In this document: one piece after another, positions 1 through 64,000 of the stretch
Layout: every line of letters starts with the position of its first letter
Numbering within the stretch: the stretch's first letter is position 1
The notes under the pieces: generated by a model
Seen by the model: the letters and a program-made list of their open reading frames with translations, nothing else
What the model was told of the DNA's origin: nothing
Database searches by the model: none
Translations under genes and position numbers: made by a program
Assembly: GCF_964355755.1 (NCBI RefSeq)
Contig: NC_092670.1
Coordinates: 32,721,795 to 32,785,794, forward strand
Origin: Antedon mediterranea
Lineage: Eukaryota > Echinodermata > Crinoidea > Comatulida > Antedonidae
Reading direction: 5' to 3'
Length of the DNA stretch: 64,000 nucleotides

Positions 1-1740
1 AATAAATAAAATTAAACATGATGTATACTACTGTACTCTATACATACGTTATCGGTAGTAAAGCTTGATTCCCACTAGAACGTAACGCAAGGACGTAAAC
101 GCAACGCAAGCGTTTTAACCAATGACAAGCGAAGATAGCACTCACAAGCGAATAAGCCATCGCGTTGCTTTACGTCCTTGTGTTGCGTCGCTAGTGGGAA
201 CCACGCTTAACTGTACAAAACATGAATGTAGAATGTGGTATTGATTTAACAATAACTATACTTGGTTTCATTATTTACAAAGTACATCCAGGGTACGTTA
301 TCTGCAAAAAATATCCAGGGGACGTTATTTGCGCAAGATATCCAGGGAACATTATTTGCTTAACGTATTGCGAGATTATTATCTGTGCAAAATATCATAG
401 AAACGTTACCCGCTAACTACCTATTTATCTCTCCTATTTCGATTGCCATGTTCTAACATTATTATGACAATACAATAAAAAAAATAAGCTTTGCTTGTCT
501 CGTTTGGTTCATTGTGTGTAGTTGGTCGCTTTCTTGTCGATGCTTTTATTGTAGAACGTAATTGATTTATTTTTCTCTGTTCTGGGTTTACCAACTAGCA
601 TAGGTGTTTAGCACCTGTTTGGTCTTTCCGTGTCTCCTTTTATAATTGTTTTGTCTTCATTGTTATGTATATGGCAGAAATTGAATAAATAAAAAAAAAT
701 TAAATTAAATTAAACATGATGTATACTACTGTACTCTATACATTACGTTATCGGTAGTAAAGCTTGATTCCCACTAGAACGTAACGCAAGAACGTAAACG
801 CAACGCAAGCGTTTTAACCAATGACAAGCGAAGATAGCACTCACAAGCGAATAAGCCATCGCGTTGCGTTACGTCCTTGTGTTGCGTCGCTAGTGGGAAC
901 CACGCTTAACTTTACAAAACATGAATGTAGAATGTGGTATTGATTTAACAATAACTATACTTGGTTTCATTATTCATAAAGTACATCCAGGGTACGTTAT
1001 CTGCAAAAAATATCCAGGGGACGTTATTTGCGCAAGATATCCAGGGAACATTATCTGCTTAACGTATTGCGAGATTATTATCTGGGCAAAATATCATAGA
1101 AACGTTACCCGCTAACTACCTATCTCTCCTATTTCGATTGCCATGTTCTAACATTATTATGACAATACAATAAAAAAAATAAGCTTTGCTTGTCTCGTTT
1201 GGTTCATTGTGTGTAGTTGGTCGCTTTCTTGTCGATGCTTTTATTGTAGAACGTAATTGATTTATTTTTCTCTGTTCTGGGTTTACCAACTAGCATAGGT
1301 GTTTAGCACCTGTTTGGTCTTTCCGTGTCTCCTTTTATAATTGTTTTGTCTTCATTGTTATGTATATGGCAGAAATTGAATAAATAAAAAAAAATAAAAT
1401 TAAATTAAACATGATGTATACTACTGTACTCTATACATTACGTTATCGGTAGTAAAGCTTGATTGCCACTAGAACGTAACGCAAGGACGTAAACGCAACG
1501 CAAGCGTTTTAACCAATGACAAGCGAAGATAGCACTCACAAGCGAATAAGCCATCGCGTTGCTTTACGTCCTTGTGTTGCGTCGCTAGTGGGAACCACGC
1601 TTAACTGTACAAAACATGAATGTAGAATGTGGTATTGATTTAACAATAGCTATACTTGGTTTCATTATTTACAAAGTACATCCAGAGTACGTTATCTGCG
1701 AAAAATATCCAGGGGACGTTATTTGCGCAAGATATCCAGG
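1..1740. repeat. Tandem array of a ~698-bp unit (about 2.5 copies)
   Basis: The same sequence begins near 1, 700 and 1397; the third copy stops abruptly near 1740. Copies differ by scattered substitutions only. Each unit holds a fold-back segment (62-211 in copy 1) whose arms, starting CCCACTAG.ACGTAACGCAA, are inverted repeats of one another, so it resembles a hairpin MITE captured in the repeat. Each unit also holds a degenerate 27-bp repeat (TATCCAGGGGACGTTATTTG...) that stays open for 64 codons (222-416, 921-1115) and would read as a nine-residue YPGxVIC repeat. No signal peptide or known domain is visible, so I treat that reading frame as incidental. Confidence 0.9.
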
Positions 1741-2005
1741 GACTTTTCTAAAGATCATCTATAATCAAGATTTATCATTTTAAATTTATGAAAACTATGA
1801 TACAGGATAACTTTTAATTAATGCCCATGTAATTTGTAAAGTAATAAAACCATAATAATATATTAATAAAGAGTCAAGAGTCCACAGTTGATTGTTCAAT
1901 CGTATACCTAAATGGTTGAATGATGATGAAAGGGGAAATCGTTCCCAAAACAGGCAAATAGTTCAGCCATATTCCTCTTAATATTATGATGAACAATGGG
2001 TTTTC

Positions 2006-3516
2006 TTACGGTAAATAAGTACTGCTATATATATGTTCGATTTGGCGTCTTGTAAGGGAATGTTGAAATATTTTCAGTTCATCTATTTTGCCATAGAAGG
2101 AGTTCTGGTCGCAATTCGGATGATCTTGTCCAATATAAATAGAAGACGTCGCAACAAGAATAGTACCCGTACAACAGCCATTGCAGTCTTGCACCTCACT
2201 GTCTAAGTAATATAGAGCTTGATGACCATCGTACGTGATAACAGCGTGGTAAAACTTATCAAAGGTATCAACACGGCTGACGCATCTGGTATTGCTATTA
2301 AGCTGCCATGAAACAAATCTAGTTTCGTTAACCATAAATGTGCCAATGCTCCACCGACCACCGCCACATCCAGACCAATTAGTAATCACAGTTTGACTGG
2401 TAGTGTAATTAGTATCACGATAAAACCAAACACTGATGGCAAACTCTAAGCCTAGATTAACATGAAATGCTTCCAACTCGACCGATTGGTTTCCATCAAA
2501 ATATACACTTTTACCGAGCACACCGTCTTCCTGTATCAATAGACTAAATAAACTGAACTGTGAATGAACAAGAACTTTTCTTTCAATTCCCAATATCTCA
2601 AATGTGTCATTTTCAAAACCGTAATAAATAGAGATCTCAGTGGGCACCAACGTATATGTGGTGGTACTAGATTTTGTTGTATATTTGATATCAATGGTCG
2701 ATGTATCAGCTGTCTGGTTACCCTTTTTATATTTAACACATTTTCTTTCTCCTACAATTTGAACACACCGATAACCTTCCGATAATTTTAGCAATGTTTG
2801 GTTGACGCTGGGACAGATGTCTCTAGAAACAACCGCATCTGCCTTTTGGTATGTTGAACCAATTGTTATAAATATCTACAATAAAACATTAATATCATTT
2901 AAAAAGACAGAATTATAGTACAGTTTTCAAATAAATTAGTATTTTACCATGTTTTATTTAAAGATGTAGTGCCTCAAAAAAACATGAAAAATAAAGTCAA
3001 ACTTTAAATAGGCCATTTTGGAATTTATTTGTTATTCACTTCTGTAAAAAAAAACCCAAAACAAACCTAAAAAAATTATTTCACTTATAAAAAAACAAAA
3101 GAAACGATTTAAACAAACAATTTGAGGCCTTTTTTGCTTTTTAGATCCAGTTTTTGGTCAAAGTGAATAACTATAATTATTACGTGACATTAAAATGAGA
3201 TATTAAAAAAAAAAATTGAAAAACAAGGCCATATACTGTACATGGCTGCAGTCGCGTGCTCATTGAGTTAGTGTTTACCGACCGACCGACCGACCGACCA
3301 TCCGACCGACATACTAGTAGTGAGATGTAGAGTCGCGTTTCAGGCGACTAAAAACCCCAACATTTAGGGGGACAATTTGTTCAACATTTAAAAGATCATT
3401 TTTATATTATTGAACAATATTTATAACTAAAATATCCGTAAAATTAGATTTTAACTTACCCAAACGATGGAATATAAGATTGCACAATTGGACAAATTAA
3501 TCTTAGCACAAAACAT
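2006..3516 (-). CDS. Secreted LamG-domain protein, short-stalk member (two exons)
   Basis: Exon 1 is 3460-3516 and encodes MFCAKINLSNCAILYSIVW; its donor is GTAAG at 3459. Exon 2 is 2006-2875, after a TGTAG acceptor. Joined in phase 0 they give about 308 residues. The intron splits the signal peptide, as in the other family members. After the leader comes CPSVNQT..., then GYRCVQIV and KC (the three-cysteine family motif), about 30 Ser/Thr-rich residues, then a laminin-G-3/concanavalin-A-like domain with the W.R..TNY, CGGGRWSI, AVITYDG, YIGQ and GKIDELKIF landmarks. It is the only member on the minus strand and has almost no repeated stalk, so it may be an older, diverged copy. It is probably secreted and carbohydrate- or protein-binding (inferred from the fold). 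The reading frame is intact and the splice sites are inferred. Confidence 0.82.
3265..3356. repeat. CCGA microsatellite with adjoining GAGTCGC...GCGACT hairpin
   Basis: About nine CCGA units (3278-3310) run into AGAGTCGCGTTTCAGGCGACT, whose ends are complementary, followed by AAAAA. The same arrangement recurs at 43.6 and 44.3 kb, so this is one end of a dispersed element. Confidence 0.7.
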
Positions 3517-3930
3517 ACTTGTGTTTGTCTGGTGATACAGTGTTGTATGTATATGTCACTAGCAATCATGCATCGATTCAATGGCCTGTTTACCGCTTCT
3601 GCTCGAATTTCACACTAATCAAATTTTGCTTCCTTGATATAATTTGGATGTTACTAATTAAACGTTTAGATTAATAAATACATTATCTAAACATATTGCT
3701 ATTTCTAAATAAAAGTTTTGATTGTGTTTTAATAAAAAGTAATTAGTTTCAGTATTTACATTGTGCAATAATATTATATAGTAGAACGTTGAGTGTACCC
3801 TTGTCATTTGGTTGGTTAATTTCATATCACGTTCCGTTTAGTATTATAATTTAGAATTTAAAAGTTCTAGAATGCGGAGAACTTTACATTAAGTGTGTCA
3901 ATTGTGCTCGGCTATGTCAGAAATATAATT

Positions 3931-5580
3931 TACCTCCGCCAAATAGGTATATATAGTCGATCGCGTGTGTGTTTTTCTGTTTGTTTGTTAGCCGGATTAC
4001 TAAAAAAATAATTACAATATCTTTACCAAAATGCATCATTATAGATATGTGATCAAGGACCATTCAATTAAATTGGAGGCAATCCGGACAACCAGGGTCC
4101 CAATTCTGGAACTCCTTTTAGTATTATTTTTAGACCTGCTAGTGTTAAAAGATTGGAGAGAATTTTCAAAAGACGACGAGCAGTCTTAAAGTAATAAGTA
4201 AGCTTTATTTGCATTTTCTAACTACTTGTCCAAAAAAGGCACGAATTATAATTTGTGATTTGTAACTTTAAAACACAATTTTATTTGATTTACTGTTTTT
4301 TGATACGAGCAGTTTTAAAAAAACCTATTTCTTTTCAAATTCACCCGTTTGTTTTTTGGCGTTGCTTTTCTATTGTTAACTGAACTGAAAATATTGTTAG
4401 TTGAATGGCTGGTTACATAACCATTAGACCAACTTCTCATACACATGCTTGTAGTGAAATTAGCCTGAATCACACACAGCATTTTCCCGGATAAATTTTA
4501 CAGTAGGCGGAGGTATGGGTTCCAGGACGATTCGGCACACTTTTGTGGGCCGAAACATCCCACTTTGTGTGCCGAACCTCTCACTTTTGACCAAATTCAT
4601 ATTCATTTTTTGGTATTTATCAAGTTTTTAAAGGTGCTTAACAATCCGTATTTTGACAATGTTGATATAATATATATAATAAATTACTTCAAAAACGTAA
4701 TTTTATATTCAATTCATTACTTCGAAAACCTTGTTTATTTCGTGCATTTGCCAAGCGGCCAAAAGAGGGCGTAACTTGTTTACATCGTTCGCGTGACTAA
4801 AAAATGATTATTTTCGACAATGTTTTCAAAATGTTTGCTTTGTTGCATCTTTATCCCTAGTAGTACTACCCCATAGTATCTCTGAAAATAAAGTTTGGGG
4901 AAAAAAGCAATATTTTGATGCTTATAAAATGCATTTCAAAGCCGATGAATTTAAGTTTGCAGAATCGTCTCAGGGCCGAATCAATTCCGGACCTACTGTA
5001 GGCCTACACCCACAGATAATGCCACAATGGATTCTTAACTTATACGCAACTCAATAAAACATTTTAAATTAGAGGGTACTCCGAGAGTACAAACCTGCGC
5101 CTACTGTAAAATTCCCCTACATAAAATATCCCCGGAAAATATATATACATTTTAAATTTTTTTCTGTAGTGTGCTAACTGCACACTACAGGTGTGGATGA
5201 GAGTTTGGTGTAATGGTTATGTATCCAGCCTCTCACAGATCCCTGGTTCAATTCTCGCTTGGTTTTTTTAAAATTATTATTTTTTAAATTTTCTTTGACC
5301 CTGACCCTTCAAAATGTAACTACAATTATATGATGAGTCATTGATCATTGTGGCTAAGTTTGTGAGAATCGAATACAAACTGAGTAAAATATTTTATTGT
5401 TAGTTTTGACCTATGACCTTTCCCCCTCCTCAAAATCGAACTTGTCTGAGCTTTTGGGGCATATATCATTGTGGCTAAATTTGCCAGATTGCGAGAAAAA
5501 CCGTGGCCTCCAGGCTGTTCACAGACACACACACGAACATACATACAGGGGTGAAAATATAACATCCTTGGCGGAGGTAA
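3931..5580. repeat. Dispersed element ends with CCTCCGCC / GGCGGAGG termini, plus AT-rich DNA
   Basis: TTACCTCCGCCAAATAGG at 3931 and TTGGCGGAGGTAATTAAT at 5564 are inverted relative to each other, and a third GGCGGAGG lies at 4505. These look like ends of one or more related mobile elements. I cannot set boundaries and see no coding region inside. Confidence 0.45.
5193..5269 (+). ncRNA. tRNA-derived (SINE-like or pseudo-tRNA) fragment
   Basis: TGGTGTAATGGTTA (5206-5219) resembles a tRNA D-arm/A box. GGTTCAATTCTC (5245-5256) resembles a B box, and a run of T follows. The acceptor and T stems do not pair properly, so it is not a functional tRNA. A perfect 11-bp inverted repeat (5164-5174 with 5180-5190) lies just upstream. 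Confidence 0.35.
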
Positions 5581-5934
5581 TTAATACCAACAGACAAATC
5601 AATAATATAACAAACCATCTATCCAATTGTAATGAAGAGGTAAATGTTAGATTTGATTCTTAATACCTAAACAATATAAACGATCAATATCTAATATATA
5701 AATTTACGTAAGGGCAAAATTCGGTAAATTGCGCGTCGCACTACCAGATCTTAAGGCAAAATTAGATAACAATATTATTATTCGTCTTTCTCCCTCTTGC
5801 TGGATGCCCGCAAAGTTGATTTTAACGATTACAGCGATTTCAGAACAAAGCAGAGCGGCTGGTCTTTGCGTGTGGACGGGATCAGCCCTCGGATGGTTTA
5901 TTGAAAGATCTCCATTGGCTTCATAAAAAAAAAA

Positions 5935-6300
5935 AAGAATTTTGTACAAAGTTATTGTTTTTATTTATAACTGTATTTACTCTGTTGTTCCTTTGTACAT
6001 GTTTGATTTAATTAAGTTTAACCGTGACCATGAGCTTTCATTTTATTACAGGTGTCGAATTCGCTCCTCTAATGACCCCACCCGACTTTTCGTTCCACGA
6101 TCTAATCGGAAAGCTGGTGACAATGCGTTTTCTGTCGCCACTCCACGGATCTGGAACGCGATACCTGTCGATTTGAGAGGAGCGAATTCGGAACCTCTAT
6201 TTAAACGTCAACGTAAAACTTTTCCTTTTAATTAATTACTTAGTATTGTTAGGCGCTCTGTTCTTTGTAGAACGCCATATAAAAACCTGTATAGAATAGA
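5935..6300 (+). mobile_element. Non-LTR retrotransposon 3' fragment (end of reverse transcriptase ORF)
   Basis: The frame ending at 6235 carries the typical tail of a LINE reverse-transcriptase protein: RSSNDPTRLFVPRSNRKAGD, FSVATPRIWNAIP and a final FKRQRKT. The element ends in an AATAGAATAG-type tail at about 6300, directly beside the start of the large duplication. It is truncated at its 5' end and inactive. Another dispersed repeat terminus (AAATTTACGTAAGGGCAAAA, 5700-5719) abuts it upstream. Confidence 0.8.
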
Positions 6301-7044
6301 ATAGTTAATTAAGGAAGATGCGAAGTTTCATTGAAATAAAACAATTAGAATACCTTTGTATTAAGGCGTGAACTGAAACGCCCTGTTTATTTGTTTGTAT
6401 TTGTCATTTCCTGTTACTTAAATTTAAAAGCATTTTTCTCAAAACACTGATTGTAACAGCCAAACCTTTAGACTGATATATCTCTGGAAGTAGACTTGGT
6501 ATCAAGACAATTTTTTCATTAATTTTTACTCTTAGCGTCTACAATAGTAACAATCCAACAAATGTATATTATATCATTGTTCTATATAGATATATTTGTA
6601 TAATAGCTTTGGTGTAATTAAACTTGTGATTAGGCCTATATAATTGTTTAAAAGAGAAAGAATAAAATAGTTATTGTTGATAACAACGGAATGTTATCAG
6701 TATCGGTGTAAAAATAATAGGTTGATGTTTGATGATTAACATTTACTTTAGATTTTTTTTTTTTTTTAACATTAATTTTGTAGGCGTTTGGCGTATTTAT
6801 TTTAAGAAGTTGTTAAATTTCCAAAACGTAAAAATTTAAGTTTTTATAATTAACAACTTAAAAAAAAAATATCTTCACTCAAAATCAATTTCAATTAACA
6901 ATTAAAAAATAATAGATTAAAACAATACATAGAAATAAGAGTTTAATCAGATAAAACTTCCAAGAAAATCAAATTAAAAGGCAGAAAAGACAAGAAATTC
7001 AAATTATGGACTTACGCTCTCAGATTAGACTGGCAGCGAATTTA

Positions 7045-7880
7045 AACACTTCCAATTTGATTTGATTTGATTTGATTTATTTTGGCATCAGTACATAAAA
7101 TATCACAGACATACAATTAAAATTAGCAAATATAAAAATACCAAAATAAAACAAGGATAACTCATAAAAGTCCTCTACGGACTTGTTTCCAATGAGGTCC
7201 TTTGAAAGAACAGCAAAAGACAAACAATGCAACATATAAAAATTACAAAAAAACAGCAAAAATGACAATCGAAAAAAGAAGAAGCGCTTATTAAATAGTT
7301 TCTAGAGCTAGTGAACGTTCATGTAGATACTTTTTAACTTTACTTTTAAAACAACAAACAGTTTGTGATTCCTTAATGTTAATTGGTAAATTATTCCATT
7401 CTTTAATAGCATTGTAAAAAAAGGTCACATGTGCCATTGGCTTGATAGTTGGAATTCTAAAATTAAAATTGCATCCCCTAGTATTGTAATTATGACTGTA
7501 TGAAATTCTAATAAAACGATTGCATAAATAAGGTGGACAACAATGATTATATATTTTAAAAACATGACAGACTCTAAGAATTTCGACACGGTCTTGGACT
7601 TTTAACATACCAACGTCGTTTAGCTGAGATTGACCAACATGAGATCGGGGACCTAACTTTTTTATAAAACGAACCATTTTGTTTTGAGTCGTTTGTAATT
7701 TTGATTTTAAATTTTTATTTACCGTAGAAGACCATGAGCAAACCGAAAATTCAAACATCGGTTGGATTAAAGCAAAACTAAGAATTTTGCGACAATGTGA
7801 ATTAAGAAATGATGATTGGCGGTACAGAAATTTCAGTCTGCCGTTTGCTTTGTTTATAAACATAAACTTATTAATCTTTT
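7045..7880 (-). mobile_element. Non-LTR retrotransposon 3' fragment, copy 1
   Basis: A 190-codon frame (7291-7863) reads as the C-terminal part of a LINE reverse transcriptase: a FLNSHCRKILSFALIQPMF segment, KLQTTQNKMVRFI, then EWNNLP and CFKSKVKKYL near the end. The 3' end lies by the run of TTTGATTTGATTTGATTT at about 7055, a simple-repeat tail. The 5' part is missing, so this is a dead-on-arrival copy. It was already present before the segmental duplication, since the same truncation occurs at 16.0-16.8 kb. Confidence 0.85.
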
Positions 7881-9279
7881 TCGATCTGCTTTTTTAAGTT
7901 GTTACTTTTCTTGAATGTAAGTAATTCCAAATAATTTAGCAACAATTTCGGATAATAAGAAACAACGGTGCATCAAGATACATCTTTAAAAATTAAAACG
8001 CAGTGGTGACCATGGTTACTGTGAGTATTGTATTGAAGGGCAATAGTTGAATTTGTGACCTATTGTGCATATTCTTAATCAAAGATGAAGAATTGGTTAA
8101 ATTGATAGACTTGCAATGAAATTGTATGTTCTCATCAAATGGAATAATTTTAATTAAAATTGACATTAAATAGTTCAATTATTCGTTCAAATATAAGAGA
8201 AAATCCCCCAAAAAACTTAGCTTCACGTGTATTTCATAGAATATAAAAATAAAAAAATGAAATATTATTATTTGAAAAATTGAATTATTTAACCGCCTTT
8301 AGGAATACAAGTTATATTATTTTAGTTTAAAAAAATCTGCCCATGACTACTAAATAATTAGCACTATAACGATTTCCGTATACCTGAATTTGGCGTAGTC
8401 GCAAAAACTCTCACAACGCTGATTGATTTGTAGGTGTGCGTGCTTGTTCGTTACTTCGATTGCTTTTCTGTCTTATACCGTGTCGTAAATATATAAATAG
8501 AGTTCGCAATTGACACGGAATTATGATTTTGACATGTTTTATTGTATGATTCCCTTTGATCATGGCTGTTTTCTCATTATTGATAATTCGAAATACCAAT
8601 GTATTATTCTGATGAGATTACGTACTACAGTACGAAGATGATTTTTCAAAATCATTCAACCGCATTTAAAAGTGAGACAATTACGTTTTATGAAATATGA
8701 CTTCTTATTTTTATGAGCGCATGCGCTGCGTAAACGTTGTTTTCATTGTGCTTCTGTCAAATTGAGAAACAATATGTGATGTTTATTATACATTGTTGTC
8801 TTTATTTCATTCAAGTAAACAATGGTGAAGTTGACAACTATTCATAAATAATAACAAAGAAAAAATATACACAGTATAACAAAAACAATCACGTTACCAA
8901 TTTAGAAAACAAAAAAGAACAATACCGTTGAGCTACTGGGGTCTTACGCTAGGCAAATGTAAAAAATAAGGTGGACACGAGTCGACCTTTCCAAAATTCA
9001 GTACAATATTCTGCTGGCATTTACTTTAGAATCAGTGGCACACACCTTTTGGTGTAGTCTGGGTCCCAGACGGAGTTTTGATTTAATTTAGTAAAAAGAT
9101 AAATATTTTGGCACATGTGGCATTTCATACGTATACTACTTGATCTTGTATTTTCAGACAAAATCGAAACGTCGACTGATTGACTAACATAAAAAAGACA
9201 ATAAATATAGACTTGGGGCAAGTCTACTTTCGGCGATGCGTCCATACAATAAACAACAAAATATACAAAGTATAAAAGG

Positions 9280-9280
<1 letters not shown>
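7881..9280. other. AT-rich duplicated DNA, no gene seen
   Basis: It is matched closely at 16810-18190. Short open frames are conserved between the copies only because the whole region is recently duplicated. I see no domain, tRNA or splice-consistent gene. Confidence 0.6.

Positions 9281-9317
<37 letters not shown>
9280..9317. repeat. (TA)n microsatellite
   Basis: A pure TA run of about 18 units. The paralogous run is at 18200-18232. Confidence 0.95.
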
Positions 9318-9318
<1 letters not shown>

Positions 9319-10120
9319 CAGTAGGCCTATTCACAAACCATTTCGCACGTACAGTAAATATGGTATAATAACCCATAGCTGTTTATTTTTTAATTTTAAT
9401 GTCAATCAATGAGAAATGATTATGTAAAGAAAACAAGATAAATCGCAGTAATTAACCTTGGATACTGTGATTAATTTTATTAAACGTCAATCTTTTGTTG
9501 TGTGTACAAATTCTTAATTAAAGATAACGTATTGATTATATTTTATCAAATTTTATTATAATTGTATGTTAGTTAAATTGACATGATTGAATATTTCAAT
9601 TATTCGTTCATATAAAATTTACACTTATAATAAGTATATTAATAAATCTAGTTCAAACTAAAACGAGCGAAATGCATAGACCAAGCAATCTGATTTGGAT
9701 GCATGAGAGGAGGTGACACAATAACACTCTCTTGCTATAACCTAACCTTACATGATACAGGCAACACATGTGATACAATTGAGAAGCTGTATTACCGAAT
9801 ATTTCTATGATATTGAGCAATACTGTATGTTGAGAATCGGGTAAATATCCCTCAAATGAAAAAGGTCGGACAATTTCAGAGACTGGAATCCCAAGGACTT
9901 ACACAAAGAGATTGTGTGCTATGACATAAAACATTAAAAAAAATGATAAATTCAAATTTAAAATGATGGTCCTATACTTTTACTATGGTTCAATAATAAT
10001 TTACAATTAACTAGTACATTCTTTGTCTTGCTGTTATTTTTTCTGGCAATATTTTAGTCACTAGTTTCGTTTGTTGGACGTATAAGACCATCCTTTACGT
10101 TGCTCTGTCACTACTAATAA

Positions 10121-10292
10121 AGCTTGGTTCCCAATAAGATGCAACGCAAAGACATAACGCAACCCAAGTCATTTGACCAGCCAGGAAAGAGTGAAATTTC
10201 CCTGATTTGACCCATTCATAAGCGATGGATTATTCCAACAGTCGTTTGTCATTCAGTTCAACTCGACTGCGTTGCGTCTATGTCTTTCGCTC
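10121..10292. repeat. Diverged copy of the fold-back element in the 698-bp array
   Basis: GCTTGGTTCCCAATAAGATG at its left end and GCGTTGCGTCTATGTCTTTC at its right end are diverged versions of the inverted arms at 62-211. This shows the hairpin is dispersed independently of the 698-bp array. Confidence 0.6.
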
Positions 10293-10334
10293 TGAATATA
10301 GGCCTACTATGTTATATATGCAGTAAATAACAAC

Positions 10335-12489
10335 TTATTTGTTTATTTCAATGTATTCATAATGCTTGTATTGGTCATCATGATTGATTTTACTTTTAGG
10401 AATCTCCCTCGCTGATTGACTATTCAATGAACACGACATCAGATCGTTGACACTTATTGATTGACACTCTTCAATCCACTGGCATAATCTAAGACACGTG
10501 AGTAAAGACTTAACTGGCAACGTTCTTATCACATAATCAGACATGAAAATGTTGTCGAAGAACTGCATTAATCCAATTATCTTCAGGCCTGAAAGAAGAA
10601 ACCAGGGGAACCAGTGTCAGTAGTTGACATACCAAAGTACAATTGGTACAATTTAGGTTACGATATCCAATAAATGTTCATTAATTTACTGTTAAGTTAC
10701 TGTAGGTAAATGATTGAAATACCTGTACATGCTAGTGGTCCAATTGTGCTATTACCATATTCCCCATTTAAGCCCGTGTCACCATGCCGTAACTCCGTCA
10801 CTGGCAGGGTAGATATATCGTCAACATATCCATCATCGTATCTCATATTTCCATCATTTCTGCCACATTCACAAGTTTTACTTGGATCGCTGCAGTCGCC
10901 TTAAATAATAATTCCGTGTAGTATAAATCAAATAAACTATTATAATAGCGATATGCAAAATTAATTTACATACGCCTTCTTCACAAAACACCCAGTGATG
11001 TAGGTTAATCTTTTAAGAACAAAGTTTGTTACGAATTTTTGTGTACCTTGTCCTCCGAAAATATGCTCGCCGCGCGCTATGTAATTTCTGCTGGTTACGC
11101 TTCCTTGCACAACATTGTTTTTCATCGATCGAAGATGTCTCCTGTTACTTGAAAAAAGGCCTATTCTGACTCTGATGTTCATTTGGGTTTGACCAAACTG
11201 CTTTTTCAATTGTGCATTATGAATGATTTTATATACATCCAATTTTAAAAACAGCAAGGCCTGTTTGATAGCTTTGGGTAGTAGTCGCAACTTTTAAAGA
11301 CTGGAAAACGTAAAATAAACTGTTTTCCATCTCCACCACACGACACAAAAGTCAACAAAACAGAATACTAAGCTTACCTCTGTATCCGCATGCACAGCCA
11401 TGGAAACCAGTTGGACTTGCCCAGTTGTACATAGGGGTACCGTTACGTGATACCCAATAGCCAAACCCTACGATGTTTGAATGACGGCAATCATACTGTA
11501 GAAAAAAAAAGATTGGTTTGCGAACATTGTATCGCATGTTTAGGTGACTACTAGTTTGTGTACCTTATAAAGCATATCGATACCTCCATGGGCAAAGTTT
11601 TCTAGACATATAATAAACAAAACAAACGTTGAAGATACCATAATAAAAAAAATACAAAATCATCCTACTCTAATATATTGTCGACATGAGGTTGATGACT
11701 CCATTAACGCTACAATCTGCGCAATAGACATCTCGTACGTAATGTTGTGTACGAACGAACCTTTAGGTTCATATCCATTGACCTCCTCAACAAGATTACA
11801 TGTCGGTGTTATAATAGTTTTACCTGTGTAAAGGAAAATAATAATAAATTTACTTTAGTATTACTATCCGTATCAGTCATGAGTTACATAGTTTAAATTA
11901 TTTTTCAAAAAGTTGCCGGAGTTTACACACACCATAAAACGCCGGAGTTTACACACGCCACAAAACGCCGGAGTTTACACACGCCACAAAACGCCGGAGT
12001 TTACACACGCCACAAAACGCCGCAGTTTACACACACCACAAAACGCCGGAGTTTACACACGCCACAAAACGCCAGAGTTTACACACACCCAAAAACGCCG
12101 GAGTTTACACATACCACAAAACGCCGGAGCTTACACACGCCACAAAACGCCGGAGTTTCCACACACCACAAAACTCCGGAGTTTACACACACCACAAAAC
12201 TCCGGAGTTTACACACACCACAAAACCCCGGAGTTTACACACACTACACTGATTTAGCAATGTGTGAGAGTATGTTAAGATTACCAGTCAACTTTCCATC
12301 TATAACTTCGCATTCTACATAGAATGGTTCAACACCTCGCTTAAGTCCATCCGGATCAACAAGTAATAGACCGTTGTAACTTCTTTCATCGAAAATAAGA
12401 TGTTGGCAATTTTGTGGAACATATGAGGTGTTTGCCCTTAAAGCCAGATGGAGGCATACCAGAACTGTTGGAAAGTGTACTATATACAT
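10335..12489 (-). CDS. Secreted contactin-associated-like fibrinogen-related protein with PAN/apple-like C-terminus (five exons)
   Basis: Exons are 12285-12489, 11669-11823, 11378-11495, 10723-10899 and 10335-10588. All junctions are GT-AG and the phases agree, giving about 302 residues. The product starts MYIVHFPTVLVCLHLALRA, a signal peptide. Residues about 27-218 form a fibrinogen-related domain of the kind found in Caspr/neurexin-IV proteins: NCQHLIFD, LLVDPDGLKRGVEPFYVEC, a YDCR segment, WVSRNGTPMY, CACG, then KTCECGRNDG, LPVTELRHGDTG and GPLACTG. The last exon resembles a PAN/apple module (LLTCLRLCQ, CQSISV, CSLN). It is probably an extracellular recognition or matrix protein. No transmembrane segment is seen, unlike true Caspr. 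Intron 1 contains a 26-bp minisatellite. Exon boundaries are inferred by eye. Confidence 0.8.
11913..12245. repeat. 26-bp minisatellite in intron 1 of the contactin-associated-like gene
   Basis: About 12-13 copies of a GCCGGAGTTTACACACGCCA-type unit with a 26-bp period. It is shared with the duplicate at 18.8-19.1 kb. A + strand open frame across it is an artefact of the repeat. Confidence 0.95.
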
Positions 12490-12629
12490 CGCTATGAAAG
12501 ACAGAGGAGTAAAAATGGAATAAATTATGTTTATCAAAAAAAGTAATTGGAACTTTTAACAATGTGTCATATTAAGCGCTTCCAAGACCAATACAACACA
12601 TGCTGCATTTTGAAAACTAAATGGTCGTC

Positions 12630-13080
12630 CCCACAGATGTTTTTCCAATACACAGTAATTTCAGCGTTTATTTAAATGTAAAAACCGCAGAACTATAATT
12701 AATACATTGTCGAAACGATAAATACGAGGATTTATGTACGGTAGTCAACTAAAATTAGCACCCTGGGCATTACTTCCGATAGAGAAACTTGTCACAAAAT
12801 GAGTCTAAATTTTGGATTTTTACTCATTTAAACAAACCTAATTTGTGTTTTGTATATAACAAAGAGGAACAATTTTAAATATATTCTTTATCCACGCAGA
12901 AACGAAATATGTGTTCATGATTTATAGACCTATAAATAATATACTACTAAATACAGTAAACATTTGCGAGTTAATACTTTGTTAAAACTCTCAATGTCAT
13001 ATGCATAGTCGATTAAAGTACACGTAACATATATACACCACTATGACGTTTATATTTTTGAAATTATTAATTAATTAATA
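12630..13080. repeat. Dispersed ~450-bp repeat, copy 1
   Basis: The segment starting GGTCGTCCCCACAGATG recurs at 19485-19930 (through the segmental duplication) and, inverted and more diverged, at about 60640-61125, where it reads CATCTGTGGGCACGACC. The 60.6 kb copy is an independent insertion, so this is a mobile repeat family without visible coding capacity. Confidence 0.7.
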
Positions 13081-13129
13081 ATACAAACGTTGAGAAGCAA
13101 CTGTAAGTAATAAAGTTTATTTGTATATT

Positions 13130-13700
13130 ATGTGTCTATTTATTTATTCGGGTATAAAACTTACAAGTAGCAGCAAGGCTAAACAAGTTGCATTTACAAA
13201 ATTACTGTAAAATTTACTTACATAACAAAAGAAAAAGGATGTAATAAAGATGAAATAAAAAGTACAACAATATCACTCTGCCTCTTTGGCTCTATGAACT
13301 ACAGTATTGTTTAGCATATTAATTATTGTAGGGATGGGTGAATTTTTAAATCTTTCGGTTCTCGGTTTCTATTGTTGATATTTGACATTGCCATTGCTTC
13401 AGAGAGAACACGAGAAATACTACGGATAACTGAATTTGTCCGAGTTCGACAGCTTCTTGCCAAAAGTCAGTACTAGATTATCACGCCTGAGTGAAGGTAA
13501 ATTTAAAAATTCTAAAGCTAAATTGTAGGAGTTGTAATTAAGGCCAAGAAGAATTTTAGGGCCCTTTTTTTTTTAACCCTTTTAATAAGTTGGGTATGAA
13601 GTATGAAGCACCATGCCATATATACAGGGCAGGCGTACTCCAATATAGTGCGAAAGTAACTCAGATAAATACATTTCATATCGTCAACAGCCTACCCACA
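13130..13700 (-). mobile_element. Decayed non-LTR retrotransposon 3' end
   Basis: On the minus strand about 13380-13680 reads as a LINE reverse-transcriptase tail (TILEYACPVY, then KRVKKKGPKILLGLNY, LPSLRRDNL). The 3' end is an ATTTATTTATTCGG-type tail near 13135-13150. Copy 2 keeps only the last ~165 bp (19965-20131). Confidence 0.65.
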
Positions 13701-13884
13701 CCCACAGTAATAACGTTTATTTGTATATGTGTTTACACTCACAGTAAGAAATTTGTGATTCAAATTGCGACAAAAAATGGTTAATACGTATTTACAGTAT
13801 TGTTAATGTATTAAAATACATATCTAAAGGTTTTAAATTTATCCCCCACGACCCATAAATATTTATCTACTTGTGTTAAACCAA

Positions 13885-14260
13885 ATAATTTATACTGAGA
13901 CTGAGAGATTGGAATTTTCAAATATCAATGCATTTGTATTATCGTAGAAGGAGATAGGTAAATGCGTATCCTCAGATTATGTTCGTGTGTTTTTCAAGAT
14001 GGACATCCATTAGAAAATGTATACCACGATCGGAACACCCCTATTTGGGAAAATCGTTGAAACTAAATTCGTTTTAATTGGTAATAACTGATTATCTGAC
14101 TAAATTTAATTAGTAAACAGGTTTACATCAGGTGGTTAAAATCATTACCGAAAGCACGAAACAACTTTATATACCATCGAGTAAACATTCTAGAAGTAAC
14201 GCGCGATTTACCGAATTTTGCCTTTACGTAAATTTACATATAGATGGTACCGTACCGTAC
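13885..14260. repeat. Dispersed repeat, inverted relative to 59.8-60.2 kb
   Basis: CGCGATTTACCGAATTTTGC and CCTTTACGTAAATTTACATA at its right end are the reverse complement of 59784-59820. The body also matches inverted (ATACCACGATCGGAACACCC corresponds to the 59990 region). Only the terminus is present at 5697-5738. No coding region is seen. Confidence 0.7.
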
Positions 14261-14261
14261 G

Positions 14262-15237
14262 GTAAGGTTAATAGAACTAGTAGAAATAATCGGGAAAGTG
14301 GCAATACATTTCCATAATCACACATCGGTTAGAAAAAATATTTGCAATGCAAAATAAGAAGTAATAAGTCCAAAGAAACGAATTTAAATATTATTTACTT
14401 GGACTGTAGTCATAAAATGATATTAAGAGTTTTATGGTGCACAGTATATTGAAATGTAGGCGAACAAGAATGTATAGAAAACTATTTTTTAAAAAGGATT
14501 GCATAAAACACTTACATCAGTAAAAGGTAATACATTCAAGAATTGGTTTAAGAATAATTGTACTATCATTATTATTATAATTTAAAAATGGTTTTTAAAA
14601 AAGAAGAATATAAAAACATACATGAGAATGTTACATTAGTCAAAAGAAAGAATTTAAGTGATGGTATTGGATAATTCCATCCATTTTATGTTGAAATGAA
14701 ACTATTAAATTCTTTTTTTTTTAAACTTACCCATAACAGCAACTTGGTAATTGGATATTTTGCCAGATTAAACAAATTACAGGACTGGTATCTGGCGAAT
14801 CTTGTATAATGTAATGTATTCTGTTTATTTCTAATCTTCCGGTACGCAATTATTGCAGTTCACCATACAGTAATTATAAAGTCATAAATCATACATTTTA
14901 TTTAATCCATCAATCAATATGTGGCACATGTTAGTGAACATAAGTCGCATTTGTAGATTTGTAGAGACAGCCAAAAACAATAAAAAGGCTGAAAAAATAC
15001 ATTTTTTATTTTTTTTTACAGAAAATGATAGATGAAACAGTATTTATTTACATTACCTTGGTGTTTTTCTATTTTTAGACAAATAAGTAAATAAATATCA
15101 ACATTTTGTGTGGTATGTTGGTTAAAAGATGGTGTAAATTATGTATGATTTTCATTAAACCAATCATGTTTTATGCTTAAATTCAAAGTGATCTAGTGGG
15201 TTGATTTTAATGAAGATTTTGCATAATAATAGAACAA
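14262..15237. other. AT-rich spacer between the two segmental copies
   Basis: I see no gene, RNA or recognisable repeat in this stretch. Poly-A and poly-T tracts are common. Confidence 0.55.
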
Positions 15238-15984
15238 TAGTTAATTAAGGAAGGTGCGAAGTTTCATTGAAATACAACAATTAGAATACCCTTTTACTAA
15301 GGCGTAAACATAAACGCCCTGTTTATTTGTTTGCATTTGTCATTTCCTGTTACTTAAATTTAAAAGCATTTTTCTCAAAACACTGATTGTAGCAGCCAAA
15401 ACTTTAGACTGATATATCTCTGGAAGTACATGGTATCAAGATAATTTTTTCATTAATTTTCACTCTTACCGTCTACAGTAGTAACAATCCAACAAATGTA
15501 TATTATATCATTGTTCTATATAGATATATTTGTATAATAGCTTTGGTATAATTAAACTTGTGATTATATAATTGTTTAAAAGAGAAAGAATAAAATTGTT
15601 ATTGTTGATAACAACGGAATGTTATCAGTATCGGTGTAAAAATAATAGGTTGATGTTTGATGATTAACATTTACTTTAGATTTCTTGGTTTTTTTTAAAA
15701 CATTAATTTTGTAGGCGTTTGGCGTATTTATTTAAAGAAGTTGTTAAATTTCCAAAACGTAAAAATTTAAGTTTTTATAATTAACAACTTTAAAAAAAAA
15801 TATCTTCACTCAAAATCAATTTCAATTAACAATTTAAAAATAATAGATTAAAACAATACATAGAAATAAGAGTTTAATCAGATAAAACTTCCAAGAAAAT
15901 CAAATTAAAAGGCAGAAAAGACAAGAAATTCAAATTATGGACTTACGCTCTCAGATTAGACTGGCAGTGAATTTAAACACTTCC

Positions 15985-16806
15985 AATTTGATTTGATTTG
16001 ATTTGATTTATTTCGGCATCAGTACATAAAATATCACAGACATACAATTAAAATTAGCAAATATAAAAATACCAAAATAAAACAAGGATAACTCATAAAA
16101 GTCCTCTACGGACTTGTTTCCAATGAGGTCCTTTGAAAGAACAGCAAAAGACAAACAATGCAACATATAAAAATTACAAAAAAACAGCAAAAAGGACAAT
16201 CGAAAAAAGAAGAAGCGCTTATTAAATAGTTTCTAGAGCTAGAGAACGTTCCTGTAGATACTTTTTAACTTTACTTTTAAAACAACAAACAGTTTGTGAT
16301 TCCTTAATGTTAATTGGTAAATTATTCCATTCTTTAATAGCATTGTAAAAAAAGGTCACATGTGCCATTGGCTTGATAGTTGGGATTCTAAAATTAAAAT
16401 TGCATCCCCTAGTATTGTAATTATGACTGTATGAAATTCTAATAAAACGATTGCATAAATAAGGTGGACAACAATGATTATATATTTTAAAAACATGACA
16501 GACTCTAAGAATTTCGACACGGTCTTGGACTTTTAACATACCAACGTCGTTTAGCTGAGATTGACCAACATGAGATCGGGGACCTAACTCTTTTATAAAA
16601 CGAACCATTTTGTTTTGAGTCGTTTGTAATTTTGATTTTAAATTTTTATTTACCGTAGAAGACCATGAGCAAACCGAATAATCGAACATCGGTTGGATTA
16701 AAGCAAAACTAAGAATTTTGCGACAATGTGAATTAAGAAATGATGATTGGCGGTACAAAAATTTCAGTCTGCCGTTTGCTTTGTTTATAAACATAAAATT
16801 ATTAAT
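15985..16806 (-). mobile_element. Non-LTR retrotransposon 3' fragment, copy 2
   Basis: Near-identical paralogue of 7045-7880. The 190-codon frame is 16222-16794 and differs from copy 1 at only a few residues (for example MFDYS versus MFEFS). It duplicated with its flanks rather than by transposition. Confidence 0.85.
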
Positions 16807-18193
16807 CTTTTTCGATCTGGTTTTTTAAGTTGTTACTTTTCTTGAATGTAAGTAATTCCAAATAATTTAGCAACAATTTCGGATAATAAGGAACAACGGT
16901 GCATCAAGATACATCTTTAAAAATTTAAACGCAGTGGTGACCATGGTTACTGTGAGTATTGTATTGAACGGCAATAGTTGAATTTGTGACCTATTGTGCA
17001 TATTCTTAATCAAAGATGAAGAATTGGTTAAATTGATAGACTTGCAATAAAATTGTATGTTCTCATCAAATGGAATAATTTTAATTAAAATTGACATTAA
17101 ATAGTTCAATTATTCGTTCAAATATAAGAGAAAATCCCCCAAAAAACTTAGCTTCACGTGTATTTCATAGAATATAAAAATAAAAAAAATGAAATATTAT
17201 TATTTGAAAAATAGAATTATTTAACCGCGTTTAGGAATACAAGTTATATTATTTTAGTTTAAAAAAATCTGCCCATGACTACTAAACAATTAGCACTATA
17301 ACGATTTCCGTATACCTGAATTTGGCGTAGTCGCAAAAACTCTCAAAACGCTGATTGATTTGTAGGTGTGCGTGCTTGTTCGTTACTTCGATTGCTTCTC
17401 TGTCTTATACCGTGTCGTAAATATATAAATAGAGTTCGCAATTGACACGGAATTATGATTTTGACATGTTTTATTGTATGATTCCCTTTGATCATGGCTG
17501 TTTTCTCATTATTGATAATTCGAAATACCAATGTATTATTCTGATGAGATTACGCACTACAGTACGAAGATGATTTTTCAAAATCATTCAACCGCATTTA
17601 AACGTGAGACAATTACGTTTTATGAAATATGACTTCTTATTTTTATGAGCGCATGCGCTGCGTAAACGTTGTTTTCATTGTGCTTCTGTCAAATTGAGAA
17701 ACAATATGTGATGTTTATTGTACATTGTTGTCTTTATTTCATTCAAGTAAACAATGGTGAAATTGACAACTATTCATAATAATAACAAAGAAAAAATATA
17801 CACAGTATAACAAAAACAATCAAGTTACCAATTTAGAAAAAAACAAAAAAACAATACTGTTGAGCAGCTACTGGGGTCTTACGCTAGGCAAATGTAAAAA
17901 ATAAGGTGGACACGAGTCGACCTTTCCAAAATTCAGTACAATATTCTGCTGGCATTTACTTTAGTGGCACACACCTTTCGGTGTAGTCTGGGTTCCAGAC
18001 GGAGTTTTGATTTAATTTATTAAAAAGATAAATATTTTGGCACATGTGGCATTTCATACGTATACTACTTGAGCTTGTATTTTCAGACAAAATTGAATCG
18101 TCGACTGATTGACAGACTTGGGGCCAGTCTACTTTCGGCGTTGCGTCCATACAATGAACAACAAAATATACAAAGTAGGCTATAAAAGGAAAA

Positions 18194-18233
<40 letters not shown>

Positions 18234-18824
18234 CAGTAGGCCTATTCACAAACCATTTCGCACGTACAGTAAATATGGTATAATAACCCATAGCTGTTTA
18301 TTTTTTAATTTTAATGTCAATCAATGAGAAATAAATATGTAAAGAAAACAAGATAAATCGCAGTAATTAACCTTGGATACTGTGATTAATTTTATTGAAC
18401 GTCAATCTTCTGTTGTGTGTACAAATTATTAATTAAAGATAACGTATAGATTACATTTTATCAAATTTCATAATAATTGTATGTTAGTTAAATTGACATG
18501 ATTGTATATTTCATTTATTCATTCATATAAAATTTACACTTAATAATATGTATATTAATAAATCTAGTTCAAACTAGAACGAGCGAAATGCATAGACCAA
18601 GAAATCTGATTTGGAGATGCATGAGAGGAGGTGACAGTAGGCTTATTCACAAACCATTTCGCACGTACAGTAAATATGGTATAATAACCCATACCTGTTT
18701 ATTTTTTAATTTTAATGTCAATCTTTGTTTGTTTAGTAGTTACGGTATAAAGTTTCTTCTCGCCAACAGTTGTTATAAGTACTAACGACATAAAATAAAT
18801 TCAACAATAACACACAATACACAC

Positions 18825-19105
18825 ATCACAAAACTCCGGAGTTTACACACATCACACAAGGCCGGAGTTTACACACACCACAAAACCGCGGAGTTTACAC
18901 ACACCACAAAACCCCGGAGTTTACACACACCACAAAACACCGGAGTTTACACACGCCACAAAAACCCGGAGTTTACACACACCACAAAACCCCGGAGTTT
19001 ACAAACACCACAAAACCCTGCAGTTTACACACACCACAAAACTCCGGAGTTTACACACACCACAAAACTCCGGAGTTTACACACACCACAAAACCCCGGT
19101 GTATG
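18825..19105. repeat. 26-bp minisatellite, duplicate copy
   Basis: About 10-11 copies of the CCGGAGTTTACACACACCAC unit, homologous to 11913-12245 but with different unit variants and copy number. Confidence 0.95.
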
Positions 19106-19145
19106 TAAACTGATTTAGCAATGTGTGAGAGAAAGTTAAGATTAC

Positions 19146-19350
19146 CTGTCAACTTTCCATCTATAACTTCGCATTCTACATAGAATGGTTCAACACCTCG
19201 CTTAATTCCATCCGGATCAACAAGTAATGGACCGTTGTAACGTTTTACATCGAAAATAAGATGTTGGCAAGTTTGTGGAACATATGAGGTGTTTGCCCTT
19301 AAAGCCAGATGGAGGCATACCAGAACTGTGGGAAAGTGTACTATATACAT
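19146..19350 (-). pseudogene. Orphan exon 1 of the duplicated contactin-associated-like gene
   Basis: The 205-nt exon is the same length as 12285-12489 and retains the start codon, the signal peptide (MYIVHFPTVLVCLHLALRA), the CQHLIFD and PDGIKRGVEPFYVEC motifs, and the GTAA donor. Exons 2-5 are absent downstream: beyond the donor comes only the minisatellite and then unrelated duplicated sequence. It cannot make the full protein unless it splices to a distant acceptor. Confidence 0.8.
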
Positions 19351-20275
19351 AGCTATGAAAGACAGAGGAGTAAGAATGGAATAATTATGTTTATCAACAA
19401 AATTGGAACTTTTAACAACGTGTCATATGACGCGCTTCTAAGACCAATATCACATATGCTGCATTTTGAAAACTAAATGGTCGTCCCCACAGATGTTTCT
19501 CGAATACACAGTATTTTCAGCGTTTATTTAAATGTGCATACCGCAGGACTATAATTAATACGTTGTCGAAATAGACACGATGATTTATGTAGTCAACTAA
19601 AATTATTACCCTGGGAATTACTTCCGATAGAGAAACTTGTCACAAAATGAGTCTAAATTTTTGATTTTTACTCATTTAAACAAACCTAATTTGTGTTTTG
19701 TATATAACAAAGAGGAACAATTTTTAAATATATTCTTTATCCACGCAGTAACGATATATGTGTTCATGTTTTATATGCCTATAAATAATATATTACTAAA
19801 TACAGTAAACATTTGCGATTTAATACTTTGTTAAAACTGTCACTGTCATAGTCGATTAAAGTATTTAAGTAAACGTAACGATACACCACTGTGACGTTAT
19901 TAATTAATACCAACGTTGAGAAGCAACTGTCAGTAATAAAGTTTATTTGTATATTATGTGTTTAATTATTTATTCAGGTATAAAACTTACAACAAGTAGC
20001 CGCAAGGCTAAAACGTTGCATTTACAAAATTACTGTACAATTTACTTACATAACAAACAAAAAAGATGTAATAAAGATGAAATAAAAGTACAACAATATC
20101 ACTCTATCTCTTTGGCTTTATGAACTACAGTATTATATATATCATATCATCATATGTAGTTTATTTTAATGTTTATAGTATTCTGGATGTTCTTACATTT
20201 TAAAATTTTGAAAATGTAGTCATATTATTTCCATTTCTTGAATCTCTTTCCATAAACAGGGACAAGTGCAAGCAT

Positions 20276-20435
20276 AAAGTTCTGTCTACACTATTTAACT
20301 AGTTTGACAAAATGTGATGTACTCAAATATAGTAGTAATATGCTAAAATATGGCAGTGATATGACATCATCATGTCCATATTGGGCACATCACATTTTTT
20401 TGTCACATAACGTTTGATAGTGCAGATAGAGCTTA
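20276..20435. mobile_element. Short hairpin MITE, copy 1
   Basis: TCTGTCTACACTATTTAACT at the left and TTGATAGTGCAGATAGAGCT at the right are inverted. The interior has paired ATGTGATG...CATCACAT segments. A related copy is at 44955-45115. The size and symmetry fit a non-autonomous DNA transposon. Confidence 0.75.
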
Positions 20436-21741
20436 ATCAACAGAAGAAAATATAGATGTCTGCTGGCAAGGTAAATTGGCCATTGTCATAAGTTAGGAGG
20501 CCTATACTAGCACTTTTGCTTTTTGTTTCTAGTTTGAAAAGGGTACATGAAAATAGCTTGTCTAAGTGTTTTTTTTATACGATGTAATAAATAATAATAA
20601 TTACAATGTAATTAATGTATCTTTTATTGTGATATAACTTTAAACAATATGTATAATTGTATTTCTATTAAATTATGTTGAATATTTTATCGTTAAAGTT
20701 TAATGCAAATGGTCTACCGCTTACAGAATGTAACCTCATCATATTCATAACATGGTTAGTTCATTTGTGTTTATATTTTTATACATGAATATATCTGAAA
20801 TCGAAACACCAATACGAAAATGGTTTGAGATTTGAAAAAAAATATTATATAATTTGTTAGTGCTATAATTTCACGAAAGCCACAATAAAACAAATGTTAC
20901 GGAATGTAGCCGAATTTTATTCACCTGGTATGACTCTACCTCGTACAACCAATATAGGTTTATATTATGTTTTACTTAATTTGTGCTAGACTAGATAATG
21001 ATGAGTCTAAAATCAATACACCAATACAACAATTGTTTGAGATTTGAAATTGTATGACATAATTTGTTATTCAATTCAATTCAAAGACAAAAGACAAAGA
21101 CAAAATGTATAAATAATCATGTTAAAAAAACAGTATCGCTTTTTGATGATGAACAACTCTAAAATGTATATAGGAAATGTTTTTTTTATTTATTTTGTAT
21201 CTATTATGTTGTGTTTATTGTTTTATGTTTTTTATGTAAAAGGGTCCTGCGAAAACAGAAGTGTAAACTTCTCTATGCAGGATCCTTGCCATCATTTATG
21301 CTATGAAACTGTATTATAAACGATGAGTAAATTCAATTTCTTTATTGCTGCAAATGCCATCAAGGGCTAATATCCGCTTAAACATACTACATCATACAAA
21401 CATAATTATACATAGGCCTATTTACATTTAAAATTTAAACACATACATTTTAGTCATTACTACTGTAGTAGTTATTATTATTTTTAATTATTGTAATTAT
21501 TATTAGTCATTTTATAAAGGTTAATATTAAATCTCATTATAAACGAATCAATACGGCAATAAACCAATTTTGAAGCTTTTGCTTTGTTTTTTATAATAGT
21601 GCTGTCATTTAACAGTAGGTCTTTCTTCGATAACCGAACAAGACAAGATTAGATATACATGATTGTTGAAACCGGTCATAAATAAATTAGCAGTACCTAT
21701 TTATTTGAGAAAGAATTGGATATGAAATTTAAAAGAAATTT
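20436..21741. other. AT-rich spacer, no gene seen
   Basis: It contains only short open frames. One of 66 codons (21119-21319) has a hydrophobic stretch (FFIYFVSIMLCLLFYVFYV), but no homologue or splice context is visible. Confidence 0.5.
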
Positions 21742-22275
21742 AAAATGAGTTACCAACGACGCAAAAGAAATGTAAAATGAGTTACCAGCGACGCAAAAGA
21801 AATGTAAAATGAGTTACCAACGACGCAAAAGAAATGTAAAATGAGTTACCAACGACGCAAAAGAAATGTAAAATGATTTACCAACGACGCAAAAGAAATG
21901 TAAAATGAGTTACCAACGACGCAAAAGAAATGTAAAATGAGTTACCAACGACGCAAAAGAAATGTAAAATGAGTTACCAACGACGCAAAAGAAATGTAAA
22001 ATGAGTTACCAACGACGCAAAAGAAATGTAAAATGATTTACCAACGACGCAAAAGAAATGTAAAATGAGTTACCAACGACGCAAAAGAAATGTAAAATGA
22101 GTTACCAACGACGCAAAAGAAATGTAAAATGAGTTACCAACGACGCAAAAGAAATGTAAAATGAGTTACCAACGACGCAAAAGAAATGTAAAATGATTTA
22201 CCAGCGACGCAAAAGAAATGTAAAATGAGTTACCAACGACGCAAAAGAAATGTAAAATGAGTTACCAATGACGCA
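21742..22275. repeat. 32-bp minisatellite with five-unit higher-order period
   Basis: Seventeen copies of GAGTTACCAACGACGCAAAA plus 12 further bases. A GATTTACC variant replaces GAGTTACC at 21875, 22035 and 22195, exactly 160 bp apart, so the array evolved by duplication of a five-unit block. It abuts a LamG pseudogene. Confidence 0.97.
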
Positions 22276-22294
22276 AAAGAAATGTATCGAAATG

Positions 22295-22790
22295 TACAGT
22301 TATCGTCCTGGAATGCAAATTAAACTAGGACACAATTTACTATTAGCTTTTGGTTTCATGCACTTGGTGGATATAATGGTATCAGCATTGAGCAAACGGT
22401 GGAGCAAACTGTCTTTAGCAATCACGATGGCGTATTTTCACATCAACGAAACACGACAACGGACAGATATACCACACAATTTCTGGGGAAATATTTCACT
22501 CCAAAATATGTGAAAGTCGTGTCGAATACTTCGCTTAATGGCACCACGTAGTAATGACGTATGATGGTAAAACGTTTTTATTTTACGTAAATGGAGAGGT
22601 ACCAGAAACATGCGTGGATTGCTGTATAGGGAGTTGTCCAATTTCTCAAACGAACATCTACGTCGGACAGTGCTCGGTTCAGTGTACCGAACGCCAGCAG
22701 TTTCATGGACAAATAGACGAATTGAGAATATTCAATGTGTCCTTATTTAGAATTGAAGTTAATAACTTACATCAAAAAGATCATCAATGA
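22295..22790 (+). pseudogene. LamG-family relic (frameshifted)
   Basis: Pieces of a LamG domain occur in different frames. About 22310-22545 reads FTISFWFHALGGYNG... after a one-base slip. 22542-22790 reads WHHVVMTYDGKTFLFYVNGE ... NIYVGQ ... GQIDELRIFNVS. There is no leader exon, and the upstream part is replaced by the 32-bp minisatellite. Its cysteine pattern (CVDCCIGSC) is closer to the 2.0 kb gene than to the array genes, indicating an older lineage. A further scrap of the same subtype lies at 44.6 kb. Confidence 0.75.
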
Positions 22791-23454
22791 ATATGTTTAA
22801 TTAATTTGAATTAATTAATGTTTAATTTAATTAAAACTGTTTTTAAAGAATTATTTTTAATGTATGTAATATTTTTTGCCAAGTTGAAAACAAGAAAAAA
22901 AAAAATAAAAATTCGGCGTATTCGGTTATGTTTGAAATTTTTAAATACAAGAAATTTAAGCTAATTTTCTAGTCATAAAAAGATAACAAACTTATTCTTA
23001 TACTTATACTATAAGTCAAACGTCAACATTGGTATATTACAATAATATTGAAATGAATTTGACTAAAGAAAACAGAAACAAAGACAACAAAAAATATGTC
23101 AGCGGTAGGACTATGCTCCTATTATCACAAACAATATCATTGATCGATTTCTTGTTATCAAATCTGAATCTTGGTAATAAAGAAACTACTTCTTACAATG
23201 GAATATGATTAAGCCAGCCAATTAGAAGTGATACTCGGAAATTTGTTTAATATAAATGGCATGGACCTAATGTTTAACAATACGAAGAGCTGTCATTAGT
23301 TATTCAGACAAGTTTATGAAGTGGTCGTAAACAATTGATCACCTAAATAACTAATATCTTAAGCTTCATTCACACTTGTTTTGTTTCCGAAAATCATATT
23401 TATATTACACAGAATTGAACGGCGCCTGCTTATGTGAATATCACTGTAGATTAA
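22791..23454. other. AT-rich spacer upstream of the array
   Basis: Nothing coding is recognised. The promoter block found upstream of the other members is not seen here. Confidence 0.5.
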
Positions 23455-25418
23455 ATGATTAAAATCTACTTGCAGGTAAGAGGGTGGAGAGGTTTCATCA
23501 AATTACAATACATTCTCATATATTACAGTTTGTGAAAGCAACAAAGCTTGACAAACAACTGAGAGTAAAGGTCCTAGAATCTTAATCTCTTGTTTCCATT
23601 TCCCGTACCATTTCTTTAAATTAATACATATTGTAATTATCGATTAAAAAAATAAACAAATAATTTTCTACTCAGGATTTGCCAGTCGCAGTTATTAAAA
23701 TTAGGTTTTTTTTATTTGTTTTTTGATATCTTTTCTTGCAGGAACTACTTGTTACTTGCGTTTTCTTAACATACGCTAACTCATGTTCAGTCGATCACAC
23801 ACTGGTGAGAACTTCGGAAGGATATCGATGTGTTAAACTTGTTGAACATAAATGTTTTACACCGTCAAAACAACATACAGTTTATGAAGCAGTATCTGTT
23901 CATACCGTGAATAATTCAACATCTTTTACAAATTCACCTTCAACTAAAAATTCACTACCAACTATAAATTCACTACCAACTACAAATTCACAACAAAATA
24001 CAAATTCACAACCAACTACAAATTCACTACCAACTACAAATTCACTACCAACTATAAATTCACCACCAACTACAAATTCACCACCAACTATAAATTCACC
24101 ATCTACTAAATATTCACCATCTACTACAAATTCACCATCTACTACAAATTCACTACCAACTACAAATTCACCACCAACTACAAATGCACCCCCAACTACA
24201 AATTCACTACCAACTACAAATTCACCATCAACTACAAATTCACCATCAACTACAAATTCACCATCAACTATAAATTCACTACCAACTATAAATTCACCAT
24301 CAACTACAAATTCACCATCAACTATAAATTCACCATCAACTACAAATTCACTACCAACTATAAATTCACCATCTACTACAAATTCACTACCAACTACAAA
24401 TTCACTACCAACTACAAATTCACCACCAACTACAAATTCACAACCAACTACAAATTCACCACCAACTACAAATTCACCACCAACTACAAATTCACAACCA
24501 ACTACAAATTCACTACCAACTACAAATTCATTACCAATTATAAATTCACAACCAACTACAAATGCACAACCAACTACAAATTCACCGCCAACTACAAATT
24601 CACCACCAACTATAAATTCACCACCAACTACAAATGCACCACCAACTATAAATTCACCATCTACTACAAATGCACCATCTACTACAAATTCACAACCAAC
24701 TACAAATTCATCTTCTACTATAAATGTACAGTCTAATAGCATTGGAAACACGGAAGTTGGTAAAGTTACTACATCATATCGAACATGTGATAGCACATCT
24801 TATGCTATTTTGGTTCATTTCGCATTTGAAGGTGATACATGGACCAACAATGGCATTGGTAGAAAAATCTACGGTAATATTAGCGGTTCTGGAATTGAAT
24901 ATCAAAATGGACTTCTCGGCCTTGGAATTGTGTTTACAGGTAACCAGAGAATGACGATTCCAATGCAAACATTTGAACTTGGACCTGAATTTTCAGTCAG
25001 TGTGTTCTTTCGACGAAATAGCGGTAGTGTTCACACTATAATAAACAATGGGTGTGGTAATGATCGTTGGCACATAAAAGCAATTTCAAGTCCAAGACCG
25101 ATGTACGTTTTTGTTAAATTTACTAATAATGTAACATGTCTCTGTGAAATGGAAGCTAATAATGAATGGCATCATGTAGTTATGACGTATGATGGCTTTG
25201 TGTTTCTATTTTACTTAGACGCTGTAATTCAAGAAGAATGCGTTACATTTGGTAAATTTCCAATATTAAATTCGGATATTTTTGTAGGTCAAGAAAGTGA
25301 TGACTGTTTCTCTAATGGATTTTCTGGTATGATAGATGAATTGTTGATATTCAATAGTTGTGTGTCCACAGAGCTAATCCATATTTTATATAACAACAGG
25401 AATACAAATATTGAATAA
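23455..25418 (+). CDS. Secreted LamG protein with the longest mucin-like stalk (array gene 1)
   Basis: Exon 2 is 23742-25418 (TTGCAG acceptor). The usual exon 1 is absent upstream. The best candidate is 23455-23475, MIKIYLQ, ending CAG|GTAAGA, which joins in phase 0 to ELLVTCVFLTYANS to make a good signal peptide; this exon is uncertain. The mature part has CSVDHTLVRTSEGYRCVKLV and KCF, then about 44 tandem six-residue units of the type NSPPTT/NSPSTI/NSLPTT encoded by 18-bp repeats. The LamG domain follows (about the last 210 residues: FAFEGDTW, FSVSVFFRR, NNGCGNDRW, WHHVVMTYDG, DIFVGQ, GMIDELLIFNS). The stalk lacks N-x-S/T sequons but is rich in potential O-glycosylation sites. The role is unknown; it is presumably an extracellular binding protein. 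Confidence 0.8.
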
Positions 25419-25890
25419 ACAAAGAAATAAGAATAATTTAGGACTACCTTTCAAATGTTCGAATTTCAATGACTGGTATCATTGTATGCTGTATATGCCA
25501 CTTGTATCTCCGAATTCAATAACAATCATTTTAATTATAATAATTATTATAGTACAGTATTATAGTTTGTCAAAAATCAAAGCTCGTAAAAGCAATAGTA
25601 TTAATAATGTAAAAAATACTCTCAAATTGTTTTAAGTAAAATATTAGGAACTTGGGAGTTTATTTCAAAGGTTAATTGAAGAAGAGGTCAATTAGTATAA
25701 AGTTAAGCACGGTGGTATGTTACATTAGGTAGGTAGTTTTCTAGAAATTGTGTATTACTTTTGGTGTCTTACTGATGTTGTTATCACTATTGATCGTTAT
25801 GAAGTTTTTGAATTGTTTCAACTATTATAATAAGAATAAGAAATAAATATTATTTATTTTTACTCATATACTTAAAGTACCTGTCAATAA

Positions 25891-26044
25891 AGTTGACTAT
25901 TTTGATTTTCCAGTTGGTAATTGCAAAAATTGATAAGCAATACAGTATAAAATGAACACGTTTTGTCAAAGCGTATTCGTTTTACTGTATTGCTTATCAA
26001 TGTTGTATTCTCAATTACCAACTGGAAAATCAAAATAGTCAACT
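25891..26044. mobile_element. Near-perfect palindromic element, copy 1
   Basis: The arms AGTTGACTATTTTGATTTTC and GAAAATCAAAATAGTCAACT flank inner arms around TTGATAAGCAATACAGTA. The whole 154 bp folds into one long hairpin. Homologues lie at 29802-29955 and 33700-33852 in the same place after each array gene. Confidence 0.9.
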
Positions 26045-26850
26045 AAAGTCAATAAGTAAAAGAAAAAAAAAACAGTAATCGATAGGACTGGGCTTTTTTT
26101 ACTTATACCAATTTTCTTTGTGTTTCAATCATATAATTAGATATACTGATTTTATGACGTATAAGGACTATGATGTGCACGGAAAAAAGTGAGAAAAGTA
26201 CTACTTTACGATTTTAAAATAGTGCGTGCTATTGCCCGTCATGTGACCTACAATCGTCCAATGCATTTACATAAATTTGTTTAGGTGTTATATAATTATA
26301 ATTGTTACATCGCTTTCAAAAATCAACATGGCCCATTCCTCGCTAAAGTAGATGTATATAAAATTAATAAAACAAATTTTATTCGGTAACTCCATAACAT
26401 TATTTGTACTACTGTATTGCATCCATAATTTATTATTTGTATATTATAGTACCTAAAAACGACAAGCATCTAATTTATTTGTGCTTTAGTTCAACAGTAA
26501 GAATTAAAAGTATTAATATTTCAAACAATATTTCGCTATTATTATTTTCATTATTTGTAATAGAACCCGTACATTACTATAAATAACTTTAATGTAATCA
26601 TTACAAGTACACTATTGACAAATCGATTACTATATATATCGGAACACGTCATCATGAGTGAAATATATTTTTGAGGAAGATTTTATGGCAGAAAATATTA
26701 ATTGTAGAATATAAAATTAATAACAAAACATATTAAATTATAGGACTACAAATTTGGTATTTGATACAACGTTTAAAAAAGTTATATTTTAGATTGGAGA
26801 AATTTGATGTTTAATTAGAGTACACAGTATTACAGTAATGGACAGAATAT

Positions 26851-26906
26851 TGTACAATTTAATAAGGGTACCAAATTCAAGAAACAGATTCACTTAGCTT
26901 GCAGGC
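26851..26906 (+). promoter_or_regulatory. Conserved TATA-like/initiator block, array gene 2
   Basis: GTACAATTTAATAAGG, then CAGATTCACTTAGCTTGCA. The spacing from TTTAATAAG to TTCACTT is about 28 bp, as expected for a TATA box and initiator. The block recurs at 30746, 34643, 40830, 55960 and 58987 upstream of other exon 1 copies. It lies 142 bp before the ATG. Confidence 0.6.
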
Positions 26907-26992
26907 CACAAAAGAAACGGAGTTGATGCAGTTTGAAGATAGTAGCAGGGAAGAAATTTCAATTTTTCCCTAATAGTAGAATTTTGTACTAA

Positions 26993-29323
26993 ATGAGCAG
27001 CGGAAGTGGTCGAAAATGTCTACTAATTCATATTCTATTAATGTGGGTAAGTACATGTGCATTATTAAAAATATACACTATAGATACAGTTGAACCTTTC
27101 TGCTGTTTCTCCTGTGCAGAAAACTTTCCAAAAAGGATACTCATCCACCATGGAAATCCTATTTGGTACTACTCTCTGTACATTTTTTGGTTCGTTTGAA
27201 CATTATTCATTCAATAAAAAAATATTAATATTTTAAACATTCTAAACTTTTTCGAACACGTAATATAATAGTATCCTAAAATATTTGTAAGCATGCATCA
27301 TGTAAGTGGAAACTTTTACAAATGACAATTTACCTTCTGTAAGTGGAAACCCGGAAAGTTTTTCGAAGAATATAATTTTTACACACAACCCACGTGTTTC
27401 TGAACAGAAAAATGTTTAAAGATTCAATGAAATGTAAATAATGTACAATGCTTAAACTATCTTCTGCAGGTCAACTAAGATTTCTGGTCATCTAATCAAC
27501 TGAAAATCTCGCAAACACTAATTTAGTAGGCCTAAGTGGAATATGATATTACATATGATACCATAAATATAAAACAAATATGAAATTAATTAGATACAAT
27601 GTGACTATTACCAAAAAGGTTTTCCATAGATACAGTAGGAGCACTTATGAGGGTTTTTACTTACTGTATAGTTTGCAGATGATAAATATATTATTTTTAT
27701 ATAATCGTATAGTAGTGTCATAAGTCATTCAGATATATCATAAGTGGTCATGCATACTTTCATGTATTCTGTCACCTACATAACCACTTATTTGGAGAAG
27801 TTTGGTGAACCTTACCGATTATTATAAATAACAAAATTACAGTAACACTTTTTTGAAGAAACATAACTGAGAACAGGCCCTAACATTTTATGTTCTACTA
27901 TTTTTAATGGATATTGCAACTATCACTTCCGTTTATTTGCTTATTGAATTCTCTTGCAGGAATTACTCGTCATTTGCGTTACCTTAGCACACGCTAACTT
28001 GTGTTCAGTCAATCAAACACCAGTGAGAACATTGGAAGGATATCGGTGTGTCAAGCTGGTTGAAAATAAATGTTTTACATTTATAAGAACGCATTCTATT
28101 AACAATATTACCACAGTTAAAAATGTATCTCTAATGCTTGACGTGAGTAATAAAAAAATAACACCAGAAGAAAGTGTTATATACAATATAAATGAACATT
28201 CAACTGTAAATTCAAAATATACTCAACATTCACAATATGCTATACATCCATCTTCAACTAAAATTTCAACATCTACTATAAGTTCACCATCAACTATGAA
28301 TTTGCCATCTACTACAGATTCACTATCAACTATCAATTCACCATCAAATATAAATTCTTCGTCCACAATAAATTCACCTTCTACTATAAATTCACTACCA
28401 ACTACAAATTCACCACCAACTACAAATTCACCATCTACTACAAATTCACCACAAACTACAAATTCACCACCAATTACAAATTCACTACCAACTATAAATT
28501 CACAAACAACTACAAATTCACCACCTACTACAAATTTACCACCAACTACAAATTCACCATCTACTTCAAATTCACCACAAACTACAAATGCACCATCTAC
28601 TACAAATTCACTACTAACTATAAATTCACATTCTACTATAAATTTACAGTCTAACACGGAAGTTGGTAAAGTTACTACATCATATAGAACATGTGATAGC
28701 ACATCTCATGATATTTTGGTTCATTTTGTATTTGAAGGTGATACATGGACCAACAATGGCATTGGTAGACAAATCTACGGTAATATTAGCGGTTCTTGAA
28801 TTGAATATCAAAATGGAATTCTCGACCTTGGAATTGTGTTTACATGAAACCAGAGAATGACGATTCCAATGCAAACATTTGAACTTGGACCTGAATTTTC
28901 AGTCAGTGTTTTCTTTCGACGAAATGGTGGTGGCGATGTTCAAGCTATAATAAACAATGGGTGTGGTAATGATCATTGGCAAATAAAAGCATTTTTTTTT
29001 CAAATCCAGGACCGATGTACGTTATTGGTACATTTACTAATGATGTAAATTGTATCTGTAAAGTGGAAGCTAATAATGAATGGCATCATGTAGTTATGAC
29101 GTATGATGGCTTTGTGTTTCTATTTTACTTAGACGCTGTAATTCAAGAAGAATGCGTTACATTTGGTAACTTTCCTATATTAAATTCGGATATTTTTGTA
29201 GGTCAAGAAAGTGATGACTGTTTCCCTCTAAATGGATTTTCTGGTATGATAGATGAATTGTTGATATTCAATAGTTGTATGCCAACAGAGCTAATCCATA
29301 TATTTTATAACAACAGGAATTAA
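26993..29323 (+). pseudogene. LamG-family array gene 2, inactivated
   Basis: Exon 1 (26993-27046, MSSGSGRKCLLIHILLMW) and the exon 2 start (27960) are intact, with the promoter block and splice sites conserved. Exon 2 encodes the leader, CSVNQT...KCF and about 21 stalk units. It is then cut by TGA at 28797-28799 (GGTTCTTGA where the sisters have GGTTCTGGA) and a second TGA in GTTTACATGAAACC near 28845. Two extra T in a homopolymer at about 28992 shift the frame. The LamG remainder continues to TAA at 29323. If translated, it would give a secreted stalk with only the first ~40 residues of LamG. The lesions are few, so inactivation is recent. Confidence 0.85.
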
Positions 29324-29801
29324 AACATTGAATAAATAAAAGAAAGAAGCATCTTACCAACAATTTAGGCCTACATGTATCAATTTGTCGACTTTCAATG
29401 ACTGGTATCAATGTATGCTGTATCTCCGAATTCAATAACAATCGTTTTAATTATAATAATTATTATAGTACAGTATTATAGTCTGTAATCAGTACTCGTA
29501 AAAGGAATAGTATTAATAATGTAAAAAATACTCTCAAATTGTTTTAAGTAAATTATTAGGAACTTGGAGTTTATTTCAAATGTTAATTGAAGAAGAGGTC
29601 AATTAGTATAAAGTTAAGCACGGTGGTATGTTACATTAGGTAGGTAGTTTTCTAGAAATTGTATATTACTTTTGGTGTCTTACTGATGTTGTTATCACTG
29701 TTGATCGTTATGAAGTTTTTAAATTGTTTCAACTATTATAATAAGAATAAGAAATAAATATTATTTATTTTTACTCATATACTTAAAGTACCTGTCAATA
29801 A

Positions 29802-29955
29802 AGTTGACTCTTTTGATTCTCCAGTTGGTAATTGCAAAAATTGATAAGCAATACAGTATAAAATGAACACGTTTTGTCAAAGCGTATTCGTTTTACTGTA
29901 TTGCTTATCAATGTTGTTTTCTCAATTACCAACTGGAGAATCAAAATAGTCAACT
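29802..29955. mobile_element. Near-perfect palindromic element, copy 2
   Basis: Same position relative to the preceding gene as copy 1. GATTCTCC in the left arm pairs with GGAGAATC in the right, whereas copy 1 has GATTTTCC/GGAAAATC, so both arms changed together. Confidence 0.9.
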
Positions 29956-30745
29956 AAAGTCAATACGTAAAAGAAAAAATAAACAGTAATCGATAGGACT
30001 GGGCTTTTATTACTTATACACATTTTCTTTGTGTTTCAATCATATAATTAGATATACTGATTTTATGACGTATAATGACTATGATGTGCACGGAAAAAAG
30101 TTAGAAAAGTACTACTTAACGATTGTAAAATAGTGCGTGCTATTGCCCGTCATGTGACCTACAATCGTCCAATCCATTTACATGAATTTGTTTAGACGTT
30201 ATATAATTATAATTGTTACATCGCTTTCAAAAATCAACATGGCCCATTATTTGCTAAAGTAGATTAATAAAACAAATTTTATTCGGTAACTCCATAACAT
30301 TATTTGTACTATTGCATCCATAATTTATTATTTGTATATTATAGTACCTAAAAATGACAAGCATCTAATTTATTTGTGCTTTAGTTGAACTGTAAGAATT
30401 AAAAGTATTAATATTTCAAACAATATTTCGCTATTGTTATTTTCATTATTTGTAATAGAACACGTACATTACTATAAATAACTTTAATGTAATCATTACA
30501 AGTACACTATTGACAAATCGATTTCTATATATATCGGAACACGTCATCATGAGTGAAATATATTTTTGAGGAAGATTTTAAGGCAGAAAATATTAATTGT
30601 AGAATATCAAATTAATAACAAAACATATTAAATTATAGGACTACAAATTCGGTATTTGATACAACGTTTAAAAAAGTTATATTTTAGATTGGAGAAATTT
30701 GATGTTTAATTAGAGTACACAGTATTACAGTAATGGACAGAATAT

Positions 30746-30800
30746 TGTACAATTTAATAAGGGTACCAAATTCAAGAAACAGATTCACTTAGCTTGCAGA
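30746..30800 (+). promoter_or_regulatory. Conserved TATA-like/initiator block, array gene 3
   Basis: Same block as at 26851 (GTACAATTTAATAAGGGTAC ... TTCACTTAGC), 142 bp before the start codon. Confidence 0.6.
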
Positions 30801-30887
30801 CCACAAAAGAAATGGAGTTGATGCAGTTTGAAGATAGTAGCAGGGAAGAAATTTCAATTTTTCCCTAATAGTAGAATTTTGTACAAA

Positions 30888-33216
30888 ATGAGCAGCGGAA
30901 GTGGTCGAAAATGTCTACTAATTCATATTCTACTAATTTGGGTAAGTACATGTGCATTATTAAAAATATACACTATAGATACAGTTGAACCTTACTGCTG
31001 TTTCTCCTGTGCAGAAAACTTTTCATAAAGGACACTCATCCATGGAAATCCTATTTGGTACTACTCTCTGTACATTTTTTTGGTTCTTTTGAACATTATT
31101 CATTCAAAAAAAAAAAATTAATAATTTAAACATTCTAAACTTTTTCGAACACGTAATATAATAGTATCCTAAAATATTTGTAAGCATGCATCATGTAAGT
31201 GGAAACTTTTACAAATGACAATTTACCTTCTGTAAGTGGAAACCCGGAAAGTTTTTCGAAGAATATAATTTTTACACACAACCCACGTGTTTCTGAACAG
31301 AAAAATGTTTAAAGATTCAATGAAATGTAAATAATGTACAATGCTTAAACTATCTTCTGCAGGTCAACTAAGAATTCTGGTTATCTAATCAACTGAAATT
31401 CTCGCAAACACTAATTTAGTAGGCCTAAGTGGAATATGATATTACATATGATACCATAAATATAAGACAAATATGAAATTAATTAGATACAATGTGACTA
31501 TTACCAAAAAGGTTTTCCATAGATACAGTAGGAGTGCACTTATGAGGGTTTTTACTTACTGTATAGTTTGCAGATGATAAATATATTATTTTTATATAAT
31601 CGTATAGTAGTGTCATAAGTCATTCAGATATATCATAAGTGGTCATGCATACTTTCATGTATTCTGTCACCTACATAACCACTTATTTGGAGAAGTTTGG
31701 TGAACCTTACCGATTATTATAAATAACGAAATTACAGTAACACTTTTTTGAAGAAACATAACTGAGAACAGGCCCTAACATTTTATGTTCTACTATTTTT
31801 AATGGATATTGCAACTATCACTTCCGTTTATTTGCTTATTGAATTGTCTTGCAGGAATTACTCGTCATTTGCGTTACCTTAGCACACGCTAACTTGTGTT
31901 CAGTCAATCAAACACCAGTGAGAACATTGGAAGGATATCGGTGTGTCAAGCTAGTTGAAAAGAAATGTTTTAAATTTATAAGAACGCATTCTATTAACAA
32001 TATTACCACAGTTAAAAATGTATCTCTAATGCTTGACGTGAGTAATAAAATAATAATACCAGAAGAAAGTGTTATATACAATATAAACGAACTTTTAACT
32101 GTACATTCAAAATATACCCAACATTCACAATCTACTATACATCCATCATCAACTAAAAATTCACCATCTACTATAAATTCAACATCAACTATGAATTTGC
32201 CATCTACTACAAATTCAGCACCAACTATAAATTCACCATCAGATATAAATTCTCCGTCCACTATAAATTCACCTTCTACTATAAATTCACTACCAACTAC
32301 AAATTTATCACCAACTACAAATTCCCCATCTACTACAAATTCACCACAAACTACAAATTCACCACCAATTACAAATTCACTACCAACTATAAATTCACAA
32401 ACAACTACAAATTCACCACCAACTACAAATTTAGAACCAACTACAAATCCACCATCTACTACAAATTCACCACAAACTACAAATGCACCATCTACTACAA
32501 ATTCACTACCAACTTTAAATTCACCTTCTACTATAAATGTACAGTCTAACACGGAAGTTGGTAAAGTTACTAAATCATATAGAACATGTGATAGCACATC
32601 TCATGATATTTTGGTTCAATTCGTATTTGAAGGTGATACATGGACCAACAATGGCATTGGTAGACAAATCTACGGTAATATTAGCGGTTCTGGAATTGAA
32701 TATCAAAATGGAATTCTCGACCTTGGAATTGTGTTTACAGGAAACCAGAGAATGACGATTCCAATGAAAACATTTGAACTTGGACCTGAATTTTCAGTCA
32801 GTGTTTTCTTTCGACGAAATGGTGGTGGCGATGTTCAAGCTATAATAAACAATGGGTGTGGTAATGATCATTGGCAAATAAAAGCATTTTTTTCAAATCC
32901 AGGACCGATGTACGTTATTGGTACATTTACTAATGATGTAAATTGTGTCTGTAAAGTGGAAGCTAATAATGAATGGCATCATGTAGTTATGACGTATGAT
33001 GGCTTTGTGTTTCTATTTTACTTAGACGCTGTAATTCAAGAAGAATGCGTTACATTTGGTAAATTTCCAATATTAAATTCGGATATTTTTGTAGGTCAAG
33101 AAAGTGATGACTGTTTCTCTCTAAATGGATTTTCTGGTATGATAGATGAATTGTTGATATTCAATAGTTGTATGCCAACAGAGCTAATCCATATATTTTA
33201 TAACAACAGGAATTAA
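30888..33216 (+). CDS. Secreted LamG protein, medium stalk (array gene 3)
   Basis: Exon 1 is 30888-30941 (MSSGSGRKCLLIHILLIW) and exon 2 is 31855-33216, phase 0, about 471 residues. The leader completes with ELLVICVTLAHANL, then CSVNQTPVRTLEGYRCVKLV and KCF. About 21 units of a six-residue NSPSTI/NSPPTT repeat follow, then a full LamG domain (FVFEGDTWTNNGIG, FSVSVFFRRNGG, NNGCGNDHW, WHHVVMTYDG, DIFVGQ, GMIDELLIFNS). It is the only one of the three closest array copies whose stalk of this length and LamG domain are both intact. It was copied with about 3.9 kb of flank. AATAAA lies 12 nt after the stop. Confidence 0.87.
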
Positions 33217-33699
33217 AACATTGAATAAACAAAAGAAAGAAGCATCTTACCAACAATTTAGGCCTACATGTATCAAATTGTCGACTTTCAATGACTCGTA
33301 TCAATGTATGCTGTATCTCCGAATTCAATAACAATCGTTTTAATTATAATAATTATTATAGTACAGTATTATAGTCTGTCAAAAATCAAAATTCGTAAAA
33401 GCAATAGTATTAATAATGTAAAAAATACTCTCAAATTGTTTTAAGTAAAATATTAGGAACTTGGGAGTTTATTTCAAAGGTTAATTGAAGAAGAGGTCAA
33501 TTAGTATAAAGTTAAGCACGGTGGTATGTTACATTAGGTAGGTAGTTTTTTAGAAATTGTATATTACTTTTGGTGTCTTACTAATGTTGTTATCACTATT
33601 GATCGTTATGAAGTTTTTGAATTGTTTCAACTATTATAATAAGAATAAGAAATAAATATTATTTATTTTTACTCATATACTTAAAGTACCTGTCAATAA

Positions 33700-33852
33700 A
33701 GTTGACTATTTGATTCTCCAGTTGGTAATTGCAAAAATTGATAAGCAATACAGTATAAAATGAACACGTTTTGTCAAAGCGTATTCGTTTTACTGTATTG
33801 CTTATCAATGTTGTTTTCTCAATTACCAACAGGAGAATCAAAATAGTCAACT
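33700..33852. mobile_element. Near-perfect palindromic element, copy 3
   Basis: It carries the same arm change as copy 2 (GATTCTCC/GGAGAATC), plus a one-base deletion in the left arm and CCAACAGG in place of CCAACTGG in the right arm. Confidence 0.9.
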
Positions 33853-34642
33853 AAAGTCAATACGTAAAAGAAAGAATAAACAGTAATCGATAGGACTGGG
33901 CTTTTATTACTTATACTAATTTTCTTTGTGTTTCAATCATATAATTAGATATACTGATTTTATGACGTGTAATGACTATGATGTGCACGGAAAAAAGTTA
34001 GAAAAGTACTACTTAACGATTGTAAAACAGTGAGGGCTATTGCCCGTCATGTGACCTACAATCGTCCAATCCATTTACATAAATTTGTTTAGGTGTTATA
34101 TAATTATAATTGTTACATTGCTTTCAAAAATCAACATGGCCCATTCCTCGCTAAAGTAGATTAATAAAACAAATTTTATTCGGTAACTCCATAACATTAT
34201 TTGTACTATTGCATCCATAATTTATTATTTGTATATTATAGTACCTAAAAATGACAAGCATCTAATATATTTGTGCTTTAGTTGAACAGTAAGAATTAAA
34301 AGTATTAATATTTCAAACAATATTTCGCTATTGTTATTTTCATTATTTGTAATAGAACCCGTACATTACTATAAATAACTTTAATGTAATCATTACAAGT
34401 ACACTATTGACAAATCGATTTCTATATATATCGGAACACGTCATCATGAGTGAAATATATTTTTGAGGAAGATTTTAAGGCAGAAAATATTAATTGTAGA
34501 ATATCAAATTAATAACAAAACATATTAAATTATAGGACTACAAATTTGGTATTTGATACAACGTTTAAAAAAGTTATATTTTAGATTGGAGAAATTTGAT
34601 GTTTAATTAGAGTACACAGTATTACAGTAATGGACAGAATAT

Positions 34643-34697
34643 TGTACAATTTAATAAGGGTACCAAATTCAAGAAACAGATTCACTTAGCTTGCAGA
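34643..34697 (+). promoter_or_regulatory. Conserved TATA-like/initiator block, array gene 4
   Basis: Same block as at 26851, 142 bp before the start codon. Confidence 0.6.
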
Positions 34698-34784
34698 CCA
34701 CAAAAGAAACGGAGTTGATGCAGTTTGAAGATAGTAGCAGGGAAGAAATTTCAATTTTTTCCTAATAGTAGAATTTTGTACAAA

Positions 34785-36885
34785 ATGAGCAGCGGAAGTG
34801 GTCGAAAATGTCTACTAATTCATATTCTACTAATGTGGGTAAGTACATGTGCATTATTAAAATTATACACTATAGATACAGTTGAACCTTTCTGCTGTTT
34901 CTCCTGTGCAGAAAACTTTCCATAAAAGACACTCATCCATGGAAATCCTATTTGGTACTAGTCTCTGTACATTTTTTTGGTTCTTTTGAACATTATTCAT
35001 TCAATAAAAAATATTAATATTTTAAACATTCTAAACTTTTTCGAACACGTAATATAATAGTATCCTAAAATATTTGTAAGCATGCATCATGTAAGTGGAA
35101 ACTTTTACAAATGACAATTTACCTTCTGTAAGTGGAAACCCGGAAAGTTTTTCGAAGAATATAATTTTTACACACAACCCACGTGTTTCTGAACAGAAAA
35201 ATGTTTAAAGATTCAATGAAATGTAAATAATGTACAATGCTTAAACTATCTGCTGCAGGTCAACTAAGAATTCTGGTCATCTAATCAACTGAAAATCTCG
35301 CAAACACTAATTTAGTAGGCCTAAGTGGAATATGATATTACATATGTTACCATAAATATAAGACAAATATGAAATTAATTAGATACAATGTGATTATTAC
35401 CAAAAAGGTTTTCCATAGATACAGTAGGAGTGCACTTATGAGGGTTTTTACTTACTGTATAGTATGCAGATGATAAATATATTATTTTTATATAATTGTA
35501 TTGTAGTGCCATAAGTCATTCAGATATATCATAAGTGGTCATGCATACTTTCATGTATTCTGTCACCTACATAACCACTTATTTGGAGAAGTTTGGTGAA
35601 CCTTACCGATTATTATAAACAACAAAATTACAGTAGCACTTTCTTGAAGAAACATAACTGAGAACAGGCCCTAACATTTTATGTTCTATTATTTTTTAAT
35701 GGATATTGCAACTATCACTTCCGTTTATTTGCTTATTTAATTGTCTTGCAGGAGTTACTCGTCATTTGCGTTACCTTAGCACACGCTAACTCGTGTTCAG
35801 TCAATCAAACACCGGTGAGAACATTGGAAGGATATCGGTGTGTCAAGCTAGTTGAAAATAAATGTTTTACATTTATAAGAACGCATTCTATTAACAATAT
35901 TACCACAGTTAAAAATGTATCTATAATGCTTGACGTGAGTAATAAAATAATAACACCAGATGAAAGTGTTATATACAATATAAATGAACATTCAACTGTA
36001 AATTCAAAATATACTCAACATTCACAATATGCTATACATCCATCTTCAACTAAAATTTCAACATCTACTATAAGTTCACCATCAACTATGAATTTGCCAT
36101 CTACTACAGATTCACTATCAACTATCAATTCACCATCAAATATAAATTCTTCACCCACTATAAATTCACCTTCTACTATAAATGTACAGTCTAATAGCAT
36201 TGGAAACACGGAAGTTGGTAAAGTTACTACACCATATCGAATATGCAATAGCACATCTCATGATATTTTGGTTCATTTCGCATTTGAAGGTGATACATGG
36301 ACCAGTGGCATTGACAGACAATTCTACGGTAATATTAGCGGTTCTGGAATTGAGTATCGAAATGGACTTCTCGGCCTTGGAATTGTGTTCACGGGAAACC
36401 AGAGAATGATGATTCCAATGGAAAATGTTGAACTTGGACCTGACTTTTCAGTCAGTGTTTGGTTTCAGCGCAATGGTGGTGATGATATTCAAGCTATAAT
36501 AAACAATGGGTGTGGTGACGAAGGTCGGTTGCAAATAAAAATTTCAGTTCAAAGTACAGGTTTTATGAAGATTATGGGTAAATTTACAAATGAAATAACT
36601 TGTATCTGTGTAGTGAAAACTAATAATGAATGGCATCATATAGTTATGACGTATGATGGTTTCGTTTTTCTATTTTACTTAAACGCCGTGATTCAAGACC
36701 AATGTATTAAATTTGGTAACTTTCCAATTTCGAATTCGGATGTTTTCGTAGGTAAAAAAAGTGATGATTGTTTTGAATTACGTCCGTTTACCGGTATGAT
36801 TGATGAACTGTTTATTTTCAATAGTTGTTTACCAACAGAGCTAATCCGAAATTTATATAACAACAGGAATGACAATATTGAATAA
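34785..36885 (+). CDS. Secreted LamG protein, short stalk, mosaic (array gene 4)
   Basis: Exon 1 is 34785-34838 (MSSGSGRKCLLIHILLMW) and exon 2 is 35752-36885, phase 0, about 395 residues. The N-terminal part and first stalk units match array gene 2. After about seven units it switches to a hinge like array gene 1 (NVQSNSIGNTEVGKVTTPYR). The LamG domain is the most diverged of the array (FSVSVWFQRNGGDD, NNGCGDEGRLQ, CICVVKTNNEWHHIVMTYDG, DVFVGKKSDDC, GMIDELFIFNS). This is consistent with recombination or gene conversion. The stop codon lies inside an AATAAA. Confidence 0.87.
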
Positions 36886-36944
36886 ACTAAAATATTGAAT
36901 TTAATTAAGTAAAAAATAATAATTAAAAACGCCATGAAAGAACA

Positions 36945-37165
36945 CAATACAAATTTTGAATTCGGATAGTAGGTCAACAAAGTGAGGATTGTTTATATTT
37001 AAAAGGCTTTTCTTACGGATAGATGAATTGTACAGTTCATATTCAATATTTTTATTCCAGCAAATCTTCTATATCAACAGGAATAAAAATATTAAATGCA
37101 CCAAAGAAAGAAGCCTGTTACTAATAATGTCGACCTCCATGTAGGCCAATCGTTGAATATGTCTG
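36945..37165 (+). pseudogene. 3' relic of another LamG-family copy
   Basis: AATTCGGATAGTAGGTCAAC and following bases read GQQSEDC, a frame-broken version of GFSGMIDEL, and then the downstream flank (AGGAATAAAAATATTAAATG ... CCTCCATGTAGGCC) that follows array genes 2 and 3. Only the last ~45 codons survive. It marks the right end of the array. Confidence 0.7.
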
Positions 37166-37870
37166 GCAGAATTACTGGCATTACATATACTAGAGATGTA
37201 GACGATGGTTCTCGGAATGATAATGATTCGGGTAAAAATGTTTTAGAAGGGCGTTCTGGCTTGGAATTTTTCGGTCGGTTACCATGATTGAAATGCTTGG
37301 TATTCGTAAAACTAAACCGACTCTGTTTCACTGAAGGTCTAGATGATTAATACCATTTTAAGGTATTGTTTGGTAGGGCCCTTATAGGGCGGAGATTGGA
37401 AGGTCGACTTCATTTGAGGGAGATGCTTATTCGATGGATACGTTTAATTTTTTAGTTTTGATAACAATGGGTATTTATAATAACATAAAATCCTCTAATA
37501 TAATATATGAAAAGTGGTAACATAAATAACAAATGCTTGGTAAATTGTATATAACAGTCCGATGAATTCTACTACAAAAAGTGTAATATTGTGTTGTAAA
37601 TATAATACAAAATGTGTGTAAATGTGGATAAATACCATCCTAATTGGTATAATAAATACATTATTTAGTTTAAACATATTTTGAAATTAACTTCCGCGAC
37701 ACAGTGGGTCGTTTTCTGCCTATGAAGGAAGACGTTTTAGACGGCTTGCAACATGGGCAGAAGTATCTCAGGGTCCTAACGGGACACATATAGCTCACAG
37801 TTAGTTAGCTAACTAAACAACACGGCTATCGGGGTTTCACTATATACTATTTCCCACAATATATATATAT
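37166..37870. other. Spacer, no gene seen
   Basis: AT-rich DNA, ending in a short TA run before the tRNA-bearing repeats. Confidence 0.5.
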
Positions 37871-37978
37871 ATATATCTGTTGCGCGTATGTACAACTGAG
37901 GACCAGTGCTGTTCCACCGTACCACGCCGAGAATGTTAAAGAGTCGCTATACAATCGAGTTTGAACAATACCATGAAA

Positions 37979-38050
37979 GCCCCAGTGGTCTAATGGTTAG
38001 GGCAACTGCATATCAAGCAGACGGTCCGAGTTCGAGTCTCGGTTGGGGCA
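37979..38050 (+). tRNA. tRNA-like gene, copy 1 (anticodon position reads ATC)
   Basis: 72 nt. The acceptor stem GCCCCAG pairs with TTGGGGC. The D-arm is GTCTAATGGTTAGGGC, the T-arm CCGAG-TTCGAGT-CTCGG is perfect, and a T run follows (pol III terminator). The seven-base anticodon loop ATATCAA puts ATC at 34-36, an Asp-type anticodon that eukaryotes normally do not use, and the top anticodon-stem pair is A-A. It may be a variant or a pseudo-tRNA. Confidence 0.7.
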
Positions 38051-38342
38051 ACTTTTTCTCATTCTCACAGATTTCCTCATCTTTATCGTTTCAAATTAAT
38101 TAATTACATTTCAGTATATCACCGGGCGGTTTAGAATTAATGTTCTTTGCCTACTGTGTTTATATATATAAAAGTATCTCTTCGGAGATCCCGTCACGTG
38201 AATAAAAATACTGTAAGATGAGGGCGTATCAATTTGATCTCTGTTGCGCGTGTGTACAACTGAGGACTAGTGCTGTTCCGCCGTACCACGCCGAGAATGT
38301 TAAATAGTCGCTATCCAATCGAGTTTGAACAATACCATGAAA

Positions 38343-38414
38343 GCCCCAGTGGTCTAATGGTTAGGGCAACTGCATATCAAGCAGGCGGTCCGAGTTCGAG
38401 TCTCGGTTGGGGCG
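38343..38414 (+). tRNA. tRNA-like gene, copy 2
   Basis: As copy 1, 364 bp downstream. It has two changes (A to G after the anticodon stem, and A to G at the discriminator). The terminator T run is conserved. Confidence 0.7.
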
Positions 38415-38906
38415 ACTTTTTCTCATTCTCACAGATTTCCTCATCATTATCGTTTCAGATTAATTAATTAAATTTCAGTATATCACCGGGCGGTTTAGAA
38501 TTAATGTTCTTTGCCTACTGTGTTTATATATATAAAAGTATCTCTTTGGAGATCCCGCCACGTGAATAAAAATACTGTAAGATGAGGGCGTATCAATTTG
38601 ATCTCTGTTGCGCATGTGTACAACTGAGGACTAGTGCTGTTCCGCCGTACCACGCCGAGAATGTTAAAGAGTCGCTATCCAATCAAGGAGGCCTAACTAG
38701 TCAGAATAAATTCCAACTTTAATATGCAACGGTTTTAAAAATAATATTATGTATTATGTAAATCAAGTGTACTGTGTAAATTATATATAAATCATACTGT
38801 CAAATTATAGAAACAGTGCTCATATACGGAACATGATGATCTCATAATCGCGTCGAGCATAGCTCATTGGCGAAAGTTCCATATTGTTTAGTTGTATGAA
38901 AAAAAT

Positions 38907-38962
38907 GTCTCTGGCGGGATTCGAACCTGTTACTTCTCGCAGGTTCGAATCCCGCCAGAGAC
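38907..38962. repeat. Head-to-head tRNA 3'-end hairpin
   Basis: Perfect 23-bp arms (38907-38929 and 38940-38962) with a 10-nt loop. The right arm holds a canonical T-arm/acceptor end (GGTTCGAATCCCGCCAGAGA), and the left arm is its reverse complement. No full tRNA is present. Confidence 0.85.
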
Positions 38963-39366
38963 TTACTTTATCATTGTTGTTCAAATTCTCTGTTCATTTT
39001 CTATTTTTTCAACGATGCATATCTGAAACTTGGTAATGAAGAATTTTTTTTATTGCAATGAAATCTATGATACAGTATATAGAGCCAGCTAATTGAAAGT
39101 GATTTTGGTTTCATGTAAATGGGATAGACTACCGTTTCTTCACATAACATTTTTCAATTTCAAGATTTCGAAATTTGAAAGTATGATAATCATAATCGTA
39201 ATAATACAGAAAACAGTTTTATAAAAGACATTTCATACATTTTTAGAAAAAAAAGTACAAAATAACTTTGTCGATGTCGATATTGTTTTTTTATATTGAT
39301 AACAAAGGTTTAACATTTGTATATTACCTGCAAATGACAATCATCTAATTAATATATCCTTTACTT

Positions 39367-39830
39367 GTGAGGTGGTTTCCCGATTAATCGTACGATCAAA
39401 ACGGTACTGGGTATGATCAACTAGCGTTCGTGTTCCCACCTAATCATCCATTCATAGAAGTACTGATGAAGATATCAATCATATACTAACAAATTTTATT
39501 CTGTTTATATTTTTTCTTTATGTACACGTCAACTAACGATCAAATAACAGTTTTCTCATCGCAACGTGTACAATGTAATTTAGAAAACTACAACCATTTT
39601 TCAATAAACATACACATCATACAACGTACATTTCTAGCCTAACAAACTTTTCAAAACTTTCTATTATTTAAAAGTCGAATATAACCAGGTCTTGGATCAA
39701 TTCTATTGTCGCCACAGATTGATATCTTCATCAGTACTTCTATGAATGGATGATAAGGTGGGAACACGAACGATAGTTGATCATACCCAGTACAGTTTTG
39801 ATCGTACGATTAATTGGGAAACCACCTCAC
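39367..39830. mobile_element. MITE with ~114-bp terminal inverted repeats
   Basis: The left arm 39367-39480 begins GTGAGGTGGTTTCCCGATTA. The right arm 39717-39830 is its near-perfect reverse complement. The centre (~236 bp) is AT-rich and non-coding. No clear target-site duplication is seen. Confidence 0.88.
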
Positions 39831-40494
39831 GAATTAAAAGGTGTATTATAAATTTTATTTTCTTCAAAAAATATTTAGACAGGAGAAAAATCAGGTATTG
39901 CACCTGTTTAATGGTCCTGTTTTTGTTAGCAATAGATTAAAAACATTCATGAAAGACATCAACAAATACTTACAATAAAACTTTAAAATCATAATACAAA
40001 GACAGACAATATTTGCAATGTTGTAAAAGAAGTGAAACAAAGGAGGGAAATAAAAATGAATTGTTCAGAACATGTTTACAAATATAGTAATACAATGGTC
40101 TAAACAGAGAAAATTCCTAAAATACAATTGTAAAATAAAATTGGATTCAAGCAAAATGGTAAAATAGTGAGGATATAACTTGCGAAGACAAATTTTTTAT
40201 AATTTTATTTAAAATTATTTTGAAGATTCTTTAATTTCTTGCGGTAGAGCAACAGCGAATTTAAGCGAGCTCTTAATTATTTTTACACTTGGCTTAGAGG
40301 GAACCATATTCAGTGATTCAGATTACCTAATGTTTTAACCATGTCCGTTAAATACCATTTCTATTTCATTACATAGTCTTAAAGGTGCAGTACCATTAAT
40401 ACATTTAATCATGATATAGAAAAATTTCTTCTTATTTGAAATAATTTCCATGATATCATTGATTATGTCATCACCACGTGTTGTTTTATAATTA

Positions 40495-40877
40495 AAATTA
40501 GTTGTATATTAATATTTCAAACAATATGTCTGTAATATTATTTTCATTATTTGTAATAGAACACATAACAGTACTATAAATAACTTTCATCGTTGCAACT
40601 ATTGCATTAATAGTAACCAGCGCCTGATTTATATTTTGAGGATGATATTGTAGCAGAAATATTAATTGTAGAATATTGAATTATTAAAAAAACATATACA
40701 ATTATTGGACTACAAATTTGGTATTTGATACAACATTTTAAAATGACTATATACCTTAGATTGGAGACATTAAATAATGTTAAATTAGAAATGGTACTTG
40801 AATAAAAATTTGGAATGATAAAATATTATCGTACAATTTAATAAGGATACGCATTTCACGAAAAGATTCACTTAACG
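40495..40877 (+). promoter_or_regulatory. 5' flank and promoter block of the 40.9 kb LamG pseudogene
   Basis: TTAATATTTCAAACAATAT at about 40509 and CGTACAATTTAATAAGG at 40830 align with the 5' flank of the array genes. TTCACTTA follows at the same spacing, 82 bp or less before exon 1. Confidence 0.55.
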
Positions 40878-40911
40878 AATAAGAGCTGGTAGAGCCTGAA
40901 GACTGTATAGA

Positions 40912-42442
40912 ATGTGGCGAAAATATGTACTAATTCTTATTCTATTAATGTGGGTAAGTATTATGCATTTATCAAGATATTCTTTCGTTATTTCTTTCCA
41001 TTCCCCAAACAAACATACATAAACAAGCTTAGTATGGATACAGTTGAACTGAACCTGCATTTCGTTCCTCTCGTAAAAGAAAACCTTCTATTATTATCTA
41101 ACCTGTGCATTTGGAACTTCCTGTAAGTAAGCGGAAACATTTAGATCATAAATTTGGATTAAACAAAAATTCATATTTTACCTTCTATAATAACACTAGG
41201 AACACTAGTCTTTGCAGGTATGATTTTATATTTTCTTTTGCGTTGTGTTTGTTTAATTTGTTAATTTTATTATATTTTGTAAATGTATCTTTTGCCTGAA
41301 TAAATAATAATAATAATAATAAATAAGTATAATGTCCATACACAATCTCTGTAGATCGAATAGAGATATTTTATACTAATTGAAATGAAATTCAAATACA
41401 TACAAATTAAGGACTATTTGCTGTAGTTCAGTTAGATTGGCCGTTTAATCGACCGGTGGACATTTTGTCAGGAATCGTGGATATATATCTACTTATTGGA
41501 AGGGGTGGTGTTTATAATTACACCGACAAAATACTAGGTTTTTTACATAACAGACAACATATAACAACTATAATTTCTCAATAATATATATTTGTTTTCA
41601 GGAACTTCTTGTTGTTCAGGAATTGTACCTAACAAAGCATTCCATCATGTGTGTCCAGTCAATGCATCATTGTTGACAACTTTGGAAGGAAATTGATGTG
41701 TGAAACTAGTTGAAAATAAATGCTTTCGATATTCCCGAAAAAGTATGTCGAATGAGATAACAGTCGGAGGTTATGAAGTTGCAAATATAAATTTCAATAT
41801 AATTAATGCTACAAATAGAACATGTGGTACTTTATTTGATGTTTTGCTTCAGTAGGGATTTAAAGACAATATAAAGGGCAGCTCATTAAGTTCAGACTCT
41901 TTGGTTATACAAGCGGTTCTGGAATTGGATTTCAAAATGGAAGTGTAGACCTAGGAATGGTGTTTACGGGCAGTCAGAGAATTATGATTCCAATGCAATA
42001 TTTTGATCTTGGACCTCAATTGTCAGTAAGTGTTTGATTTCGACGCAATGGTGGTAGTGATAATCAAGTTATAATAACCAATGGGTGTGGTACTGACCAC
42101 TGGCAAATCAAAACTATAGTTTCAAGTCAAATGTTGATGCAAGTTGTTGCTATATTTGCTAATGGAATAGCTTGTATCTGTATGGTTGAAGCAGTTAATG
42201 AATGTCATCACGTAGTTATGACGTATAAACCCTGAGCTAATACTTTACTTAGACGCTGTAATTCAAGAACAATGCATCACATCTGGTAACTTTCCAAATT
42301 CGAATTTGGATGTTTTCGTAGGTCGACAAAGTGATGATTGCGCACCAAATGCGTTCACCGGTACACTAGATGAATTGTTCATACAGCAGCCCTTTAAGAT
42401 CAGATTTAATTAAAACTCTCTATGACAGAAGGTATTGAATAA
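40912..42442 (+). pseudogene. LamG-family gene, inactivated, without stalk repeats
   Basis: Exon 1 (40912-40953, MWRKYVLILILLMW) and its GTAAGT donor are intact, and the exon 2 acceptor is at 41601. Exon 2 has many lesions: a frameshift in the leader, TGA in the GYRC motif (GGAAATTGATGTG), TAG in the LLQ*GF segment, TGA in SVSV*FRR and a stop after VVMTY. The LamG framework is still clear (DLGMVFTGSQRIMIPMQ, NGCGTDHWQIK, DVFVGRQSDDC). There is no NSPSTI stalk between KCFRYSRK and the domain, so a stalk-free form existed in this lineage too. A short retroelement tail with (AAT)n sits in the intron at 41299-41320. Confidence 0.85.
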
Positions 42443-43490
42443 ACCGAACTAGGCCTATATGTCGTTTGAACAACCTTTTCACTTATGAAATCCGATAGAT
42501 TGCGGAGAACGCACCAGAAAAAGACAGTGAATGAAACGTGTTATCAAGTGAATGCTAACATATTATTGAATTATTCATTTTGTTATTGTTTTTAGAATAT
42601 TAGGCCTATTTATGTAAATATTATCATGTATTCGATTAAATATTTCAAGACATGAACATGTAAAGTATTAAGTTGTTAGCAACTGACATTGTATGTTAGG
42701 GTTTTGTAAGTACAATGCACCTTTTCTATTTAAATTACTGTAAATGATTCATTCATTCATTTTATTTCGGATAGTTAATCTAGGCAACATAGGCCAAGAA
42801 AAAAAAATACAAATTCAACCATAAAATTATCCACAATCACCACCTCTTGCATTAAAGCTAATGAAGTTTGGATTGTGGGAGTCTAGTACATGCCAAGTAA
42901 TTAAGCCTTTTCAATTCTTATTAATTCTGTTTTTAAAACTGTAAATAGAGTCAAAGAACACAAGAATCTCCTGTTCTTCAATTTGCATTCAAAACACAGT
43001 ATCGGAAGTACAGGGTTAAAAGGTCAAACTGGGCGACGCCATTTCACAACTAGGAAGTCAAAACTGTTAATTCCTATTTTATTTTTATTTTATTTTTATT
43101 TTATTCAATCAAAACCAACAGCGATAAATACCGCCACTAACAGGTAGAGGGCTCAGTCAATTACTCTATCCTCTATAGTATTAGCAGATCCCCTCTATGA
43201 TTTTGACTTTCTAATTTGATGCGGGCGCGCTACTCCATGGCTCACAATGGCGCCACCCATTAGCTCTATTCTATCCCACAATGCCTTTCGAAATTGTTAC
43301 GCGCTTCGGATGAACAGGAGATTCTTGTGCTTAAAGTTCTTTGTTAGAGTTAGAGTTCCTCCAATTATCATAAAAGGAGGGAAAGTTATTATGCTTGTTC
43401 AATGTACATAGAAACTTCAATAGTTTACGTAACCCGTTATTAAAGCACCTATTACTACTGTACCATCTTTTGAAGATACTTCTAGGGAAA
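42443..43490. other. Spacer with a possible LINE 3' end
   Basis: ATTCATTCATTCATTTTATT at 42750 followed by TTCGGATAG resembles the tail of the minus-strand LINEs nearby. Otherwise I see no coding sequence. Confidence 0.35.
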
Positions 43491-43499
43491 AGAAGAACT

Positions 43500-44420
43500 A
43501 TATAACTATATCTATATATATATATTTTTTTTTTTTTGGAGACTGTAAGTTTGAATTATTACCTGTAATAATAACAAGGCCAACAGCCATTAAGTCGCGT
43601 GCTACAATGCATAGTGATACCGGACCGACAGACAAACAGACCGACAGACAGACAGACCGACAGACAGACGGACCGACCGACATAGTGAACTATACTGACC
43701 GAAATTACTGAACATGTTTAAAAATGTTGAAATGTTTAAAAACATTTATATTTTTTTAATTTACACGTGCGTAGCCTGTCACATTTGACGTGCTCGTATA
43801 ACGTAATTTCGAGTTGAAAATTAAGTCAAGAAAACAGAAATCGGGCAAAAAGTGTGCGCAATAACATTTAACGCGCAGTGCGCGCGCAAAAATCTGCGCA
43901 CTCATGGCAATTTTGTAAACGCTTAAAATTGCCTGAAACGTACTCTTATTTCATCGAAAATAAATTTTGAAAATTTTAAGCGCGCGTACGCATGCGTTAC
44001 ATGCGCTACGCACGTAATTGTATTGCCATATGATGATTTATGCCCTGAAATTTATGAGTACCAAATTTTATTTAATTGTGATTCATGGTTGTTAAGATAT
44101 GATTACAAACGTGATTTCGTTAAATCGTGCGTAGACCGCGTAATTTTTTATTGCGCACCGTGAAAACATAACCACATCGATTCCTGGCCATAAGGAATAT
44201 TCTGTGAAAAATTGACTTAGCTAGATTAAACTGATATCAAGATAAGGTCATAAAGCGATAAAACGCATAGTGATACCGGACCGACAGACAGACAGACAGA
44301 CCGACAGACAGACCGACAGACAGACCGACAGACCGACAGACAGACAGACAGACAGACAGACCGACCGACCGACCGACTTAGTGAACTATAGAGTCGCTTC
44401 CACGCGACTAAAAACATACT
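43500..44420. repeat. Dispersed element flanked by CAGA/CCGA arrays
   Basis: Two arrays of mixed CAGA/CCGA units (43622-43682 and 44276-44377) each follow GATACCGGACCGACAGACA. The second ends in GAGTCGCTTCCACGCGACT plus A run, as at 3330. Between them lies unusually GC-rich DNA (GCGCGCGTACGCATGCG at 43981). No protein is recognised. Confidence 0.7.
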
Positions 44421-44597
44421 ACTGAGTATAAGAAAGTATAGGCTAGACATGTTATTTGTTTTAGCAGAGTTTTGTCCTAGATGAAAATAGGTTCTGTTAA
44501 TAAATGTCGTATTTTCACATCCACAGCAGACTTTTTTTTTAGCTATTTTCCCTCTACCATAATATATTAAAGGGAAAAAAAACTATTATGTTATGAG

Positions 44598-44690
44598 GCG
44601 TTTGCGATTTCTCGAACGAACATTACGCCGGACAGTCGGCCCATTCTTCATACAGAATTGAAGTCAATAATCTGTAGCAAGACAATCAAA
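44598..44690 (+). pseudogene. Scrap of a LamG C-terminus
   Basis: ATTTCTCGAACGAACATTAC then GGACAGT and AGAATTGAAGTCAATAA align with 22638-22770 (ISQTNIYVGQ ... RIEVNN) of the relic at 22.3 kb. Only about 90 bases are left. Confidence 0.55.
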
Positions 44691-44954
44691 AACAGCAACA
44701 AACATGCTTTCAGAATATATTGTTCATCTTTTAATTTTTATAATAGAAAACAGGAGACAAAAGAGACATTTTGAAAGAAAGAAATAAATATTAGCTTATT
44801 TTCATTACTACTTATTGGTAAAAATTGTCAATAAACGTACACTTACAAATACAATACTACGCAACCTTTATCCTATATTCATAAGTAACTGCCAATAATG
44901 TTCACCGTTAGAGCATGTTCATAATAGTATTGTATTACGTATTAATTACAGTCT

Positions 44955-45115
44955 AAAGCTGCACTATCTATTATCTACACTATCAAACTAGCTTAACAAA
45001 AAGTGTGATGTGCCCAAATATAGTAGTGATATGTCCAAATATGGTAGTGGTATGACATCATTCTGTGTTTGTCACAATAACATTTGATAGTGTAGATAGA
45101 CATAGCTGTATAGAG
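44955..45115. mobile_element. Short hairpin MITE, copy 2
   Basis: Related to 20276-20435 (TCTACACTATCAAACTAG ... CATTTGATAGTGTAGATAGA). Confidence 0.75.
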
Positions 45116-45627
45116 TTGACTAAAGAAAACAAAAAGGAAACCGATAACCGATAGGGCTCTTTGTTAGAATTGAACTGATATTCCAACATTTTGATAATAT
45201 ATACATTGGATGGACTTTGTGTTGTACAATAATATAAACATCAATAATCCTACATTGTATACTAATTTTTTCTAAAATTAGAGCTAAGATAATTGATTAA
45301 AGAAATAAAGACAAAACCTGTAATCGATATGCGTTGGCATCTATTATTTCGAAATCATTGAATTCTCTCATTTTCTTATTATGATACAAATGTGGAACTA
45401 AGTAAGAAATAAGCTTTCACACTGCGCATGCTCAATATAACAGAGAATTCAATGAAATATGCCAATTTAGTGATATTTGAAAATCTATCTATTGTTATAG
45501 AATTTCATGTTGTGCAATAAAAAGAGCAGTTTTCAATTCAGGCCCCCACACGCCACCTTATAAAGCAAATGTCAACAATTATTAGCCAAAAGTTTGAAGA
45601 TTTCTCATTCGAAGATATGATGCCATA

Positions 45628-48600
45628 ATGTTAAGCAGAAACATCAACGGAATTGCAAGAACTGCTATCAATGTTGTGATGATATTGGTAAGTAGGCTAC
45701 AGTATGTACATAAACTGAGATTAATTAATTAATTTCATTCTCTAAGCAAAACATATCTTAACTTATAAGCATGATAAATATATTTAGATGGATTATCAAT
45801 AATTATTGGATCCTGTGATGACATTAAACCACGGCAGAATTTAGTAAGTATTTGGATTTGAAAGCTGCAGGATGTCCAATTGACTTGGTTACTGATCGTG
45901 GAACAGAAAATGGTTTAATGGCTGCAATGCAAGCCTTTTTTAGAGATGATCCAGGTAGTCACCGTTATGTTCCTTCGCCAAGGAATCAAAGGATAGAAGG
46001 ATGGTGGTCTTTTTTTAGACGAAGTCACACACATTGGTGGATTAATTTTTTTAAAGAACTTTGTGAAAATAATGTTGTTGACCTTACTAATTTACTGCAT
46101 AAGGAGTGCCTGTGGTTTTGTTTTAGTGATTTACTACAAAAGAGCATTGATGAAGTTAAAGAGCATTGGAACACTCACTATATTCGCAAATCACGACATG
46201 ATACTGTACAGGGGCGACCTGATTCTTTGTATTTTTTACCAGAACTTCATGGGGGTACTTCAAACTTGCTACTTTCTATTACAGAACACAACAAGAGATT
46301 TGCGAAGGAACATTTGATTGAAACAGAAGAAAATAATATTCACAATGACTATTTTATCTACATCATGGAAACATGTCAGTTCCAGCAACCTAGTAATTGG
46401 CAAGAAGCACTTAGGCTTTATAATTTAATTGTATGGTATGCTGTTAATGGTGTCAATTGAGAAAATACCTGCACTGGTTCTAGTAGTTTTGCATTCATTA
46501 TAAAAAGTTTTAATTTACAATAAAACTGAAAATGTTGAATAAAACCGAAAATAATTCAAGTATTGAGTTAGCAAATTATTGTATTGTTATGTTTTGCTTA
46601 TAACAGCTTATCAGCTTGAATGGAGTGTTTTATAATGTACTCATATTATATGTTTCACTTATAGAATGGATTTGGATAAAAATGGCCTATTTAAAGTTTA
46701 ATTTTTGTAAACAATGAACAATTGCTAAATAAACATGAATAACTATACATTAGTTGTTGAGTAAACTCTGCCATTTCATTTATTATTTATTTATTTATTA
46801 TTTCAGTAATGCATTTGAATAATGTTATAATTGTGATGTCATTACTGTTTTAAAATATCGTCTGTAGACAAAACTATGAGAAAATATATATGGTGTTCAT
46901 TTTAATTATATGTAAAACAATGTAAAAATGTGGTCTATTTATCAAGTAAGTAATATGACTATAATGCATTGCAACATGTGGTTTATTCAAATGTGTACTA
47001 CTGTATTCATTACAGCAGGCCAAGAGGAAACATTTTCTAATAACTTAGAAATACAGTGGAAGAAACACTGTAAATATATGCAGAAACTTTAACATATTAA
47101 AACACTATTTATCTTTTACAGTATTATTTAAAAGAAGCACTGATTTTAATTTTGAAATTTACCTCTTTTTTGTTAACTATGCGTGCTGGTACTAATTATT
47201 ATACTAAACAGGATTTCCATTGCCTAATTATAATAAAATGATTGGAAAATCAAATAAAACATTAGCAAGTCATCAAACGTAAAACCATTTCAACAACAAA
47301 CTTTTAAGTCATAATAGAATAAACACTGTTTATTATAAACAGAACTGTTTATTATAAACAGAACTAGAACACAATAATAACTCCGAAATACAGTGCTAAT
47401 GCTTGAAAAACATGAACATATGTTGGTCAGTGGCAATCTATAAAGAATGTATAATTGGCTGCTTGTTGTTTAATTAAGACTTTGCAAAAGATTGACCCTT
47501 GCAATAACCGAGTATAAAAAGCTTACGAAATTCATCTTCTGTGTGCATGTGTGCAACTGGTAATGTTAAGTCTCTGCTACAAGCACCAACCAATGGGAAG
47601 CATACTGTATGCTTTGGGTTTCGCAATAGACATTCATGGTCGAATCTTACAGTTATAGATGGTCTTTCTCTTCCCATGACATGCTTCTGTCTCTGACCAG
47701 TCAGCCATCCCATAACACCTGCTACACTGAGTTTAGGGTTTTCAAATTCTGCGTCTTCAGAACAACGGCCTTCTTCATTGTCCACATTCCATGTCACAGA
47801 AGCATGATAGCCGGTCATATCAGTGTCTTCTAAAGACATCAACAAATCTTGAAAGTAATCCATAATAGATTCTTCACGAGTGCGCTTCGACGATCCTTGC
47901 TCCGAGTGAATGGGTTCTATTAAAGAAAAAAGATAGTTTGCATCTGGCTCAAGGTTCTTTTTGAACTCTGAAACAAACAAGCTTGCACAAGCATCTGGAT
48001 AAGCTGATATAATTTGCTGCAAATCATACCTATCAAAACCGCGCTTGAATTCATTCATGCACAAAGTACGTTTACCCACAAACGCGACTTTAACTGACTT
48101 TAAGATATCCTCTACATTTTTTTCACCAATTATCCCTGTATAACCATGCTCCAAAATTGTGTCAACATGGGCATGACAGTCATTTCTGATTTTACTTAGA
48201 GTATCTAGTTCATAGGCAGTTAAGTCTTCATCTTTTATATCCTGCAAATCAACATCTGCATATAAACACCTGTATGCACATCGATCGAGAAAACATGAGA
48301 TAGGACCACCCTGCGCTATTGAAACGGAGACTATTTCTCCGCAAGTGCGGAAATTGCCATTTTGGATTTGGTTGGTTGAATACAAAGGGCTTCCATATGG
48401 AAACATCTGTGCAGCGATGGCATCTAAAGTATTTTCCAAAAATTCCATCGACATTGCCCCAGAGTCGATTCCTTCTTCGCCGCTAAATTTTACCCTAAAT
48501 TGCGACATGATATCTGACTTTTTTGATTCCCGTTGCCACAGAAAAAGTTGTCTGTTAAGTGGAGCATTTCTTCTGCATATCAAAAAAAATTGTTTACTTG

Positions 48601-51600
48601 AATCAATTCTTGTATTTAACTGCGCGCATACATCTTTCGCTGATGTCACAACTTGAAGATTTTGCACGGCAGTTAAGGCTGGTTGTGTCAAATTGACAAA
48701 ACTATCTTTCTTCACTTCTGACTGTATGTTTTCATCTCCTTCATCATTTTCCTTTATATCAAATGATTCTCTAACGTACCCTTCTTCATGTTGGTTCAGG
48801 TCAAATAGATTTTCATTATTTACATTATCATTATCATTTTCCTCACTGTCATCACTTCCTCCTTCAAATGATTTAAAGTCGTCCTCATGACATACATAAA
48901 GAATTATTCTCTTGAAATCCCTTCCAAGTTCGTTTTTGTATTTTTCTAGTTGAAAGAATTCTTTGTAATTTCCTGGTATAAATCGAGCGTAGCTGTTATC
49001 TTCGTAAAGTAAAACATAGCTGCTTTTGCTGTCAAACTCTCTATCGAAAGCAGCCAATTTTTCAATAGCCCTTTCAAGAACAATCGGATATGTGGCCGCC
49101 TTGGGCAACCTAATCGGTAGTCGTTTCCCTCTAGCAGCTTTGAGCATTCCGTTTTTTAACTGCTTAAACCCAATGTTAATTGTTACTTCTTCATCTAATT
49201 TTCTTGACTTTTTCCTTGGCATTGTGACATTCTCTTTTGATGTTTTAGCTTTTAAAAATTTATCAAATGACATAATGCTCCTTTTCATACTGGTGGTATC
49301 TGTCTGAGAAGTCGAAATACTGGTGGAGCAGGTGGGAGATTGAGATTCAACTTCATTTGACAATTTTGGTGAGCAGTCAGATGGTCGCAATTTTGTTTGG
49401 TTGCCTTTACATGACCAACAAAATTTTGATATCACTAGAACCTTTGCTCCACACTCACTACAGTATCTGGAAAATAGAATAATGCATGTACTGTTAAAGT
49501 TGGTGTGGTGATGGACATCAAACACAAACCCTCATACGATTGTCACTACTTACAGTACAGGTAGATTTGCAAGGGCAATTTATTTATACTGTACTCTATA
49601 AGTAAACTTACACAATATCTATATCCTTTTCACGGCCTCCTCCTCCATCACGTTCAGCCATTTTTTGGTCTACTTGTTCTAAAAGGAATTTAAGCACAAA
49701 TATCATGTATAAAATATAGTCAAACAATCGTAATTAAATGAAACAAGTGAGAGAGAAAGAGTTACTTTCCGTGCTGGCCTAGAAAACACATAAGCCTACC
49801 GACTGTATGCAAGCTCAATGTCATACATATTATGTTATACATAACATTAATTTGCACTATCAAAAAAATAATACTATATAATATTTGTCATAAAATAACT
49901 ATAATTCAAGGCTAATCGTTAATATACCAAGTATCAATTCCAAAACTATCTACTATCCTATAATTATTATAGGATAGATAGTTTTATAATAATAATAGGC
50001 CTATAGGCCTACAACTACAATAAAATCTAGGCCTATACCCACCTAGCTGCGGCTGCTAATAGCTAAGTCTAGCCTATATGGCCTAGCCGACGATCAGTGG
50101 CGCGAGTAAATTCGCTATGCCTAGCTAGGCCTACTAGTTTTACTAGGCCTAATGCCTGTAGTACTAGCTAGGACTGTAACAGTAGCTAGCCTAGGCCTAC
50201 TTACTGTAAAAAAAACTTAATTGTTTAATATAAAAAACATATTACTGTAAATATATTAAAACATTGTAGAATGTAGGGTCTAGACCTACCTTATAAAGCC
50301 TAGACCTAGGGTCTAGCCCGGCATAGAGAGTTCAAGAAGAGTGCAATAAACACGTGCGTACTGTAAATTAATATATTATTTACATCAATACACAAATATT
50401 AATTACTTACCTCAGAAAAAATCGAAGATTCCAGGGGTTTCACTTCCGCCGTGGTAACTCATTTCCGCCGTGGCTTTCTGTAATTTGCCGTGGTGTTTCA
50501 TTACTAATTTGCCGTGGCGTTTCAATACTAATTTGCCGTGGTGTTTCATTTTTAAGTTGCCGTGGTATTTTTGTTAAATTGCCGTGATGTTTTATTTTTC
50601 ATTTGCCGTGATGTTTTATTTTTAATTTGCCGTGGCTTTTTTCAAATTGCCGTGGCTTTTTTCAAATTGCCGTGGCTTTTTTTGAAAATTGCCGTGATAT
50701 ATTTTTAAACTTGCCGTGACACTTATAGGCCACCGTAATGTTATCAATTTTTATTTTGTTTCGATTTTCAGCAGTATGTAATAACTCAGTTATATCATTA
50801 ATAAAAATAAAAATATTAAATAAAAATGAAAAAGGTAAAGGTGACCCTTATTGTATTCCTACTTCACATTTAAAGGATTCTCCAATTTTGTTGCCAACCT
50901 TTACATGCCCTTTTAGTTTACTATACATTGTTGTTAAAACTTAGATTATTTTACCTTTTTTACCAGATTTTCTTAGTTTACTTATAAAGAAATCGTGTCT
51001 AATAGAATCGAAAGCGCGTTTTAAATCTATAAACGCCATGTACACAGTTCCTCGTTTTTTTTTAGAGATATTTGTTAACAATTGTGTCTAAAATAAATAT
51101 GTTATCAATAGTACGACAATCTTTTCTAAACCCTCCCTGTTCTTGATGTAATATTTCATTTTCTTCTGTCCATTTGCTTAATCTATTGCTTATAATGTAT
51201 AAAAACACCTTGCCTAAAGTGGATATTAAGGATACGCCTCTATAATTTGCTGGTTGATCTCTTTTACCCTTTTTAAATATAGGAATAATAATGCTTGTTC
51301 ATCATGTCACTAATGCAACTAGGAATGCAATTTTTACCTACAAAAAAATACGACCTTAGATTTAATGGAATTTGACACCCACTTTTAGATCTTATAATAT
51401 ACACTATACAATTTATTTATTTAATTATACATTTGTTTTCTTGTAGGACCTGCTCGCGGCTTACGTTACATTTAGTAACGTTAGAAGTGTTAACTCATGT
51501 TCCGTGGATCAAACACTGGTGAAAACATCTGAAGGATATCGATATATCAACCTATTTGAAAGAAATGTTTTTCTTTTAAAAAGAAAAATATTCACAAAAT

Positions 51601-53020
51601 TAACACAGTCAAAGATATATCGCAAGTGCCTGACGTGAGTAATGAAATACTTATACCCGAAAAAAAGTGATACGAATTGTTACCAAAGAAGTGCATGATT
51701 TTTAACTGATATAATTAAATAATTGTAGTCTTTTAAACTACTACTGAGACAGAACATAAAATAAACATAAAGGACGTTATTCATCATCAATTCACGAATA
51801 AATGCAATAGATTTCTATCTACATTAAAATACCATAGATTTGATCGAATTTTGAGTCGGTCGTGATCAACACCCTTAGATCTTTAATTTACACTATAGGC
51901 CTACAATCTATTCATTTTTTATATAATTGTTTTCTTGTAGAAGCTGCTAGCGGGCTACGTTACATTTAGTAACGTTAGAAATGTTAACTCATGTTCCGTG
52001 GATCAAATACTGGTGAGAACATTGGAAGGATATCAATGTATCAAACTAGTTGAACAGAAATGTTTTTTTCTAAGAAACATTGACAAAATTACCACAGTCA
52101 AACATGTATCTCAAGTGCCTAATGAAATACTAGTATCAGAAGAAAGTGATACATACTATACAAATGGACACTCTACTGTAAATTCACAATCTACTCTACA
52201 TTCTTCATCCACTATAAATTCACCATCCACTATAAATTCACCATCTACTATAAATTCACCGTCTACTATAAATTCACCGTCTACTATAAATTCACCGTCT
52301 ACTATAAATTCACCGTCTACTATAAATTCACCGTCAACTATAAATTCACCGTCTACTATAAATTCACCGTCTACTATAAATTCACCGTCTACTATAAATT
52401 CACCGTCTACTATAAATTCACCGTCTACTATAAATTCACCGTCTACTATAAATTCACCGTCAACTATAAATTCACCGTCTACTATAAATTCACTGTCTAC
52501 TATAAATTCACCGTCTACTATAAATTCACCGTCTACTATAAATCCACCGTCTACTATAAATCCGCCATCAACTATAAATTCACCATCTAATATAAATTCA
52601 CCATCAACTATAAATTCACCATCTCCTACACATTCACCATCTACTATATATCCATCGTCTACAACAATCGGAAACACGGAAGTTGGTAAGGTTCCTACAT
52701 CATATAGAACATGTGAAAGCACATCTCATGATATTTTGGTTCATTTCGCATTTGAAGGTGATACATGGACCAACAATGGCATTGGTAGAAAAATCTACGG
52801 TAATATTAGCGGTTCTGGAATTGAACATCAAAATGGAATTCGTGGCCTTGGAATTGTGTTCACGGCAAACCAGCGAATGACGATTCCAATGCAAACATTT
52901 GAACTTGGACCTGAATTTTCAGTCAGTGTTTGGTTTCGACGCAATGGTGGTGATAGTATTCAAGCTATCGTAAATAATGGGTGTGGTGACAATAATTTAA
53001 TTTCTGTAAAATGCCTCTGA
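45628..53020 (+). CDS. Secreted LamG-family gene with a 6.2 kb transposon-filled intron, truncated LamG
   Basis: The proposed exon 1 is 45628-45687 (MLSRNINGIARTAINVVMIL, donor GTAAGT). Exon 2 is 51941-53020 after TTCTTGTAG. Joined in phase 0 the leader continues KLLAGYVTFSNVRNVNS, then CSVDQILVRTLEGYQCIKLV and KCF; about 379 residues in all. The stalk is the most homogeneous in the window: about 25 units, nearly all NSPSTI. The LamG domain starts normally (FAFEGDTWTNNGIGRKIYG, FSVSVWFRRNGG, NNGCGDN) but breaks off at 53018-53020, losing about 85 residues including the WHH and GxIDEL parts. The intron contains an integrase remnant, an antisense HECT gene, a LINE fragment and a decayed extra exon 2. 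The exon 1 assignment is inferred, and the gene may be non-functional. Confidence 0.6.
45829..46460 (+). pseudogene. Integrase (DDE-type) remnant of a DNA transposon
   Basis: An open frame of about 210 codons carries the second half of a retroviral-type integrase core: LVTDRGTEN holds the second acidic residue and RNQRIEGWWSFFRR the final Glu, 33 residues later. The first catalytic Asp and everything N-terminal are missing; an in-frame stop at 45825-45827 precedes the similarity. It is either 5'-truncated or a last exon whose partners are gone. This integrase type is known from animal DNA transposons such as the IS3EU/Ginger-like groups. The exact superfamily is my inference. It is convergent with the HECT gene 1 kb downstream. 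Confidence 0.75.
46461..47473. other. AT-rich gap between convergent integrase and HECT frames
   Basis: No coding region is recognised. AATAAA-type signals occur at both ends (for example 46518-46545), consistent with two convergent 3' ends. Confidence 0.5.
47474..49661 (-). CDS. HECT-type E3 ubiquitin ligase-like protein with zinc ribbon (G2E3-like, transposon-associated)
   Basis: Exon 1 is 49612-49661 (MAERDGGGGREKDIDI plus two bases; donor GTAAGT) and exon 2 is 47474-49466, about 680 residues. Residues 18-36 form a zinc ribbon (YCSEC ... FCWSC). The middle is low-complexity and acidic (SDDSEENDNDN). The last ~340 residues are HECT-like: VKFSGEEGIDSGAMSMEF near the start and FPLVGACSRDLTLP near the end, with the presumed catalytic Cys at about 646 (GAC in place of the usual TC). 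The frame is intact. HECT proteins transfer ubiquitin through this Cys; here activity is inferred. Its position beside an integrase and GCCGTGG repeats suggests transposon cargo rather than a host gene. Confidence 0.82.
49662..50440. other. HECT gene 5' flank rich in TAGGCCTA palindromes
   Basis: Between about 49990 and 50330 there are many overlapping CTAGGCCTA/TAGCTAGGCC motifs. No gene is seen. It probably contains the HECT promoter; no TATA box is obvious. Confidence 0.5.
50440..50722. repeat. Degenerate ~25-bp repeats with GCCGTGG core
   Basis: About 13 copies of TTGCCGTGGT/CTTTTT-type units, all in one orientation (50448-50715). A single inverted match, CCACGGCA, lies at 45829 beside the integrase remnant. 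It looks like the sub-terminal repeat block of the element carrying the integrase and HECT genes. Confidence 0.75.
50735..51315 (-). mobile_element. Non-LTR retrotransposon reverse-transcriptase fragment (decayed)
   Basis: The minus strand reads, with frameshifts, RGVSLISTLGKVFLYIISNR, EQGGFRKDCRTIDNIFIL and YMAFIDLKRAFDSI, the central fingers/palm part of a LINE reverse transcriptase. Both ends are lost. Confidence 0.75.
51447..51700 (+). pseudogene. Decayed duplicate of the LamG exon 2 start
   Basis: After TTTTCTTGTAG it reads DLLAAYVTFSNVRSVNSCSV, then DQTLVKTSEGYRYINLFERN. The second cysteine of the motif is lost (YRY) and the frame breaks soon after. The intron end upstream also matches that before 51941, so a block of about 500 bp was duplicated in tandem. 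It has no stalk or LamG domain. Confidence 0.75.
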
Positions 53021-55955
53021 ATGTGTAACCCGTGTCTTTGTCTTGACCATGTCACATATTTTTCAATGCGGCAAATGTACTATTCCAACAATCTAATGTA
53101 GACCTATTCAAAGCATACACCAATGAAAACAACAATTTTATGGGACCCCTCCATTTCGATTATTATGATTACAAGTAAGGCAATATTACAGGGTATTTCT
53201 TTTTTCAAAGTTAATTTAAATACCTTTTTTGATCTAAATTAGTACATATATATCTCTCTAAAAATGTACTTCCATCACGAAACCAGTCATAACAATAACA
53301 TTTGCGACGAAAGAACAAAATAGATGGTGCTGTTGTATTTCAATAAAGCAATAAGATAAAAAAAATATTTTCCAAACGCGAACAGATTTTTCTATTAAAC
53401 GCGAGCGTTTAACAGTGCGTATTAGTGCACGCCATGTGATCAACAATCGTCCAATAAATTGGCAGGGATTTATTTTAGTGTCATAATAATAATATAGAAT
53501 ATGTAAATATTTCTCTCAATTTGATATAAAAATATATAAGACTACATTTTTCTTTATCTGAAATGGTAGCTTAAATGAATAGAGGTATATGAAAAGGTGT
53601 AATATATCTAGAAAATACGAATGCTTAAAAATCACATTATTTTGTAAATAATGTTTTCATTCTTTATGCAATTTGTTTTGTTTTAGAAATCACAAATTGT
53701 TGATAATATTATAGTTAGCGGTACCCCACGTATATTTATTTCTGATAAGAAATGTTAAGTATCTCGAAGAGTTGCGTTTTAATCAATATACTTTGATTGA
53801 AGTATATTGGTCGAAACGTTAAGAAACTCAATAGCTCTTTTCAGACCTAAAATATACGTGGTGTGTACCGCAAACTGTATTTCGCATTGCAAACCTTCAA
53901 ACAATACAAATAAAAATAAAATTTCTAACATCATCTTTAATTGTACTTGAAGTATAATTGTAAATTATATGTAACACAATTTCTATTTCTTTTTATGATA
54001 GGCATCATAATGTATATAATAATTATTGAGTAATTTTCGTACCGTACTAAAACAAGATGCGAAAATGCATTGATGCATAAACTTAGGAAGAACAGTTCGT
54101 GCTTATGAAATGTAATTATGACAGTGGGACAGCCAGTCGACAAATCGTGTCAAATTTCGACTCGGAGAGGGCGCCCTACTTTTCTAATTTGGTTCAAAAT
54201 TGCTAAATTTTAGGGTGTTGGAAAAACACAATATTTGTAAATTTAGCTGATTATCGGAAAAATGTTGTTAGTGAAATAAATTCATAAATGGTTTTAATAT
54301 ATTGTCATGTAAAATTAAATGTATTTGAACAAAACGATAATCTGTAATTTAACGGCAAAATCAACCAATGTCTTTTTTCCGAAATTGTACCCTAGAAAAT
54401 CGTTAAAATAAAATATTTAGAAAAATTGAACAGTCCTGAATTTATAATCCCTGTTAGAAAAATTAATAATCTACAGAATACGATATTAAGATACAAAATT
54501 CGGTGGTTGGGATGCAGCTCCGACTATTCAAACTAAAGGTACCACTATTTGTTCCATCGAAAACTAGCGAAACCGCCATTTTGTAAACACATCGTCATCG
54601 TGTTTATGAATTTATTTATAGCGAACGATATACGCGATGTTTATAATTGTCCGCGTATAAGAATTCATATAAATAATACATTCCAATGCAACGTATATTA
54701 CTGTATTACTTGTTTATTTATCACAGTATACATTTTAGTTGAGGAATATTTTCATAACTATTATAATAGCTTTTATACGAGTCCGAGGCCTAGCCCTATT
54801 AGCGAGCGATTGTTCAAGGGGCGGAAAGTCACTTAGTGACGTTGTGATCGGGCGCGTCGGGCCTAGCTAATATTAAAAATATTACCTGAAATAAGCGGCT
54901 AACAAGAACTGTTATATACTTGCTTACAATTGTTTTGTTATTGATGAACAAACAAGCAATTAGATTGAATAACAAATTATTTATTCATTTTTTTGGGTAA
55001 AAACATGTACAAACTAGTAGTAGTACTGTATAATATAAATTAATAGTAATATTAAACTAATAATAAATAATATTAATACTGATTGAAAAAAGGGATTTTT
55101 TGGGGCGGGGGATCAGATCACCAGGCTAGGCCGGCCAGGACCAATGATACTCGTAATCAGTAAAACTTAACGACTATCGGATCAGCATCAACACAGTACA
55201 ACACACGTCTCGCTATATCGCCTATACTGACACACGTTTCTCGCGTTGCCGAAACCACGCTCACAGCTAGAAAATGTACCTACCTTTCGAGGCCTGAGAA
55301 TACACCAATGAATTTTGAACAGGATAGAAATATATCATACTCGATTAAACTAATATTATTCTTGATAAAACAATTGATTATAATTTGTTTAATTTGTTGG
55401 GATGCACCTCCGACTATTCAGAAAATGGACAACAAAACAGTAGTCAAATCGTACCACATTTATAAATTTCACGAGTCCCGACTTTAGTCGCCGAATGTAT
55501 TGTATTAGCTTCGGTTTCTTTGAAGGAAACCGATTGGTTATTCAATTATACTTATTAGGAAATGCTTTTACCATAATAGGTAATGTTGGGCGGTTCTTAA
55601 ATATTCATGAGAGCTTAAAATAAAACAGCACTTATTTGCTAGGCGACGAAAAATCATGGTTTCAGTTTTCAACGATAGGTGGCGCTTCAAAATCGTCAAT
55701 GCGGAAGTAAGTCGATTTTACACGATTTAACGGTCAAAACGCGAAGTGGCTTTCCCACTGATGATGTTGTGGTAAATAAAAAGGAAAAATACAGTTAACG
55801 AATCTAACTTTATTTGATATATACTATAACTTAATTATCAATTAATTAGGCCTATAATTATTTTGAAAACATATTGTAACAATGGAATGGAATAGTTAAC
55901 AGAAATAATATAATAAAAAAACTTGAGATGAAATGAAAACCTATTTATATAAAAT
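53021..55955. other. Long spacer with family 5'-flank fragment, no gene seen
   Basis: 53400-53465 (AACAATCGTCCAATAAATT) matches the distal 5' flank of the array genes (26225-26275) but no exon follows. GGATGCAGCTCCGACTATTC at 54512 and GGATGCACCTCCGACTATTC at 55400 are direct repeats, possibly element parts. CpG-rich patches occur at 54780-54870 and 55120-55280. Confidence 0.45.
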
Positions 55956-55959
55956 TCTG

Positions 55960-56010
55960 TGTACAATTCAATACCGTATCAACCACTAATAGATAAGGTC
56001 GGAGTAGATG
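55960..56010 (+). promoter_or_regulatory. Diverged promoter block of the 56.0 kb gene
   Basis: TGTACAATTCAATACCGTAT resembles the first half of the family block, 72 bp before the ATG. The initiator half is not clear. Confidence 0.4.
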
Positions 56011-56031
56011 AATTCTTACGATATTAGGAGA

Positions 56032-57936
56032 ATGTTGTACAAAATCTATAACGGAAAAGTGCACAAATGTACAATCATGTACATCATGTTAATGTGGGTA
56101 AGTAAATATATAATGTAGTACACCAATAGAAACAGGAGATTATAGGAAATTTTGCTTCAAGACAAACATTAAATCAAAAAAAAATTTTAAAAATCAATAG
56201 GAACGGCACTTTTCCTCGAAAATGGTAATGCTGATTTATTTTTTAAATATATATTATTAATTATGTTCCAGAAAATAGATTTTGATGTTAACACGGAAAG
56301 ATGAAAATAAAATGAAGAAAAGTAGGATTATTAATGATATTTCTATAACAATTAAACCTTTCTTTATCATTTTTTTTTTATATTTCTGTCCTATTTCTTT
56401 TATTTTTAGGGATTAGTAATGGACCAGAGATCTTATCAAAACCCAGAAGCTCATTTAATTAGCAAAATATTCTGCCCCGTAAACCTTACGTTGGTGAAAT
56501 TATCCGAAGAACATAAATGCGTTAAAATTGTAGAAAAAAATAAATGTATCATATATAAAAAGAATAATAAGACCTATGAAGCAACAACCATCAATAAAAA
56601 TATTCAACAAGAAATTATGAGAGTTCAAGATACGGCTATCGACAGTATTCAAGAAGAAACAACGACAGCTAAAGATCCGACCATCGACAATATCAACAAG
56701 GACACGACTAAGGCTATAGCAACGGCTATTGGCAACATCCAAGATGAAACGACAACATTTGAAGATGCGACAATCGACAGCATGCACGTGGGAACGACGA
56801 CAGTTGAAAACACGACCGTTAAAAACCTGCATATAGGAACGACGGTAGTTGAAAATTCGACCATCGACAATATCAACAAAGACACGACTAGCGCTAACGC
56901 AATGGCCACTGGCAACATCCGAGATGTGACAATAACAGACAAAGATACGACAATCTACAGCATGCATGTAGAAACGACGACAGTTGAAAATACGACCATT
57001 AACAGTATCAACAAGGAAACGACTACCGCTAAAGCAACGGCCATTGGCAACATCCGAGATGAAACGACAACAGTTGAAGATACGACAATCGACAGCATGC
57101 TTGCAGAAACTACGCCATTTGAAAATACAGCAACCAACATGGATGTAGAAACGACGAGAGTTAATGATCCAACTACTGACAACATGGATGTACAAACGAT
57201 GACAGCTGAAGACTCTGCCCAAGCAAGCAATCAAAATGTCGGTATTGATGATGATACTTATGATTATGATTTCAATTCATTTCTTATCTCATATTACGAG
57301 TTCGAAGGCAATATTGCAGACACATCAGGAAATGGAAACAGTGCCTCGGTTTCCATCGATTTTGCTATGAGTTTTTTCGTTGGTGTTATTGGTGAAGGAA
57401 TTGCATTCAAAAATGGTAATCAGTATCAAATCGATTTTAGAACTATCAATTATTCTCAACTCAGACTAGGATTTACCATAAGCATCTGGTTTCTTCATTT
57501 TAACGGCAACAACAACAAACAGCAAAGCATTATTAGTAATGGATGTGAGACAGGCTGGGGAATTGAAACCATGAAAAAGCAAAACGAGCTTGTTGTTTCT
57601 TTCTTTCTTAACGGGGTACTTGCATGTCAGCAAAGCATTGGTGGAGTCGATTTATGGCACCATATACTTGTTACATATGCTAATCAACAGTTTGAAATGT
57701 ACATTGACGGTCGAAGTCAAAGTTGCTACATATGTTGTCACATTTTAGTTGAACAGTCCATTATCTCGGTAGCTCGACAATGTTCCTCGTACTTCAATGG
57801 TGTTATAGATGAACTAAAAATATTTAACACAACATTATCGAGAGAGCAAATCTATACTCTATATGAAACAACTGTATCAAATGATGGGTGGGTTTTGTAT
57901 GACGACTATGGTTACCTGTACTTTGATACCGAATAG
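56032..57936 (+). CDS. Divergent secreted LamG protein with a 15-residue-repeat stalk and acidic tail
   Basis: Exon 1 is 56032-56097 (MLYKIYNGKVHKCTIMYIML plus MW) and exon 2 is 56410-57936, about 530 residues. The family motif is present as CPVNLTLVKLSEEHKCVKIV and NKC. The stalk is unlike that of the array genes: about 11 degenerate 15-residue units of the type ETTTVENTTINSINK / ETTTAKATAIGNIRD, with many N-x-T sequons and acidic residues. The LamG domain follows (YYEFEGNIADTSGNGN, FTISIWFLHFNGN, SNGCETGWG, WHHILVTYAN, FNGVIDELKIFNTTLS). A unique acidic/tyrosine-rich C-terminus ends YDDYGYLYFDTE. The frame is intact, so it is a good candidate for an active gene. Confidence 0.87.
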
Positions 57937-58360
57937 CTATAGGGCTTTCCAATCTTTTATCGTTGACTGGATTTACCTTCAATTGTATTAAAAATCTATG
58001 AAGTTTATAAGGTTTGGCTATTAGTATTAAATAATAGATAAATAATGTACAGTGATGTGATGATGAGATCTAGAAAGCTTTTGATTTCAACCTAGGACCT
58101 AGAACTTATGACGTCATATGGAAGTACTATTTGATCTAACCACACACACAAGCACAAGGCCATACAAATAAGCAGCTGTACCAAAGATACTGGGCAAATA
58201 TTGTAGTATGTGGAGATACAACACTGGGATTTGGATATAGATCCTATATTGCAGACATTTTCAAAACTTCGCAAATCAAAAACATACTGTTGAGAAAAGG
58301 AATTTTATATAAACTGCAATATTAATAATGAGAAATTAGAAATGTGTATTAAGCATTTTT

Positions 58361-58400
58361 GAACAATTTAATAAGAACAGAAGGTCATAGTTTGCACGCA
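58361..58400 (+). promoter_or_regulatory. Orphan promoter-block relic
   Basis: GAACAATTTAATAAGAACAG and CATAGTTTGCACGCAA match the family block, but no exon 1 follows; a SINE lies 200 bp downstream. Confidence 0.4.
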
Positions 58401-58602
58401 ATAGAGCAGTCAGCATCCGAGATACTTTCCTTTTTGAAGATGAAATATAATTATTCATTATAATTCAATTACATCATTTAAAAAAAAAATCTATAAACGT
58501 TGACGTTGATGCATGCTAAAAATTAATTAAATTAACTTTTTGATAAATTAAAACGTTGAGCAATGATAGAGACAAAGAAACTTGATATCCATATTAGAGT
58601 GA

Positions 58603-58925
58603 GTGAGTGGCCGAGCGGTTAAGACAGTGGAACCGTAATCACGTAGCCATAACATCGGCAGGGGTTCGAGGCTCACTCACTCCATGGTTCTGGTGGTAGA
58701 ACGAGTCTTCTCGGATAAGGACTATAAACCGTAGGTCCAGTGTACACAACTTGCTCGTGTGCACTTTAAAGAACCTAGTACATCTTTCGAGACGAGTAGG
58801 GGGTTACCCCGGTGTACTAGTACATCACAGCCACTGATCACCAACTGGGCCCTCTGGGAGATCAGTCTTTGACTGAAGAGGTCACCCAGTATAAAGATAA
58901 AACAAACAAATATTAAATACAATAA
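58603..58925 (+). mobile_element. tRNA-derived SINE
   Basis: The head is tRNA-like (TGGCCGAGCGGTTAAGAC A box, GGGTTCGAGGC B box). A body follows with GGACTATAAACCGTAGGTCC and GTGCACTTTAAAGAACCTAG, ending AGTATAAAGATAAAACAAAC. The class II-like head suggests a Ser/Leu-type tRNA origin. It may belong to a SINE superfamily with a conserved central domain, but I cannot name it. Confidence 0.8.
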
Positions 58926-58986
58926 AACATTTAGAAATATTAATAAATAAACTCAAATTGTGGAGGTTTTTGTTTTAATAAAACGA

Positions 58987-59040
58987 TGTACAATTCAATA
59001 AGGATACCAATTTTCAAAACAGAGTCATATAGCTTGCACG
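58987..59040 (+). promoter_or_regulatory. Promoter block of the 59.1 kb pseudogene
   Basis: TGTACAATTCAATAAGGATA, then GAGTCATATAGCTTGCACG. Spacing from TTCAATAAG to GTCATAT is about 30 bp. It lies 95 bp before the ATG. Confidence 0.55.
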
Positions 59041-59081
59041 CAATACCACTGTCAGACATTAAAAAAAAAATACAAAACAGA

Positions 59082-59417
59082 ATGGTGTCCAATATTAATA
59101 ACAGAAATGTACGAAAATGTACATTGATTCATATCATATTAATGTGGGTAAGTAAAGAATTGTATTCATATTGGAAATTAGATAATTATGAATTTGAATC
59201 ATTTTAATGGGCACATTCGTTCTTAACATTTGAAGAACAATATGTTGCATCGATAAGATTTCCAATGATAAATTCGGAAATGTTTGTAGGTCCACAAAGT
59301 GATAATTGTCCTCCTAATTCGTTTAACATTATGGTAGATGAATCGTATATATTCAATAGTTGTATACCAATAGATTTTATTCAAGATCTATACGAGATTT
59401 GTAATCTCGGAAATTAA
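59082..59417 (+). pseudogene. LamG-family gene with most of exon 2 deleted
   Basis: Exon 1 (59082-59147, MVSNINNRNVRKCTLIHIIL plus MW) and its GTAAGT donor are intact. Only about 90 bp later the sequence is already the LamG C-terminus (59239-59417: FPMINSEMFVGPQSDNC, then MVDESYIFNSC). The rest of the intron, the leader completion, the stalk and most of the LamG domain are gone, probably by one deletion. Confidence 0.8.
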
Positions 59418-59700
59418 CTATAACAGGATATCTGATGAACTTCTCAGATACCAAGATTTTGTACTGCAGAGGAGATGAAATTGAGCATGTGGACAGATTT
59501 CACCAGCTTCTTTTATTTACTTCTTATGATACTGTTGGCCTTAAGGAAATTCCTTTATGTATTAATTCTTATTTATGTGAGATATTGAGAAGATTATTTC
59601 GGTGCAATCAACAGTAGTAGCCTACTTTTTTAGGTACCGGTACCTAAATGAATGAATTAAGAAATATAGAAAATTTACACTGGTTGGAGATGCACTCTAA

Positions 59701-61357
59701 TACCCCTTTCACACTAAAAGCAAAACTGCGGAGACACTCCGGAGTTGGTGTTTTGGTGTTAAAATATAAATATTATCTATATATAAATTTACGTAAGGGC
59801 AAAATTCGGTAAATCGCGCCTTACTTCTAGAATTTTTACTCGATGGTATATAAAGTTGGTTCGTACTTTCGGTACTGATTTTAACCACCTGATGTAACCC
59901 TGTTTACTAATTAAATTAAGTTAGATAATTAGTTATTGACGATTAAAACGAATTTAGGTTCAACGATTTGCCCCAAATAGGGGTGTTTTCCGATCGTTGT
60001 ATACACTGCTAATGGATGTCCGTCTTGAAAAATACCCGCAGACAATAATACGAGGATGCTTCGCATTTTCCTATCTCCTCCTACGATAATTGTTTTTAAT
60101 GGCTGAAAACCGGTTGAACAGCTCGAGTATAGCATCATAATGTTGAAGACAGGCCGATTTTCTTTAAAAAATACTATTTTGATAGATTTAATATACGTTT
60201 ATACAAATGTATTGATTTGCGATGAATGGAACATTCCAATCTCTGTTCCACAAGTGTCTATTCCCTCAGGCGTCGTAAAGGCAAGTACAGGTACTGTATA
60301 CTCATAACAGAAATTCGATCCATTTTTGTTTCAATCTGTGCTGCAGAGGTTGGATATAAATTTTTTTTAAACGGATAATGAGCTAGCGTTTTCACTCGCC
60401 GTATATTATGTACACATCTTTATTATTAAAGTACATCACATGCCCTAAACGCAGAACAACTTTGGTGGGTAGGGGGTGGGTAGGAACCAACTTAAGTATG
60501 AATTTGCTCTAAGAAACAATTGAAAACCATTAGGCCTACTAATTAAGTTGAGTTAGATAATTTAATATTTATTGACGATTAAATCGAATTTATGATTTTC
60601 CCCGAATAGAGGTGGTTTTCACAAATTGTTTTACATTATATAAACATATATACGTCGTAGTGATGTATCGTTACATGTACTGTACGATTTCAATCGACTA
60701 TGACGGTGATAGTTTCAACAAAGTATTAAATCGCAATGTTTTACTGTGTTTAGTGGTATATTATTTGTAAAACATGAAAACAATTAATATTTCGTTAATA
60801 AATGGGTAAAGAATATATTTAAAAATTGTTCTTCTTTGCACCCATCCTCTTCCCCATCCCTCAACCCAAATGTTACATACAAACCACAATTTAAGTTTGT
60901 TTAAATTTGACTTAAACAATTGGTCTCATTTTGTGACAAGTTTATCTTTCGGAAGTAATTCCCAGGGTACTAATTTTACAGTACATAAATCACAGTGTCT
61001 ATCTATTCGTTCCTGTAAACGACATGTATTATTGTCCTGCGGTACGTATACATTTGAAATCGCCAGTTTTTTTAACGCTGAAATTATTATGTATTCGAGA
61101 ACCATCTGTGGGCACGACCTAGATGGTACGCGAGCGAAGCGAGCGTACCATCTAGTCAATTAAAATGATTCTTAAGATCGTCGCTATGTAAACCAATAAA
61201 ATAGAGGCCGGTATTTTCTATTTTATTAAAAAAAACCTGGTGTTGCTAGGGTTGGTGTGAATGGGATATCTCAGGAGTTTCTCAGCGTTTTGAATTTCCA
61301 CAAACCCCGGAGTAGTATCTCCGGAGATCATTGCGAAGTTTTGGTGTGAATGGGGTA
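59701..61357. mobile_element. Composite DNA-transposon-like element with TACCCC termini
   Basis: The left end TACCCCTTTCACACTAAAAG and right end CTTTTGGTGTGAATGGGGTA-type sequence are imperfect inverted repeats, continuing inward to paired CTCCGGAG motifs. Nested inside are the repeat shared with 13.9 kb (59768-60180, part again at 60535-60635) and, inverted, the repeat shared with 12.6 kb (60640-61125). A palindrome CTAGATGGTACGC...GCGTACCATCTAG lies at 61119-61155. No transposase is seen, so it is non-autonomous. Confidence 0.65.
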
Positions 61358-61945
61358 TAAGTGAACACAATATGATTAATAATATATAAGTCTGTTTAGT
61401 TTAGTACAAAGAAGTAATGCGGTACGTAAGTAATATTAAAACATTTCGAGTAGGCCTACAATTCCAGTCATTTTGGTCGACCGATTAAAAAAGAAATTAT
61501 CAATCAATAATTATATAATTAATAGTATATATCGTATTGCACAAAATACATAATTATAATCAATTGCAAATTAGATAGTAAATTACTTCAGAGGAAGTCA
61601 GGATTTTATATACAATGTTCGAATCAAACTGAACAATGTACCTTTACAATTATAATATTGAAGACTGTACTTTTGTATATACAACAATATCCAACGTTAA
61701 TAGCTCTAGACAAATGTACTACATATTATATTGCAAACAATTTGATTTGTAAATTTGTAAAGTCATGCATGATTTAATAATCTTGAATTAGGAACGTTAA
61801 TTTAATATTATCACATGGTATAAGTGTAACGGATGATGATGATCGACCTAAGTGCAATTGTGAGTAAAGATTCTGTACAAGTACAAGACTCCACGGAATA
61901 GTTGTAGACTGAGATTTGAAAGAAGATAGATTTGAAGATAGCAGA
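61358..61945. other. AT-rich spacer upstream of the last LamG gene
   Basis: No gene is seen. TTTGAAGATAG just before exon 1 (61931) echoes the 5' leader of array genes, but the TATA-like block is not recognised. Confidence 0.45.
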
Positions 61946-63152
61946 ATGTTATGTATAAATAGTACTGAAATTCTACGAAAACGTACATTAAGTCACGTCA
62001 TAATAATGTTGGTAAGTACAATGTCAAAGTATTTATAGACTAGGATAATGTTAAACTATTACAGGGTTGGAAGTGGAAGTAGCATTGAGTACTTTTTGGC
62101 CGAAAAAAAAACAAAACCACAGCATTGACATGATTCTTATTCTACTTCTTTAGATTACTGTTTAGGCTTTATATAATGATCGTATTGTTTTTTTTTTATA
62201 ATCATTTCTTTTTTTTGTTTTCAATATTTCATATATCAAATGGAATGAATTATAACAATGTTAATATTTTCCCTTTTTCGGTATTTTCATACATATTATT
62301 AAAAAATATGTTTTCAGAATTAATAATTGTATTTATCGATATGTTTTTAATAGACAATTCTTGCAGTTCAGCGAAGTTACCTAGCGGATTGTAGGAATAT
62401 CAGCGCATGCCCAGTCAACCAGACACTAGTCAAAGCTTCAGACGGATACAGTTGTGTCACGCTTTTAGTAAAAAATAAGTGTTTCAGATATAGTAAAAAC
62501 ATGACAAATACTGTTAATAATTTATCTAACCGAACGAAAACTGCTACTGAAATAATACATGATGGTATTTTGGCTCACTTCGCATTTGAAGGTAATACAT
62601 TGGCAAGCTCAGTTGACACAGAAATCTACGGTGCCATGGGCGGTTCTGGAATTACCTTTGCACATGGATTTTTTAACCTAGGAATTGTTTTTACAGGCAA
62701 TCAGAGAATGATGTTTGCATTGGAGGATTTGGATTTTGAATTTTCTGTCAGTTTTTGGTTTCATCATGTAGGTGATGATGGAAATCAAGTTATCATAAAC
62801 AATGGGTGTGGTAGTGCTCACTGGCAAATAATATCATATTCAACAAATATGGTTATGGTTGTATTTACCGATAATAATTTATTATCTGGAACTGTCCTTG
62901 GTTTTGTTAAAGAACTCCAAGAATGGCATCATGTACTTATGACGTGTAATGGCTTTTTGATGTCCGTGTACATAGACGGCGTAATGGCAGGTGATGTTTA
63001 TTTTAACCTTCCAGTCATGAGTTCTGATATTTTCGTTGGTCAAACATGACTGTTCCGATTCCAGTGATCCATTTAATGGTATGATAGATGAATTGTTAAT
63101 ATTTAATAGCTCTATACCCATAAACGTAATTCAAACCTTGTATCAGATCTAA
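61946..63152 (+). pseudogene. Stalk-free LamG-family gene with one frameshift
   Basis: Exon 1 is 61946-62011 (MLCINSTEILRKRTLSHVII plus ML; donor GTAAGT). Exon 2 starts at 62372 using a TTCAG acceptor; the nearer TTGCAG would give an early stop. It encodes RSYLADCRNISACPVNQTLV, GYSCVTLL, KCFRYSKN, a short linker without NSPSTI repeats, and a LamG domain (FAFEGNTLASSVD, FSVSFWFHHVGDD, NNGCGSAHWQ, WHHVLMTCNG, DIFVGQ). A one-base slip at about 63038 (GGTCAAACATGAC) puts TGA after GQT. The remaining HDCSDSSDPFNGMIDELLIF reads in another frame to TAA at 63152. It is a very young pseudogene, an assembly error, or a truncated protein. Confidence 0.8.
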
Positions 63153-63214
63153 AAATGATTAAAGTCAATGTTACAATGTATCAACTAGTGTGCCTGGGCT
63201 GGCTAATCGCAATA

Positions 63215-63305
63215 TATATTTTATATTTATTATTATTATGATTATGAACATATATATATAAAAATATATTTTATATTTATTTATATATATATGTTCATAA
63301 TCAGT
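63215..63305. repeat. AT-rich palindrome
   Basis: GATTATGAACATATATATAT on the left is mirrored by ATATATATATGTTCATAATC on the right around AT-only DNA. Confidence 0.85.
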
Positions 63306-63848
63306 GTACCATGTCCCGCATGCGATTTTTTTTTTCGTACATAAGTTGGGGACCCCCTCATGAAACGTCACAAAATAAACATGAATAATTCATCAGTTAA
63401 ATTTGTTGTTCCGTGTGCACCCAAGCGTATAGCAACAAGAAGCGATTACACAACTGCGATACGATACTTTCTACAGTAGGCCTAGGTTAGGATTCTAAGT
63501 CAATTCACGCGATTGCCTTCGCGCACTCTTCTTCACACAAAATGTGTCGAGTCGACGCTAATCGACAGCTAGGCAAGACATTAAACTAAGTAGTAATTCA
63601 TTGGACATAGCCCAAAGAAAGCTTAGACCCACAAGAATAAAGAATGTGTATAATTTGTGTACTGTATTTTTTTTAAATTCTGCTATTTTATTATCAAACA
63701 ATGCATGTACTCAAAGGAACTTTAAAAATGCGCGTATATGAAAACATGAGATGGGAAGATTAGACCCACGAGAATAAAAAATGTATTTTTGTGTAATGTT
63801 TATTGTTTAATTTTGCTGACTTATTACTCGGATTGTGTCATACCTATA

Positions 63849-63876
63849 ACACACACACACACACACACACACACAG
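63849..63876. repeat. (AC)n microsatellite
   Basis: About 14 uninterrupted AC units. Confidence 0.95.
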
Positions 63877-64000
63877 CTCTACTAGAATAGACATATGTCT
63901 AGAGACTAATAATTAGGCCTAGGCCTAATAGTATTAATAGAAACTATAATTTTAACACGTAATTCTTTAGTAAATTATATTAAAAACACTATCATAAACT

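Follow-up and report, generated by a model that had tools for sequence, protein, structure and literature searches.

A tandem array of predicted secreted LamG genes in Antedon mediterranea, with hybrid genes joined in or beside a coding stalk repeat

A 64-kb stretch of the Antedon mediterranea genome (hereafter the window) carries a tandem array of genes that most likely encode a secreted family of lectin-like recognition or adhesion proteins, and comparison of the copies demonstrates that at least one exchange between genes has combined the 5' half of one copy with the LamG head of a second. Arrays of LamG genes were already known; the hybrid genes, the stalk as apparent exchange site and the further arrays in the same genome are new here. 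Invertebrates have no antibodies and diversify their recognition proteins by other means, which for the best-known families have been inferred mostly from flanking repeats. Here a join in or beside a coding repeat is directly visible in the DNA.

Profile searches, together with blastn of the downstream flank of locus C, recover 12 family loci on the + strand and one on the - strand, bearing out the original prediction of at least 12 plus-strand loci and a single minus-strand one. The range that it described, from intact genes through a young pseudogene to scraps, is also found, and the birth-and-death array that it proposed is supported, as is recent tandem duplication, detailed below. The profiles were built from A, B2, C, D, E and F, with B, G, H, Hp, R and S left out of the building, and the best E-value per locus was 2.2e-10 or lower (the weakest being Hp) for all loci except the scrap at 36952, which is absent from the profile listings and was detected by its blastn match (1e-29) to the LamG end and 3' flank of B2. 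In 20 dinucleotide-shuffled control windows, the top LamG match reached E 0.11 and the top N-terminal match E 0.033. By prediction, four of the 13 loci (E, B2, C and D) are intact; locus A has an open exon 2 but no leader that could be located, and the remaining eight are broken or fragments. The family reaches past the window, with neighbouring copies, about 22 LamG loci on contig 10 (15 with an open LamG domain), seven on contig 2 and two singletons.

The minus-strand locus E (2009-3516) combines a predicted leader exon (3460..3516) with an intact exon 2 (2009..2875) encoding the three-cysteine module, a short linker and LamG. All others lie on the + strand, beginning with R (22327..22775), a LamG scrap for which neither leader nor N-terminus was found, and A, whose exon 2 (23742..25418) encodes the three-cysteine module, about 43 18-bp stalk repeats and LamG in an open frame; its stalk minisatellite (18 bp x 43.6) occupies 23927..24710 and a variable LamG patch 25008..25157. 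There follow two hybrid loci, B (leader 26993..27046, exon 2 27960..29332), a young pseudogene with a broken LamG frame, and B2 (leader 30888..30941, exon 2 31855..33216), an intact gene. C (leader 34785..34838, exon 2 35752..36885) is intact, with a LamG that, away from the stalk, has diverged from those of A, B and B2, and immediately 3' of it lies a scrap corresponding to the C-terminal part of LamG (36952..37143). Further along are G (leader 40912..40953), whose exon 2 (41602..42389) is degenerate, the N-terminal scrap Hp (51447..51664) and H (51941..52996), which retains the three-cysteine module, an 18-bp stalk of mostly identical repeats and the first half of LamG only. Locus D (leader 56032..56097, exon 2 56410..57936) is intact and has its own 45-bp stalk repeat at 56622-57212, S (59082-59396) consists of a leader (59082..59147) and a LamG scrap (59235..59396), and F (leader 61946..62011, exon 2 62354..63146) has a short linker and a LamG frame broken near the end.

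The predicted gene comprises an exon of 42-66 nt, a phase-0 intron of 312-913 nt placed within the signal peptide and one further exon encoding the three-cysteine module, the stalk and Laminin_G_3; splicing, signal peptides and the absence of a membrane anchor were judged by eye from the sequence alone. A leader exon shared throughout the family had been claimed, and this stands for eight of the 13 loci, none having been found for R, A, Hp, H or the scrap at 36952; leader and exon 2 are both predicted at seven. When each group in turn was left out of the leader model, with B/B2/C treated as one group, five of six groups were recovered at E 7.1e-6 or better. The leader of E was missed by the model from which it had been left out (0.9 bits, rank 31), and the call is therefore based on its position and phase, its hydrophobicity and the presence of a GTAAGT donor. 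The companion claim of a second exon with a stalk and one LamG holds for the domain, a single Laminin_G_3 having been identified by Pfam in all five proteins scanned (A, B2, D, E and F; PF13385 scores of 29.4-67.5 bits against a curated cut-off of 27.6), and does not hold for the stalk of E and F, where hardly any is present. The LamG-like domain has a jelly-roll fold. A Pentaxin match was encountered among these proteins only below threshold, at locus E (22.0 bits, cut-off 25).

For the predicted gene models, the likeness to sea-urchin 185/333 genes that had been suggested for the short leader exon followed by one long exon is supported by comparison with PMC1988830. Sp185/333 (SpTransformer) genes form a tandem cluster in which a leader exon of 51 or 54 nt and an intron of 380-413 nt precede a long variable exon with repeats, and they lie in 4.5-kb segmental duplications bounded by microsatellites (PMC1988830, PMC3091723); the genes described here, as predicted, have in common with them the tandem cluster, the short leader, the small intron and the long repeat-bearing exon. 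The proteins differ, since SpTrf is described as having glycine-rich, RGD and histidine-rich regions (PMC5491942), whereas RGD is absent from all five window proteins, exon 2 encodes 3.9-6.9% Gly and 1.8-2.4% His, and a three-cysteine module and a LamG head are present. An immune role of the LamG family would be suggested by analogy only. Bivalve C1qDC proteins are secreted and carry one lectin-like head, in some cases with a preceding tail; their large tandem arrays are ascribed to unequal crossing over, and episodic positive selection is reported in six young copies (PMC6835236). Predicted secretion, a single lectin-like head and tandem arrays are found in the present family as well. Its head, however, is LamG and not C1q, for which Pfam gave no match in the five window proteins, and stalk-repeat hybrids are not described for C1qDC in the available portion of PMC6835236.

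Two steps of a roughly 3.9-kb unit attest to recent tandem duplication (94.8% over 8,050 columns and 93.5% over 4,133 columns). As read from the aligned copies, B and B2 are hybrids of a C-type 5' half and an A-type LamG half, and their join falls within the 18-bp stalk repeat or the adjoining start of LamG. Clear joins were seen for one event only. Because the stalk represents a big share of the sole sequence common to A and C, a join at this location is expected and a special status of the stalk is unproven. When a tree was built from the initial 200 bp of LamG, A was not resolved with B/B2 (supports 48-74). End-gap-free alignment of unrelated flanks yields a meaningless identity of about 76-77%, and joins were judged by other means, including blastn; with the latter, the 966 bp upstream of A gave no other copy in the search and one weak match at 39018 (67.5%, 120 columns).

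Six types of stalk repeat, all multiples of 3 bp, occupy the same position across different subfamilies. Their pN/pS is 1.62 in A, 1.02 in B, 1.71 in B2 and 0.21 in H. On contig 10, a block of 99.4% stops within an intergenic repeat of 54 bp, and among five other long matches, two have two of four ends in this repeat and three have none; when nine matches were checked against four stalk arrays, two touched an array. We consider it less likely than not, but conceivable, that this is an animal lectin family with a built-in diversity engine, in which at least six in-frame minisatellites between a disulphide module and the LamG head would each be a potential recombination handle for swapping heads and resetting stalk length, in parallel with yeast adhesins. 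The FLO/ALS adhesins of yeast consist of a ligand head and a Ser/Thr-rich repeat stalk, and their repeats recombine within and between paralogues; they are fungal and wall-anchored, with heads unrelated to those of the LamG family.

Amino-acid change between young copies is concentrated in one central LamG patch, both between A and B2 in the window and on contig 10. In the window, 19 of 150 patch bases of A differ from B2, against 46 of 1452 in the 3' flank; this test left out B (broken frame), H (half domain) and D, E and F (too diverged). On contig 10, pS was below 0.05 for 10 of 105 pairs, four of which share no branches and were pooled; of the six unpooled pairs, 18653370/18662926, nearly identical and without common branches, was added later, and the other five involve copies already used or ones identical to these. 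The signal is present in two of the four pairs (p 0.001, 0.005) and absent in two (p 1.0, 1.0), and nonsynonymous change exceeds synonymous change in the patch with p 0.014 when A/B2 is included and p 0.22 for contig 10 alone. Outside the patch LamG is constrained (28/1792 nonsynonymous versus 19.5/647 synonymous, p 0.016, five pairs). Positive selection across the whole LamG was rejected (omega 1.22 for A-B2, p 0.37; 0.51 for A-C and B2-C). Another cluster of differences (13/60) beside the A stop is mostly non-coding, so conversion is able to mimic selection; blastn found no donor for the A patch in the window.

Our credence is about evenly divided on the full proposal of secreted lectin-like animal proteins with recognition or adhesion heads, whose genes turn over by duplication and head exchange at the stalk. 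Each protein would have a signal peptide, a small module in which three cysteines are conserved, often a Thr/Ser-rich repeat stalk, and a single LamG head of the ConA-like jelly-roll type. Turnover via tandem duplication is evident from the sequence; in addition, the in-frame stalk repeat would promote mispairing of paralogues, so that heads and stalk length could be exchanged without frame loss, and conversion would spread from the stalk into LamG. The stalk may be O-glycosylated and keep the head in mucus or at a distance from a surface, the cysteines of the N-terminal module may link chains, and the head would bind a variable glycan or surface ligand, whether microbial, self or partner, and the central patch would for this reason keep changing. 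Against the proposal stand the single join event at an expected place, the unresolved tree, the contig-10 match ends, the uneven patch signal and the mostly non-coding cluster beside the A stop, all described above; in addition, a jelly-roll fold in common reveals no ligand, and E and F are without a real stalk. Should the variable patch prove to be where LamG binds, a ready set of natural variants would be at hand in this family.

It is somewhat unlikely that these are instead structural proteins of a secreted matrix, cuticle, tube or adhesive, with heads binding chitin or another matrix polymer, copies providing dosage and the stalk a spacer. Vestimentiferan tubeworm LamG proteins are tandem-expanded, with 65 copies in one tubeworm and 140 in another, several of them occurring in the chitinous tube (PMC8476170), and an oyster LamG3 belongs to the shell matrix (PMC10543319); like LamGP and molluscan Pif/LamG3, the present family, by prediction, is secreted and has been multiplied by duplication (PMC8476170, PMC10543319). 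The known cases set out in these sources carry VWA or chitin-binding domains, however, and Pfam matches none in the five window proteins (E up to 1); nor would dosage predict change focused in one LamG patch, though the patch signal is uneven. Even with a structural function, the array would still offer a clear example of a coding minisatellite at a hybrid-gene join. Rapid turnover, hybrids and a variable head patch suit diversifying selection on gamete or allorecognition ligands as readily as they suit immunity, but features specific to gamete recognition or allorecognition were not seen, and we regard such a reproductive or self-recognition family as unlikely. A mostly neutral array, with few functional genes and passive duplication, decay and minisatellite slippage in place of selection for diversity, would agree with nine of the 13 window loci being broken, scraps or leaderless, with a stalk pN/pS near or above 1 in three of four copies and with a contig-10 patch pN not significantly above pS. 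It appears similarly unlikely given the constraint on LamG outside the patch and the 15 open domains on contig 10.

Relatives were also sought elsewhere. Searches of a protein collection gave 3 and then 28 proteins, all LamG relatives, with a top identity of 34% in the first search; the N-terminal module alone had no match there, and as the collection seems to contain few animal genomes, this absence means little, also for the lineage specificity across animals that had been proposed. A profile of the module did no better than E 1.4 when run on the 31 LamG-relative matches. No relative was found in a genome contig collection queried with a reverse-transcriptase fragment or in a viral contig collection queried with locus C, and no published report of the family was found in a search that had most subscription journals outside its reach. 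Structure lists place the binding domains of clostridial neurotoxins high, but a toxin reading was rejected because these domains have their LamG-like jelly roll in common with AbnA, trans-sialidase, CBM40 and PTX3, which are listed too. Within the genome, all ten matches of the E-type N-terminal module (E up to 0.1) lie in the window's cluster and its flanks (contig 1, 32.71-32.80 Mb), a restriction that fits local expansion. Weaker genome matches include one on contig 9 (25.70 Mb) and two on contig 2 (0.45 Mb and 16.67 Mb), and many others are to the stalk only.

Profile searches together with blastn located 13 loci of the LamG family in the window (contig 1, 32,721,795-32,785,794, of a 354 Mb assembly in 18 contigs), 12 on the + strand and one on the - strand, and no score in shuffled control windows equalled theirs. 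The region is AT-rich, with a G+C content of 32% by base counts over 64 kb. Loci E (exon 2 at 2009-2875, - strand), B2 (31855-33216), C (35752-36885) and D (56410-57936) are intact by prediction. Exon 2 of A (23742-25418) is open over 558 codons, and the window search found no leader for this locus; B (27960-29332) is classed as a young pseudogene. Three loci (F, G and H) are broken, and four survive as fragments (R, the scrap at 36,952, Hp and S). A 32-bp satellite (21731-22286; 17.4 copies, 97%) lies immediately upstream of R, a LamG scrap.

Eight leader exons were detected in the window, and leader and exon 2 are both present at seven loci (E, B, B2, C, G, D and F). The predicted intron is in phase 0 and falls, in the gene models, inside a signal peptide assigned by eye; a leave-one-group-out test recovered five of six leader groups, missing that of E. 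Exon 2 encodes a three-cysteine module, a stalk and a single Laminin_G_3 domain, the last identified in all five proteins tested. Serine, threonine and proline constitute 67% of the stalk in A and 29% in D. The structure model of E has a LamG block with pLDDT 72-94, which the B2 LamG model resembles in its strands, and first 100 residues, including the cysteine module, at pLDDT 35-62, that is, without a predicted fold.

Part of this array appears to descend from a hybrid gene. Positions 24,269-32,286 match 28,187-36,183 at 94.8% over 8,050 columns, a match that represents two steps of a ~3.9 kb unit, whose boundaries are located within genes. Over the ~350 bases 5' of exon 2, B and C share 94-100% identity; A and B share 28-56% per 50-bp bin, approximately the chance level, and hence no similarity. 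Across LamG and 900 bp of 3' flank, A and B are 84-99% identical; downstream identity between B and C drops from 93% to 72-77% inside LamG and to ~40% past it. The two gene halves disagree in difference counts and in trees, as a hybrid would predict, this half-by-half comparison being limited by the tree from the first 200 bp of LamG, which does not resolve. In the simplest history, an A-like gene and a C-like one underwent unequal exchange, either in the stalk or where LamG begins, and the resulting hybrid was then duplicated into B and B2. Measured from C, A and B2 diverge more at synonymous sites with increasing distance from the stalk, which fits conversion entering LamG from the stalk side.

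Further copies flank the window on both sides along contig 1 (32,711,239; 32,715,088; 32,720,118; 32,794,280; 32,802,256), and the contig 1 cluster forms a single clade in the LamG tree (support 98). The member at 32802256-32804700 carries ~26 stalk repeats of 39 bp, a module and a LamG out of frame with each other and CTAAGT instead of GTAAGT after the leader; it is probably a pseudogene. Contig 10 holds ~22 LamG loci at 18.61-18.69 Mb, plus small fragments, with LamG in a single open stretch at 15 of them; the leader profile matched nothing in this array, and many of the open frames examined start with an in-frame hydrophobic leader. Seven LamG loci on contig 2 (16.84-16.90 Mb) gave no match to the N-terminal module profile. 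Adjoining them, the gene at 16,900,572 (16900572-16901210) shares 60% identity with the metagenome protein P0002 across 276 residues and appears to be a conserved relative that is not itself arrayed. LamG singletons occur at 11.65 Mb on contig 2 and 16.65 Mb on contig 1. The three-cysteine spacing is conserved in all nine aligned sequences, which comprise four window loci, three contig 10 copies and the two singletons.

Several members have no stalk repeat. Six repeat types, every unit length a multiple of three, occur elsewhere between cysteine module and LamG: 18 bp in A, B, B2, C and H; 45 bp in D and the gene at 32,711,239; 39 bp in the gene at 32,802,256; 102/105 bp on contig 10; 63 bp in the contig 2 singleton; and a second, different 18 bp in the contig 1 singleton. 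Stalk blastn (E 1e-3) links sequences within one type only (A-H; D-32,711,239). At the translated level a single further link appears, a weak one joining the two 18-bp types (32% over 37 residues, E 3e-4); it may be a composition effect. Block ends on contig 10 involve a 54-bp intergenic minisatellite (five occurrences, 18640200-18671474): it contains every one of the four ends of an 8.6 kb block with 99.4% identity, and among five further long matches two have 2/4 ends there and three have none. When four contig 10 stalk arrays were compared with nine matches, two matches reached a stalk array. Both join in the stalk of gene 18,679,458, where identity is 96.6% towards LamG and 90.0% in the opposite direction. 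This may reflect a second stalk-located switch, or else a stalk-length difference dividing one match.

Between A and B2, a 53-column LamG patch (25008..25157 in A), chosen after inspecting the data, has 18.5 of 30.5 nonsynonymous differences and 23% of nonsynonymous sites; the patch differs at 5x the rate seen in the 3' flank (p 4e-7). For contig 10, where bounds were set beforehand, pooled nonsynonymous differences are 18/508 in the patch and 16/1388 in the remainder (p 0.0013), and with five pairs 18/644 and 16/1751 (p 0.0013). Taken pair by pair, two of four show an excess (p 0.001, 0.005) and two show none (p 1.0). We read this as a recurrence of the hot patch in a second array. Nonsynonymous over synonymous change shows no significant excess in the contig 10 patch (p 0.22) and reaches p 0.014 only once A/B2 joins the set, so that the case for positive selection is suggestive and unproven. 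Conversion is a possible source of the patch differences.

The family belongs to the broad LamG superfamily (compare the LamG proteins of PMC8476170 and PMC10543319). Its product is most likely secreted and lectin-like, acting in recognition or adhesion; the sequence does not distinguish an immune role from a reproductive or a structural one. Sea urchin SpTransformer arrays (PMC1988830, PMC3091723, PMC5491942) and bivalve C1qDC arrays (PMC6835236) resemble it in way of working, and it is a member of neither.

The window also contains an open frame of 685 codons (47477-49531, - strand) with no above-cut-off Pfam match and an integrase-core fragment (45828-46457; PF24764). Each copy of a 3.4-kb direct repeat (6300-9718 and 15236-18636; 96% identity) has a 200-codon open frame that by eye resembles a reverse transcriptase end, with no Pfam match in the one copy tested. 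A similar 26-bp unit forms two arrays (11915-12248 and 18818-19099) within a longer duplicated stretch (88.8%), and a 364-bp tandem repeat (37876-38684; 2.2 copies, 96%) carries two tRNA-Asp-like genes with anticodon ATC.
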